A stretch of DNA of 64,000 nt from Aegilops tauschii subsp. strangulata (taxonomy: Eukaryota > Streptophyta > Magnoliopsida > Poales > Poaceae): assembly GCF_002575655.3 (NCBI RefSeq), contig NC_053040.3, forward strand, positions 466,040,780 to 466,104,779. Direction: 5' to 3'. Under the pieces are notes generated by a model. It saw nothing but the letters and a program-made list of their open reading frames with translations. It was not told the origin of the DNA and did no database searches. The stretch's first letter is position 1, and each line of letters begins with the position of its first letter. A program made the translations under genes and the position numbers. Positions 1 to 64,000 of this stretch are shown here, piece by piece.

Positions 1-1254
1 CAATTACTTTTAGATCTTCATCTTTATTATCATGAAAACTAGAAGAACACACTTTTACAAAGCAATCTTTCTTAGCACGCATCCTAGCGGTTCTTTCTTT
101 GCACTCATCAATGGAAATTCTCTTGGCTTTGAGAGACTCATTGATATCATGCTTAGGTGGAATAGATCTAAGTTTCAAAGAATCAACATCAAGATAAATT
201 CTATCTACGTTCCTAGCCAATTCGTCAATCTTAGGCAATTTTTCTTCAAGCAAAGCATTGAAATTCTTTTGAGAAATCATAAATTCTTTAACACTAGTCT
301 CAAAATCAGAGGGCATCTTATTAAAATTTTCATAAGAGTTGTTGTAGGAATTACCATAATTATTAGAGGAATTATTAGGGAACGGCCTAGGATTAAAGTT
401 TCCTCTATACGCATTGTTACCAAAATTATTCCTACCAACAAAATTCACATCCATAGATTCATTATTATTCTCAATCAAAGTAGACAAAGGCATATCATTG
501 GGATCAGAAGAAACACTCTTATTAGCAAACAATTTCATAAGTTCATCCATCTTTCCATTCAAAACATTAATTTCTTCAATCGCATGAACCTTTTTACTAG
601 TAGATCTTTTAGTGTGCCATTGAGAATAATTAACCATAATATTATCTAGGGTTTAGTAGCTTCTCCTAAAGTGATTTCCATAAAAGTGCCTCCCGTGGCC
701 GAATCTAAAAGATTTCTAGAAGCAAAATTCAATCCGGCATAATTTTTTTGTATAATCATCCATAAATTCAAACCATGTGTAGGGCAATTACGTATCATTA
801 ATTTCATTCTCTCCCAAGCTTGTGCAACATGTTCATGATCAAGTTGCTTAAAATTCATAATATCGTTTCTAAGAGAGATGATCTTAGCGGGAGGAAAATA
901 CTTAGAGATAAAAGCATCTTTGCACTTATTCCTAGAATCAATACTATTTTTGGGCAAAGACGAAAACCAAGTTTTAGCGCGATGTCTAAGAGAAAACGGA
1001 AATAGCTTCAATTTAACAATATCATTATCCACATCTTTCTTCTTTTGCATATAACACAAATCAACAAAGCTATTTAGATGGGTAGCGGCATCTTCACTAG
1101 GAAGGCCAGCGAATTGATCTTTCATGACAAGATTCGACAAAGCAACATTAATTTCACAAGATTCAACTTCGGTAAGAGGAGAAATCGGGGTGCTAAGAAA
1201 ATCATTGTTGTTGGTATTGGTGAAGTCACACAATTTAGTATTGTCTTGAGCCAT
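1..1254 (-). pseudogene. Retrotransposon gag (capsid) gene, frameshifted
   Basis: The gene starts at an ATG at 1254 (MAQDNTKLCDF), about 190 bp after the primer-binding site. It encodes a capsid-type gag with the conserved core FPFSLRHRAKTWFSSLP, typical of the plant retrotransposon gag family, which packages element RNA into virus-like particles. The first frame ends at a stop at 646-648. The protein then continues in another frame through NIMVNYSQWHT, KMDELMKLFANK and an Asn-rich stretch to the window edge. A small indel near 645-650 is the simplest cause, so this copy is probably dead. No zinc knuckle or pol is visible because the element is cut by the window. Confidence 0.82.
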
Positions 1255-1445
1255 CGTGACAAGCAAGCAATCCAACACACGAGCAAACAAGAAGCAAGTG
1301 AAAAAGAGGCGAACGGAAAAGAGGGCGAATTAAACGGCAAGGGTGCAGTGGGGGAGAGGAAAATGAGAGGCAAATGGCAAATAATGTAATGCGAGGGATA
1401 AGAGTTTGTGATGGGTACTTGGTATGTCTTGACTTGTGCGTAGAC

Positions 1446-1463
1446 TCCCCGGCAACGGCGCCA
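1446..1463 (-). other. Primer-binding site, tRNA-Asp type
   Basis: Minus-strand reading is TGGCGCCGTTGCCGGGGA, matching the 3' acceptor end of plant tRNA-Asp. It lies 11 bp inside the LTR, as expected for the minus-strand strong-stop primer. The identical site occurs at 15041-15058 in the second Gypsy element of the window. Confidence 0.85.
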
Positions 1464-1474
1464 GAAATCCTTCT

Positions 1475-3057
1475 TGCTACCTCTTGATCACTGCGTTGGT
1501 TTTCCCTTGAAGAGGAAAGGGTGATGCAACAAAGTAGCGTAAGTATTTCCCTCAGTTTTTGAGAACCAAGGTATCAATCCAGTGGAGGCCACACGCAAGT
1601 CCCTCGTACCTACACAAACAAATAAGAACCTTGCAACCAACGCGATAAAGAGGTTGTCAATCCCTTCATGGCCACTTGCAAAAGTGAGATCTGATAGAGA
1701 TGATAAGATAATATTTTTTGTATTTTTATGATAAAGATTAAAAGTAAAGATTGCAATATAAACGACGCTAGAAATAGCTCGTTGACGGGAGATTAAAATG
1801 ATGGAAAATAGACCCGGGGGCCATAGGTTTCACTAGTGGCTTCTCTCAATATAGCATAAGTATTACGGTGGGTAAACAATTTACCGTCGAGCAATTGATA
1901 GAATTGAGCATAGTAATGAGAATATCTAGGTATGATCATGTATATAGGCATCACGTCCGTGACAAGTAGACCGACTCCTGCCTGCATCTACTACTATTAC
2001 TCCACACATCGACTGCTATCCAGCATGCATCTAGAGTATTAAGTTCATAAGAACGGAGTAACGCTTTAAGCAAGATGACATGATGTAGAGGGATAAACTC
2101 ATGCAATATGATATAAACCCCATATTTTTATCCTCGATGGCAACAATACAATACGTGTCGTTTCCCCTACTGTCACTGCGAGCGAGCACCGCAAGATTGA
2201 ACCCAAAGCTAAGCACTTCTCCCATTGCAAGAAAGATCAATCTAGTAGGCCAAACCAAACTGATAATTCGAAGAGACTTGCAAAGATAACCAATCATACA
2301 TAAAAGAATTCAGAGAAGATTCAAATATTGTTCATAGACAATCTTGATCATAAACCCACAATTCATCGGATCTCGACAAACACACCGCAAAAGAAGATTA
2401 CATCGAATAGATCTCCAAGAGAATCGAGGAGAACTTTGTATTGAGATCCAAAGAGAGAGAAGAAGCCATCTAGCTAATAACTATGGACCTGAGGGTCTGA
2501 GGTAAACTACTCACACATCATCGGAGAGGCTATGGTGTTGATGTAGAAGCCCTCCGTGATCAATGCCCCCTCCAGCGGAGCACCGGAAAAGGCCCCAAGA
2601 TGGGATCTCACGGGTACAGAAGGTTGCGGCGGTGGAATTAGGTTTTCGTGGTGCTCTCGATGGTTTCGGGGTACGTAGGTATATATAGGAGGAAGAAGTA
2701 GGTCGGTGGAGCCACGAGGGGCCCACGAGGGTGGAGGGCGCGCCTAGGGGGTAGGCGCGCCCCCTAGCCTTGTGGCCTCCTCATTCGTTGCTTGACGTCC
2801 ACTCCAAGTCCTCTGGATCACGTTTGTTCCAAAAATCACGCTCCTGAAGGTTTCATTCCGTTTGGACTCCGTTTGATATTCTTTTTCTGCGAAACACTGA
2901 AATATGCAAAAAAACTGCAATTTGGTCTAGGCCTCCGGTTAATAGGTTAGTCCCAAAAATAATGTAAAAGTGTATAATAAAGCCCATTGAACATCCAAAA
3001 CAGATAATATAATAACATGGAACGATAAAAAATTATAGATACGTTGGAGACGTATCA
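1475..3057 (-). repeat. 5' LTR of the Athila-type element
   Basis: The 1583-bp LTR is bounded by TG at 1475 and CA at 3057 in plus-strand view. It aligns along its length with the solo LTR at 4290-5853, in the same orientation. A TATATATA box near 2680 (minus strand) marks the likely U3 promoter. Confidence 0.88.
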
Positions 3058-4289
3058 ACTATCACCAAGTTACTGGAACTTCGTGATGAACTATAATATG
3101 CAAGGGATGACAAACGAATCCCGAGGTCTTCGTGATGCTAAAATCGGCAAAGGTAGAAATCAAGAAAAGCATCAAATGTTGATGGTTGACAAGACCACTA
3201 GTTTCAAGTAAAAGGGCAAGGGAAAGAAAGGGAACTTCAAGAAAGAATGGAAAGCAAGTTGCCACTCCCATGAAGAAGCCCAAAGCTAGACCCAAGCCTG
3301 AAACTGAGTGCTTCTACTGCAAAGGAAATGGTCAGTGGAAGCGGAAATGTCCCAAATACTTGGCGGATAAGAAGGATGGCAAAGTGAACAAAAGTATATA
3401 TGATATACATGTTATTGATGTGTACTTTACTAGTATTCATAGTAGCCCCTGGGTATTTGATACTGGTTCAGTTGCTATGATTAGTAACTTGAAACAAGAG
3501 TTAAAAAATGAATAGAGACTAGTTGAGGGTGAGGTGACGATGTGTGTTGGAAGTGATTCCAAGGTTGATAAGATCACCATCGCACACTCCCTTTACCTTC
3601 GGGATTAGTGTTGAACCTAAAATAAATGTTATTTGGTGTTTGCGTTGAGCTTAATATGATTGGATCATGTTTATTGCAATACGGTTATTCATTTAAGTCA
3701 AAGAATAATTGTTATCCTGTTTACATGAATAAAACCTTCAGTGGTCATACACCTAAGGTGAATGGTTTATTGAATCTCGATCATAGTGATACACATATTT
3801 ATAATATTGATGCCAAAAGATGCAAAGTTGATAATGATAGTGCAACATATTTGTGGCACTGCCGTTTAGGTAATATTGGTGTAAAGCGCATGAAGAAAAT
3901 CCATGCTGATGGGCTTTTGGAATCACTTGATTATGAATCACTTGATGCTTGCGAACCATGCCTCATGGGCAAGATGACTAAGACTCCATTCTCCGGAACA
4001 ATGGAGCGAGCCACTTACTTATTGGAAATAATACATACAGATGTATGCGGTCCGATGAGTGTTGAGGCTTGCGGCAGGTATCATTATTTTCTGACCTTCA
4101 TAGATGATTTGAGCAGATATGGGTGTATCTACTTAATGAAACACAAGTCTGAAACATTTGAAAAGTTCAAAGAATTTCAGAGTGAAGTTGAGAATCATCA
4201 TAACAAGAAAATAAAGTTTCTACGATCTGATCGCGGAGGCGAATATTTGAGTTACGAGTTTGGCATTCATTTAAAACAATGTGGAATAG
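3058..4289 (+). pseudogene. Copia gag-protease-integrase, N-terminal half
   Basis: The reading passes through gag (LLELRDEL in spirit, degraded), a CCHC knuckle, the aspartic protease start WVFDTGS, the pre-integrase zinc motif region LWHCRLGNIGVKRMKKIHA and the integrase core (IIHTDVCGPM, FLTFIDDLSRYG, FLRSDRGGEY). The knuckle reads CFYCKGNGQWKRKC, so the zinc-binding His of C-X2-C-X4-H-X4-C is replaced by Gln. Protease keeps DTG. The frame is broken between about 3515 and 3626, where the body of protease is lost or shifted. The solo LTR interrupts the integrase just after CGIV. This copy cannot make a functional polyprotein. Confidence 0.85.
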
Positions 4290-5853
4290 TGCTACCTCTT
4301 GAGCATGCGTTGGTTTTCCCTTGAAGAGGAAAGGGTGATGCAGCAAAGTAGCGTAAGTATTTACCTCAGTTTTTGAGAACCAAGGTATCAATCCAGTAGG
4401 AGGCCACACGCAAGTCCCTCGTACCTACACAAACAAATAAGAACGTTCCAACCAACGCGATAAAGGGGTTGTCAATCCCTTCACGGCCACTTGCAAAAGT
4501 GAGATCTGATAGAGATGATAATATTTTTGGTATTTTTGTGATAAAGATTGAAAGTAAATATTGCAAAGTAAAAATAGATTGGAAACTTATATGATGGAAA
4601 ATAGACCCGGGGGCCATAGGTTTCACTAGTGGCTTCTCTCAAGATAGCATAAGTATTACGGTGGGTGAACAAATTACTGCCGAGCAATTGATAGAAAAGT
4701 GCATAATTATGAGAATATCTAGGCATGATCATGTATATAGGCATCATGTCCGCGACAAGTAGACCGACTCCTGCCTGCATCTACTACTATTACTCCACAC
4801 ATCGACCGCTATCCAGCATGTATCTAGAGTATTAAGTTCATAAGAACAGAGTAACGCATTAGGCAAGATGACATGATGTAGAGGGATAAACTCAATCAAT
4901 ATGATATAAAACCCATCTTTTTATCCTCGATGGCAACAATACAATACGTGTCGTTTCCCCTTCTGTCACTGGGATCGAGCAACGCAAGATTGAACCCAAA
5001 GCTAAGCACTTCTCCCACTGCAAGAAAGATCAATCTAGTAGGCCAAACCAAACTGATAATTCGAAGAGACTTGCAAAGATAACCAATCATACATAAAAGA
5101 ATTCAGAGGAGATTCAAATATTGTTCATAGATAATCTTGATCATAAACCCACAATTCATCGGATCTCGACAAACACACCGCAAAAAAGAGTTACATCAAA
5201 TAGATCTCTAAGAAGATCGAGGAGAACTTTGTATTGAGATCCAAAGAGAGAGAGAAGAAGCCATCTAGCTAATAACTATGGACCCGAAGGTCTATGGTAA
5301 AATACTCACACATCATCGGAGAGGCTATGGTGTTGATGTAGAAGCCCTCCGTGATCGATTCCCCCCCGGCGGAGCGCCGGAAAAGGCCCCAAGATGGGAT
5401 CTCACGGGTACAGAAGGTTGCGGCGCTGGAAATAGGGTTTCTTGGTGCTCCTGGTTGGTTTCGGGGTATATGGGTATATATAGGAGGAAGAAGTAGGTCG
5501 GTGGAGCTGCGAGGGGCCCACAAGGGTGGGGGGCGCGCCCAGGGGGGCAGGCGCGCCTCCCTGTTTCATGGCCTCCTCGTTGATTTCTTGACGTCCACTC
5601 CAAGTCCTCTGGATCATGTTTGTTCAGAAAATCACGCTCCCGAAGGTTTCATTCCGTTTGGACTCCGTTTGGTATTCCTTTTCTGTGAAACACTAAAATA
5701 GGCAAAAAAACAGCAATTTGCACTGGGCCTTGGGTTAATAGGTTAGTCCCAAAAATAATATAAAAGTGTATAATAAAGCCCATTAAACATCCAAAACAGA
5801 ATATATAATAGCATGGAACAATAAAAAATTATAGATACGTTGGAGACGTATCA
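4290..5853 (-). repeat. Solo LTR of Athila-type Gypsy element
   Basis: This is a 1564-bp LTR of the same family and orientation as 1475-3057, with no internal sequence. The flanking 5-bp target duplication is AATAG at 4285-4289 and 5854-5858. Removing the LTR and one AATAG rejoins the Copia integrase frame. A solo LTR with an intact duplication is the product of recombination between the two LTRs of one full element. Confidence 0.95.
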
Positions 5854-7793
5854 AATAGTTTCACAACTCATGCCACCTGGAACACCACTATGTAATGGTG
5901 TGTCCGAACGTCGTAACCGTACTTTATTAGATATGGTGCGATCTATGATGTCTCTTACCGATTTACCACTATCGTTTTGGGGTTATGAATTAGAGACAAC
6001 TACATTCACGTTAAATAGGGCACCATCTAAATCTGTTGAGACGACACCGTATAAACTGTGGTTTGGCAAGAAACCTAAGCCGTCATTTCTTAAAAGTTTG
6101 AGGTTGCGATGCTTATGTGAAAAAGTTTCAAACTAATAAGCTCGAACCTAAATCGGAGAAGTGCGTCTTCAAAGGATACCCAAAAAGAAACTGTTGGGTA
6201 CACCTTCTATCACAGATCCGAAGGCAAGATATTCGTTGCTAAGAATGGATCCTTTCTAGAGAAGGAGTTTCTCTCAAAAGAAGTGAGTGGGGGGAAAGTA
6301 GAACTTGATGAGGTAATTGTACCTTCTCCCGAGTTGGAAAGTAGTACATCACAGAAATCAGTTCTAGTGATTCCTACACCAATTAGTGAGGAAGCTAATG
6401 ATGATGATCATGAAACTTCACATCAAGTTACTACTGAACCTCGTAGGTCAACCAGAGTATGATCCGCACCAGAGTGGTACGGTAATCCTGTTCTGGAGGT
6501 CATATTAGTTGACCATGACGAACCTACGAACTATGAGGAAGCGACGATGAGCCCAGATTTCGCAAAATGGCTTGAGGCCATGAAATCTGAGATGGGATCC
6601 ATGTATGAGAACAAAGTATGGACTTTGGTTGACTTGCCCGATGATCGGCAAGCCATAGAGAACAAATGGATCTTCAAGAGGAAGACGAACGCTGATAGTA
6701 GTGTTACTATCTACAAAGCTCGACTTGTTGAAAAGGGTTTTTGACAAGTTCAAGATGTTGACTACGATGATATTTTCTCACTCATATCGATGCTTAAAGT
6801 CTGTCCGAATCATGTTAGCAGTTGCCACATTTTATGAAATCTGACGAATGGATATCAAAACTGCACTCCTTAATGGATTTATTAAATAAGAGTTGTATAT
6901 GATACAACCAGAAGGTTTTGTCAGTCCTAAAGGTGCTAACAAAATGTGCAAGCTCCAGCGATCCATCTATGGCCTGGTGCAAGCATCTCGGAGTTGGAAT
7001 ATACGCTTTGAGAGTTGATTAAAGCATATAGTTTTATGCAGACTTGCGGTGAAGCCTGGATTTACAAGAAAGTGAGTGGGAGCACTACAGCCTTTCTGAT
7101 AAGTATATGTGAATGACACATTGTTGATCGAAAATGATGTAGGATTTTCTGGAAAGCATAAAGGAGTGTTTGAAAGGAGTTTTTCAAAGAAAGACCTCGG
7201 TGAAGCTATTTACATATTGGGTATCTAGATCTATAGAGATAGATCAGGATGCTTGATAAGATTTTTTCAATGAGTACATACCTTGACAAGTTTTTGAAGT
7301 AGTTCAAAATGGAACAGTCAAAGAAGGAGTTCTTGCCTGTATTGCAAGGTGTAAAGTTGAGTAAGACTCAAAACACGACCACGGCAGAAAATAGAAAGAG
7401 AATGAAAGTCATTCCCTATGCCTCAACCATAGGTTCTACAAAGTATGCTATGCTGTGTACCAAACCTATTGTGTACCTTGCCATGAGTTTGGCAAGGGGG
7501 TACGATATTGATCCAGGAGTGGATCTCTTGACAGTGGTCAAAATTATCCTTAGAAGACTAAGGAGATATTTCTCGGTTATGAAGGTGATAAAGAGTTTGT
7601 CGTAAAGAGTTACATCGATGCAAGCTTTTACACCGATCCGGATGACTCTGAGTCTCAATCTGGATACATATTGAAAGTGGGAGCAATTAGCGAGAGTAGA
7701 TCCATGCAGAGCATTGTAGACATAGAAAATTTGCAAAATACACACGGCTCTGAATGTGTTAGACCCATTGACTAATCTTATCTCACAAGCAAA
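5854..7793 (+). pseudogene. Copia integrase C-terminus, reverse transcriptase and RNase H remnants
   Basis: The integrase resumes with NGVSERRNRTLLDMVRSMMS and FWGYELETTTFTLNRAPSK. The reverse transcriptase start follows (WLEAMKSEMGSMYENKVWTL, NKWIFKRKTNAD, YKARLVEKGF) and hits a stop at 6742-6744. After that, the matches (WIFKR region, IQPEGFV-like, QRSIYGLVQASRSW, later LDKFLK and the VIPYASTIGSTKYAML block) occur in shifting frames with several stops. The RNase H end is hardly readable, and the second half of RT has lost its YVDD motif region. This is an old, heavily mutated copy. Confidence 0.82.
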
Positions 7794-7900
7794 ACATGAT
7801 CACACCTTAGTACTCTTTGGGTGTTAATCACATAGCGATGTGAACTAGATTATTGACTCTAGTAAAACCCTTTGGGTATTAGTCACATCGCGATGTGAAC
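7794..7900 (+). repeat. Copia 3' untranslated repeat, left copy of a 107-bp duplication
   Basis: The segment from ACATGATCACACC to GCGATGTGAAC recurs almost unchanged at 18518-18623, on the far side of the Gypsy insertion. A normal LTR-element insertion duplicates only 5 bp. The sequence also contains short internal repeats of the form TCACATRGCGATGTGAAC. Confidence 0.85.
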
Positions 7901-9467
7901 TGATACGTCTCCAACGTATCTATAATTTATGAAGTATTCATGCTATTATATTATCTGTTTTGGATGTTTATGGGCTTTACTAAACACTTTTATATTATTT
8001 TTGGGACTAACCTATTACCGGAGGCCCAACCCAAATTGCTGTTTTCTTGCCTATTTCAGTGTTTCGAAGAAAAGGAATATCAAACGGAGTCCAAACGGAA
8101 TGAAACCTTCGGGAGAGTTATTTTTGGAATGGAAGCAATCCAGGAGACTTGGAGTAGACGTCAGGGAAGCTTCGAGGAAGCCACGAGGCAGGGAGGCGCG
8201 CCCCCACCCTCGTGGGCCCCTCGTGGCTCCCCTGACCGACTTCTTTCGCCTATATATGTCCATATACCCTAAAAGCATCGAGGAACAGAATAGATCGGGA
8301 GTTCCGCCGCCGCAAGCCTCTGTAGCCACCAAAAACCAACCGGGACCCTGTTCCGACACCCTGCCGGAGGGGGGATCCATCACCGGTGGCCATCTTGATC
8401 ATCCCGGCGCTCTCCATGACGAGGAGGGAGTAGTTCACCCTCGGGGCTGAGAGTATGTACCAGTAGCTATGTGTTTGATCCCTCTCTCTCGTGTTCTTGA
8501 GATGGTACGATCTTGATGTACCACGAGCTTTGCTATTGTAGTTGGATCTTATGATGTTTCTCCCCCCCTACTCTCTTGTAATGGATTGAGTTTTCCCTTT
8601 GAAGTTATCTTATCGGATTGAGTCTTTAAGGATTTGAGAACACTTGATGTATGTCTTGCATGTGCTTATCTGTGGTGACAATGGGATATTCACGTGATCC
8701 ACTTGATGTATGTTTTGGTGATCAACTTGCGGGTTCCGTTTGTGAACTTATGCATAGGGGTTGGCACACGTTTTTGTCTTGACTCTCCGGTAGAAACTTT
8801 GGGGCACTCTTTGAAGTTCTATGTGTTGGTTGAATAGATGAATTTGAGATTGTTTGATGCATATCGTATAATCATACCCACGGATACTTGAGGTGACATT
8901 GGAGTATCTAGGTGACATTAGGGTTTTGGTTGATTTGTGTCTTAAGATGTTATTCTAGTACGAACTCTATGATAGATCGATCCGAAAGAATAACTTTGAG
9001 GTGGTTTCGTACCCTACAATAATCTCTTCGTTTGTTCTCTGCTATTAGTGACTTTGGAGTGACTCTTTGTTGCATGTTGAGGGATAGTTATATGATCCAA
9101 TTATGTTATTATTGTTGAGAGAACTTGCACTAGTGAAAGTATGAACCCTAGGCCTTGTTTCAACGCATTGCAATACCGTTTACGCTCACTTTTATTGCTT
9201 GTTACCTTGCTGTTTTTATAAATTCAGATTACAAAACCTATATCTACCATCCATATTGCACTTGTATCACCATCTCTTCGCCGAACTAGTGCACCTATAC
9301 AATTTACCATTGTATTGGGTGTGTTGGGACACAAGAGACTCTTTGTTATTTGGTTGCAGGGTTGCTTGAGAGAGACCATCTTCATCCTACGCCTCCCACG
9401 GATTGATAAACCTTAGGTCATCCACTTGAGGGAAATTTGCTACTGTCGTACAAACCTCTGCACTTGG

Positions 9468-9705
9468 CACTACTAGAAAAAGGCTTACTAGTGGCGCACC
9501 AGTTTTGCCTACTAATGGCGCACTACTGGTGCGCCACTAGCACCACGCCACTAGAATATTTTAGTAATGGCGCACCACAGGTGCGCCATTAGTATCTGGT
9601 ATACTAATGGCGCACCACGGGTGCGCCATTAGTATCCCACAGGTGCGCCATTAGTAACTGGTATACTAATGGCGCACCAGATGGAAGTGCGCCATTAGTA
9701 GCATT
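9468..9705 (+). repeat. Left terminal inverted repeat and subterminal GGCGCACC array
   Basis: After the terminus, the motif TAATGGCGCACC or its complement GGTGCGCCATTA recurs about every 15-40 bp up to 9705, often as facing pairs that could fold into hairpins. This is the expected place for transposase subunit binding. Confidence 0.88.
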
Positions 9706-9946
9706 TTTTTAGAAAAAAATCGTTTTTTTCTTAATCTCAGGTCACTATTTCACATATGAGATATCCAACACATATATATATATATACAACAAGCATCCAT
9801 ATAACAATCATATCCAACACACAAGTTTCATCATATATACATACATAGCCAACACATAGTTCCATCGTTACATATTACAAAAGTTTCACATTGTTCATCC
9901 AACATCGTTATCCATCCAACACCACATTACAAAAGTTTCACATAGT

Positions 9947-11094
9947 TTAGTTCTCATTGTTCTTCTCCTTCTCCTTCCTCAGCCTGATGCGCCAAGAGCG
10001 GCGAGGCGGTGGAGGCAGCTGTGGGATGTAGTCTTCTACCACAATTGGCGTGGTCATGTCGCCCAGCTGTGGGATCGCCGGCGCCACCACCGGTGCGTGG
10101 TCATTGTCAGGCACCACCACCATTGCGAGGCCACCTTCAGGTAGGACGGGCACGACCATCGCTAGGTCATCCTCAGCCACCACCATCTCTTGCCCATGGT
10201 CAGCCAGCACCATCTCTTGCCCATGGTCAGCCAGCACCATCTCTTGCCCATGGTCAGCCACCACCATCTCTTGCCCATGGTCAGCCACCACCATCTCTTG
10301 CCCTTGGTCAGCCACCACCAGCGCTAGGTCATCCTCAGCCTGATGCCCATCGTCATCCTGCAGCGGCCCACTCTGCTCCTCTTCTCCCCCACTCCAGTCC
10401 GGATCATCCTTCTTGCTGTCTTTGCTGCTGCCAGAATCGCTGCTGCTTTCGCTAAAGCCAGAATCGCTGTTGCTTTTGCTACAACCATAATCGCTGCTGC
10501 TTTGGCTGTAGCCAGTATCGCTGCTGCTGCTCCCATTGCCTGTCCAAATGCAACAATGGCCGTTAACAATCGATGTGAGACAAAGCCAAATGTAGAGGAA
10601 TAAGAAGAGGCAGAACGCACTGGCATCTTCGTCGTCAGTGTAGCGCATGCGACACATAGTCGTGTTGAAAACCTTCACGATGAGCATTGTGGCGTCATCG
10701 TCGTACCTGAAGAGAAGAAAGTACCCGGTCCGTAGGTCGTAGGCACTGTAGAACTTCTCCCAGCCACGGCACAGGTACATGTGGCCCTCCTCGATCACCA
10801 ACTCCACGTCCCACAGCCTGCGAACCCCGCTGCCGGCCTGTCGGAGCTTCACATTATGTGGCGGATCTTCACCCAGCATGTTCATAAAAGTGTCAGGCAG
10901 CCTCTGCAATTTGGGACAAGGAGTGATGTAGCAAACAACAGAGTTATCATAATTAGATGGGTGAAGGGGAGATCTCTCGTTTTATATACCTGCCTCGTGG
11001 CTGATACTGAAGTCCCAAGTATGATACTGAAGAACTCAAAAGCATCCAACTCGTACTCCGGTGAGGCAGAGCGGCGGTGGCTGCTTCCCCCCAT
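9947..11094 (-). CDS. B3-domain DNA-binding protein carried by a CACTA element
   Basis: Three exons fit: 11094-10990 (ATG at 11094), 10903-10621 and 10539-9947, with GT-AG introns of 86 and 81 bp. The intron phases agree, giving about 326 aa without a stop. The second intron is a multiple of 3 and open, so it could also be retained. Residues about 18-130 match a REM-type B3 domain: FEFFSIILGTSVSATRQRLP, VKLRQAG, WDVELVIEEGHMYLCRGW, YDLRTGYFLLFRYDDDATM and LIVKVFN. B3 domains bind DNA in the major groove, in the nucleus. The C-terminal half is a Ser/Asp-rich stretch, then five or six copies of VVADHGQEM, then a basic tail RRSWRIRLRKEKEK. The exon structure argues for capture of a plant gene. 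Target and activity are unknown. Confidence 0.8.
10160..10330 (-). repeat. 27-bp tandem repeat inside the B3 gene
   Basis: Near-identical 27-bp units (CATCTCTTGCCCATGGTCAGC core, plus strand) encode the 9-residue repeat VVADHGQEM. As the unit is a multiple of three, copy-number change keeps the frame. Confidence 0.85.
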
Positions 11095-11099
11095 CTCTG

Positions 11100-13117
11100 A
11101 TAAGCAGCAGAAGAGACCAATTAGTACCAGGATTATACATCGACTAATTATACACCTGACCCCATTTATAAAACATGCGATGTATTCCACAATACAAAGA
11201 ACAACTACCGTTAATAGGTTGTTGTTTAGAAGGTTTCCCACATGTGTATCAGAGAACAAACATATGATCTAAGGTGAAACATTAGTGCCATGGTTAGTGG
11301 TAATTGGTAAATGCTATTTCTTTCTTTAGTCGATTTCATTTGCCTTGGTCTGAGAAAAAAATGCTACAGTTAGGAAATGCAAACATCAGATTAGAAATTA
11401 TGTAGAATAGATAATCAACTTTGCTGATTCCTAATAATAGACTTATTGATTGACATTTAGGATCAAAATGCAACCAATGAAAAAAGAAAACAGAGGATCA
11501 GAGACAAGCCATGTCTTGCATTGTTTCTATTTTTGTGTTTACGGAAGTACCTAATGGTATTTTTATGATGTTTTGCAGCTGGTGAAAACGTATGAAATTG
11601 CATTGTTTTGCAGCTGGTGAAAGAAGCACCTAATTGCATTAACACATGTCCAGTTCCAATAGAAATCTTGGGGTACATTCATGCTTGAGACCCATAACAG
11701 GAGCTTACTAGCATTATGCATGCATTAACACATGCATCAAGCACCAACTGCATTGTTTTGCAGCTGGTGAAAGAAGCACCTAAACTACAATACCTTACAT
11801 GTAAGCAGTGCAAAAGGAGATGAAGAAGATATCAGTTGCTAAACCCGACAGCAATTGTTACACCGCTTTAATATCTCTCAACACTTTCTAGTAGCAACTA
11901 ACAACCTGTATCATCATATAAGGTTTGCCCTATTGAAGTTTTGCACGATTTGGAATATATAACAATTAATGATGTAATATGGCAATGAAGCAATTGCATT
12001 AAAAAAACTAAGACATGTGGAAGAGTGGACATTGTACCTGTCAAGGGAGAGGATTGCTCTGCGACACCACCACTTCTCAAACTTGGCCTTCACAACACAC
12101 TACATAGACAGATGTAAACTAAAATATGAATTCCTTTGCACTGGGATCATAAAACAAAATATTTAGAACTGAATCATATAGTAATTAATCTCAATCTACA
12201 GGGCTGCTGCACTCTAATCTTTGCAAAAGAACAAAAAAATAACATTGTTTTAACCTAAACAGAAGTGCCAAATACTAAACAATGACCATTATTGTTATAC
12301 TAGTGAACTATCTGCTAGAGATTCTACACCCATACTGAAAGAAATGTACGAGGCTACGAGCCTGGCTCAAGAAGGAATACTCCAACAGGCTATGCATTCC
12401 CAATGTTTGGTGTGTGACTGACTTTTGTGTACACTAGGCCATCACTGAATACACGAGTATGATATCCATATCAGAGGTTGATGAATACAGATGTTGTTAT
12501 GTTGATTACATCGGCGAGTGTGCAAAGTGGTCATAGTGAATTAGAAAATAACAGAAACAGAGGACCCTCTTTTAAAGTGCTCGCAATTGTTTTTTAGTTT
12601 GATATGTCTTCACAATATGGGTGTGTGCATTTCTCAAATACAGAGGCCCTATGATCTTCTTAACTTATCTGAAAAATATTATTCGACATTTCAGGCCTTG
12701 GATTACTGTCAGCTACGAGATGAAGTTCGGAGAAAGGAGCTAAAAGTTGACTCACCAAGTCTGCTCTATATTGTATCATACAGTTCATATTTTGTTTCTT
12801 CGGAAATTTCTGAAATTCAAAGTTACCCTCGAAGTGGTAGAGAATGGACAGAACTAGAGCATGGGCCATTGTCAGCTTTTGTGTTAGTACCTTGAGCCCT
12901 GGTCACCTTGAGCTTCTGTGTTATTACCTACGAGCTGCCACCTTTTTGGCGCACCAGGGAGCTGGAGTGGCTGGAGGTCGAGCTGGGCTGCTAGACGTCG
13001 ATGGGGCGGATCTCGACTGCGAGGGAGTCAGTCCATGGTGATGGAGTCGACGCTGGACAGGTGGGAGGGAATGGGGAATGGTGGAGAGAGGGAGGAAGGA
13101 GGAAGGAGGAGAGGTAC
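11100..13117 (-). other. Probable long leader intron of the CACTA B3 gene
   Basis: About 2 kb lies between the candidate leader exon donor at 13117 and the ATG exon acceptor just before 11094 (minus strand CTTATCAG). It is AT-rich and has no convincing coding sequence. The phrase TTTTGCAGCTGGTGAAA recurs near 11570, 11610 and 11755. Confidence 0.45.
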
Positions 13118-13390
13118 CTGGTCGCCGGAGGGGTCGGGGTCGGCGAAGGGGTCGCGGTCGGGATCCGAGCTCTTCCGGGTCCTCGCTCGCCGCGGTCGAA
13201 GGAGAGCAGGGGCCGGTGGCGGAGCACGGCAGGGGCAGGCGGGATGGGCGCGTCGGGGCCGCGCTCGCCGGCGTGCAGGCGCGGCGGACGGAGGGGCGGA
13301 GCAAGGGGGCGGCGGCGTACGGTTGGGGTCGAGGAGTGGGGAATCTGGCGAGCGAGGGAGGGAGGGAGGCGACAGTGCGAGGGGAACAAG
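13118..13390 (-). promoter_or_regulatory. Candidate 5' leader exon of the CACTA B3 gene
   Basis: This GC-rich block reads on the minus strand as a pyrimidine-rich leader ending GGCGACCAG followed by GTACCT, a good splice donor at 13117. It would join the acceptor just upstream of the ATG at 11094. Several frames are open here on both strands only because of base composition, so I do not call a protein. Confidence 0.4.
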
Positions 13391-13396
13391 TATAAA

Positions 13397-13482
13397 AATT
13401 CTAATGGCGCACCTCCCCCTGGTGCGCCATAAGTACGTCGATTCTAATGGCGCACCTCCCCCTGGTGCGCCATTAGAATTTT
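13397..13482. repeat. Internal GGCGCACC inverted pairs
   Basis: Two copies of TAATGGCGCACCTCCCCCTGG, each facing a GGTGCGCCAT, lie next to the candidate leader exon. This places putative transposase-type motifs directly at the presumed promoter of the cargo gene. Confidence 0.75.
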
Positions 13483-13544
13483 GTTTTACTTACTAGCCCG
13501 ACTGGTCAGGTTATATCCCACCTAACCCTATCTCCATCAGAACA

Positions 13545-13616
13545 CGCCCACTAGCCCGACTGGTCAGCACGCAACACACACACTAGGAGGTCCTGGGTTC
13601 GATTCCCAGGCTCCCC
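13545..13616 (+). pseudogene. tRNA-like relic with A and B boxes
   Basis: TAGCCCGACTGGTCAG fits the internal A box of tRNA genes. CCTGGGTTCGATTCCCAGG forms a T arm containing the B box, followed by GCTCCCC. The 5' acceptor strand does not pair with that 3' end and the anticodon arm is unclear, so this is not a working tRNA. The A-box segment is repeated at 13494-13509 without a B box. Confidence 0.5.
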
Positions 13617-13626
13617 AATTTTTTTA

Positions 13627-13844
13627 TGCATTTAAAATGCTGTTTGATATTTATTTGTGTTTAAATATGTTCAAACTTGTTTAAATCATAACAGTAATTT
13701 TTTTTAATAAAAACAGTAATAATTTTTATAAAAAATGCATTTAAAATGCTGTTTGATATTTATTTGTGTTTAAATATGTTGAAACTTGTTTAGATCATAA
13801 CAGTAATATTTTTTTATAAAAACAGTAATAATTTTTATAAAAAC
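13627..13844. repeat. 109-bp AT-rich tandem duplication
   Basis: Two head-to-tail units begin TGCATTTAAAATGCTG at 13627 and 13736 and match nearly throughout. The unit ends in runs of T and A. It shows no coding potential. Confidence 0.85.
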
Positions 13845-14545
13845 AGGGTGCGGGGGGTGCTCGGCGGCGGTGGAGCGGGGGAGGGTGCGGTGGGTCATCG
13901 GGGGTTGCGGGGGGTGCTCTGTCCTTGTCGTTACCGGTGTAGGATTCCATCGTTACCCCGGAGTTCTGATAACCATCGCTCTTCATGTCCTTGTCCTCGG
14001 TGTAGAATGTGTAGCTGTTGAATGCGAGGCAGAGGTTGCGGCGCACGCGGGCGAGGGCGAGGTTGGTGTCGGCCCTGCGGCGCTGCTCCGGCGAGAGTGG
14101 GGTGGGGTCGGAGGGGAGGATGGGGAGAGGGAGGCGGCGGGGGCGCGGATTGGGAGCGGACGGAGAGGAACTGGCGCGGGGGAGAGGGACGAAGGGGGAC
14201 TGGCGAGGGAGAGGGAGGAATTAGCTATAGCATTCATTTGTGACGGTGGAGCAGGCCGAAGAGGGTGCAGGGGGTCGTCGGCGGCGGTGGAGCGGGCCGG
14301 GGAGGGTGCGGTGGGTCATCGGCGGCGGTGGAGCAGGGGAGCTAGGGTGCGGTGGGTCGTCGGCGGCGGTGGAGCAGGGGAGGGTGCGGTGGGTCGTCGG
14401 CGGCGGCGGTGGAGCAGGGAAGGGTGCGGTGGGTCGTCGGCGGCGGTGGAGCGGGGGAGGGTGCGGGGGGTCGGCGGCGGCGCCCGGTGGAGCGGGGTAG
14501 AGGGTGCAGGGGGTGCTCGGCGGCGAGGGGGACCGGATCTGGCGA
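13845..14545. repeat. GC-rich minisatellite
   Basis: Units of about 37 bp built from GGCGGCGGTGGAGC, GGGGAGGGTGCGGTGGG and TCGTC recur, once near 13860 and in series from about 14250 to 14545. The long open frames here on both strands are a by-product of GC-rich repeats. The middle part (13910-14240) is GC-rich non-repetitive sequence. Confidence 0.8.
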
Positions 14546-14599
14546 GGTGGGATAGCGATCGCGAGATGGAGGGGGATCGAGATCAAGTGTCCATGAAAT

Positions 14600-14983
14600 A
14601 TACACTAATGGCGCACGGGGAGCAGTGCGCCATTACTAGCTTAAACTAGTAATGGCGCACTGCACCAGGTGCGCCATTAGTAGTTTTGCAAAAAAGTAAA
14701 AAATAAAAAAATATTTTAGTGGCGCACTATGTTGCTGGTGCGCCATTACTAGTTACAACTAGTAATGGCGCACTATGTCCTGGTGCGCCATTAGTATGTC
14801 TGGCAAAATAAAATAAAATAAAATTTGTTACTAATGGCGCACCGTTTGTCTGGTGCGCCATTAGTGTCTTTCACACTAATGGCGCACCAGCACATGGTGC
14901 GCCATTGCTATATAGCAATGGCGCACCACATGTCTGGTGCGCCATTAGTGGCCATTCCATCTATAGCCCTTTTCCTAGTAGTG
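14600..14983 (-). repeat. Right subterminal array and terminal inverted repeat
   Basis: About a dozen copies of TAATGGCGCAC and GGTGCGCCATTA occur in facing pairs, mirroring the left end. They end in CCTTTTCCTAGTAGTG, the complement of the left terminus. Confidence 0.9.
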
Positions 14984-15040
14984 TGGAGGCCCAACAACGT
15001 CTACAAGAAGAAGGTTGCGTAGTAGACATCAAGCAGTTTC

Positions 15041-15058
15041 TGGCGCCGTTGCCGGGGA
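15041..15058 (+). other. Primer-binding site, tRNA-Asp type
   Basis: TGGCGCCGTTGCCGGGGA begins 9 bp after the LTR end at 15031. It is identical to the site of the minus-strand element at 1446-1463. Confidence 0.88.
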
Positions 15059-15156
15059 GGTGAGTGCTTGAAGGTATATCTTTAGATCTTGCAATCGAAT
15101 CTTTTTGTTCCTTGTTTTATCACTAGTTTAGTTTATAAAAAGAAAATTACAAAAAA

Positions 15157-16995
15157 ATGGAATTGAGTTTGCCTCATACACTTCATCTTTTTAATATCTT
15201 TCGTGAGAATGATGGAAAGGAAACTTGTGCTCAAGTGCTAGAAGAAGAAGTCTATAAAATGTTTGGCACTAAATATTTGAATGATGAGCATGATTGCAAT
15301 GTTGTTAGTATGAACTCCTTGAATATCCATAGTACTAATGATGATTGCACTAGTCATGATGAAAATGTCTCTTATAAGCATGTCAATTTCTGTGGAGTTC
15401 ATAGAGCTTGCAAGTACACACCCAATAGGGAAAATAGATTTTGCAAGAGGCATAAGTATTTGGAAACTAAATGGTTGCAAGAAAGGCTAGATGTTTGTGC
15501 TGAAAATTTAAAATTTCTGCGCCATACTTGTGAACTTTGCAATGAACATGGTCATTTAAATCTCCAATGCAAATTGTTTCATGATCGAATCATGTCCAAA
15601 AATTGTGATGACTTGATTTCCCTTGCACATCATAATGAACTTAGTTTGCTTTTGGGTTATGAAGAAATGAAACGTATAACTAAGCATATTCCAGAATATA
15701 ACCTTGAGAAATTCCTCGATATTGATCTAGAAGAAATTTTTATGTATTGTGCGGTGAATTGCATTGAAAATCCTTATATTGCCAATTACATAAAGAAAAG
15801 AAAACAAATAGAAGATGAAGAGAATACTAATGAAAGGGAAGAGGCTTCCCAACATCCTCCTATTATTTCTTATGATGAATCAGGTAATGAGGAGGAGCCT
15901 TCTATTCAACCAATCTCATTAATAAGGAGCTCAAAAAAGAGGGTTAAACCCACACATGATGTGAAGAAGAAAAAGAAAAGACGGAGGAGCAAAGGTAGAA
16001 AGGTATCCCTCCCAAATGATGTTGCTCCTATTACTCATTGTGATGATGATAATTGCTATACTATTGGTGCTATCCATACTATTAATGATGAGAGTGATTA
16101 TGCTTATGATATGAAAAGGCCCAAGCTTTGGGATGCTATGTTTGATGAGAATGACATGTTTGAGAATATATTTGATGCAATTAATGTTTGTCCCAAGCTT
16201 GGGGATGCTATGTTTAATGAAGATGATATTTTTAGCCTCCCAAGTTTTGATGAGCAAATTTGTTATGATGATAGCATGCCTCCTACTTATGATGATTATA
16301 TTGATGAAAGTGGGTTTGGAAGAGTGTCAACTTTAGGAAGTAATGATCCCACTATTTTGGAGGATGTTGAATCTTATTGTGATAATTATGAAAGTGGATT
16401 TGGAGAGGTCATGACTTTATTTAGTAATGATTCCACTATCTTGGAAGAGGTTTCAATTGATTATGATGAGAACAAAGTTGCTACTTATGATGATTATTGT
16501 GATGATACTTATGCTATAAAAAGTAGCGATGATTATATTTATAAAACTTGTCATGATTCTGATTACCCTTTTTCTGAACATTACCCTTTTAATGTGGAAA
16601 CAATTTATAGTATTTGAGTTTCTTATGATACTCCCACTATTCTGAATGAGAATTTTTTTGCTTATGTGGAGAGTAATAAAATTTCTATGCTTGTAGATCA
16701 TGAAAAGAATGCTTTAGGTGCTGGTTATATTGTTGAATTCATTCATGATGCTACTGAAAATTATTATGAGGGAGGAATATATGCTTGTAGGAATTGCAAT
16801 AATATCAAGTTTCCTCTCTATGTGCTTAAAGTTTTGAAGTTATGCTTGTTTTGCCTTCCTATGCTAGTTGATTATTGTTCCCATAAGTTGTTTGCTCACA
16901 AAATCCCTATGCATAGGAAGTGTGTTAGACTTAAATGTGCTAGTCATATTCTTCATGATGCTCTCTTTATGTTCCAATTCTTATCTTTTATGTGA
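15157..16995 (+). pseudogene. ORF of unknown function in a non-autonomous Gypsy element
   Basis: From the ATG at 15157 the frame is open for 486 codons, stops at TGA 16615-16617, and then stays open in the same frame to 16995, about 612 codons in all. One nonsense change is the simplest explanation. The protein is acidic and Asp/Tyr-rich toward the C-terminus, with a basic patch KKKKKRRRSKGRK near residue 270 that could be a nuclear signal. A Cys/His segment (CELCNEHGHLNLQC) near residue 128 resembles a zinc knuckle. Two imperfect repeats carry PKLWDAMFDEND / PKLGDAMFNEDD. It has no gag or pol signature that I recognise. Position after the primer-binding site suggests a structural role replacing gag, which is inference. 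Confidence 0.75.
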
Positions 16996-18517
16996 GCATC
17001 ATTGAAATCATCATGCCTAGCTAGGGGCGTTAAACGTTAGCGCTTGTTGGGAGGCAACCCAATTTTATTTTTGTTCCTTACTTTTTGTTCCTGTTTAGTA
17101 ATAAATAAATCATCTAGCCTCTGGTTATATGTGGTTATATGTTTTAATTAGTGTTTGTGCCAAGTAGAACCTTTGGGAAGACTTGGGTGAAGTCTTTATG
17201 AGCATGCTGTAAAAAACAGAAACTTTAGCGCTCACGAGATGTGCTGCCATTTTTTACTGGAGAGTGATTTTAGGTTGATTCTTTTTGCAGATGATTAATA
17301 GATAAATTCCTCACTTCCACCAATTTATTTAAGAATTTTTGGAGTTCCAGAAGTATATGTTTGATACAGATTACTACAGACTGTTCTGTTTTTACAGATT
17401 CTGTTTTCATTGTGTTGTTTGCTTATTTTGATGAATCTATGAGTAGTATCAGAGAAGTTGAAATACAGTAGATATTACACCAATATGAATTTATAATGAG
17501 TTCACAACAGTACCTAAGTGGTGGTTTTATTTTCTTATACTAACGGAGCTTACGAGTTTTCTGTTGAGTTTTGTGTTGTGAAGTTTTCAAGTTTTGGGTA
17601 AAGATTCGATGGACTATGGAATAAGGAGTGGCAAGAGCCTAAGCTTGGGGATTCCCAAGGCACCCCAAGACAATATTCAAGGACAACCAAGAGCCTAAGC
17701 TTGGGGATGCCCCGGAAGGCATCCCCTCTTTCGTCTTCGATCATCGGTAACTTTACTTGGAGCTATATTTTTATTCACCACACGATATGTGTTTTGCTTG
17801 GAGTGTCATTTTATTTTGTTTTGCTTGCTGTTTGAATAAAATATCAAGATCTGAAATTCTTAAATGAGAGAGAATCTTCACATAGTTACATAATTATTTA
17901 ACTACTCATTGATCTTCACTTATATCTTTTTGGAGTAGCTTGTCATTTACTCGTGTGCTTCACTTATATCCTATGAGTAAATAGTTGAATGAGCGAATAT
18001 CATAAATCTGAAATTATATATGCTTCATATGCTTATCCCATGGGGAGTAATGACTTCACATATAAGAAGTAGAGGTAGTAAATTTATTGAAGGTTAGCAG
18101 ACATTGTATTGGTCACTTGAACAATTCATGAAAGAATATTGAGGGAAGAGAGATTTCACATATAAATATACTATCTTGGACATCTTTTATGACTGTGAGC
18201 ACTCATTAAAATATGACATGCTAAAAGGTTTATGTTGGACAAGGAAGACAACGTAATGGGTTATGTTTTCTTATATTGTCATGGATCATTCAACATGCTG
18301 AGCTTGCCTTTCTACCCCATGCTAGCCAATTCTTTGCACCAAGTAGAGATACTACTTGTGCTTCCAAACATCCCTTAAACTAGTATTGCCATGAGAGTCC
18401 ACCATACCTACCTATGGATTGAGTAAGATCCTTCAAGTAAGTTTTCATTGGTGCATGCAATAAAAATTGCTCTCTAAATATGTATGATCTATTAGTGTGG
18501 AGAAAAATTGCTCTCTC
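16996..18517 (+). other. 3' non-coding region of the second Gypsy element
   Basis: No gene is visible. It contains the phrase AGCCTAAGCTTGGGGAT twice (about 17636 and 17692), with purine-rich stretches expected near a polypurine tract. No 3' LTR follows; Copia sequence begins at 18518. Confidence 0.6.
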
Positions 18518-18706
18518 ACATGATCACACCTTAGTACTCTTTGGGTGTTAATCACATAGCGATGTGAACTAGATTATTGACTCAGTAAAACCATTTGGGT
18601 ATTAGTCACATGGCGATGTGAACTAATCCCATAGTGATGTGAACTATTGGTGTTAAATCACATGGCGATGTGAACTAGATTATTGACTATAGTGCAAGTG
18701 GGAGAC
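18518..18706 (+). repeat. Copia 3' untranslated region with tandem motif and right copy of the duplication
   Basis: 18518-18623 repeats 7794-7900. It is followed by two more TCACATGGCGATGTGAAC-type units, the phrase CTAGATTATTGACT and the polypurine tract GTGCAAGTGGGAGAC directly before the LTR at 18707. Confidence 0.82.
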
Positions 18707-19172
18707 TGAAGGAAATATGCCCTAGAGGCAATAATAAAGTTGTTATTTATATTTCCTTATACCATGATAAATGTTTATTATTCATGCTAGAATTCTATTG
18801 ACCGGAAACTTGATACATGTGTGAATACATAGACAAAACAAAGTGTCCCTAGTATGCCTCTACTAGACTAGCTCGTTAATCAAAGATGGTTAAGTTTCCT
18901 AACCATAGACATGTGTTGTCATTTGATGAACGGGATCACATCATTAGAGAATGATATGATGGACAAGACCAATCCGTTAGCTTAGCATAATGATCGTTTA
19001 GTTTTATTGCTATTGCTTTCTTCATGACTTATACATGTTCCTCTGACTATGAGATTATGCAACTCCTGAATACCGGAGGAACACTTTGTGTGCTATCAAA
19101 CGTCACAACGTAACTGGGTGATTATAAAGATGCTCTACAGGTGTCTCCGAAGGTTTTTGTTGGGTTGGCATA
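18707..19172 (+). repeat. Copia 3' LTR, truncated
   Basis: 466 bp are readily aligned with the start of the complete LTR at 20250-21972. Homology stops at GGCATAGAT, where LINE-related sequence begins, so the rest of the LTR is missing. Confidence 0.88.
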
Positions 19173-19281
19173 GATGAGGGAGAAATATCGTTATCCGGAC
19201 TATCTGCCATGTTTTTTTACTATTGTCAAAGTAAGAAAGGCTCCTACTGCATGTATATTACTGGGAATAAACTGAATGTTA

Positions 19282-20149
19282 TCTATAATAGCTAAATAGT
19301 TGATCCCCACAATCTGATTTCTCTGCCCTCTCGTGTGTCCACGTCATCTTAATTTTTTCGGCCGTTTGATTTACCAGATGTGGCCAAGATCTGTGACGAA
19401 GAGTTGCCCCCAACCCCCATTCGCTGGTCGTCCCTCCCGTTCGGCTACGCCCCCACAGAAGTGGAAGCGAAGCTTTTCTCCCACCGAAACGTCAGCGATG
19501 GAATCCCTTCTCATGATCTGGTCACCCCGACTTCCACCTCCATCTCTTTTTCTCCAAACGACACAAATCCCTTGGGGCGATGGACGCAGCTGAGCCCAGC
19601 CTCCTCTAGGCTTCGCGCCCACGATCAGGATGAGAACTGGCGGCTACGGCGGCGACGGCGGGGCAAAGGCACGATTGCAAGACCATCGATTTGGAGGATG
19701 GGTACGTGGGACTTATCTGAAAGGTCGAGCCTATCGATTTTAATTGTTACTCTGATACCTTCAGTAGGTGATCGCCGTTGCTAAGGCTGCTCTTTTCTGG
19801 CTAGATTGTCAGGATGGATCATCATCGGCAGGTAAGGTGTGGACATTGAGATGATCTGGATGGTCATAAATTGCTTATTTCATATTACATACTTTTTAAA
19901 GAAATTTTGGTGTTGTATTGGCTTGCTTGCCTTTCCATTTGAACAATTTTCTTCTGCTGGTCCTATCTCAAAGCATCTTCATATATTTGTACAAAAATGA
20001 AGCTATTCAACATTTTAAATATAAATATCAGTATTCCGTTGTAACTTCAATTGATGTCATATTTCATTTTTCATTTAGCCAGGTGCACTTACTATGAAGC
20101 TACATATAAAAGGAGAAAGTCCCACAGCAACACGCGGTGTATCATCTAG
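19282..20149 (+). mobile_element. Non-autonomous Helitron
   Basis: It starts TCTATAATAGCTAAATAGTT after an A and ends ATCATCTAG before a T, matching the Helitron rule A|TC...CTRR|T with no target duplication. The stretch CCCACAGCAACACGCGGTG just before the end resembles the grass Helitron 3' hairpin (CCCGCAGCAACGCGCGGG), though decayed. No Rep/helicase gene fits in 868 bp. The GC-rich part 19380-19780 may be captured gene sequence, but I recognise no domain. Confidence 0.7.
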
Positions 20150-20249
20150 TATTTACAAAAGGGAGGACACACTACTATCAAGAATGTGAGGGTAGAGCAA
20201 ACAACAAAAGTTTCAACAGTCTACTTGCTTATGTGATGAAGGCTACAAA

Positions 20250-21972
20250 TGAAGCAAATATGCCCTAGAGGCAATAATAAAGTTGTTATTTATATTTCCT
20301 TATATCATGATAAATGTTTATTATTCATGCTAGAATTGTATTGACTGGAAACTTGATACATCTGTGAATACATAGACAAAACAAAGTGTCCCTAGTATGC
20401 CTCTACTAGACTAGCTCGTTAATCAAAGATGGTTAAGTTTCATAACCATAGACATGTGTTGTCATTTGATGAACGGGATCACGTCATTAGGAGAATGATG
20501 TGATGGACAAGACCCATCCGTTAGCTTAGCATAATGATCATATAGTTTTATTGCTATTGCTTTCTTCATGACTTATACATATTCCTCTGTCTATGAGATT
20601 ATGCAACTCCCGAATACCGTAGGAACACATTGTGTGCTGTCAAACGTCACAACATAACTGGGTGATTATAAAGATGCTCTACAGGTGTCTCCGATGGTGT
20701 TTGTTGAGTTGGCATAGATCAAGATTAGGATTTGTCACTCCGTGTATCGAAGAGGTATCTCTGGGCCCTCTCGGTAATGCTCATCACTATAAGCCTTGCA
20801 AGCAATGTGACTAATGAGTTAGTTGCAGGATGATGCATTGCAGAACGAGTAAATAGACTTGCCGGTGACGAGATTGAACTAGGTATGATGATACCGACGA
20901 TCGAATCTCGGGCAAGTAACATACCGATGACAAAGGGAACAATGTATGTTGTTATGCGGTTTGACCGATAAAGATCTTCGTAGAATATGTAGGAACCAAT
21001 ATGAGCATCTAGGTTCCGCTATTGGTTATTCACCAGAGATGTGTCTCGGTCATGTCTACATAGTTCTCGAACCCGTAGGGTCCGCACGCTTAATGTTCGA
21101 TGACGATTTGTATTATGAGTTATGTGATTTGATGACCGAAGTTCGTTCAGAGTCCCGGATGAGATCACGGACATGACGAGGAGTCTCGAAATGGTCGAGA
21201 AATAAATATTGATATATTGGACGATATTATTCGGACACCGGATGAGTTCCGAGGGGTACTAGATAATCGGAATGCCGGAGGGTTATCGGAACACCCCGGG
21301 GGAACTAATGGGCCTTCATGGACCTTAGTAGGAAGAGAGGAAGGGCCACAAGGGGCTGCCCCCTGGGTCCGAATTGGACTAGGGGAAGGGGGCGGCGCCC
21401 CCCTTTCCTTTCTTTCCCTTCCCTCTCTCCCTTCCTTCTCCCCCCTCTTCCTTAGGTGGAAACCTACTAGGACTTGGAGTCCTAGTAGGATTCCCCTCTC
21501 CTAGCGCGCCCTAGGAGGGCCGACCGGCCTCCCCTCCCCTCCTTTATACACGGGGGCAGGGGGGCACCCTAGGACACACAAGTTTCTCTTATCCGTGTGT
21601 GGTGCCCCCCTCCACAGTTACACACCTCGGTCATATCGTCGTAGTGCTTAGGCGAAGCCCTGCGCCAGTAACTTCATCATCACCGTTGCCACACCGTCGT
21701 GCTGGCAGAACTCTCCCTCGGCCTCAACTGGATCAAGAGTTCGAGGGACGTCATTGAGCTGAATGTGTGCTGATCGCGGAGGTGCCGTACATTCGGTACT
21801 TGGATCGGTTGGATCGCGAAGACGTTCAACTACATCAACTGCGTTACTAAAGGCTTTCGCTTTCGGTCTACGAGGGTACACGGACACACTCTCCCTACTC
21901 GTTGCTATGCATCTCCTAGATGGATCTTGCGTGATCGTAGGTAAAAGTTTTGAAATACTGCGTTCCCCAACA
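20250..21972 (+). repeat. Copia solo LTR
   Basis: The 1723-bp LTR begins TGAAGCAAATATGCCC and ends GCGTTCCCCAACA. The target duplication ACAAA is present at 20245-20249 and 21973-21977. It is the same family as the truncated LTR at 18707. Internal sequence is gone, so LTR-LTR recombination has occurred. Confidence 0.94.
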
Positions 21973-22059
21973 ACAAAAGCACTAATAAAATGCTTCTTGG
22001 TAGCAGACACTCTAAAGCTTAAGTTTGCAAAGTCAGTGTTGAATCTTTGCTTTCAGGAT

Positions 22060-23040
22060 GAGATGGAAGGGGGATGCTCCTGAAGTGATTATTGTTGCGC
22101 TCCTTCCACATGCTCCGGGGAGCTACCAGGAATATGTCCATGATCATTTTTTAGGTTGCGCCTTTTTCATTTGACCGACAAGTTCAAGCATGTTGTCATG
22201 TATAGTCCAGTTAATGTCTAGGATTCTCCAACATTCCTTGCTGAATGTGCAGTGAAAGAATAAGTGCTCCACTGTTTCTTTTATATGCTCTCCACCTTGT
22301 CCTCAGTGTTGTAGTGCCTTCTTTTGAGCATGTTTCTAGTGTTGAGGCGGCCAGGCAACAAAAGCCAACCAAACACCATGATCTTGGGTATGCTTTTGGA
22401 TTTCCACAGCCACTTAAATGCCTCGTGCGCCACAACTTCTCTTAAATAAAAGTTGTAGTATGCAGTGGTCCGAAAGGTTGCTGGTTCCCAGATGTAAAGC
22501 CAGACATTATGAGTTTGATCAGAGATGGCAGTGTTGATCATCTCAGTTTGCATTTGCTTTATCTCATCATGGGCTTATACAGATAAAGGGAGATGGAAGA
22601 TCTCCTGCAAGTCAGCAGCGAGGAGGAATTCTTTGACCAAAGCATCCTCGACTATGGTGAATGCGTATGATCTAGGAAAGGATTCTGAGAGTATCAATTG
22701 GTTCCACAAGTCCTTGCAAACGAGCGCCGATGTGCCATGGTGATTTTGAACTTTCGTGATGCCTCAAAAAATTGTCATGAGTTGAATCAGATCGAGCCAC
22801 TAGAATGAGCCACAGGGGCTCCGTTGCGTGTGGCACCGAGGTGTTGTAGTAAGTTTACGATATCAATCTCACCCAAGGTATGTCATGCATGTTGTAGAAC
22901 TTAAGAAGACATTTCAGCAGGAGAGCATCATTTTGAACTGTTAGGTTAATGACTCCAAGTCCACCATTCTTTTTGGGGCGTTACACCATATCCCATGTAG
23001 CTAGAGAATTACATTCATCACCATTCACACCCCATGACGC
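22060..23040 (-). pseudogene. LINE reverse transcriptase C-terminus and RT zinc-binding region
   Basis: On the minus strand the order is NSLATWDMV, GGLGVINLTVQNDALLLKCL and KFYNMHDIPWV (the end of plant LINE RT). FKWLWKSKSIPKIMVFGWLL and GRLNTRNMLKRRHY follow, characteristic of the RT-associated zinc-binding domain. Several stops interrupt it (after DMV, near 22865 and near 22280). It is similar to the second LINE at 47163-51090. Confidence 0.8.
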
Positions 23041-24148
23041 ACCCTTCTTTTTTCTGCCGGACTCTCCCCTTCCCGCTCGGTTTCCCGTCGCAGCGGGACA
23101 TTTCTCACCGGAGCACTCTCCTTTAAAACCAGATGACGCCCACCCCACCCTCTTATGTTGCAATAGGATGATTTTTTCTTCATATTTACAATATATATAA
23201 TGGGTTAAACTAACACATACTATTGCCACAAAACAACAAATAACTATAGAGATCATTCTCAAAGGTCCATTCAACTTTGCGAATGCACGCAATAAATGTC
23301 ACCTTTTCTAGGGTTTCTAATTGTGTCGCAATAGGTGCCAATATTTTTCTCCATTTCTCATATCTTGCATCTATTTAGAGTATGCAACACCTTCGGTTCA
23401 ACATGTCAATGTCATGATGAAACAACATGATATGTCCCTTTAATTCTACAACTAGATGAGATGAAAAAAACATGTACACACCAACGTGGGAGGAGAGTGG
23501 CAACCTGAACATATTTCTAGTCACCAATAAGCTCCACCTCCAGCCCACACACCATTCATTGCTAAGAAGGGATACTTGTCGTTCTTCTCTTCCTCGTCCT
23601 TCCCTACATTTTCTACTCCTAACCTTTTTGTGCAACCCATTTCATTGGCTCCAACCAGCACCACGTTAACGTCAATGCGTTTGTCATTGACGCCTCATCT
23701 TCTTCCTCCTCCTTGCTCGCTATCTTTAATTCTCGTTCCTATTTATTTCCCAGAATACTCTTCTTTTCTTTTTTTGCTTTATTTTCTTGAAAACTCTTTC
23801 CTTCTCCAACAGCATGGACCACTTGACTATTTTAGTTCTTTTTCCGTCTTATTCTTGAACACTCTTTCTTTCTACTATAACATGAACTACCTGGCCAATG
23901 TAGTGTCGTGTTGTACTCACTCACGAACGTTTCGGCAACCGTGAGTGTGTGGACATCATCCAGAGCATGGTCGTCATCCATCTTGATGAATGCTTGGTCG
24001 TCCATGTCATTAGCGCATGGTGGCCATTGTCCATGTTGGCAAGCAATGCTCGGCCATGTTGCTAAGAGCCTGTTGACCGTCCTTGCCTGCGAAAATAAAT
24101 CGTGGAGGCGAAAATAAACCATGGAGGAGAAAATAACCCATGCATATT
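23041..24148. other. Unassigned sequence
   Basis: I see no gene, LTR or transposon terminus. Part of it (23570-23870) is pyrimidine-rich. Short open frames are not supported by any recognisable motif. Confidence 0.4.
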
Positions 24149-25176
24149 GATGAGTGATATTTTTACACTCATCCACCCTTGTTTAAACCGAGATATTTTA
24201 TTTAAAAAGAGATATTCGCTCTGATATTGCTACTAATAACTAATGAATGCAAAGGATTCCACATATCTTATGTTTGATGTGTTTCCACGGGAAATGGGCT
24301 GGAAAGGAAAGAATCACGTTGGAATATGCAAGGGAATGGAAATGAAGAAAGAAGAAATCACCAGGAGGCGCACCTACGAAGACAGGGCAAAAGACGGCGT
24401 TTCATACAGGCACAAGCGCCCGTATGGTGTGGAAACCGAGGCAGATCGTCTACCTAGGCAACTTTTATAAAGGGGACCCCATCGAAATGTCAACATGGGA
24501 GCGTCGACAGAAGCCAGAGCATCATCATCTTCATCCACAAACCCTAGCCACCATCATTTCCATCTCCATAGCCACCATCACCACCATAGTGCTTCCTCAT
24601 CTAGTTCATACTTGTAATCGTGCATCGCATAAGGCATCCATTGTAAGACATATTTGCAATCAATCAATTTTAGAGATGTGTTCTTTAATGTTTTCTTTCC
24701 GTGATCTGATCTTCATGTGTGAGTAGTTCGGTAAGGTATGGGTTGAGGAATAGGCCTTGCAACCCTCTGTATTTGTTGTGGGGATTAATGGAAGGGCTTT
24801 GAATTAGCATCTCGTATGTGTGAAATAAATTGTTTCGTATATGTCTCTTGTCTTAACCGCTATCTTCATCCCTGCGGGTACCCAGGATCATGGAGATCGA
24901 GCACCGCTGAGGCTAGGAGCAAGGAGAACGTGAAGTATTATACCGAACACCGGTGATAGTAAGGTTATGTAGGGTAAGACGGGTCCAATCCTTGGGAATT
25001 CATGAGGTGTGGTCATTAAACGCCCAAAGCTCTTGTCTGATTTTATTATCTTAGTTACCGAGGCAACCCCGCACGACGGATAGGGCCTGCGATAGGACAA
25101 TTTTCTTGATGCAGGACTCGTGCCGGTCAAGATGTTATTTGGACACATCCCCAATTTTGGTTCGTAACAAGCGCAT
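24149..25176 (+). repeat. Possible LTR fragment of another Gypsy element
   Basis: The sequence starts TGATGAGTGATATTTTTACACTC. It has a TATA-like TTTTATAAAGGGG near 24466 and a polyadenylation-like AATAAAT near 24823, an LTR-like order. It is cut at 25176 by the LTR of the Tat-type element, so no second end or target duplication can be seen. Confidence 0.35.
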
Positions 25177-25679
25177 TGTCAGATTCAGGGTTCCGCAGAC
25201 TCTTGAGAGGTTTGAACTCTGGGGTGCGTGCGAAGTACTCTCTCTTCCGAATCTACCTGCTCAACGATCCCATGGCCTAGCTCGACGAACCCAAGCACTA
25301 CAAAAAAAGACACATCCGTGACATTTTGGGCCGAACGAATTTTTTTTTCTGTCATACTTATGACACTTCTATGACAATAATTGTGACAAAACACGGTATC
25401 ATCATAGATGTGGTGGGGTCCTACTTCTATGACAAAAAATCATGACAGAAAATGGGCTTTTCGTCCTGGGCGGGCCGGAGACGCAGCTGCATGACATTCT
25501 TTGGGCCGTCCATGACGGAAAAAACCATGGTAGAAGCGAGGGCGAGGAAAATATCGAGGTGTTCCCGGTTACGGTGGGTGGTCGGGGCCGAGCGATGCAC
25601 ATTTCTCTCGTACACGCACGCGCATGGGTGCGAGGCATTGGGCTCTAACTGAACCCGAGTGATTGCACCGCAGGCTATG

Positions 25680-26560
25680 CGTTACTGAACCCGAGCGATC
25701 GATCGATGGCTGTTAACTGAACCCGATCGAGCGATTCCTTCGCTACTGCTGCTAACTGAAGCCGATCGATGCTGCCTCTGGATGAACAGTGAGTGTTGCT
25801 GGGGGGGTTTGGATGAATTGGACCCCGTGGTGTTGCCTCTGGATGAACAGTGAGCGTTGCTGGGGGGGGGGGGTTTGGATGAACAGTTCCCGGCGGGGGT
25901 GGATGAACAGGACCCCATGGTGTTGCCTTTGGATGAACATGACCTCGATCGATCGAGCCGGTTGGGGCTGGATGAACAGGACCCCGTGGAGGGCTGGATG
26001 AGCAGGACCACCCCGTGGAGGGCAGGATGAACAGTAGATGGTGGAGGGCTGGATGAACAGTAGCCCGTGGAGGGGTGGTTGAACAGGAGCCCGTGGAGAG
26101 GGCTGGTTGAACAGTAGCCGGTGGAGTAGCGCGTGGTGGAGGCTAGATGAACAGGAGCCCGTGGATGAACAGTCGCAGGTGGAGGCTGGAGGAGGTCGAC
26201 GGTGGATGAACAATAGGCCATGGAGGCTGGAGGGGGTCGACGGTGGAGATGAACAGTATCCTGTGGAGTCCCGTTTTGCGGTACGCCACACCCCTCCCGA
26301 TGAACAGGACCCCCGTTTCGACCGTAGCGCTCCAACACAAGTCCGTTTCCTCCGTTTTGCGGTACGCCACACCCCTCCTGATCAACAGGGCCCCCATTTC
26401 GACCGTAGGAGGTCCGTTTCCTCCGTTGCGGTATGCCAGACCCCTCCCGATGAACAGGATCCCGTTTCGAACGTGGCCGGTCGAACAGAAGGCCGTTTCC
26501 TCTGTTCTGCGGTACGCCAGGCCTTGTTTCCATCTGCTGTTCTGTCCAAGCCCTCCCGAT
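25680..26560. repeat. GGATGAACAG minisatellite, copy 1
   Basis: Irregular tandem units carry GGATGAACAG, GACCCCGTGG and GTGGAGGGCTGGATGAACAG. They then become longer units with TTTTGCGGTACGCCACACCCCTCCC and GAGGTCCGTTTC. All three minus-strand frames stay open for long stretches, but as repeat translation only. Confidence 0.85.
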
Positions 26561-26880
26561 GAACACGACGACGCATTCTGTTCCGACCCAGCCGGTTGGC
26601 TCCCCATGAACACGACGACGACGCTGTTTCTCCGTTCCGACCCAGCCATGTACACAAGCCCTGGCCGTACGTACGTGCGAGTAGGTGTTCGAGACCCCGC
26701 CCGTATGTACGTACGTGGCCGTATTTACTTTATTGCACCCTGGCCGCTGTACGTACGTGTACATGCTATGTGCACACCTCTACTACGACATGTGCGCGCC
26801 TCTACATCGACCAGTATGTACGTCCACGTTCGCGACCAGAATGACAACGCTACGTACGCTTCGACCAGGTGGTCCCGACT

Positions 26881-27013
26881 GTCAGGCACTTCCTTGCGTG
26901 CGAAGATGTAGCTGGTGGGTCCCAGCAGTCAGGGGGGCGAATCGTTTTTTTTGCCCGGACGCACTTCCTTGCGTGCGAAGATGTAGCTGGTGGGTCCCAG
27001 CAGTCAGGGGGAA
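26881..27013. repeat. 75-bp tandem array, two units (copy 1)
   Basis: Units read CACTTCCTTGCGTGCGAAG, ATGTAGCTGGTGGGTCCCAG and CAGTCAGGGGG, then a T run. They start near 26889 and 26969. Confidence 0.88.
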
Positions 27014-29280
27014 ACGTTTTTTTTCATGAAATACGGTGGCCCGTCTGATGGGTCCCCGCTGTCAGGTGGAGGAATAATTATTTTGTGCGTAATAAGGAGG
27101 CACTTCCTTGCTGCGGCCGTGGACCCAGCTATCAGCCTCTCCACGTACAGTACTCTTCCAATGGAAGTCGGTCGTTGACCACATTGACCACGCCGCGCCG
27201 AGAGCACCAAGGCGGTGGACGACGGCGAGGCCTAGGAAGGGGACGACGCGGAGCCAGGGAAGACGTGGCAGTGGATGCCCACGCGGAGAGGAGTACGAGG
27301 GTTCACTGGTTCGGCTGCGGTGTGAGGCTGCCGTCGCCGCAGAATAACAGGGGGTGTGGGTGAGTAGAGGGATGGCCTGGCCAGCAGTGGGAGTAGTAGG
27401 GGGGCGGTGAGGCCTCCGCGTCATCGCAGTCGGCCATGGGAGGCAGGAGCACGACGCACGACCGATGCTGGTTTGGGCGGCTGGAGCAAGAAGACCAGAG
27501 GTTGAAGAAGCACTACGGCCGTTGGATGGACATCGTACGGTCAATGGAGCTAGCATCGTGCATATTGACTAAGTTGACAAAGCCCTCCGTCCCCGTCAAC
27601 TTAGTAGGCCCACAAGTCAGCCTCCCACTATACTGGGTCCCAGCTAGCAGGGGGAGTATTCATTTTTTTATGCGTAATAAGGAGGCACTTCCGGTGGGTC
27701 CGAGCTGACAACGGGGGGAACATTTTTTTCGAAAATACAGTGGCCCGTCCGGTGGGTCCCAGCAGTCAGGGGGAAATGGTTTTTTCGCCAAATACGGTGG
27801 CCCGTCCGGTGGGTCCCTGCTGTTAGGTGGAGGAATAATTATTTTCCGCGTAATAAGGAGGCACTTCCTTGCGGCTGCCGTGGACCCAGCTGTCAGCCTC
27901 TCCACGACAGTACTCTTCCGATGGAAGTCGTTCCTTGACCACGTTGACCACGCCGCGCCGAGAGCACCAGGGCGGTGGACGACGGCGAGGCCTAGGAAGG
28001 GGATGACGCGGAGCCGGGGAAGACGCGGCAGTGGATGCCCACGTGGAGAGGAGTACGAGGGTTCATTGGTTCGGCTGCGGTGTGAGGCTGCCGTCGCCGC
28101 AGAATAACAGGGGGTGTGGGTGAGTAGAGGGATGCCCTGGCCAGCGGTGGGAGTAGTAGGCGGCGGTGAGGCTTGCACGAGAGGCGGGAGCAGGCGGTCC
28201 CGTCGACGCTGGATTTGGCGGCTAGAGCAAGAAGATCAGAGATTGAAGAAACACGACGGCCATTGGATTGACATCCAACGGTTACGTCTGCTAGAATCGT
28301 TTGTTGACGTATATAATAACTAAAAAAATCTTGCATACGCGTCAACTTAATAGGCCCATAAGTCAGACCATTCCCTCTTTTTTTAATAATTTATATATAG
28401 CTCATTGTGACTTCTTATGCAATTTATTGCAGTCCGTTTTTTTGGTTGGCTAGGGCCAATTTCGCATATTTCTGTGGGTTCCAAACTATTTTTAATACCA
28501 AAATGTCGAGCCAGATTTAAAGTACTTTGAAGATATATTTAAACTAGGTTAATGCCGAGTGAAATAGGAATCTGAAAATGTGAAAAAATTAAGAAATTAT
28601 AAAGTAATTGCCAATTTGTCATCTATTTTTATATTCACAACCAATTTCATATTACTTTCAAGATTTGCAGGCGTCTTGAAAGAGTTGCAGCCCATCAGGG
28701 CGTAGAAAAATAAATAGGCCTGGATTGGGTATTCTTCAGAAAAAATAAACTGGGCTCATTTTCACAAAGAAAAAATAGCTGGGCAGGTCACATGGTGAAC
28801 ATAAAATATAAGCCTGGGCTAGATGGGCCTCAACCCAGTTCAAACCCTGCTCCGTCTCAACAATAACAAAAAAATACTGCTCGAGCAGCTACGTCCCAGG
28901 TGTCAGCCGATCTTGTGCTGTTCTCTTATCTATTGACTATACGCTCACAATGTCGTGGGTCCCAGATGTCAGGAAAACACCAGGAGGAAGCATTTTATTT
29001 TTCCATACGCTGACATGGTGGGCCCGTACTGTCATCCTCTCCACGTACTTCTGCCAATTCCTGTTGTTTGTTGACCATGTTGACAACGCGAGAGGGCGGC
29101 GCCGCGGCGAGCACACCAGAGCGCGCGGATGACGACGACGCTAACGATTTAGGAGATGGTGGGGCGGTGATGCGTGCGCTGAGGCGCAGCCAGCCATGGG
29201 AGGCGGAAGCAGGCGGCCCCGCCGGCGCTGGTTTGGTTTTGGCGGCTGGAGGAAGACAGGACTGAAGAAACACGACAAAC
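27010..29280. repeat. Three diverged 0.3-0.55-kb units in copy 1
   Basis: Units at about 27010-27545, 27740-28260 and 28955-29280 share GTGGGTCCC, CAGCCTCTCCACG, GTTGACCA and AGATTGAAGAAACACGAC-type blocks in the same order. The stretch between 28310 and 28955 is AT-rich with no gene. The third unit is the most diverged. Confidence 0.75.
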
Positions 29281-29501
29281 TATAAAAGCAGCAGGAGTAC
29301 TTAACAACCTTAACTGAAACCAGCAGGGGCACTTAACAACCATAGTTGAAAGCAGTATGAGTACTTATACAGGTTCCAAACCGTACAAAGCACGCCTCGA
29401 ACAGTGCTGCTTTGCCTACTGTTAACCAAGGGTGAGGACGCCAAGCCCCAGGACAAGGCCCAGGCGCCACCCCGCGCATCCACAACCTTCTGAAAGCGGC
29501 T

Positions 29502-30047
29502 TCATCTCGCAGTGTGGTCAATAAATAGGATATTCGCTTTAGAGCCATGGAAAAGCAGGAACATAATCTTCTGTCCTATTCTCCAAGATGGACGAGCCTT
29601 CATTATTTGAGACCACCCATGAATAAGTATCTTTTCACCTCCAAGGGGAATGGAGTAGGTCGACATAAACATCATGTTGTGACCAAGCGCAAGTCTGACC
29701 CGACCATGGTCAGGCATCTGTATAGGAACAATAGAACTGGGCAGTTTCTGTTTCAAGAAGATCACAACTGTAAAACTGTGTATAAGCAATAGTTTATGAA
29801 CAACATATATAACGGAAAACAGCTCGTACCATAAGTTTCTCGACACAGTTGGACCTGTTCAACGAGTGCGGCAATGGCACACATATCCCACGTGGCCTTC
29901 CACCATTGAAACGCCCCAAAAGGACCTCAAGACAATCAATAAAGTGTAGGAACTTGTGGATGTCGTCCCAGTCAACTTCAGTGCCATCAGTAACTGCCGA
30001 GTTGTTACAGAATAACAAACGAGCAGCCTGCTTAACTCTGAAAAAAC
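29502..30047 (-). pseudogene. 3' exons of a B3 gene, 5' end lost at the duplication junction
   Basis: Two exons match the last two exons of the gene at 34610-35776 with the same lengths: 30047-29830 (218 bp) and 29747-29502 (246 bp). GT-AG borders are kept and there is no stop. The B3 residues LPSSIVPIQMPDHGRVRLAL, IHGW and IGQKIMFLLFHGSKANILFI are present. The junction at 30066/30067 falls in the intron just upstream, so the first B3 domain and the promoter are missing. This is a truncated gene copy that is otherwise undamaged. Expression would need a new promoter, for example from the CACTA terminus next to it. Confidence 0.8.
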
Positions 30048-30559
30048 CTACACGTGCCACCAATTACACTACAAAAAAGACACATCCGTGACATTTTGGG
30101 CGAAACGATTTTTTTTCTGTCATACATATGACACTTCTATGACGATAATTGTGACAAAACCTGGTATCATCATAGATGTGGTGGGCTCCTACTTCTATGA
30201 CAAAAAATTATGACAGAAAATGGGCTTTTCATCCTGGGCGGGCCGGAGACGCAGCTGCATGACATTCTTTGGGCCGTCCATGACGGAAAAAACCGTGGTA
30301 GAAGCGAGGGGGAGGAAAATTTCGGGGAGTTCCCGGTTACGGTGGGAGGTCGGGGGCCGAGCGATGCACGTTTCTCTCATACACGTACGCGCGTGTGTGC
30401 GAGGCGTTGGCTCTAACTGAACCCAAGTGAGGCGTTGGGCTCTAACTGAACGCGAGCGATTGCACTGCAGGCTACGCGTTACTGAACCCGAGCGATCGAT
30501 CGATGGCTGTTAACTGAACCCGATCGAGCGATTCCTTCGCTACTGCTGCTAACTGAAGC

Positions 30560-31420
30560 CGATCGATTGGATGAACAGTGAGCGTTGCGGGGGGGGGGGG
30601 TTGTTGGATGAACAGTGAGCGGTGGCGTTGCCTCTGGATGAACAGGACCCCGTGGTGTGGGGGGCTGGATGAACAGTAGACGGTGGAGGGGTGCCCGTGG
30701 AGGGATGGTTGAACAGGACCCCGTGGTGTGGAGGGCTGGATGAATAGTAGACGGTGGAGGGGTGCCCGTGGAGGGGTTGTTGAACAGTAGCCGGTGGAGT
30801 AGCGCGCGGTGGAGGCTGGATGAACAGGAGCCTGTGGAGGCTGGAGGAGGTCGACGGTAGCCCGTGGAGGCTGGAGGAGGTCGACGGTAGCCCGTGGAGG
30901 CTGGAGGAGGTCGACGGTGGAGATGAACAATATCCCATGGAGTCCCATTTTGCGGTATGCCACACCCCTCCCGATGAACAGGACCCCCGTTTCGACCGTA
31001 GGAGGTCCGTTTCGTCTGTTTTGCGGTACGCCACACCCCTCCCCAACAGGACCCCCGTTTCGAACATAGGAGGTCCGTTTCGTCCGTTTTGCGGTACGCC
31101 ACACCCCTCCCGTCAACAGGACCCCCATTTCGACCGTAGGAGGTCCGTTTCCTCCGTTTTGCGGTACGCCAGACCCCTCCCGATGAACAGGATCCCGTTT
31201 TGAACGTGGCCGGTCGAACACAAGGCCGTTTCCTCTGTTTTGCGGTACGCCAGGCCTCGTTTCCATCGCCTGTTCCGTCCAAGCCCTCCCGATGAACACG
31301 ACCACGCATTCCGTTCCGACCCAGCCGGTTGGCTCCCACACATTCCATTGCCTCCCGATGAACACGACGCATTCCGTTGCCTCCCGATGAACACGACGCA
31401 TTCCGTTGCCTCCCCATGAA
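30560..31420. repeat. GGATGAACAG minisatellite, copy 2
   Basis: This is the counterpart of 25680-26560 with a different unit order. It includes three consecutive units of GGAGGAGGTCGACGGTAGCC at about 30840-30920 that copy 1 does not have in series. Confidence 0.85.
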
Positions 31421-31739
31421 CACGACGACGATGTTGTTTCTCCGTTCCGACCCAGCCATGTACACGAGCCCTGGCCGTACGTATGCGCGAGTAGGCATTC
31501 GAGACCCTGCCCGTATGTACGTACGTGGCCATATTTTCTTTCTTGCACCCTGGCCGCTGTACGCACGTGTACATGCTACATGCGCGCCTCTACTACGACA
31601 CGTACGCGCCTCTACTACGACACGTGCGCGCCTCTACTACAACACGTGCGCGCCTCTACATCGACCAGTATATATGTACGTACACGTTCGCGACCAGAAT
31701 GACAACGCTACGTACGCTTCGACCAGGTGGGTCCCGACT

Positions 31740-32105
31740 GTCAGGCACTTCCTTGCCTGCGAAGATGTAGCTAGTGGGTCCCAGCAGTCAGGGGGGCGAA
31801 TCGTTTTGTTTTTTTTGCCCGGACGCACTTCCTTGCGTGCGAAGGTGTAGCTGCTGGGTCCCAGCAGTCAGGGGGGGAATCGTTTTGTTTTTTTGCCCGG
31901 ACGCACTTCCTTGCGTGCGAAGATGTAGCTGGTGGGTCCCAGCAGTCAGGGGGGCGAATCATTTTTTTTCGGACGCACTTCCTTGCGTGTGAAGATGTAG
32001 CTGGTGGGTCCCAGCAGTCAGGGGGGCGAATCGTTTTTTTTCCGGACGCACTTCCTTGCGTGTGAAGATGTAGCTGGTGGGTCCCAGCAGTCAGGGGGAA
32101 ACGTT
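31740..32105. repeat. 75-bp tandem array, five units (copy 2)
   Basis: CACTTCCTTGC occurs near 31746, 31826, 31904, 31976 and 32048, each followed by GTAGCTGGTGGGTCCCAGCA or a close variant. Copy 1 has two units, so the array changed length after the duplication. Confidence 0.88.
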
Positions 32106-34390
32106 TTTTTCATGAAATACGGTGGCCCGTCCGGTGGGTCCTCGCTGTCAGGTGGAGGAATAATTATTTTGCGCGTAATAAGGAGGCACTTCCTTGCTGC
32201 GGCCGTGGACCCAGCTGTCAGCCTCTCCACGTACAGTCCACGTCCGATGGAAGCCATTCCTTGACCACGTTGACCACGCCGTGCCGAGAGCACCAGGGCG
32301 GTGGACGACGGCGAGGCCTAGGAAGGGGACGACGCGGAGCCGGGGAAGACGCGGCAGTGGATGCCCACGCGTAGAGGAGTATGAGGGTTCACTCGTTCGG
32401 CTGCGGTGTGAGGCTGCCGTCGCCGCAGAATAACATGGGGTGTGGGTGCGTAGAGGGATGGCCTGGCCAGCGCTGGGAGTAGTAGGGGGCGGTGAGGCCT
32501 CCGCGGCATCACAGCCGTCCACGGGCGGCAGGAGCAGGCGGCACGACCGGCGCTGCTTTGGGCGGCTGGAGCAAGAAGACCAGAGGTTGAAGAAGCACTA
32601 CGGCCGTTGGATGGACATCGTATGGTCACTAGAGCTAGAATCGTTCATATATTGACTAAAGTTGACAAAGGCCTCCGTCCCAGTCAACTTAGTAGGCCCA
32701 AAAGTCAGCCTCCCACCAAGGTGGGTCCCAGGTAGCAGGGGGGTATTCATTTTTTTGTGCGTAATAAGGAGGCACTTCCGGTGGGTCCGAGCTGACAGCG
32801 GGGGGAACATTTTTTCACGAAATACGGTGGCCCGTCCTGTGGGTCCCAGCAGTCAGGGGGAAACGTTTTTTTTCGCGAAATACTGGTGGCCCGTCTGGTG
32901 GGTTCCTGCTGTCAGGTGGAGGAATAATTATTTTCCGCGTAATAAGGATGCACTTCCTTGCGGCTGCCGTGGACCCAGCTGTCAGCCTCTCCACGTACAG
33001 TTCACGTCTGATGGAAGTCGGTCGTTGACCACATTGACCACGCCGTGCCGAGAGCACCACGGCGGTGGACGACGGCGAGGCCTAGGAAGGGGACGACGCG
33101 GAGCCGGGGAAGACGCGGCAGTGGAAGCCCGCGCGGAGAGCAGTACGAGGGTTCACCGGTTCGGCTGCAGTGTGAGGCTGCCGTCACCGTAGAATAACAG
33201 GGGGTGTGGGTGAGTAGAGGGATGCCCTGGCCAGCGGTGGGAGTAGTAGGGGGCGCTGAGGCCTGCGCGGCAGCACAGCCGACCACGGGAGGCGGGAGTA
33301 GGCGGTCCCGCCGGCGCTGCTTTGGCGGCTGGAGCAAGAAGATCAGAGATTGAAGAAACACGACGACCGTTGGATTGACATCCAACGGTTACGTCTGCTA
33401 GAATCGTTTGTTGACGTATATAATAACTAAAAAAATCTTGCATACGCGTCAACTAAACAGGCCCACAAGTCAGACCACTCCCTCTTTCTTTAACAATTTA
33501 TATATAGCTCATGGCAACTTCTTATGCAATTTATTGCTGTTTTTTTGGTTGGCCAGGGCCAATTTCGCATATTTCTGTGGGTTCCAAACTATTTTTAATA
33601 CCGAAATGTTGAGCCAGATTTAAAGTACTTTGAAGATATATTTAAATTAGGTTAATGCCCAGTGAAATAGGAATCTGAAAATGTGAAAAAATTCAGAAAT
33701 TATAAAGTAATTGCCAATTTGTCATCTGTTTTTATATTTACAACCCATTTCATATTACTTTCAAGATTTGTAGGCATCTTGAAAGAGTTGCAGCCCATCA
33801 GGGCATAGAAAAATAAGTAGGACTGGATTGGGTATTCTTCAGAAAAAATAAACTGGGCTCAATTTCACAAAGAAAAAATAGCTGGGCTGGTCACATGGTG
33901 AATATAAAATATAAGCCTAGGCTAGACGGGCCACAGCCCAATTCAAACCCTGCTCCGTCTCAACAATACCAAACAAAAAAAATACTGCTCGAGTAGCTAC
34001 GTCCCAGGTGTCAGCCGATCTTGTGATGTTCTCTTGTCTATTGACTATATACGCTCACAATGTCGTGGGTCCCAGATGTCAGGAAAACACTAGGAGGAAG
34101 CATTTTATTTTTCCACACGCTGACGTGGTGGGCCCCTACTGTCATCCTCTCCACGTACTTCTGCCGATTCCTGTTGTTTGTTGACCATGTTGACAACGCG
34201 AGAGGGCGGCGGTGCGGCGAGCGCACCAAAGCGCGCGGAGGACGTCGGCGTGAACGATTTAGCAGACGGTGGGGCGGCGATGCGTGCGCTGAGGCGCAGC
34301 CAGCCGTGGGAGGCGGAAGCAGGTGGCCCCGCCAGCGCTGGTTTGGTTTTGGCGGCTGGAGGAAGACAGGACTGAAGAAACACGACAGAC
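32105..34390. repeat. Three diverged 0.3-0.55-kb units in copy 2
   Basis: Units at about 32105-32620, 32820-33365 and 34065-34390 correspond one to one to those of copy 1. The intervening 33410-34060 is AT-rich and holds no gene. Confidence 0.75.
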
Positions 34391-34609
34391 TGTAAAAGCA
34401 GCAGGAGTACTTAACAACCTTAACTGAAACCAGCAGGGGCACTTAACAACCAAAGCTGAAAGCAGTATGAGTACTTATACAGGTTCAACCGTACAAAGCA
34501 CGCCTCGAACAGTGCTACTTTGCCTACAGTTTACCAAGGGTGAGGCCTCCAAGCCCCAGGACAAGGCCCAGGCGCCACCCCGCGCATCCACAACCTTCTG
34601 AAAGCGGCT

Positions 34610-35776
34610 TCATCTCGCAACGTGGTCAATAAACAGGATATTCGCTTTAGAGCCATGGAAAAGCATGAACATAATCTTCTGTCCTATTCTCCAAGATGGA
34701 CGGGCCTTCATTATTTGAGACCACCCATGAATAAGTATCTTTTCACCTCCAAGGGGAATTGAGTAGGTCGACATAAACATCATGTTGTGACCAAGCGCAA
34801 GTCTGACCCGACCATGGTCAGGCATCTGTATAGGAACAATAGAACTCGGCAGTTCCTGTTTCAAGAAGATCACAGCTGTAAAACTGTGTATAAGCAATAG
34901 TTTATGAACAACATATATATAACGGAAAACAGCTCGTACCATAAGTTTCTCGACACAGTTGGACCTGTTCAACGAGTGCAGCAGTGGCACACATATCCCA
35001 CGTGGCCTTCCACCATTGAAACACCCCACAAGGACCTCAAGACGATCAATAAAGTGTAGGAACTTGTGGATGTCGATCCAGTCAACTTCAGTGCCATTAG
35101 TAACAGCCGAGTTATTACAGTGTAACAAACGAGCAGACTGCTTAACTCTGAAAAAACCTACACGTGCCACCAATTATAAGAAAATATTAGTTAGAAGTAG
35201 CATCTTCACGAGAGATTCGTTGCTACTTCTAAAGTTAAATTGTGATTAGTTAGACAGAATAGGTGGATTAAGAAGTAATCGAGGCAACAAGCAAGAACCA
35301 GATACAAAATTGACATGGATGAACAATTGGAACGACGTCGGGGTGGAAGATCGCAGTGAAGATGAGACCAGGTTCTGCTATTTCCATCAACATTCGTGCG
35401 CCAACTTTCAGTCCGTAACACTTGAGAAAGTTTATCCAAGTTCGGCCATAAAAAAAGCAGCGATCTTCTTGGTTCATGAACCCAACTCGGAACTTATATC
35501 CATGGCTTGTCTTCACTGTGACCATTAAACTAGTGTATTCAGTTATGGCAAGGCCGAGCATCTTGAGTACATGTGTTCTGGCAGAGCAAATAATACACTG
35601 CAGGAAAAATAATATGAGAACACAACATGTTCAAAAAACCCCCACCCTCCCGGATAGAAAAGAGGATTCTAGGAACATACTGTGCGCGTTTCAAAATGCT
35701 GTGTTAGGATGAGAAGGAACAAGTGTGGCGTCTCGCCGAGGGCGCGGAAACCTGTAGGGTACTCGCACTTTGGGCA
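34610..35776 (-). CDS. Double B3-domain protein gene in the giant CACTA
   Basis: Four exons fit with matching phases and GT-AG borders: 35776-35681, 35597-35306, 35157-34940 and 34855-34610, giving about 283 aa with no stop. The acceptor before 35776 means more 5' sequence exists. A possible ATG at 35838 would need a 47-bp intron, so the start is unsettled. The N-terminus has a C-X2-C pair (CPKCEYPTGF). The first B3 domain runs FLLILTQHFETRT, YKFRVGF, FFYGRTWINFLK, LKVGARMLMEI. A linker KFLHFIDRLEVLV follows, then the second B3 domain: LPSSIVPIQMPDHGRVRLAL, ILIHGW, RIGQKIMFMLFHG, NILFIDH. REM-type B3 proteins bind DNA in the nucleus. The last two exons are duplicated at 29502-30047. A captured host gene is likely, and its target is unknown. 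Confidence 0.75.
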
Positions 35777-36709
35777 CTGCAAATGAAACACACTAGATTC
35801 AGTAGGAAGAAAAATGCATGAACGGCGGCGGCTGCCATCCTAGGATTACCTGCGACCAAGGGACTTGGATTTATCGGGGATGGATGAAGAATTCGTACCT
35901 GGTTCTCCCTGAGAAAACCCTATGCAATCGCCGAGAGGGGGTTTTCTCTGAACAAGCAGACGAGGGAGAAGGGGATTCAGGCCCTGTGAAATATTGCCGC
36001 TTCGTCCGTCCAGCTTACTGCTAAAGCTGGAAAGTGGGGGTTGTGATTTGACGGCTCATTGGGCATTACTACGGCGCTACGACCGGGGTGTGTCTACCGT
36101 GAAGTTGTGCACTCTAATTTGTGCATATGGCACGTGGACCCCGTTGCCGGTTGCCCCACATATCAGCGAAAGGAAGTAGAAAGACAGGAGTAACTAGTTA
36201 CACATAAATATATTTTTTGACAGAGAGATACTCCCTCTGTAAAGAAATATACAAATCTTTTATATCACAGGCTCACCTTGCCGAGAAATATACTCCCTCT
36301 GCAACGCACGGGCATTATGGGGGTTCAGCTTTTTTATGGGGGTTCAGCTGAGAATATAATACTCAGATAGGCTCACGGCTCTGGACTTTGGGCCGCAGGC
36401 CGACCCTGCATGTTTGGGGGCCCATGTGTTCTACCTCAGCACTTTTCATATTGCAAGTGATCGGTACGGCGCTGGTTTTAGATGCTGTCGCAAGGCGAAT
36501 ACACAAAATTGAATAAAGCACGGCAGCTGTTTGAATGAAATCGAACGACAGTTCCTAACCAGCAATCAGAGTTGCAATTCTATCAACGATATACCATGTG
36601 ATAAATAATACTGTCGTATTACGTATACACACAGGACACTTGTTTCACCATGCCAGATTATTACATCAAAATCTCTCGGAGGATAGATCAGTTCGGCAGT
36701 TGCGTGCTG

Positions 36710-37985
36710 CTACTGAAGAATTTCAAAGTTGATTTGGACCAGCTCTCCTTGCCGAGAAAGTTTGATTTTGACATCATCCCCTACCGCAAGACATGATTTA
36801 GATTTGAACCTTGACTATCCTTTAGCATCAATCATCATGCGACCATCCTTTGTACTTACGGTATATTGAGCAGGTTCATTCACACCAAGGCTGCACATGG
36901 TAAGAGAAACATGGCCGCGGTCGCCCAGATTGTTGAACGACTCCCTCGTTGCTCTAGGAATTCTCTGTTTGCAAACAAGAAGACATACCCAAACAGTTAG
37001 ATCAACACAGTGAATCATGTGAAACAACATGGAAAGAAAAAAGAACGAAGCACTTGGGCGGCCAATGCTTACCAAGAAGGTGGACATGTCGGTTTTTGTA
37101 AGGACTTTGGTATATGAAGTGCGAACTGCAGCCCAGTCTGTTGCCGGTGCAACTGCACAGGCCGGAGCAGATGCAAGTGCAAGTGTTGGTGCAGGTGCCG
37201 AAGCCGCTGTTGCTGCCGGAGATGGTGCTCCTTGTAGAGCTGGTGCCGGTGTCGGAGCAGGTGCCGGTGTCGATGCCCGATCCTTCGGTAGATCAGACAG
37301 AACCGCTGACGCGGTCGGTGCCCAATCCTCAGCTGGATCAGACTGAGCTGCTACCGCTGTCAGTGCTAGAGCAACTGCCGGTGCTCGATCTGTGCGAGAC
37401 AGCGGCGATCGTGTCTGGTCTGCTATGATCAGCTTTCTAACTTGACTAGGATCCGTGACCGTGATCCAGTTTTTTCTTCATTTCTTTTAAACGCGAGAAT
37501 GACTAATTGTGGCGTTTTTGTTAAACCAAACTGCAGTTCATCATAGGGATTCAGCTTGTACTCAAACAACAGACTGATCCGATTTTTTCCAGTAATATAA
37601 GTGATGGACAGTGCCTTCATTACTGACACGACATAAGAAGTGAAACTTGCAAAAATAGCCATCGTAGAGCAAACCAAACGGTTTATTCTGTGATGAATGT
37701 CACATGGCAAAACCTGCATCGTAAAATTGCAGGAAAAGAAAGAAAAGATGACATTAAATCAATAAGATTTAGACAGTAAATCAATAAGATTTACTTGATG
37801 TGACACGAGTGAATCCTTACCAGGAAATCACTATGTTGAAGTACTAAACAGAAGATTGATCGTCCAACTACGCGTGGCATGCAGGGGTCCCGCCTACTCC
37901 CACAAGCAGGACAGTCCAAAGGTCGTGACAAATCGTATGGACCGAACATCCATGGGACTGGAAATCCTGGTGGGTACGATAAACC
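36710..37985 (-). pseudogene. Second double B3-domain gene, with a stop and a frameshift
   Basis: Three exons are seen: 37985-37821 (55 codons), 37713-37073 and 36964-36710, all with GT-AG borders. The start lies upstream and was not found. The N-terminal part has CPACGSRRDPC and a divergent B3-like block (FCLVLQHSDFLVLP, ISLLFEYKL, YDELQFGL, LVILAFK). A long Ala/Pro linker follows, then a clear B3 domain: YTKVLTKTDMSTFL, RIPRATRESFNNLGDRGHV, DGRMMIDAKG, VGDDVKIKL, ELVQINFEIL. Two lesions are visible. One base is missing in an A run near 37470, since the exon phase works only with one more base. The conserved Trp codon of the GW motif is TAG at 36815-36817. Layout resembles the neighbouring gene, so the two are probably old paralogues. 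Confidence 0.78.
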
Positions 37986-38305
37986 CTGCAATGCATACAG
38001 ATATTGGAGTGTAACCATAATTGATAAACCGTCCTCACAAAAAATATGATCTGGATACTTCAAAATATACAGACTGAATTGAGTGGACAGACATTAACAT
38101 AGACATTAACATAGACCGTTCACACACCAAAAGCGGCAGTACTAATAAACAATATAGGGTTCACAAACACAAATCAAGTACTGAACAATAGTACTTACTA
38201 CAGACAAGCAAAGTTGCACTAACTAAACTCTGCAGACTATTTCATGTTTCAGTTTCATGTTCATTTTAAATATTGAACTGGGGACCATGGATGTCTTACA
38301 TTTTA

Positions 38306-38465
38306 CTCCCTTCGTTCCTAAATATTAGTCTTTTTAGAGGCTTCAAATGGACTGGCACATACGGATGTATATAGACATATTTTAGAGTCTAGATTCACTC
38401 ATTTTGCTCCGTATGTTGTCACTTGTTGAACTCTCTAAAAGACTAATATTTAGGAATAGAAGGAG
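38306..38465. mobile_element. Stowaway-type MITE (160 bp)
   Basis: Terminal inverted repeats CTCCCTTCGTTCCTAAATAT and its complement flank the element, with TA target duplications at 38304-38305 and 38466-38467. Confidence 0.9.
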
Positions 38466-38469
38466 TATT

Positions 38470-39010
38470 TTTGAATTCGTGTCATACATGCATGGTTTGG
38501 AAAAATAGATGCACTATACTTATTGGATTGTTGTTGTGTTCGTGCGTGTGTGTCTCTCTCTGTGTGTGTGTGGTCATATGCTTGACACATACAAAGTTTT
38601 CTCACCTCCATATTGTTCATCTTTTAAATTTGAATTTGCATTGGAAAACTTACTAGGGATACCATGAAATGTGAAATCCACGTAGAGATCACTATATCAC
38701 AAACTCACTCTAATTCAACAACTCGTCATAAATCAATTACCACGTTGAGATTAGTATTTGCAAGGAAAATACGGATATTGTAATACACATAGATTCGTTC
38801 GGCAATTTAAAAGGTTCCTTTCGTATTCTCGAATGGTAGGACCCAACGGCTTACCAGCCAGACCTTAGCTCGTGTTGATCCTAAAAAAAATCGGGCTCGT
38901 GTCCTTCGGTGGCGTGCGTGGTACGCACATTAGGCAACCCCAACCAGTCGAGCCTCAGCGTTTCAAGTCGAAATATCTGGCAGCCAGAATTCTAGCCCTA
39001 GGAAATTCCC
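38470..39010 (+). repeat. Left member of a diverged 0.5-0.9-kb duplication
   Basis: It shares, in order, GAATTCGTG, GTTTTCTCAC, GTGAAATCCACGT, CACTCTAATTCAA, TTGCAAGGAAAA and GAAATATCTGGC..AATTCTAGCCCT with 42850-43720. Insertions (a MITE and a tandem repeat) lengthen the other copy. Confidence 0.7.
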
Positions 39011-39929
39011 CTCATGTCCCCGATCCATAATGACTACCGATGAACAATGGAGGGATGCTTTAGTAACTAGACAATGTTACCTACCGTGCCGAGCACGGTT
39101 CAATTCCCTCGGTCGCCGCTCATCAAGGTCACCCGTCAACTGCATTGCCTAGTACTACTACTACTACACCAGGATGAGCACAGAATTGAGCCCGTTTGTT
39201 CGTGCCTAGTACTTGAGTTAATATATCAGGCAATGCACTGGTACGGAGGGATTATCCTTTTACTCTGCATATGTAACTTGTCTGAAGTCTAACTAAACAA
39301 AATGTTTGACCAAATCCTTTCTTAAGAAATGCAACAGGACAGATGTACGGCTTGAAAATTTATTGCATGATGCAGGTTATGATATTGTTTCGAATCCTGG
39401 ATCTTAAATTTCAGAAAATCCAAAAGTGAGCATAAATTCTTGAAACTAAGCATGGTCACGTGATATGGCACAAATATTACTTCGTAAGTTTTTTCTTCAA
39501 TTTGAGACAAGCTGCTTATGACAAGTTGCACAAATGAAGAGCCAAGGTATTTTGGAACAAAGACCTGTCACGTTAAGGCGATTGCTTTCACTATTGAAAC
39601 CGTGGGCGTTTACGTGCCGCCATGAGTCCCCGCTTCTCATCGGCAGGTGCCGTTCGAGCAAGCGTGTGAGTCGACGGGAGGCGTGCGAGCAGACCGCTGC
39701 GCCGGCTGTCAGGGAGGCGTGCGAGCAGACCGCTGTGCAGGCTCACCGGGAGGCGAGCCCTTTGACCAGGCTCCACCGCCCACCATCGTCCCAACTGCTC
39801 CCACTTTTAATGTCGCCGGTGCCGCAGTTTAAAATCAACCCCGCACTACCCGGTATCGCTACAATCCTCTCTCTTCCTCTCCGATTCTACTGTCGTCTAC
39901 CTCCAACTAGCCTGACCTAAACGTACGCC

Positions 39930-40727
39930 ATGCCGCATCACGATCGTCTGCCCTTAGTGTTCCAGTTTCTTGAGGAAGACACCCAGCCGGAGTCTCAAGA
40001 ACATAAGGCGCTTTGGAACGAGCTTGAACTGGCCTTGCGGGAAGACGCCGCGCCTGTCCCCGCTCCCGTTCCGGCTCCCGTCGCCCCGACTGCGCCAGCG
40101 CCCATCCCCGTGGCATTGATGGGCTGGGAGTCGCACATTGTCGCCGAGCTTGATCCCACGGGGTTCCACGAGGTCCCCGCCGACTTTCACGCGCCCGTGC
40201 ACCTGCCAGCGCATGCGCCTGCGCGTGCACTGACGCGCACGCCCGTGCCGGTGCCCGTGCACCTGCCAGCGCATGCGCCTGCGCGTGCACTGACGCGCAC
40301 GCCCGTGCCGGTGCCCGTGCACCTGCCAGCGCATGCGCCTGCGCGTGCACTGACGCGCACGCCCGTGCCGGTGCTCGTGCACCTGCCAGCGCATGCGCCC
40401 GTGCCAGTGCCCGTGCACACGAATGTCTCCGCCACGCCGTTGACAGCGCATGTCCCCGCGCGGGTGCCAGTGCCCCCCTCAGCGGCATGGATGGCCGCCG
40501 TCGACCGCTTCCTTGCACCAACGCCAGTCGCCTCCTCCCGCCAGTTGACTCGCTCCGAAGTCCAGAACATTTTGGCCTTCCTTGAAGCTAGGCCAACGTC
40601 CAGGAGTACTCCAACAACGGCGCAAGACGCCGCCGTCGCCGTCGGTCAGTGGCCTGACGACACACAGAGCATGGCAGAGGAGCCGCTTCCCACCGCTAGA
40701 TGCCCCCACCGCCGCCGCGTAATCTAA
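39930..40727 (+). CDS. Pro/Ala-rich ORF with 20-residue repeats, function unknown
   Basis: An uninterrupted 265-codon frame starts at ATG 39930. Residues 1-40 are charged and look like ordinary protein (LVFQFLEEDTQPESQEHKAL, WNELELALRED). A Pro/Ala/Val tract and GWESHIVAELDPTGFHEVPA follow. Next come three copies of a 20-residue unit (PAHAPARALTRTPVPVPVHL) encoded by the 60-bp DNA repeat, and a C-terminal part with LTRSEVQNILAFLEARP. I recognise no domain. Minus-strand frames also run through the repeat, but they lack the non-repetitive ends. It lies between two B3 genes on one strand and the coiled-coil and transposase genes on the other. It may be a captured gene or a CACTA accessory protein; neither is proven. 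Confidence 0.5.
   Translation: MPHHDRLPLVFQFLEEDTQPESQEHKALWNELELALREDAAPVPAPVPAPVAPTAPAPIPVALMGWESHIVAELDPTGFHEVPADFHAPVHLPAHAPARALTRTPVPVPVHLPAHAPARALTRTPVPVPVHLPAHAPARALTRTPVPVLVHLPAHAPVPVPVHTNVSATPLTAHVPARVPVPPSAAWMAAVDRFLAPTPVASSRQLTRSEVQNILAFLEARPTSRSTPTTAQDAAVAVGQWPDDTQSMAEEPLPTARCPHRRRVI
40191..40399. repeat. 60-bp tandem repeat, three full units
   Basis: 40201-40260 and 40261-40320 are identical. 40321-40380 differs at one base, and a partial fourth unit follows. The unit keeps the reading frame of the surrounding ORF. Confidence 0.97.
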
Positions 40728-42054
40728 ATTTGCCATGAAAAACGTTCGGATTGCCATGCTTAAAATCCGAATGTTTATCATTTCCGTTTATTTTATATCG
40801 ATCGTCGTATAATTTAAAGTCGGAGTCAGACTGAACGAAATGTATGGTTTGATCGATTGAATGTTCTGCTAGAGCCTTATCAAATTAAATATAAAACGTC
40901 ATCAAGCCACATGTATTCCTTGTCATCCAACGACCTAGACTGCTTCAATGTCGAGCGCTCAACATGTTTAGCGTGCAGTTAATTTCATGCCAAAAATAGT
41001 GCTAATCACATGACAACACACACATAATATCCTATTAGTTAATATCCGCATGCACTTAATATACTTCCAAATTAACGTGCATTGCACGTACACACTGACT
41101 AGTGCTGCTAGTACGTGAAACTGGTGCCGTGACTTGTGAACGCGTCCAGATATGGTCAACGGCAACATCGCCCGCGAGTTCTTCCTGTTTGCGCGTGCGT
41201 CTAAACGCAGAAGGGGAGGAGAGAGAGAGAGCACACATGGAACCCACCAGTAAGTGAAGATGAATAGTACTAAAAATAATATTACATGTTATCCATTAAT
41301 TAGGCTGTGGTAATATAAAAACATTATGTGAACAAAGGGGGTACAACAAACATTGCTATTCTACGTATGTTGCCTATTGACGTGCGGCTTGAAGGCCCGG
41401 TCGCATGTTCGATCCTCGTCCTTTATTTTTTAATTTGTATATGGGTCCAAATTTGTTTCATGACATGTGGGCCCCTCGGTGTGTAGTTTGTACCACTTTA
41501 ATTTGTGGGCCGAAATTTGTTCCATTCCAAGTGGACTATCAGTGTGTAGTTTTGTAGCTTATTTATAATAATTAAAGAGAACAACCTAGTTTTTTCAATA
41601 ATACCATGGGGCGACGTTGAAGGCAAGAAAGGACGTGCGAGAGAGCGATGACCGAGCCAGAGGGAAATCAACTAGGGGAGTTGCGTGGGTTGCAACGGTG
41701 TTTGGAGTAGTTGTGGGCCGAATGCTACGAAAATATAATCTAAACCGACCGGAATAAATGCCTACACAAATTAATCCAAGGTTGGAGTGCCCCTCGCAAT
41801 GTAAATAGCTCCGGCTTTGCGAGGGATGGAGAGGTAGTAGCTTCAACGCGTGGAAGATACGGTGTGAGAAAGCGAGGTCAATCAAGAGACATATAGATAG
41901 AGAGACAAAGTGAGTGTGGTCCGACATTCATTGAACAAATATATATGCTCTGGAGAGATATTGTCCGATTGAGCTTTTTGGCAAGGGTGAGGGCTGTAAG
42001 ATAGAGCTTGAGAGATGATCCAGTCACAGACGTGTAGATATATTTTGTGCGTGG
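40728..42054. other. AT-rich spacer inside the giant CACTA
   Basis: I see no gene or transposon end here. Short frames are unsupported. Confidence 0.4.
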
Positions 42055-42560
42055 GAGGAAGCAAGGTCAACCGATCACATAGGGTCGCCGTGCGATCGAA
42101 AGAGTGAGACGGGTTGGTGAGAGTGACCTAGATAGACGATGTGCGTGAGAGAGTATACAATGTGAATAGGTCGAATTGGGCTCAAACATGGTGATATATC
42201 ATTTTTGTCCGAGAAAGAGCGAGGTCAATCGAGACATGCGGAGAGAGAGAGAGAATCTGTGTGAGAGAGTATAGAGTGTGTCGATCGAGGCCCGAACAGG
42301 GAGATATATCATTTCTGTGTGAAAGAAAACGAGGTTAAACGAGACTCAGATAAAGAGAGCAAGATTGAGCGAGTGTGGCCCGCCGTGTGGAAGAAAGAGT
42401 GAGACAGTCTCGAGGGAGTGACCTAGATATACAACGTGCGTGTGTGCGCACAAGAGGTTGGGGGGGGGGGCTAGATAGGCAATGCATGTATTTAGCGCGA
42501 GAGGGTGAGAGGGAGAGGGGGGAGAGAGAGAGAGCTCGGCATGGGGTGCAATGGCGGGTG
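42055..42560. repeat. Purine-rich GAGAGA region with repeated segments
   Basis: Blocks containing AGATATATCATTT..TGTG, GAAAGA..CGAGGT and GAGAGAGAGAG recur about every 110-130 bp. The minus strand is polypyrimidine. Confidence 0.6.
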
Positions 42561-43044
42561 TGTGAGGTAAATACATTTGGTAATAGAGTGGAAAAAGGGG
42601 TTGTGTAGTTGAGAGACTTAGAGATCGAAACATGGAGAGAAAGAATGAACGTGTGTTGGAAACCGATAGCTTCCTAAGGTGGTTAGGAGAGGAAGATTGA
42701 CCGATACAGGAAGTATGTAGCGTTTGTGCGGGGGGGGGGGGGGGGCTAAAAACAACATTTGAATGCACAAAGTACGAGACTTAATATCGATGTTTCAATT
42801 CGGTGTACATTGTAAGATTTTAACCGAGGACCAGGCATACGGGTAATTATTTCGAATTCGTGCCATACCAAGTTTCGAAAAGTTGACATTGACTCAGTTT
42901 GTTGTGCTATTTTGTAGGTCATATGTTTGAATCCATCCAAAAGTTTTCTCACTACCATGGTGTTCATCATATACATATGAATTTGTATTAAAAAAGTAGC
43001 GTGGATACAGTGAAATGCGAAATCCACGTTAGAATTGGAGATCG

Positions 43045-43135
43045 CTACGTGACACACACTCTAATTCAAATAACTAACTACGTGACACACACTCTAATTG
43101 AAATAACTAATTATGTGACACACACTCTAATCCAC
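43045..43135. repeat. Three tandem units of about 32 bp
   Basis: GTGACACACACTCTAATT(C/G)AAATAACTAA is repeated twice, with a partial third unit. The duplicate at 38690-38720 has only a single related segment, so the expansion is local. Confidence 0.85.
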
Positions 43136-43196
43136 GTTAGCGTGGGTACCGTTTCGATTTTTTTTCAAATAACTCCTCATTAATTAATTTATAGTA

Positions 43197-43300
43197 CTCC
43201 CTCTGTTCACTTTTATAAGACCTTGAAGACATTTCAGACAATTTGCAAAATAGTTCAATTTAAGTTGTCTGAAACGACTTACAAAAGTGAACGGATGGAG
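43197..43300. mobile_element. Stowaway-type MITE (104 bp)
   Basis: The ends are CTCCCTCTGTTCACTTTTAT and its near complement, flanked by TA at 43195-43196 and 43301-43302. Confidence 0.93.
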
Positions 43301-43720
43301 TATCTCGTTTCGAATGACTAATTATTGCAAGGAAAACACGGGCATGGTAATACATACAGATTCGTTTGCAAATGAAAGAAGATTCGTTTGCATGCTCAAA
43401 TGTAGGCGCACCAGGCAGACCAGGGTCGTGTCGGGGTGGACGCTGCTTCAGTGCCTTAAAGGCAACTGCCTTTGGGTCATTGACATGTGGGCCAGCCACC
43501 TGTTGGGCCCACATGTCATGGACACAAAGGCAGGTGCCTTAAGGCACCAAAGCATAGTCCTGTCGAGGTGGTCGCGTGTGTCGGACGGATGCGTAGCACC
43601 CAGCCACCCACCCCCTCCCCCGAAAAAAAGGACGACGACAATATACGTTCCTTCCATGTTTCGGATTGAAATATCTGGCGGCCCCAATTCTAGCCCTGCA
43701 AAATCTTTCTTCTCCACCGT

Positions 43721-44466
43721 CCCCTTCCGTGCCCAGATTGCTCAAATCCCTAATTCGCCGCCAACCCTCGAATCGCCCCTCGTCTCGTCTCTTTCCCCAC
43801 CGTTCCCCACCTCTGTGCCGGACGACGACGACGAAGACGACGGTCGCGCTTCACCACCGCACCGGAGCTACCTCATCTAGGGCCTCGTCCACCACACCGG
43901 GTGGTCCACCGACAACGTCAGCCGCCGCAACCGACGTGCCTCACAGACACCAAGTTCCACCGCATCAGGTGCGCTTCACCGACGCCGTCTCCCAGCTCAC
44001 CGGGGCTACTTCACCGAGCACATCGTCGCACCTCCGCCCCCCGAGGCCGTTGGGGCTTCACCAACGGTCTCGTCCACCACATCGTAGCGCTCCGCTGCCA
44101 CTCAAGATCTCCATCCGTGCGCAGCCAGCCAACGCCAGCGCATCACCCTCAACGGCTCTGAAGTGACCCGCACTCTAGCTAGGCGAGCATGCCCAAACGC
44201 CGGCCCGAACTAGGTATCCACACATCACTCCCTTGTGCACTGTTCCGATGATGTTTGGATATCCTTTCACTGCTCTCTTAGCTTACACGCCTATGCAACT
44301 CTGACTTTAACTCTTATTTCTTCTGGAGATATCATCTGAAACAAGCAAATCCATTTTTTAGCGAAGCATGACGGCGCTACGGGATCTGGTACACATCCTG
44401 CACACCCGTATAGCCTTGTAAGTATCTGTCCTCCGGTACAAAATCAAGGTCGATTCCTCTTATTTG
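43721..44466 (+). other. Gene-leader-like sequence with no firm ORF
   Basis: The pyrimidine-rich, GC-rich stretch resembles a plant 5' leader and first exon region, and precedes the Cys-rich exon at 44467. Several long frames overlap and none has convincing content. Confidence 0.35.
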
Positions 44467-44609
44467 ATCAACCATTCGCCGTGTCAAAAATGTAGAGGGG
44501 GATGCAAGGAGCACAAGGCCTGCACATCCAAGCAAGTGGTAACATGGACTTGTACATGGAACATCCCAAGCGCAAGCAGAGCTGCAGTGAGCCTGTACAA
44601 CGAGCTAGG
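44467..44609 (+). pseudogene. Exon of a coiled-coil gene, first copy, Cys-rich
   Basis: The frame reads INHSPCQKCRGGCKEHKAC, SKQVVTWTCTWNIPSASRA, AVSLYNELG and ends at a GTAAGT donor. A related exon lies at 46294-46433 (INHSTYQC, SKQLMPWTPSYNLVSEKE, VVVCLYKEL, GTAAGT). The C-X2-C-X3-C-X5-C cluster occurs only in this copy. The pair suggests exon duplication or two gene copies in tandem. Function is unknown. Confidence 0.5.
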
Positions 44610-46293
44610 GTAAGTCCCTGCATTTCATTTAATTCGTACTGGCATTCGTGTATGATTTGTGTGTAGTGGCGGATCCACGAATTCAAGTTACCAGGGGTGA
44701 AAATTTAACTTAAAAAATACGAAGGCAGTTGCACTCCGGAAATCAACATAACTTGAGAAATGTGAAGCTACATGCACTTTGAAAACCAGCTAATGATCCA
44801 AAGTAGTTCCGATTATAAACACTGAATGATGCAAGCACCAAAAAACACAAAATGCAACATGGTGTACAAGGACTACAAACATGGTCTGTACCTGCTTGAA
44901 TTATTCGTTCTCTGGCTGAAAATATCGAAGTGCAATTGCACCTATAGCCAGTGCGCAAACTGCATATCAATATATCTATCCTGCACAAGTATGCCAATAG
45001 TTTCAAACAATAGATTAGAAAAGTATTTATGCTACGTTGTCATGATACGGGGGCTTTCTGGTAGATGGCCTCGACATTTCCTCAAGCCATGAAAATGCAC
45101 CATAATTTGCTTGTCATCAATGCCTGCAAATCTCCATGTCTCTCTCAACATAGCAGATCATCATTAGACACTAAGTCCTTCAATGGGAGCTTGCAAAATG
45201 CTTGCATTAGATGCCTCATTAGACACTATATGTTCATCACAAGGAGCATGTAAAATGTTTGCATCAAATCCTTCATTACCAGTCTGTTCATTAGACACTT
45301 CAGGCTCAAGAACAACATGACCTTGGATGTTTGCACCGGAAACTTGATTAGATTCATCAGATTCAGTTAGTTCAGTATTGATTGGGGGAGTTATAAAATA
45401 AGTAGAAATTGCTTTCATTTTCTAATAGATTCCCTACATACAAGAAGTTTTACAACATCGTCAGGTTTAACTATTGGCCAGAAATTGAAGAGTTGAATTA
45501 GATATAATCAGGGATGTGATGTACCTGCTCGTTGCGCATGCTACTCTTGCAAGCTGCGACTGTCCGTTTACGCAAGCTCGATGCCATGCCCGTGCCGCCG
45601 CCGCTGCCTCCCACGCAGGCTACACCCAGGGTTGGATCTTCATCTTCTTGTCCTTCCGTTCGCTTGAAGCCCGGCGACCGCCCTCCAATGAGGGCGCGAG
45701 GAAGCGCTGTGTCGGTCTGTCCAGCGGTGGCTAGGTTAGGAGCGAACCAGACTGGAGGCTGGAGTGGATGAATTGGGATTTTCCTACCGTCGATCGATAT
45801 GGGAGGCACTCGTTTGGGCCGCGAGCCTGCTATAGGGACTGCCTTGCACTTATGTTATTGGCCTATCCAAATTGAAACATTTTTCTTCATTTTTTACATT
45901 GCCTGCTCGTGCGTTGGGATGAACAAAACTAGCCTGGGCCAACCTGGATGACTCAAACTAGGTGCACACTTTCGAGCTACCCGAGGCGGCCGCCCATACC
46001 AGCCCCTATGGTGGCGTCGCCCCTTTTTGCGTGTATGATAAGGGTAGTGAAAAATATTCCAGTGGCACTTTTGATTTACCCACAGAATGGTTGAATTGCT
46101 TGTTTCTATGAACTGAGTTCGCCAATAATGTGAAGGATGCCAGTCTTTTCATCCTATTGTAGATTGCTTAGATCTCGATATGCCAAAAGTAATCGCATGA
46201 AATATACAGTAAAAGCCAGTGTGATGTGTGTGGCTACAACTAGTCTGACTACAAGTCCTCATATAACATATCAAGGACGCACCATCTTACCAG
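44610..46293. other. Spacer between the two related exons
   Basis: AT-rich sequence with a GC-rich block at 45560-45760. A minus-strand frame at 45164-45418 contains repeats of the type SNE-ASNASILQAP, but I recognise nothing. No transposon ends were found. Confidence 0.35.
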
Positions 46294-47121
46294 ATTAACC
46301 ATTCGACTTACCAATGCAGTGCGGGAAGAAAGAAGTATTGGGACTGCGTATCTAAGCAGTTGATGCCATGGACTCCTTCGTACAACCTTGTAAGCGAAAA
46401 AGAAGTTGTAGTGTGCCTGTACAAAGAACTAGCGTAAGTTCAATTACCTGCTTCTTGGAATTTTAGTTAGCCACTTATTGCAAAATTGTTCAATTACGTT
46501 GCTTGGCTTAATTTAGTTTGCTACTGATTACATAATGCCACAGCTTGTTAATCCTATTATAGACTGCGCCTATCTATGTGTTTGATACTTACTGTTAAGA
46601 ATTACCTGTTTGCTTAACTTAAATAGCTACTTGTTTGTTTAACTGCTTTGCTGCTGCAACAATGGGTTACAATGATGTTAATAACTGCTTTTCAGCACCG
46701 AATTGAAACTCTTTAATTCCTTGTTTGTTTAACTGGTTTGCTGTTATAACTCCCAGTTGAGAAGTTTTGCTAACTTCAACTTTTCTGAATCCAATCGGAA
46801 CTTTAATGGCAAAACAGGTTAGCCCAAGATCAAAGAGCGAGGTCCCCATGGACGTTGTATCATCCCACAGCAGTGGCACCGGCCCAATCGTGCATTATGA
46901 ATTACTAACTGCTGATGCTCTAGAGGCTAAACTAGTGGTAGAAAGAGATTCTGCTTCTGCACTTATATATGAAGTTGACATGTTGAGGAAACAAAAAGCA
47001 CAATCAGTAGCAGTACTCAAGACAACCATTAAATATTTGGTAGATTTTCAAAACGAAGCATGCTGAGACTGACCACATTGTTAAGGTCCTGAAGGAAAAA
47101 AGGAAATTAAATACCCACTTG
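46294..47121 (+). pseudogene. Coiled-coil gene fragment (TNPA-like?), interrupted by a LINE
   Basis: The exon at 46294-46433 (CAG acceptor, GTAAGT donor) is followed by one beginning about 46818: VSPRSKSEVPMDVVSS, TADALEAKLVVERDSASALI and VDMLRKQKAQSVAVLKTTI, with heptad-like spacing typical of a coiled coil. A frame change near 47060 is needed to continue into HAETDHIVKVLKEKRK, which ends at a donor near 47122. The LINE begins 40 bp later, so the rest of the gene is displaced or lost. Phases of the two exons do not match with the borders I chose. Such coiled-coil proteins accompany CACTA transposase genes in Triticeae, hence the tentative label. Confidence 0.5.
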
Positions 47122-47284
47122 GTAAATCATAGGTGAAATGTTCTTTCCATCGTTGAATAAACTTTTTTTGAATATTTACTGTAGGGTAAAAACCCCACAG
47201 CCCTTTATTTCAAAAAGAACCAAACAAACTGTACAAAGGAGTAAAGGTTACAGTCCTATGCTAGCTTAGAAGAAAAAAGTTACT

Positions 47285-50200
47285 TTACATGAGGGAGTTA
47301 ACCCAACCTACAAGTCTATGTCTAGAACTATCCTTAAGTCTATGAGACAGCAACAGGATGTCATGAACAAAATTACGTCTCCAAGCTGCAAAAGTAGCCC
47401 TTGTCCCCTTGAAGGTTCTTCCATTCCTCAAGATCCAAATATTCCAAGCAGCAGTGAGCATCACTTCAAAGAAGAATGGATGTACAAATCTCTGCCTTGC
47501 TTGGGAGATAGACTGATGAACATTTGAACCATGGCTCCAATCAATTTGCAAGTAATTCCAAACCCTGGAACTGAAGTTACACTCAAAGAAAAGGTGTTCT
47601 CTATCCTCATAAACATATGCATTGCAGATGACACATATGTTATCATCCAAAGAGGATCAACAATGCCTCCTGACCAACATATCCTTCGTGTTGAGCCTGT
47701 CAAAGAAAAGTAGCCAGCCAAAAACTTTAATTTTCATAGTACATCTACTTTGCCACAGCCACTTGCAAGGTTGGATGGTTGGGAGGTGAGTATGCATGAT
47801 GACATAAAAGCTCTTAGCAGAGAACTGCCCAGACTTTCCAGGCCATACCCAAACATCAGGCAAAGTGGGGTCTCTCTGCAAATTAAACAACCATCCTTGG
47901 AGGAGTTCCAGTTCTGCAGCCGCCACCTGTGAGATTGGCAGGTGAAACATGGAGAACAAATCTTGAGATTGAATGAAGTCCCTGACTGAAACTTTGTCAT
48001 CCAAAAAAAATAAAAAAAGTCTTGGAAGCCTCAAATTTAAAGGTTTGGAGGATCCTCCCAGATGCCAAGCATCAAGCCAAAAGAGAGCAGAATCACCCAT
48101 ATTATTTTGCACTGTGTGTAGCGACCCGACCTCAGACGGTCAAGCCTCTGTGCTTAAGTGTCATCCCTGGATCGGTATGCTGACACACACAGTACTCGAG
48201 GATTTATAACAGAGGTAAATCACATGTATAAAGTAACGTAAATACTATTACCTCAATCCAAATAGCGGAAGTAACAACAAGGTTGTGGATTCCCATCAAC
48301 ACCAACGGCAAAGTTGAGTGTAGAAATCGTAACCCTAACGTATCACTTACTCGTCGTAAGAAATCCTGCAACATGAGACTTTGCAGCCACAAAGGGTCAG
48401 TACATTGAATGTACTGGCAAATTCACACTATAGAGCAATGCTAAATAATGGCTATCACTACATGCATATATGGCTGGTGGAGGCTCTATGGTTAACATAT
48501 TTTTGCGAAAGCGAATTTTTCCCTACTGCAAAGGAATATATTTTATTTAACTACAAAGTTGGTTGAAAAAATTATTGAGAAGGTTCCTCCAACTCAATCC
48601 CAAAATAATAATCATTAACCCAACAACTTAATTAAGTAAAGTGATGAGATCAACATGATAATTCAAGAACCAGACACTCAAGATGTCCATAACCGGGGAC
48701 ACGGCTAATCATGATTAGTTTGTACACTCTGCAGAGGTTTGCGCACTTTTCCCCACAAGACTCAATCTCCTCCGTTGGATTTCTCGCACTACACGGTGTT
48801 TGAGAAACGGATGACCGAGACACAGTCTTTCAGAAGCATTAACTCTAACCCTGGGTAGACAGTACCAACCTACACCCCCTACATCTGCTAGCCTACCACT
48901 TGAAGAGGTCATGCAACCTACTCAACTATGCTAGGGCCCATAATAGCTTGTGGCTGCACACGGAAGTTTCTAGCATGAATAATCTTATGATCCCTTTGAG
49001 CCTGGGTGGCATTCCATAGGGTGATCACACGGGTCCTCCGGGATCCCCTTGGGCAAGCACTGGGTTCTCCAGGTGCCCGGGCAAACCACTGGGTGCTCCA
49101 CGGTGCCCCTACCAATCCACCCAGATGTGTATTAAAGTAGCCACCTTAAGTTAACCATTAATTAACAACTCTCACATCTGTCATGAATACACTCAACCAA
49201 TCCACGTCTACGAGTATAGCATAGTAGTATAAGCATAACGTAGTAGTAACTCCCAAGGTTTGAATGCAGGACAATAGGTTCCTACCTCATCAACTACTTC
49301 CCAATACCCACATGTTATGAATCCTAACCATGCAATGTTTGAGGGTTGAAACTAATGCATAAAAACTGGGTATGAAAGGGATATGATCAAAGCGTGAACT
49401 TGCCTTGTACTGTTGATGAAGATGATTGGCACTCATAACTCCTGATAGTTGTACTCATCACACTCCGGTCAATCTATCGTAAGCAAGCAATAGTAACCAC
49501 ACATAAGCAATCACTCAAATGATCGGGAAGAACGAAGAAGACAATTCGGAAAACATCAAAACCAAGCAAATAACTCTTGCAACATAAAACAATTTCTAAC
49601 AGTACCAAAATTATGTGAATTTGGCCTTATCAGAAAGTTTAGGTCAAGAGCTTCTATTTGCAAAAAGAATCAATTAAATCGGAGTTATAAAACTCGAGTT
49701 ACGATCAAACAAAGTTCAAATACAAATCTGTTTGAATTCAAATTTTAAAACTTTCAAAAATATGTTTAAGTTGATTATCTGGATAGAGGAGATCATAACG
49801 AAGAATTTGCCGTTGCTTTCATAAAAAACGGAGCTCCGGTTCAAAAGTTACGAATAGAGGAGATCATAACGAAGGTTTGAACTTGATTTGAAGTTGAATA
49901 AATTTGATTTGCTCAATCTCCAAAATCCACTTTTTATTGGAAAGAATATTTCACAAGGAGTATTTTGCAAAAAGAATCGTTTAAATCGGAGTTACGGATA
50001 AAAAATGCAAAAATGAAAGTTTGGGAAAGTCCTTTTATTCCCTCTCATTTAAGTTTCAAAAAGTTTCGAATTTCACTCAATTTCACACAAGCAATCAAAC
50101 AATCAATCAAATCTATCTATTTAATATATCATTCCAAAATTTAGAATTTTGGGATGTTACACTGTGGCAATTGATCTATAATGGTCAGCAAGCCTTAGAA

Positions 50201-51090
50201 TATCTTTCCACCAAAAGGAGCCAGAGAGGACTGTTGCATGTGGCACAACTCCATCATAATAACTGCCGCATATCAACTGTACCCATGGAACCTGATGCTT
50301 ATTATAGAATTTATGCAAATGCTTCAGAAGGAGACCTTGATTCTGAATATTCAAGTTGAGAATCCATAGGCCTCCCTTATCCTTGGGTCTGCAAACTAAA
50401 TCCCATGTAGCTAAAGATTGTTTGGGAGCATCAGAGTTTCCTCTCCAAAGGCATTGTCTGAAAATTCTGTCCAACTGCTTAATAATACCAGGAGGGATGT
50501 GAAGGTTGCAGAGGAAGTATATGGGCATTGAAGTAAGGATAGATGTAAGAAATTGTAACCTGGATCCTTGATTCAACATGGCAGAGCTGACTAACAACCT
50601 TCTTTCAACACTGTCCACAAGAGGCATTAGATCAACAATTCTAGGTCTTGTAGTACCAAGGGGCAGACCCAGATATGTAAAGGGTAACTGCTCCAACCTA
50701 CAGCCCAAAATGTTGGATAGTCTCTGTGCTTCAGATTGCTCCATATTGATGGGAATCATTGATGACTTGGCAAAGTTCACTTCGAGACCAGTTGATTGCT
50801 GAAAGATCTGAAGCATATTCTTGAGAGCCACCAACTGTTACTCCACTACAGAGAGGATTATGATTGTATCATCAGCATACTGGATGATAGGAAAGTCAGG
50901 ATCATGAGATGGAATTGGAAGTGATAGAACTCCTCTAGCAAGCATGTCATTGACCACCGATTAAAGGAGATCAGCAGCAATGACAAACAGAAGTGGTGAA
51001 AGTGGATCACCCTGTCTGACACTAGATTTGCATGTTGAATAACCTTTGTGTTGTTTGTTCATGTAATCAATCAAACCATTTGTTTTAGAG
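47285..51090 (-). pseudogene. LINE reverse transcriptase and RT zinc-binding domain
   Basis: Recognisable blocks, in order on the minus strand, are SVRQGDPLSPLLFVIAADLL, the catalytic QYADD at about 50868-50882, GLEVNFAKSSMIPIN, YLGLPLG, KGGLWILNLNIQNQ and then, after the solo LTR, NMGDSALFWLDAW. GWLLFFDRLNTKDMLVRRHC and CVIC..EDREHLFFECNFSSRVW of the zinc-binding domain follow. One stop follows the YADD block (VVE*) and another separates the last two parts near 47650. The endonuclease and N-terminal RT are absent. This is a dead, 5'-truncated copy, related to the LINE at 19173-23040. Confidence 0.88.
48117..50161. repeat. Solo LTR (2.05 kb) inside the LINE
   Basis: It begins TGTAGCGACCCGACCTCAGA and ends TTTTGGGATGTTACA. 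The target duplication CTGTG is at 48112-48116 and 50162-50166. No coding sequence or primer-binding site occurs inside. Orientation is not decided. Confidence 0.9.
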
Positions 51091-54000
51091 ATCATGTAAT
51101 AATTGTTTTTTGTTTTTTGGTTTGTAATTTTATTTGAGCACAAGTCTGTATTAATTGATAAGACTCGGAGACATTTTATTTTGATTGCTGTGCCAGACCT
51201 ACAAATATGCCAATCAGGCTAAATGTGCATTCAGCAATAATAGTAGTATAGATGTACCATAAGTGGCACGCATGGGAAAGGGCCAAGATGCTGTAGTAGC
51301 TTGGCTAAATAAAGGATGCTATTGTAGCAAAGAAAAGTACAACGGTCTGGCTTATGTATGTTAGTTGATATTATTGATCCATATACTCTATAAGTGTTTA
51401 TATGTCTGTTAGTTCTGTACATTCTTGGTTGATTGACTTGGTATTTGAATCTTGATACATCCCTTGTGTACATATCTAAATGGGAGTACACATTATGCTG
51501 CGTGTGACATTTGAGTTGGACATGAAGTGTTCCAAATATTCGAATTCACCTTAAACTGGATTCTAGCTTCTGAATTTGAGTATCGGCATTTGTAAACCAT
51601 ATTCATATATGACAGTGGAATACATCTTTGTCGTCCTTTTGAAGATATACAAAAACACATAGAATGATTTATAAAGATTCGTATAGGAATACAAAATGGA
51701 TTCGAATTTAGTTGCCAGGGTAAACGTGGATGCTTATTGTCCCAAAATTCGAAAGAAGCGGCAAAATTTCCACTCCCACGTCGGCTGCCCGAAGCGAAGT
51801 GTTTGGGAGATGGAAATTACTGTCTACCCATTACATGGACAATCCATCGGCCCGAGTTCCACTTCTTTAAATAGGGGTAGGATAGTAACTTCAATTAGAC
51901 ATGACACGACCGCCTCTGAGCCCATTCTGACACGATGGGCACCAAACATGGGCGGCAAAACACATTTGATTCAAGCTCGTCCGAAAGACCTCTGTTTCTC
52001 CCTCCATTTCCCCATTCATACACGGTGGGCAGCAAAACAAACTCGACTCGGCCGAAATCGATGTAGGCAAATATTTTCAATAGGGGCAGGTTTGTAACTT
52101 CACTCATACGTGACACAACCGCCCTACCTGTCAGCCCCGTTCATACACCGTGGGCGCCAACCATGGGTGCCAACCACCCTCTCCTCGCCCGAAGTCGCTC
52201 TGGGCAAATATTGGCGAGATGCGAGATTACTGTCGTATCCCCAACCGACGAGACGTCCAAATTTTAAACGGGGGCTAAGTTCGTAACTTTCCCATATTTC
52301 AGACAGGCGCGTCCCAAAAACATGGTTCCCCATACCTCTCCCTCCATTTTCCCATTCATACACCGTCCGCACTAGAACACCATCCACACACCAGCCTCCG
52401 TCCGCCACCCCATCCATCGCTGCCGTCCTCCACCACATCCATCGCCGCCGTCCTCCACCACATCCATCACCACCGTACTCCACCATGCCAGAGCGCCTAC
52501 CAAGACCGCATTGTCCACTGCTAGAGATGGACGTTTCTCATCCATGACGATGGACCAAGAGCCTTGCATCACGTCCTCTCGCTTCATCGGCGCCATCGTC
52601 CTCTTTGCCGGGGCCGCTCACACGATGTTCTCTTCCACCGCAACGGGACTTATCCCCTGATGCACCCGTCTACCGTCGCAGATCTGCTTCAATGCCACCG
52701 ACAGCCATCGCACCCCCGATGCCTATACGGTGCCGCAAGAGAGGTGGTACTTCATATCTCCTCAACTTTTTGATCTCAACCAGAAAACAGATCTTAACTT
52801 GGTTACTCTACTTTCTTTTCAGCTCTTAGAATTTAGTTCTTAGTTCGAAGCAAACAATGGCTGCTAAATACCATTTCTACGGTTTTCCCCTTTTATGATC
52901 ACTATACGATTAGAATACGTGCTTCGTGTCATAATAGCACTGCTCGACCGATCAAGCTAAACAAGCTTAGTTGTTCAAATACGAATCTGATATTATTAAA
53001 ACAGATTCGCTTAATTGGTCAGCTAAATGTTCCTAAATTAGTTTCGAAAATGCATGTTCGCCGCTCGGGTGTGTATCTCTACAGGGTGCCCATGGTGGGC
53101 CGGCCCACCCTGGGATTTTGGGTCATCCCAGGCCCCGATTCCCCTCTGTTCTGCTGCGCGCTTCCGATCTCTACTCGCCCTCAGCCGCCTGCCTCGTCGG
53201 CGACTTGCCGTCCCCGGACGGCATGACTCTAGGAAGAGACGCCGGACTAACAGGAGGTCAGGAGCCGCTCGCCCAACAGCGTCACCGCTGCCCAGGCGCG
53301 CCGCCGTGCCTACCTTTCCAGTCCGTTCAGGGCTCAGCCGTGCAGCACCCACTAAGCCAACCCGATTTATCCTGAGATAAGTCCTCAACACTCAGCAGCC
53401 ACTCCTCATCACCCATTTTCTAATTGATTCATTACTCATTAGGCAGGACTGTCATTAGGGTTTGTTGTGTGCTCAGTGCTACCTACACTTAATGGTTCAG
53501 ATGTATTTCGGTAATCTTTAGTACCTGTAAAGTTCACATGGTTTTCAAAATTCCGGCCCTAGGAACAGACACTAGTCATTTTGGATTGTTGGTCATAGTG
53601 ACATTGACCCAGATTACTACTGCAAGCCAGGTTTGTTGACAATTTTACTTGTCTTTCTTACTCATTCGATATAATATCCAATTATTCACGTCGATTAGTT
53701 GCAAACAATAAGTGCTAGACAAACTTCTTGATTCAGATTTTGGACTGTCTCTTACTGCAGTTACAATTCTGCATACTTGTCCTAGTAAGCTCACAAGTAA
53801 ATGATTGATTCACTAGATCTATGCTTGCCTTGTCATATTTTTTGTCAATATTCTTTTAGGGTGGACCACCCTGTTTCTAAATACTGCAACCATAGACATG
53901 AGTGAATAGTATTTCTCTATGTGATCTCTTCCATCTTGTGTGGGCAACGAACACTGCATTGTATCGAAAGAAAGTGTCATTTCGAGCTTTTATATAGGCT

Positions 54001-54336
54001 TCGATCTTTTACATGGAATACAATCTGCCTACTTGCTTTGCGTCGCACTACCAATACCTCACCCTTGAAGCTAAACATTATACCACTCATAATTCCTTAG
54101 TTTATTTGTTCAAATACGAATTTCATATGATTCTAATGTTCCTACTTCAGTTTTGAAATGTGTGTCTGCCTGTTATAGAGACATAAGGGGTTTGTATTTC
54201 TATGTGTGGTCTGGTCAGCACGGTTGGGGGGTGAACTTTGCATATGCAGGGGTTTATAGGGAGACACTGTTCGAGTTGAATCCGCAATGCATTCCATAGA
54301 TAATCTGACTACTTTTTATGTTTTCATGAATCTCAG
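51091..54336 (+). other. Region upstream of the transposase-family gene
   Basis: 51540-52400 contains about four copies of a unit with CCCATTCATACACCGTGGGC and GCAAAACA/GTAACTTC-like parts, spaced roughly 110-220 bp. 52380-52480 holds short GCCGTCCTCCACCACATCCA repeats. 53050-53400 is GC-rich and resembles a leader exon. No convincing ORF was found. First exons of the gene at 54337 probably lie here. Confidence 0.45.
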
Positions 54337-57305
54337 ATTCTGAACAACATCATAATGATTATGAGCTTGCGCGCATGAAAAGAATAAAGCAGAACAATGC
54401 CATGGCTGTCAAACTTGGCATTAAGGGACTGAAATCAAGTCTGGATGCGATGCAATGCAAACACTCTCCACCTACAGATTCATGCTCAGAATATGATCCT
54501 AACAGTGATTCTGAGCTAGAGGGAGACCTAAGTCAATGTAGCTCCCTAGTGGAGGAGTCAGAGGAAGATGCCCTATCTTATTCACCCATCAAGGTGCTTG
54601 CTCTAACTCTCCAAGGTTATATTTGTCGCACATATCTTGCAACTGATGCTTTGCATTGCTTCTACTTTGTTGAACTGCCATTAGCTTAGTTTACACATCG
54701 TGTATGTGAATACGCCCTGCCTATCCATTTTCAGTACATATTCCATCTGTCATCATACCATATTTATCCATTCAAATGCTGTTCTTGTGTATCAGACATT
54801 CAAAAGGAAGAGGGCGACTGCTGATCATGGAGGAGCACAAGGAAAGTATTTGGAAAAGGTAGTGGCACCTGATAAATCAAATAGCCCATTAGGTGTAGTT
54901 GCAATATCACCTGACCCACAAAACACGCCAACTCTAGCAGACTCTAGCCCTACTACACTGGTCATTTCTGATGCCCCAACTCAGCAGACCCCAACTGCAG
55001 CAAACATTATGATTATGCCAGTTGACATAGCACCAGCTCTACGACGCAAAACCCCCCATTCCAGCAAAGAGTACACCAAATCCAGTTGCCAAATCCCTTT
55101 TCGAACCAGAGAGAGCCCCAATTGCAGCAAATAGGACCCCTGTTCCATTTCTTCCCAGTTTAGAAGACAAAGCTTATATTGTTGTCAGGAACTTTGTGCG
55201 CATCTTTCCTTCATGGAAAGATTATATCGCAGACACAGAACAATTTCCAGTCTTCCTCCGCAACTTACGCGTAAGTAATGTACTAATGTTATTCATGGTC
55301 ATTGCTGCATATGTTTCTACTGACAGAAGACACAAGATTTCATTCTTTTAAATAGGCGAGGACCAAACTGGATTGTGAAGATGAGCAAGGGTTGGTTGCG
55401 CTTTTCAAGAACTCGTTGATGAAGTATCGTTCCTACCTGAGGCAAGCGCACTTCGATAGCCAGCCTCTAAACGAAATTTCTGTAAAGTCTCCGGTGCTAC
55501 ATTATCCGAGGGTGACTGGAATAATCTTGTTACACATTAGTCTCGACTGCAGCGTAAGGTACTATCTATGATATCACATCACAATTTGAACAACATTTCT
55601 GCATTTGCCTTAACGTCTCACTTGTACGAAAACTGTTAGCAGAAGAACATTCATTCTCAAGGGACCACAGAATCTCGCAACTATACTGCACACTGCATTG
55701 CTCTTGTGAGTACCTTTTGCCCTGTATGACCATACTTACTTTCATAGCTGTTTGATTATGTAGCATCACTGCACATGTTAGCCTCGTTATCGTCCATTTG
55801 GTGGACATTATAAGATCCGTATGGACTCTTACATAAATTTAGAATCAACCCAATGCTTTTGAAGAGGTTTAGCTCTGCAGTCCTCTTGTAAGGACTGAAC
55901 GTCGTCTATCACTGTACTTACATTAACAGCTACCCCCTTCGTCCCATAATATAAGAACGTTTTGTACAGTACACCAGTGTTCAAAACACTCTTGTATTAT
56001 GGGAAGAGGGATTGGTTCATTGTGTAGCATTCTGCATCTTATCTCCCTCGCCCACCATTTACTAAAAAAATATCAGATCTATATTTAATCTTACCAAAAA
56101 GTATAATACACAGACAATGCCAGTGCAGAAGTGTAGCCCATTGCTTTTGTCAGTACATTTTGTCCTGTAATGCTTGTACTTCCAGGGATTGGTAGTTGAT
56201 TATGTAGCATCAATCTGCATCTTATCTTCATTATTCTCTATCCCTTCCAGTATTATCATATCTATAATTACTATCTACAAAATGTAGAGTACAGGCAATG
56301 CTTATGAAGAAGATTCGGTGCTGAAATTCGTGAGTTATCCTTCCCTTGACACGGAGAAGGGCATTATAAAGCCGGTGTTAACTGTTAATGTAAGTCAGTT
56401 CTTCTAAAGCCTTTATCCTCAACTGCTGTTTAATTTTCTCATACTCCCTATCGTTTACTTCAGTTTAGTTTGTTGTTTCTACCAAAATGCATGTTCGCAA
56501 GAATCGTAAGTTCTAAGTTTTGTAAAACCAAATTCCTTATTCATACCATGCACATTACTCAATACTCCCTATATCTATTCTTGTTTTTGTGGATCTATAA
56601 TCCAGTGTGTGGTGAAGCAGCCCACGTTTGCACCTTGTCATCTCCTGTTTTATCTTACTGATGTGGCTGATGTGATATGAACAACATGCCATGCACATTA
56701 ACCAAAATAGATACAATGATTTTCTTTTCCCTTCATCTATGCTTGTTATGTTGACATGGTAATCCAGTAGTGTGGTGAAGCTCCCCGCATTATGAACAAT
56801 GCCAAATTATGCTATTGATATTTTGAACTTACTCTTTATTTTCTAATTTGAAATTGGATGGAATTGACAGCATAGTTATCATCTTTGTTTATACACGTGC
56901 AAAACCTGTCATCTCTCTGCTTTGTTTCAGGGTGATATGCCTGATGGCATGCACAAGTCTACTGAAGGCTGTGAGACAAACCCAACATATATTGCAGCAA
57001 AGAAGGCAAAACATCTTGAAGATAGCGAGACAACCCCAAAGTCTTGTCTTGATGCATTGTTCAAGTTACTTGAGACTAGTAGTCAGACAAGCTCACAGAA
57101 TTCGTTGTCTGAATCAGTTCGACTTCTTCAGTCCCAAGTTCTAGCAGAAAGGCATTCTGCAACTCAACTTCGACTTGAAGTCCTATCTCTAAGAAAGATT
57201 GCCGAGAACACCAATGAGAACCTCATCGCTAAACAACTACACCTGGAAGCTATGACCGACATGCTAGGCCGATCTCACAGCCTTGCTCAGCAGCTTGCGC
57301 AGTAG
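54337..57305 (+). pseudogene. En/Spm-type plant transposase-family gene (TNPA-like)
   Basis: Six exons fit: 54337-54593, 54796-55270, 55356-55558, 55643-55705, 56288-56389 and 56931-57305, with GT-AG borders and consistent phases apart from two indels. Content in order is an acidic Ser-rich part, a Pro/Thr-rich linker, FVRIFPSWKDYIADTEQFPVF, RTKLDCEDEQGLVALFKNSL and YRSYLRQAHFD. Next are WNNLVTH, KNIHSQGTTESRNYTAHCIA (the plant Ptta/En/Spm transposase-family signature) and a C-terminal coiled coil ending at 57305. Lesions are one extra base near 55050, one missing base near 55515 and TAG in place of the conserved Trp after NNLVTH. In CACTA elements such proteins bind subterminal repeats, here perhaps the GGCC array just downstream. 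The gene is inactive in this copy. Exons before 54337 were not found. Confidence 0.78.
55933..56010. mobile_element. Stowaway-type MITE (about 78 bp) in an intron
   Basis: CCCCCTTCGTCCCATAATAT faces TTATGGGAAGAGGG. A TA precedes the left end; the right duplication is mutated. It lies between the fourth and fifth exons of the transposase-family gene. Confidence 0.75.
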
Positions 57306-57589
57306 TTTCCCGCAAGGCTAACCTTTCTTGAACTGTCTTGGAAGTGGCCTCGGTTCAGTATTATTTTGTTACGCTGCTTTGTAATCTGCTTCTTCGTTGC
57401 GCGTTATGATCACTGGTGGCGAACTTTGATGCCCAGTGGATGTAATATACCATAAATCCTTTATTGTATAGTGTAGGCTTATTCTTAGTTACTATGCCGT
57501 AATTTCTTTATTGTATAGAGTAGGTTTGTTCTTAATTCTTACTAGTTACTGCCATCATTCACTATCTAAAAAATCAGATGTAGTCGACC

Positions 57590-58460
57590 GGGCCGAAACA
57601 TTCGCCTCTAACGGGCTGGTGTTTAGCGGGCCACAATTGGGTCGGCCTGCATCTTTCTTGGGCCTGAATCATTGGGGCCTTCACACTTTGCGCGAGGCCC
57701 ACAACTTACACTGGCCTATATTTTAGTTGGGCCTTTTGTGGACCCAGCGCTTAGTTTCGCCCAGGTAGCGTTGGGCCATTAACAGGCTGAATATTGTACT
57801 GGCCTGTAACGGCCCAGATGAAACCATGGGCCTTTAGCAGGCCGAATGCATATTGGGCCTCAATTTTCACTAGTCGTCGACGGGCCTTCAGCAGGCCGAG
57901 ATGTAGACGGGGCCTTTTTGGGCCCAGTTATATCATGGGCAGTTACCAGGCCGAAACATATCTTGGGCCTTAGTTGGCCCACTGATATCATGGGCCTTTA
58001 AGAGGCCGAAAGCTTAGTACAGACATCAACGGGCCGAATTATGCGACAGGCCTTTAACAGGCCCAAAGTTACGTTGGGCTTAACTGTTGCCACCTTTATC
58101 ACGGGCCGTTAGTGGGCCCGATGTCCTGTCGGACCATATATGGCCCATGGGCAGCACGGGCCATTCCCAGGCCAAAAGTCACACCGGGCTGAAATGGGCC
58201 CATGTCTACATCGGGCCTCTAACAGGCCGAAAGTCACTGGGCTATAACTGGGCCCAAATATTCAGCGAACAATTAACGGGCGAGATCTGGCTTCGGGCCA
58301 TAAATGGGCCCAAGTATTCGGCAAACAATTAACGGGCCAGATCTGGCTTCGGGCCGTAAATGGGCCTCTATTAAGGAGGCCGTTATTGGGCTGGCCCACT
58401 AGTACCTGAGTAAGTACTACGGGCCTTTGACTGGGCCGGCCTTTTTACATATGGGCCTCT
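57590..58460. repeat. Right subterminal GGCC array
   Basis: About 45 GGCC motifs in under 900 bp, mostly as GGGCCTTTA, ACAGGCCGAA and TGGGCCCA, are spaced about 20 bp apart in both orientations. CACTA subterminal arrays are binding sites for TNPA-type proteins; that role here is inference. Confidence 0.88.
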
Positions 58461-58898
58461 GTTGGGCCGTGCCACGTGTCCACGTATCATAGGTGCTTTG
58501 GGTCCAATGAGTGGATGACATCTATCCCAACGGTGAGCCGACACGTGTTTTCTCCAGCCAATGATGATTTTACACGTGGAAAATCCCCATTGGTCGGGGC
58601 TGTTAACGGGTTATCGGATCCAAAACCGGACCCAATAGCTTAACGGCGTTCCGTTACGGTGGATGCCACGTGTCGGTCACCCTTGACGAAAGCACTTCTG
58701 TGACGCGCGATTTATCGTCATGGAAGTGGACACTTCCGTGATGATAATTTTGGTAATGTCATGGAACACTTCTACGACAGCACAGGTATGACTATCTTGA
58801 TTCTGTCATAAATTTGTCATGGATGTACATGCATGACAGAAAACGTGACCTACTGTGATAAACACGTATCATCACAGAAGTGTAGTTTTTTTGTAGTG
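58461..58898 (-). repeat. Right terminal region of the giant CACTA
   Basis: It contains CACGTGTC-type E-box/G-box motifs (58480-58670) and then TGTCATGGA / TGACAGAA repeats. It ends TTTTTTTGTAGTG at 58898. The left end has a comparable TGACA-rich stretch (25340-25450). Confidence 0.8.
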
Positions 58899-59639
58899 AA
58901 GGGACAAGAGATACAGCAGTTTATCCTGGTTCGGGCCACCTTGCGGTGTAATACCCTACTCCAGCTTTGTGGTGGATTGCCTCAGGGGGCTGAGGATGAA
59001 CTAGTACAGTGGTTGAGCAGCCTCAGGAGGTGAGGTGTTCTTGAGCTCGATGAGCTGGTGGAATGGTCAAGGTGGAATCCATCCCCTCCCCATGGTAGTG
59101 GCTAAGTCCTATTATAGTGGCCTTGGTCCTCTCCCCAAATGTAGGCGGGAAGGAATGCCACAATGGCCAAATTTGAAGGGGGACAACTAGTACAAGCTAT
59201 CCTGACAAAAGCTGTCTTTGCTTGCGAAAGGCTCTAGTGGTGACGCTGCGGTGGGCTCCGCGATGACCTCCGTCCCGCTGTCCTGGCGGTCTTGGTCTTG
59301 TTGCACCGATATGGAAACCTTTGCTTGATTCCTCGGGACCCCGCGCCTGCGCTTGGCTCCTTAGCACCAAAGAGGAAACTGGTACACTGCGCCCCCTGGC
59401 GCCCGCCTGGCCTTGGTCGTCATGGCTCACGTCATATGAACCTCGTGAGGTGCACCTTGCATAGATATCTCTGCTCCTCGGGAGCCAGCCTAGTGAGGCT
59501 GCCCCCCCAGGGAGGCTTGGCCCCTCGCTAGGGTCTTGAGTTGTTGTTGCTGAAGCCGCGCCATACCGGGCCACAGACCGAGCCACGCGTGGGCCGCAGG
59601 CAGGCAAGTCTGGGTACCCCCGTTCCCAGAACGCTCACT

Positions 59640-59656
59640 GTAGCCCCCGGGCCCAA
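59640..59656 (-). other. Polypurine tract of the Tat-type element
   Basis: Minus-strand reading is GGGCCCGGGGGCTAC immediately before the LTR start, the usual form in these Gypsy elements. Confidence 0.6.
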
Positions 59657-59882
59657 GGCATGCTCGAACTTGGCTTCGAGGAGAAGCCAAAGTGAAGGGC
59701 ATAGCGCCGCGGGCCCCAACCGCCTACGGCCTCGGTCGACGCATGGTGATTGATGGGACATGGGTGTCTCCGCTTCCCCACGCTGCCTCGGCAACCGTTC
59801 AACTTGACGAGACTCTGCTGCATGCAGAGGAAAACCATCATTACGTGCGACCGTGGAGGCCGGTGGTTGGCCTGCCCTTGGC

Positions 59883-59889
59883 TATAAAT
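59883..59889 (+). promoter_or_regulatory. TATA box for the antisense ORF
   Basis: TATAAAT lies 101 bp before the ATG at 59984, followed by a pyrimidine-rich leader. It points against the retrotransposon genes. Confidence 0.55.
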
Positions 59890-59983
59890 GAGGGGAGGGG
59901 TGGAGCCCCCTTTGCTCATCACCTTCTTCTCGTCGCCCGCTCTCTCTTCTTCCTCTCTGCCTCGCCGTCTTGCCGTAGTACTC

Positions 59984-60809
59984 ATGGCGCCGACAAAGAG
60001 GTTCTTTGCCGCGGAGAAGGGGTAGGCTCGCCAGGAGGGGCCTGGCTCGCCGCCACCCAAGAGGGAGAGGGGCCGCCCCCGCAAGCACCCCGCTACCCCT
60101 GTTGTGGCTTCTCGGGGGCGCGGGCGCACTCCTTTGGGGACCGACGTCATCCTTGGTGGCCGCAACGGTGTTTCTTCTCACGGCGGGAGCTGCCCGGGGC
60201 GGGGCAGCCCCTGTGCCGAGGGGAGGCGCGCCGTGGTTGCCCGGCCTACCTGGCCGCGCTTCCATTCGGCGGAGGTGCTCCCGGAGTTCGTCGTGTGGTC
60301 GGAAAGGCCGGCCGGCACCTGGCTCCAGCTCCCGCGCTCCTTTGGCGGTGAGCTGCCGGCCACGGGTCTCGATGGCCTCTGGCTGCTGCAGCAAGGCCTC
60401 ATCGGCCACGGTGGAGGTCTCCGCCGCGGGCAACATGGCCCTGCCTGCAGCTGGCAGGCGTTCGCCTGCGCGCAGCTTGAGCAGGAGGTGCACCCTCCAC
60501 TTCAAGTATGACGGCGTCACGACCCTCTACGTGAGGGTGTTTAGGGAAGATAGTCGTCGCGCAGGGTGCTGCCCCGAAGACAGCGGTGGCGACGATGAGC
60601 TTGGCCTTGACGACGGCCGTGACGACGCCGAGGGCAAGTTTGCCCTTGGCGACGGCCGCGGCTCGTCCAGCGGCGGCGGTTCCTCCTCCAGTGAGAGAAC
60701 CAGCAGCGGCGGCTATGACCAACCGCCACGCCGCCGGGCTCACTTCGAGGACGGTGGCTGGTCGTCCCGTCGTCACGCTCCGGTGAAGCGTGAGGAAGGC
60801 TCAGGCTGA
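59984..60809 (+). pseudogene. Antisense ORF of the Tat-type element, B3-like
   Basis: From the ATG at 59984 the frame reads MAPTKRFFAAEKG, hits TAG at 60023-60025 and continues with an AT-hook-like KRERGRPRKHP. FHSAEVLPEFVVWSERPAGT, WLQLPRSFGGELPA and SWQAFACAQLEQ follow. A frame change near 60490 leads to CTLHFKYDGVTTLYVRVFRE and an acidic/Ser-rich tail ending at 60809. The order W..LP..F, then (G)W.AF, then LHFKYDG..TLYVRVF resembles a B3 domain of the REM type, though more weakly than in the CACTA genes. It lies between integrase and the LTR on the opposite strand, where Tat-lineage elements often keep an extra ORF. If B3-like, it would be a nuclear DNA-binding protein. This copy is broken. 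Confidence 0.5.
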
Positions 60810-61704
60810 GCCGGGTCCGGGAGGCCCTTGGAGCCAGGCCTCGTGAGCTGCTGCGGGTGTGCGAGCCGCTTTTGTTTAACCTTTCCTTTCTACCTGCATT
60901 TGAAAAAAGAGTATGATGCCCTGTAGGGGCGTGTAATGAACCATGGTATTTATGCTGCTATGCTATGTTTATTGTTCTGATGTTATGCTGCAGTGTTCAG
61001 GCTCCAAATGGGTATGGTAGGATATCTTAGCTTGGTACACTCGCGGTGGTTTCCCTCCTCACGAGAGTGTGCGCTTCATTATCTGGTGAGGCCCTCCTCG
61101 CTGGCGGCTCGAGAATCCTTGACCTCAGGGGGCATCATGAAGCTGCGGAGTTGTTAGAAAACTTTGTCGGGTGTCTTATTCTTCCTTGCGTGAGCCCTCA
61201 GGCATGAGCCAGTCGTGGCTTAATGCACCGCGTCGCAGTACCCGGGGGCACGAACTTCAAGAGGGTACATAGATCACGAGCTTACTCGAGGGCGTCTCGC
61301 GAGGATAGAAAAAAGCCAAAGATCTGGGGGAGCAGGGCTATGGCGAAGCGTGTTTGCAGCGTGGGGCGAGCCCGTCGCACGCACAGACCTGCCCAGCCCC
61401 CGCGCTCAAGAGACATGAGGAAGAGCGACGGGCAACTGCCGCTCCTCCTGGACCCAAACCAAAGTGCAAGAGACCAGACGAAAGGGAAAGCCGGTTGACA
61501 ACTGAAAACGCGAGAACTCCAAATTTTATTAAAAGCATCACAAACCAACTATGAAAGCAAGCAAATGAACAGCCGCGTCCGGCACCTAGTCTAGTCTTCT
61601 CACCAGCGCGGAGCTAAGTGCTGCCACTAGGACGTGGGAGGGAGCCCCCGAGGCCCGAGGGCGGCTCTCCGGAGACTCCGGGGCATGTACAGCCCCACTC
61701 ATTA
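60810..61704. other. Tat-type element spacer between antisense ORF and integrase
   Basis: No ORF of note. It is part of the long 3' region typical of the lineage. Confidence 0.5.
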
Positions 61705-62903
61705 TTACGTGAGAGTGTCACGAGCGGAGACCTTCACAGGCACTAGGCCTTGCTTCATGGGTAGAACTTTTGGAGGTGCTGGATGTTCCATGCGTTCCTG
61801 ATGGGGATCCCGTCTTGCGTCTCCAGGCGCGCAGCGCCAGGCCTGGAGGCCCTCCCCCATGGGTGAAAGCTTATGCAGCCCTTCCCTGGAGAGCACCCAC
61901 CGTAAGACAAGATCACCCACCTCGAGCGTCCTGGAGCGGACGCTGCGGCAGTGATACCGCCACATCGCCTGCTGGTACCTTGCCGCTCGGAGCAAGGCTT
62001 GACGACGGCGTTCCTCCCCCAGCACGAGGTCCATCCCCCGCGTGGCGTCCTGGCGTGCCTCGTCAAATTCCAAGACCCGCGCGGAGCGATGCCTGACCTC
62101 ATGTGGGAGAACCGCTTCAGCTTCGTAGACGAGGAAGAATGGAGTTTCGCCGGTCGGCTTGGTCGCGGTGGTACGGATGGACCACAACACGGACTGGAGC
62201 TCGTCCAGCCAGCCCCTGCCACAGGCTTCGATCTTCTACTTAAAAGTCCTTGCTTTGAGGCCCCTCAGGACCTCTGCGTTTGCGCGCTCAGCTTTGCCGT
62301 TGCTCCTGGGGTGTGCCACCGAGGCGTAGCATATCTGCGTTCCAAGATTAGCACAATATGTTTTGAAGAGATTGCTAGTAAACTGCGAGCCATTGTCGGT
62401 GATGATGCGATTAGAGACTTCGAACCGGCTCACGAGGCCCTTGATGAACTTGACCACCGAGCTGGCCGGGATGGTACGGACTGGCTCCACCTCCACCCAC
62501 TTGGTGAACTTGTCGATGGCGACATAGAGGTAGCGGTGGCCCCGGGCGCTCAAGGGAACAGACCCAAGATATCCAGCCCCTAGACCGCAAACGGCCACAA
62601 GAGCGGGATAGTCTGGAGGCCCTGAGCAGGCTGGTGGATTTGCTTGGCATGGAACTGGCATGCTTCACAGGACTTCACTAGCTCGGTTGCGTCGCTGAGT
62701 GCCGTGGGCCAGTAGAATCCGCTGCGGAATGCCTTTCCCACCAAGGTGCGCGATGACGAGTGATGTTCGCAGTTTCTGCCATGTATGTCGGATAACAGCT
62801 CACACCCCTGCTCCATAGAGATGCATCGCAAGGAAACATCGTTTGGTCGTTTTCGGTATAGCTCACCGTCTTGGATGCAGTAGGCTGTGGCCTGCCGAGC
62901 CAC
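61705..62903 (-). pseudogene. Gypsy integrase of the Tat-type element
   Basis: On the minus strand the H2C2 zinc-binding part comes first, with DIHGRNCEHHSSSRTLVGKA and CEACQFHAK. The catalytic core follows: YLYVAIDKFTKWVEVEPV with the first Asp, IITDNGSQFTS with the second and NGKAERANAEVLRGLK with the Glu, so the DDE triad is present. The C-terminal part has GETPFFLVYEAEAVLPHEV and VGDLVLRWVL. The parts lie in different frames with breaks near 62580 and 62230, and the frame also contains changes near 61800. Integrase would insert the cDNA into the genome; this copy cannot. Confidence 0.88.
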
Positions 62904-64000
62904 GTGCTCCGCGTCTTCCTCCTTCTCCGGCAGGGTTCCCTACAGCAGGTACGACTTGAATTCTTCGGTCCAGCACCCCTCCAGAGGCTCAAGCGAGAGG
63001 AGCAGGCGCGCTCCTGAGGTCGGGCCGCAGGCGGGGGCTCCCGAGGTTGGTGGCATGGGAAGCTCCTCCTAAGGCAGTGTTGACTCCACAGCCGGAGGGG
63101 CTGCCGAAGGCTTGATGAGCCACTCCTCGAAGGCGCCGGGCTCCTGTGGCTGGCGCTTGGATGCCCTCTTGGCGATGTCGTTGGCTTCCTTGTTCGTGCC
63201 ACGAGGCACGTGCTGCAGCTCCAAGCCCAAAAAATTGTTTCTCCATTTTGCGTACCTCCGCCAGGGTATGCCTCCATGTGTTCATCCTTTGGCTCGTACA
63301 CTTTGTTGGAGAAGTTGACGAGGAGCTGGGAGTCGTCCTTGATGGTGAGGCGCTTTACGCCCAAAGCGGCGTGGCCTTGAGGCCGGCGATCAAGCCTTCA
63401 TACTCCGCGATGTTGTTGGAGACCTTTTCGCCACGTTGGAAGCAGAGCTGCACGGCGTAGATAGCTTGTCTTGGGTGGGCGAGATGAGCACGGCTCCAGC
63501 CCCCGCGCCCTGACGTGCGAAGGCGCCATCAAAGTACATGACCCAGCCGTCTGGTGCTTCGCTCCCTGGTGAGAGGGACCGGTCCTCCCCCGCTTTGGGC
63601 CCTAGAGCGTCGGTCCATTTCGCCACGAAGTCGGCGAGCGCAACACCCTTGATGACCCTGGTGGTGCTGAACTCTAGCTGGAATGCCTGCAGTTGGATGT
63701 TCCATTCGGTGACCCTTCCCGCAGCATTGGGGCTCCAGAGCACCCTCTCCAGTGGGTAAGCTGAGACAACCTTAATGGGGTGGCCTTGGAAGTAGTGGCG
63801 CAGCTTGAGCGAGGCAACGAGGAGCGTGAGCAGAAGCTTCTGTGGCATGGGGTAGCGTGCCTGCGCATCACGCAGTACCATGCCGACGAAGTACATTGGG
63901 TGCTCAACGCGGGTGGAAGTGTTGGTGGAGTCCGAGACCTCCTGAGGCTGGGGGACCTCAGAAGCTCGGGTGCCCGTTGGGGCAACAGCAGCCTCAGGAG
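62904..64000 (-). pseudogene. RT end and RNase H regions of the Tat-type element
   Basis: Minus-strand reading from the window edge shows VYFVGMVLRDAQARYP-like text (MYFVGMVLRDAQARYPMPQK), LRHYFQGHPIKVV and VIKGVALADFVAKWTD from the RT-RNase H connection. VMYFDGAFARQGAGAGAVLI, the start of RNase H with its first catalytic Asp, comes next. Further left, DDSQLLVNFSNKVYEPKDEH and ANDIAK belong to the RNase H end. There are frame changes near 63400 and 63250 and stops near 63070 and 62940. The catalytic part of RT lies beyond the window. Confidence 0.85.

Follow-up and report, generated by a model that had tools for sequence, protein, structure and literature searches.

Do transposable elements at this locus of Aegilops tauschii encode B3 DNA-binding proteins, and could such proteins serve the elements that carry them? 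CACTA elements make up a sizeable share of wheat-group genomes, and to our knowledge the mechanism by which most of them recognize their own ends is unknown. The preliminary description of the window (the whole stretch of 64,000 nt that was analysed) had assigned B3 domains to three unrelated elements, namely a 5.5-kb CACTA element, a 33.6-kb CACTA element and a Gypsy (Tat) element. When the predicted proteins were compared with the Pfam B3 profile (PF02362), support for B3 was found to be limited to the 5.5-kb element.

A three-exon gene on the minus strand of this 5,516-bp element encodes a protein of 326 aa that contains a true B3 domain. Exon 1 (10990..11094) contains the start codon and the first part of the domain, exon 2 (10621..10903) contains the domain core, and exon 3 (9947..10539) encodes a repetitive acidic tail with VVADHGQEM-type repeats and the stop codon. 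The ORF at 9947-10981(-), through the exon 2 sequence, scored 39.2 bits against PF02362 (E 6.9e-10), above the curated cut-off of 30.1 bits. Identical splicing was found in wheat and Ae. geniculata proteins of 310 aa annotated by NCBI, which are 95-97% identical; the query in this protein search was a 308-aa version lacking two 9-residue repeats of the tail. The spliced B3 gene that had been proposed for this element was thus confirmed. When the B3 ORF was scanned with Pfam at E <= 1, B3 was the sole match, with neither DUF1985 nor DUF287, and the nearest PDB chain by sequence was At1g16640 (1yel; E 0.00066).

The element occupies positions 9468..14983 and is flanked by the target site duplication TGG on both sides. 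As in CACTA (En/Spm) elements, its terminal inverted repeats, CACTACTAGAAAAAGG on the left (9468..9483, plus strand) and CACTACTAGGAAAAGG on the right (14968..14983, minus strand), start with CACTA, the target duplication is 3 bp long, and subterminal arrays are present at both ends. The motif ATGGCGCAC occurs 8 times in the first 400 bp (9468..9867), many copies forming inverted pairs, 13 times in the last 400 bp (14584..14983), 4 times in the interior and nowhere in the remainder of the window. Because a Markov model predicts 0.005 occurrences in the left 400 bp, the dense short-motif arrays described at this element are real. Among its 12 ORFs of 120 aa or longer, only B3 exceeded its Pfam cut-off, and no match to the TNP2 transposase (PF02992) was found; none of the best 150 of 19,434 PF02992 candidates in the genome lay within the window. 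The element is a compact, probably non-autonomous CACTA, and elements of this type would be mobilized in trans.

The 33.6-kb element (25296..58898, target duplication AAG) is a real CACTA, but the two double-B3 genes ascribed to it did not withstand the profile search. The first gene (34610..35776, minus strand) was modelled by eye with exons at 35776-35681, 35597-35306, 35157-34940 and 34855-34610. One exon scored 16.3 bits (E 0.0092) and the spliced 283-aa model 15.8 bits (E 0.013) against the cut-off of 30.1 bits, and the gene has 23 relatives. No PDB sequence match was found for it, and a Foldseek search with a model of its second domain found nothing at E <= 0.001, and none of the 50 matches listed was a B3 structure. 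Neither of the two AlphaFold models was of usable quality (pLDDT 62.8 for the first gene and 57.5 for the second, the latter model being helical). The first gene may at most be called weakly B3-like, below threshold. The second gene (36.7-38.0 kb; exon at 37432..37713, minus strand) is a repeated gene that, like the relatives tested, gave no Pfam B3 match; it had no PDB profile match either, and its copy in the window contains an internal stop. The possibility that the two genes are paralogs was dropped, since BLASTP between them found nothing significant (best E 1.4).

The B3-like antisense ORF claimed for the Gypsy (Tat) element likewise lacked B3 support. Neither the ORF at 59979..60806 (plus strand) nor four ORFs on the opposite strand of that stretch had a Pfam match at E <= 1. 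An HMM of the B3a family, run on 1,263 ORFs of the window, scored this ORF at 1.4 bits (E 9.5); since this HMM is narrow and likewise failed to detect ORFs of 20 general B3 loci, the Pfam scan is the real test.

The gene of the 5.5-kb element has at least 157 matches in the genome, distributed over all seven large contigs; this number is a lower bound, as the best 150 of 8,574 candidates were scored. Identity was 87-98% among the matches listed. A terminal inverted repeat on the B3 side was visible in 24 of the 30 loci fetched, and in all 10 copies with both ends visible the 3-bp flanks were identical and each end carried an array; these copies were complete transposons. The target duplications differed between copies. 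In the compact copies of 4.6-5.6 kb, B3 was the sole recognized gene. The reading frame and splice sites were complete in 16 of 30 young copies, and the other 14 were broken by a stop, a frameshift, a lost stop or a splice change. The B3 tree consisted of successive star-like clades, including the young clade F1 (32 rows) and a Hordeum clade of 27 rows; consensus frames and GT-AG introns were kept in clades F1, F2a and F2b. The existence of a B3 transposon lineage, and its amplification in several bursts within the Triticeae, are therefore well supported. Because a transposon-borne lineage was amplified repeatedly, the gene was not acquired by the window copy itself. A high-copy transposon family of the wheat/barley group carries its own version of a B3 gene, apparently as a long-standing component.

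A link to the transposase was found in the divergent clade F3. TNP2 lay within 20 kb of the B3 gene for 10 of 36 F3 matches, against 0.053 expected by chance if elements are evenly spread. This count used all 150 listed TNP2 matches, which are the best 150 of 19,434 candidates. The 36 matches are the first 37 listed without C3:590872601 (68% identity), whose nearest listed TNP2 is about 1.5 Mb away; its inclusion gives 10/37. In all 10 pairs the two genes were on the same strand with TNP2 upstream of B3. Their spacing was 4.75-5.05 kb in 7 of the 10, a figure that comes from an earlier set of 42 of the 150 TNP2 matches, one of them chosen post hoc. Adjacency is here defined by distance, strand and order, the element ends lying beyond the sequence reached. 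None of 36 F2 copies had one of the same 150 TNP2 matches beside it. In the 6-kb stretch downstream of one F2 copy (L069), the element ended within the first ~120 bp and nothing more of it followed; this stretch, being nearly all outside the element, is uninformative about TNP2 in F2.

Selection on the B3 domain was estimated from dN/dS of the B3 exon. Values of 0.28 (0.09-0.79) and 0.19 (0.05-0.54) were obtained between F clades, and F2a against F2b gave 1.51; the interval reached 1 in 4 of the 6 F clade comparisons. Comparisons with two F3 copies gave 0.47-0.71, with intervals wholly below 1 in 3 of 8 and reaching 1 in 5 of 8. Thus, dN/dS was below 1 in most clade comparisons and significantly so in some only, and the repetitive tail looks neutral.

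Taken as a reading of sequences, these observations suggest that B3 has long been a second gene of a TNP2 CACTA lineage, in which its role would resemble that of TnpA, a reading to which we assign a probability of about 0.55. The B3 protein would bind the dense subterminal arrays of its own family and, once bound, would help to bring the element ends together, with TNP2 transposase provided in trans; it may additionally keep the element ends active. Binding to its own arrays and a role in transposition, activation or anti-silencing are predicted functions. The earlier suggestion that element-borne B3 proteins are transposase partners thus received indirect support, for one element, from the amplification, the adjacency to TNP2 in F3, the mostly low dN/dS and a match between B3 clade and end motif, but linkage alone explains that match and one dN/dS value is 1.51. 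If the suggestion is true, a plant transcription-factor fold has been turned into transposon machinery.

Part of the same evidence would fit a passenger, that is, a host B3 gene that a CACTA lineage captured in the distant past and has carried through several bursts without being helped by it, with open frames that reflect recent amplification. Gene capture by CACTA elements is known, according to the portion of PMC13317346 available, and the neutral tail, the F2a-F2b value and the occurrence of one B3 type with two unrelated end types are what a passenger might show. We consider this explanation rather unlikely, given the significantly low dN/dS in some comparisons, the intact consensus frames and introns of F1, F2a and F2b, the conserved linkage to TNP2 in F3 and the absence of any other recognized gene in the compact copies. 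Still less probable is the notion that these are host REM-like transcription factor genes that merely resemble transposon genes. Many relatives are indeed annotated as TF-B3, REM20-like or Os03g0212300-like, but near-identical copies are dispersed over all seven large contigs and have transposon ends with differing target duplications, so that this notion has very little to recommend it. Many annotated wheat and barley B3 transcription factor genes are, rather, transposon genes.

The B3 protein might instead be an anti-silencing factor that binds the arrays and removes methylation or activates transcription but does not participate directly in cutting or joining. Such a function is attributed to VANC proteins of Arabidopsis VANDAL elements, which, in the excerpt of PMC5735166 consulted, bind dense short-motif arrays of their own elements; the arrays of the B3 elements are also dense and family-specific. 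Judged by this analogy the explanation seems improbable, because the arrays occupy the two extremities of the element, the usual arrangement in CACTA elements (PMC2613891, in part), the F3 link is to a transposase gene, and the ORF scan gave B3 but neither DUF1985 nor DUF287, the domains described for VANC (PMC5735166, same excerpt). Both systems have an element-encoded protein and dense short non-coding motifs whose sets differ between families (for VANC, PMC5735166, same excerpt); however, VANC acts in Mutator-like elements and was demonstrated to bind and to reduce methylation, whereas the B3 gene resides in CACTA elements and its protein is known here from sequence.

In the preferred reading of B3 as a second gene of TNP2 elements, the closest likeness is to TNPA of maize Spm/En and TNP1 of Tam1, CACTA-encoded second proteins beside a TNP2-type transposase, much as F3 B3 genes lie near TNP2. 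In the extract of PMC2613891 used, the binding proteins are dissimilar between CACTA families whose subterminal repeats differ, and the B3 domain is not mentioned for TNPA or TNP1; the proteins are set apart by description, not by sequence. Binding and a need for transposition were demonstrated for TNPA, whereas the role of the B3 protein is predicted. The PF02362 domain is shared with plant B3 and REM-type transcription factors, which are single host loci and not transposon families with thousands of candidates. Pack-CACTA elements resemble the compact copies as non-autonomous CACTAs with a host-related gene, but the B3 gene is common to successive families, is in one clade linked to TNP2, and is not a fragment within one family. 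Revolver of the Triticeae also has a single gene of three exons, flanked by inverted repeats, whose product is called "DNA-binding-like"; identity with it was set aside because, in the parts of PMC3203089 and PMC2851119 available, its product has 139 aa and is likened to AsnC/Lrp regulators, its length is 2.9-3.0 kb, its terminal repeat is not of the CACTA type and its exon sizes differ. No published description of B3 genes in CACTA elements was recognized among the matches listed from open-licence literature.

The end motifs of the B3 clades were also compared. All 27 F1 copies reached carried ATGGCGCAC arrays, and all 3 elements reached in the older F2 carried GCCGTC arrays, so that motif class followed B3 clade in 30 of 30 copies; the array types set against each other are TAATGGCGCACC (F1) and TTTGCCGTC (F2). 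Since this co-segregation requires just one exchange of ends, linkage alone explains it equally well. B3 domains that differ at 9 to 10 of ~94 residues are paired with quite different end motifs, which might indicate that the motif is not recognized by B3. It may tentatively be proposed that B3 became the DNA-binding partner of the TNP2 CACTA transposase and that its specificity was re-tuned when F1 gained TAATGGCGCACC-type for GCCGTC-type ends, a doubtful but possible course of events. With an element-encoded B3 in related families that have two end motifs, end recognition can be tested by one binding assay. Relative to its closest F2 relatives, F1 carries a glutamate in place of a basic residue in one loop and, in the same loop, a serine in place of the arginine of F2, F3 and Hordeum. 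The glutamate position is also acidic (aspartate) in F3 and Hordeum, and therefore the serine alone is peculiar to F1. The loop aligns with the RAV-type loop, which we take to be the DNA-contacting C-arm.

The 5.5-kb CACTA element (9468-14983) was bounded by CACTACTAGAAAAAGG and CACTACTAGGAAAAGG and flanked by the duplication TGG. Its minus strand carried a gene of three exons (11094-10990, 10903-10621 and 10539-9947) with a 326-aa product, whose Pfam B3 score (PF02362, a plant DNA-binding domain) was 39.2 bits against a cut-off of 30.1; the spliced B3 gene that the preliminary description had placed at 9947-11094 was thus confirmed. The closest PDB chain in a sequence search was that of the B3 protein At1g16640 (E 0.00066), and wheat and Ae. 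geniculata proteins in the NCBI database were spliced in the same way. A Pfam scan of the element's ORFs of 120 aa or more, 12 in total, gave no domain above its cut-off except B3. The dense motif arrays claimed beside this element were also found: ATGGCGCAC was present in 8 and 13 copies per 400 bp at the two ends, many of them in inverted pairs, and was absent from the window outside the element. A sequence at 13595-13616 on the minus strand, GGGGAGCCTGGGAATCGAACCC, resembled the 3' part of a tRNA; no tRNA gene was detected in the window by ARAGORN.

The window belongs to an assembly of 4.10 Gb in 692 contigs, and further copies were sought there. The B3 gene region gave at least 157 matches, the window's own counted (best 150 of 8,574 candidates scored); the gene was not limited to one copy. 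Among 30 loci retrieved from these matches, the B3-side terminal inverted repeat was seen in 24; the frame was complete and all four splice sites were kept in 16, but not in the other 14. Both ends and identical 3-bp flanks were found in 10 of 12 longer stretches, two being incomplete at one end; these 10 copies were 4,553-5,637 bp long and carried arrays at both ends. The copies are therefore compact elements in which B3 is the one gene recognised. A non-coding query yielded 40 copies with 98-100% identity, including the window's own, from 105 candidates. In many copies (observed in L029, L030, L032, L038, L046 and L063-L078), degenerate repeats of the GAAGAAG and GAGCTAAC types formed a spacer that separated the B3 gene from the end; the window's copy was without it.

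With P0047, an Ae. tauschii protein of greater divergence, as query, the genome gave at least 155 matches (best 150 of 9,480 candidates scored), which were dispersed, had more stops and were 68-94% identical among those listed, and the protein P0050 led to a further clade with at least 153 matches (best 150 of 9,393 scored). When 112 B3 regions were placed in one tree, based on few columns and with 49 of 107 inner branches open, it contained the young clade F1 that includes the window's copy, the older F2 groups, a Hordeum clade of 27 rows and a divergent clade of 36 rows, F3, all forming clusters of short tips at the end of longer stems. This shape points to a B3 lineage with several bursts. 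Every named row among the 120 of 159 database relatives listed was from Triticeae, many rows being nameless. In the Triticum urartu protein P0117, a WRKY domain (PF03106) was joined to a B3 domain of this lineage, perhaps through an exon taken into a host gene or through an annotation error.

The element ends differed between clades. ATGGCGCAC arrays lay within the retrieved stretch in 25 of 30 F1 loci, and two of the other five showed the same terminal inverted repeat and arrays once extended; the remaining three were used as first retrieved, and the sequence of two further F1 copies, L065 and L066, stopped short of the end. An F2 end was reached in 3 of 14 copies (L069 with L079, L070 with L080, L074 with L081), from one side only; all three had CACTAC(T/A)GGAATCAG and GCCGTC arrays, and none had ATGGCGCAC. 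The B3 gene and part of its 3' flank were common to both types of element, and a single exchange of ends would explain the difference.

For F3, 36 of the first 37 query matches were compared with all 150 listed matches of the CACTA transposase TNP2 (PF02992; best 150 of 19,434 candidates). Ten of the 36 B3 regions lay within 20 kb of a listed TNP2, with 0.053 expected under an even spread; none of the first 36 P0047 matches lay within 20 kb of one of the same best 150 TNP2 matches. In all ten pairs, which were defined by gene coordinates with the element ends outside the retrieved sequence, the two genes shared a strand and TNP2 lay on the 5' side of B3, and the distance between listed starts was 4.75-5.05 kb in seven and 1.6, 11.8 and 19.0 kb in the others. 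In two F3 copies, judged by eye, both intron positions seemed to be unchanged.

Selection was assessed separately for the B3 exon and for the tail, the repetitive part encoded by the last exon. In F1 (30 rows), tail changes gave ratios of 1.16 for singletons and 1.23 for shared changes and looked neutral, the tail having had no role in choosing the copies; the B3 values, 0.37 and 0.25, were biased by the search. Between clade consensuses (F1 from 32 rows, F2a 6, F2b 7, F2c 1), the B3 exon had dN/dS values of 0.28 (F1-F2a), 0.19 (F2b-F2c), 0.47, 0.51, 0.72 and 1.51. Bootstrap intervals were entirely below 1 for 0.28 and 0.19 alone. F2 copies were picked mostly without stops; building a consensus partly corrects this bias, except in F2c, which had one copy. 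Tail values were 0.79-1.65, and every interval included 1. Against two F3 copies, eight B3 values of 0.47-0.71 were obtained, with three intervals entirely below 1, all involving copy L085, and five reaching 1; the two F3 copies compared with each other gave 0.25 (0.05-1.08). The expected dN/dS below 1 appeared for the B3 exon in most comparisons, in some of them with the whole interval, and not in one comparison; the tail looked neutral. B3 is probably constrained, though moderately.

PMC2613891 describes TNPA of maize as recognising subterminal repeats and being required along with TNPD, and states that binding proteins are dissimilar between CACTA families whose repeats are dissimilar. A B3 protein travelling with TNP2 and family-specific arrays would, by this linkage and these arrays, fit the role that TNPA fills beside TNPD. 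According to PMC5735166, VANC proteins show that proteins of this kind can also serve plant elements to counter silencing, and the B3 protein might act as an anti-silencing factor instead. The data are compatible with either, but the linkage to TNP2 and the presence of arrays at each end make the TNPA-like role the preferred one. It is also possible that B3 is a passenger gene, carried without function for the element. Proteins that are encoded by CACTA elements and bind CACTA ends are already known; B3 as that binder would be new, and no paper on it was found among the open-licence papers searched.

The other B3 genes claimed in the window fared less well. Of two double-B3 genes proposed in the 33.6-kb CACTA element (25296-58898), the one at 34.6-35.8 kb was B3-like to the eye and scored only 15.8-16.3 bits, below threshold, and neither a PDB sequence search nor its poor structure model helped with B3 identity; the one at 36.7-38.0 kb had no B3 match, either itself or in the relatives tested, and its model was poor and helical. 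Since both have relatives among database proteins (23 and 115, respectively, all lacking a functional name), the two are genuine repeated sequences, of another or more distant sort. The supposed B3-like ORF in the Tat Gypsy element gave no B3 match and was not upheld.

The left end of the 33.6-kb element was tandemly duplicated (25296-35176), 25296-30066 recurring from 30067 on, mostly with 89-96% identity over the blocks found; a second CACTA end lay at 30067, and the first tandem copy ended within the 34.6-kb gene. The arrays of the 33.6-kb element differed between sides, with 12 copies of GATGAACAG on the left (25596-26595) and 39 of GGCCC on the right (57599-58598), and a zf-RVT (PF13966) fragment in two frames lay inside it (47288-48139, minus strand). 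At 3626-4321 on the plus strand, gag_pre-integrs (48.6 bits) was accompanied by rve below its cut-off, as in Copia-type elements.
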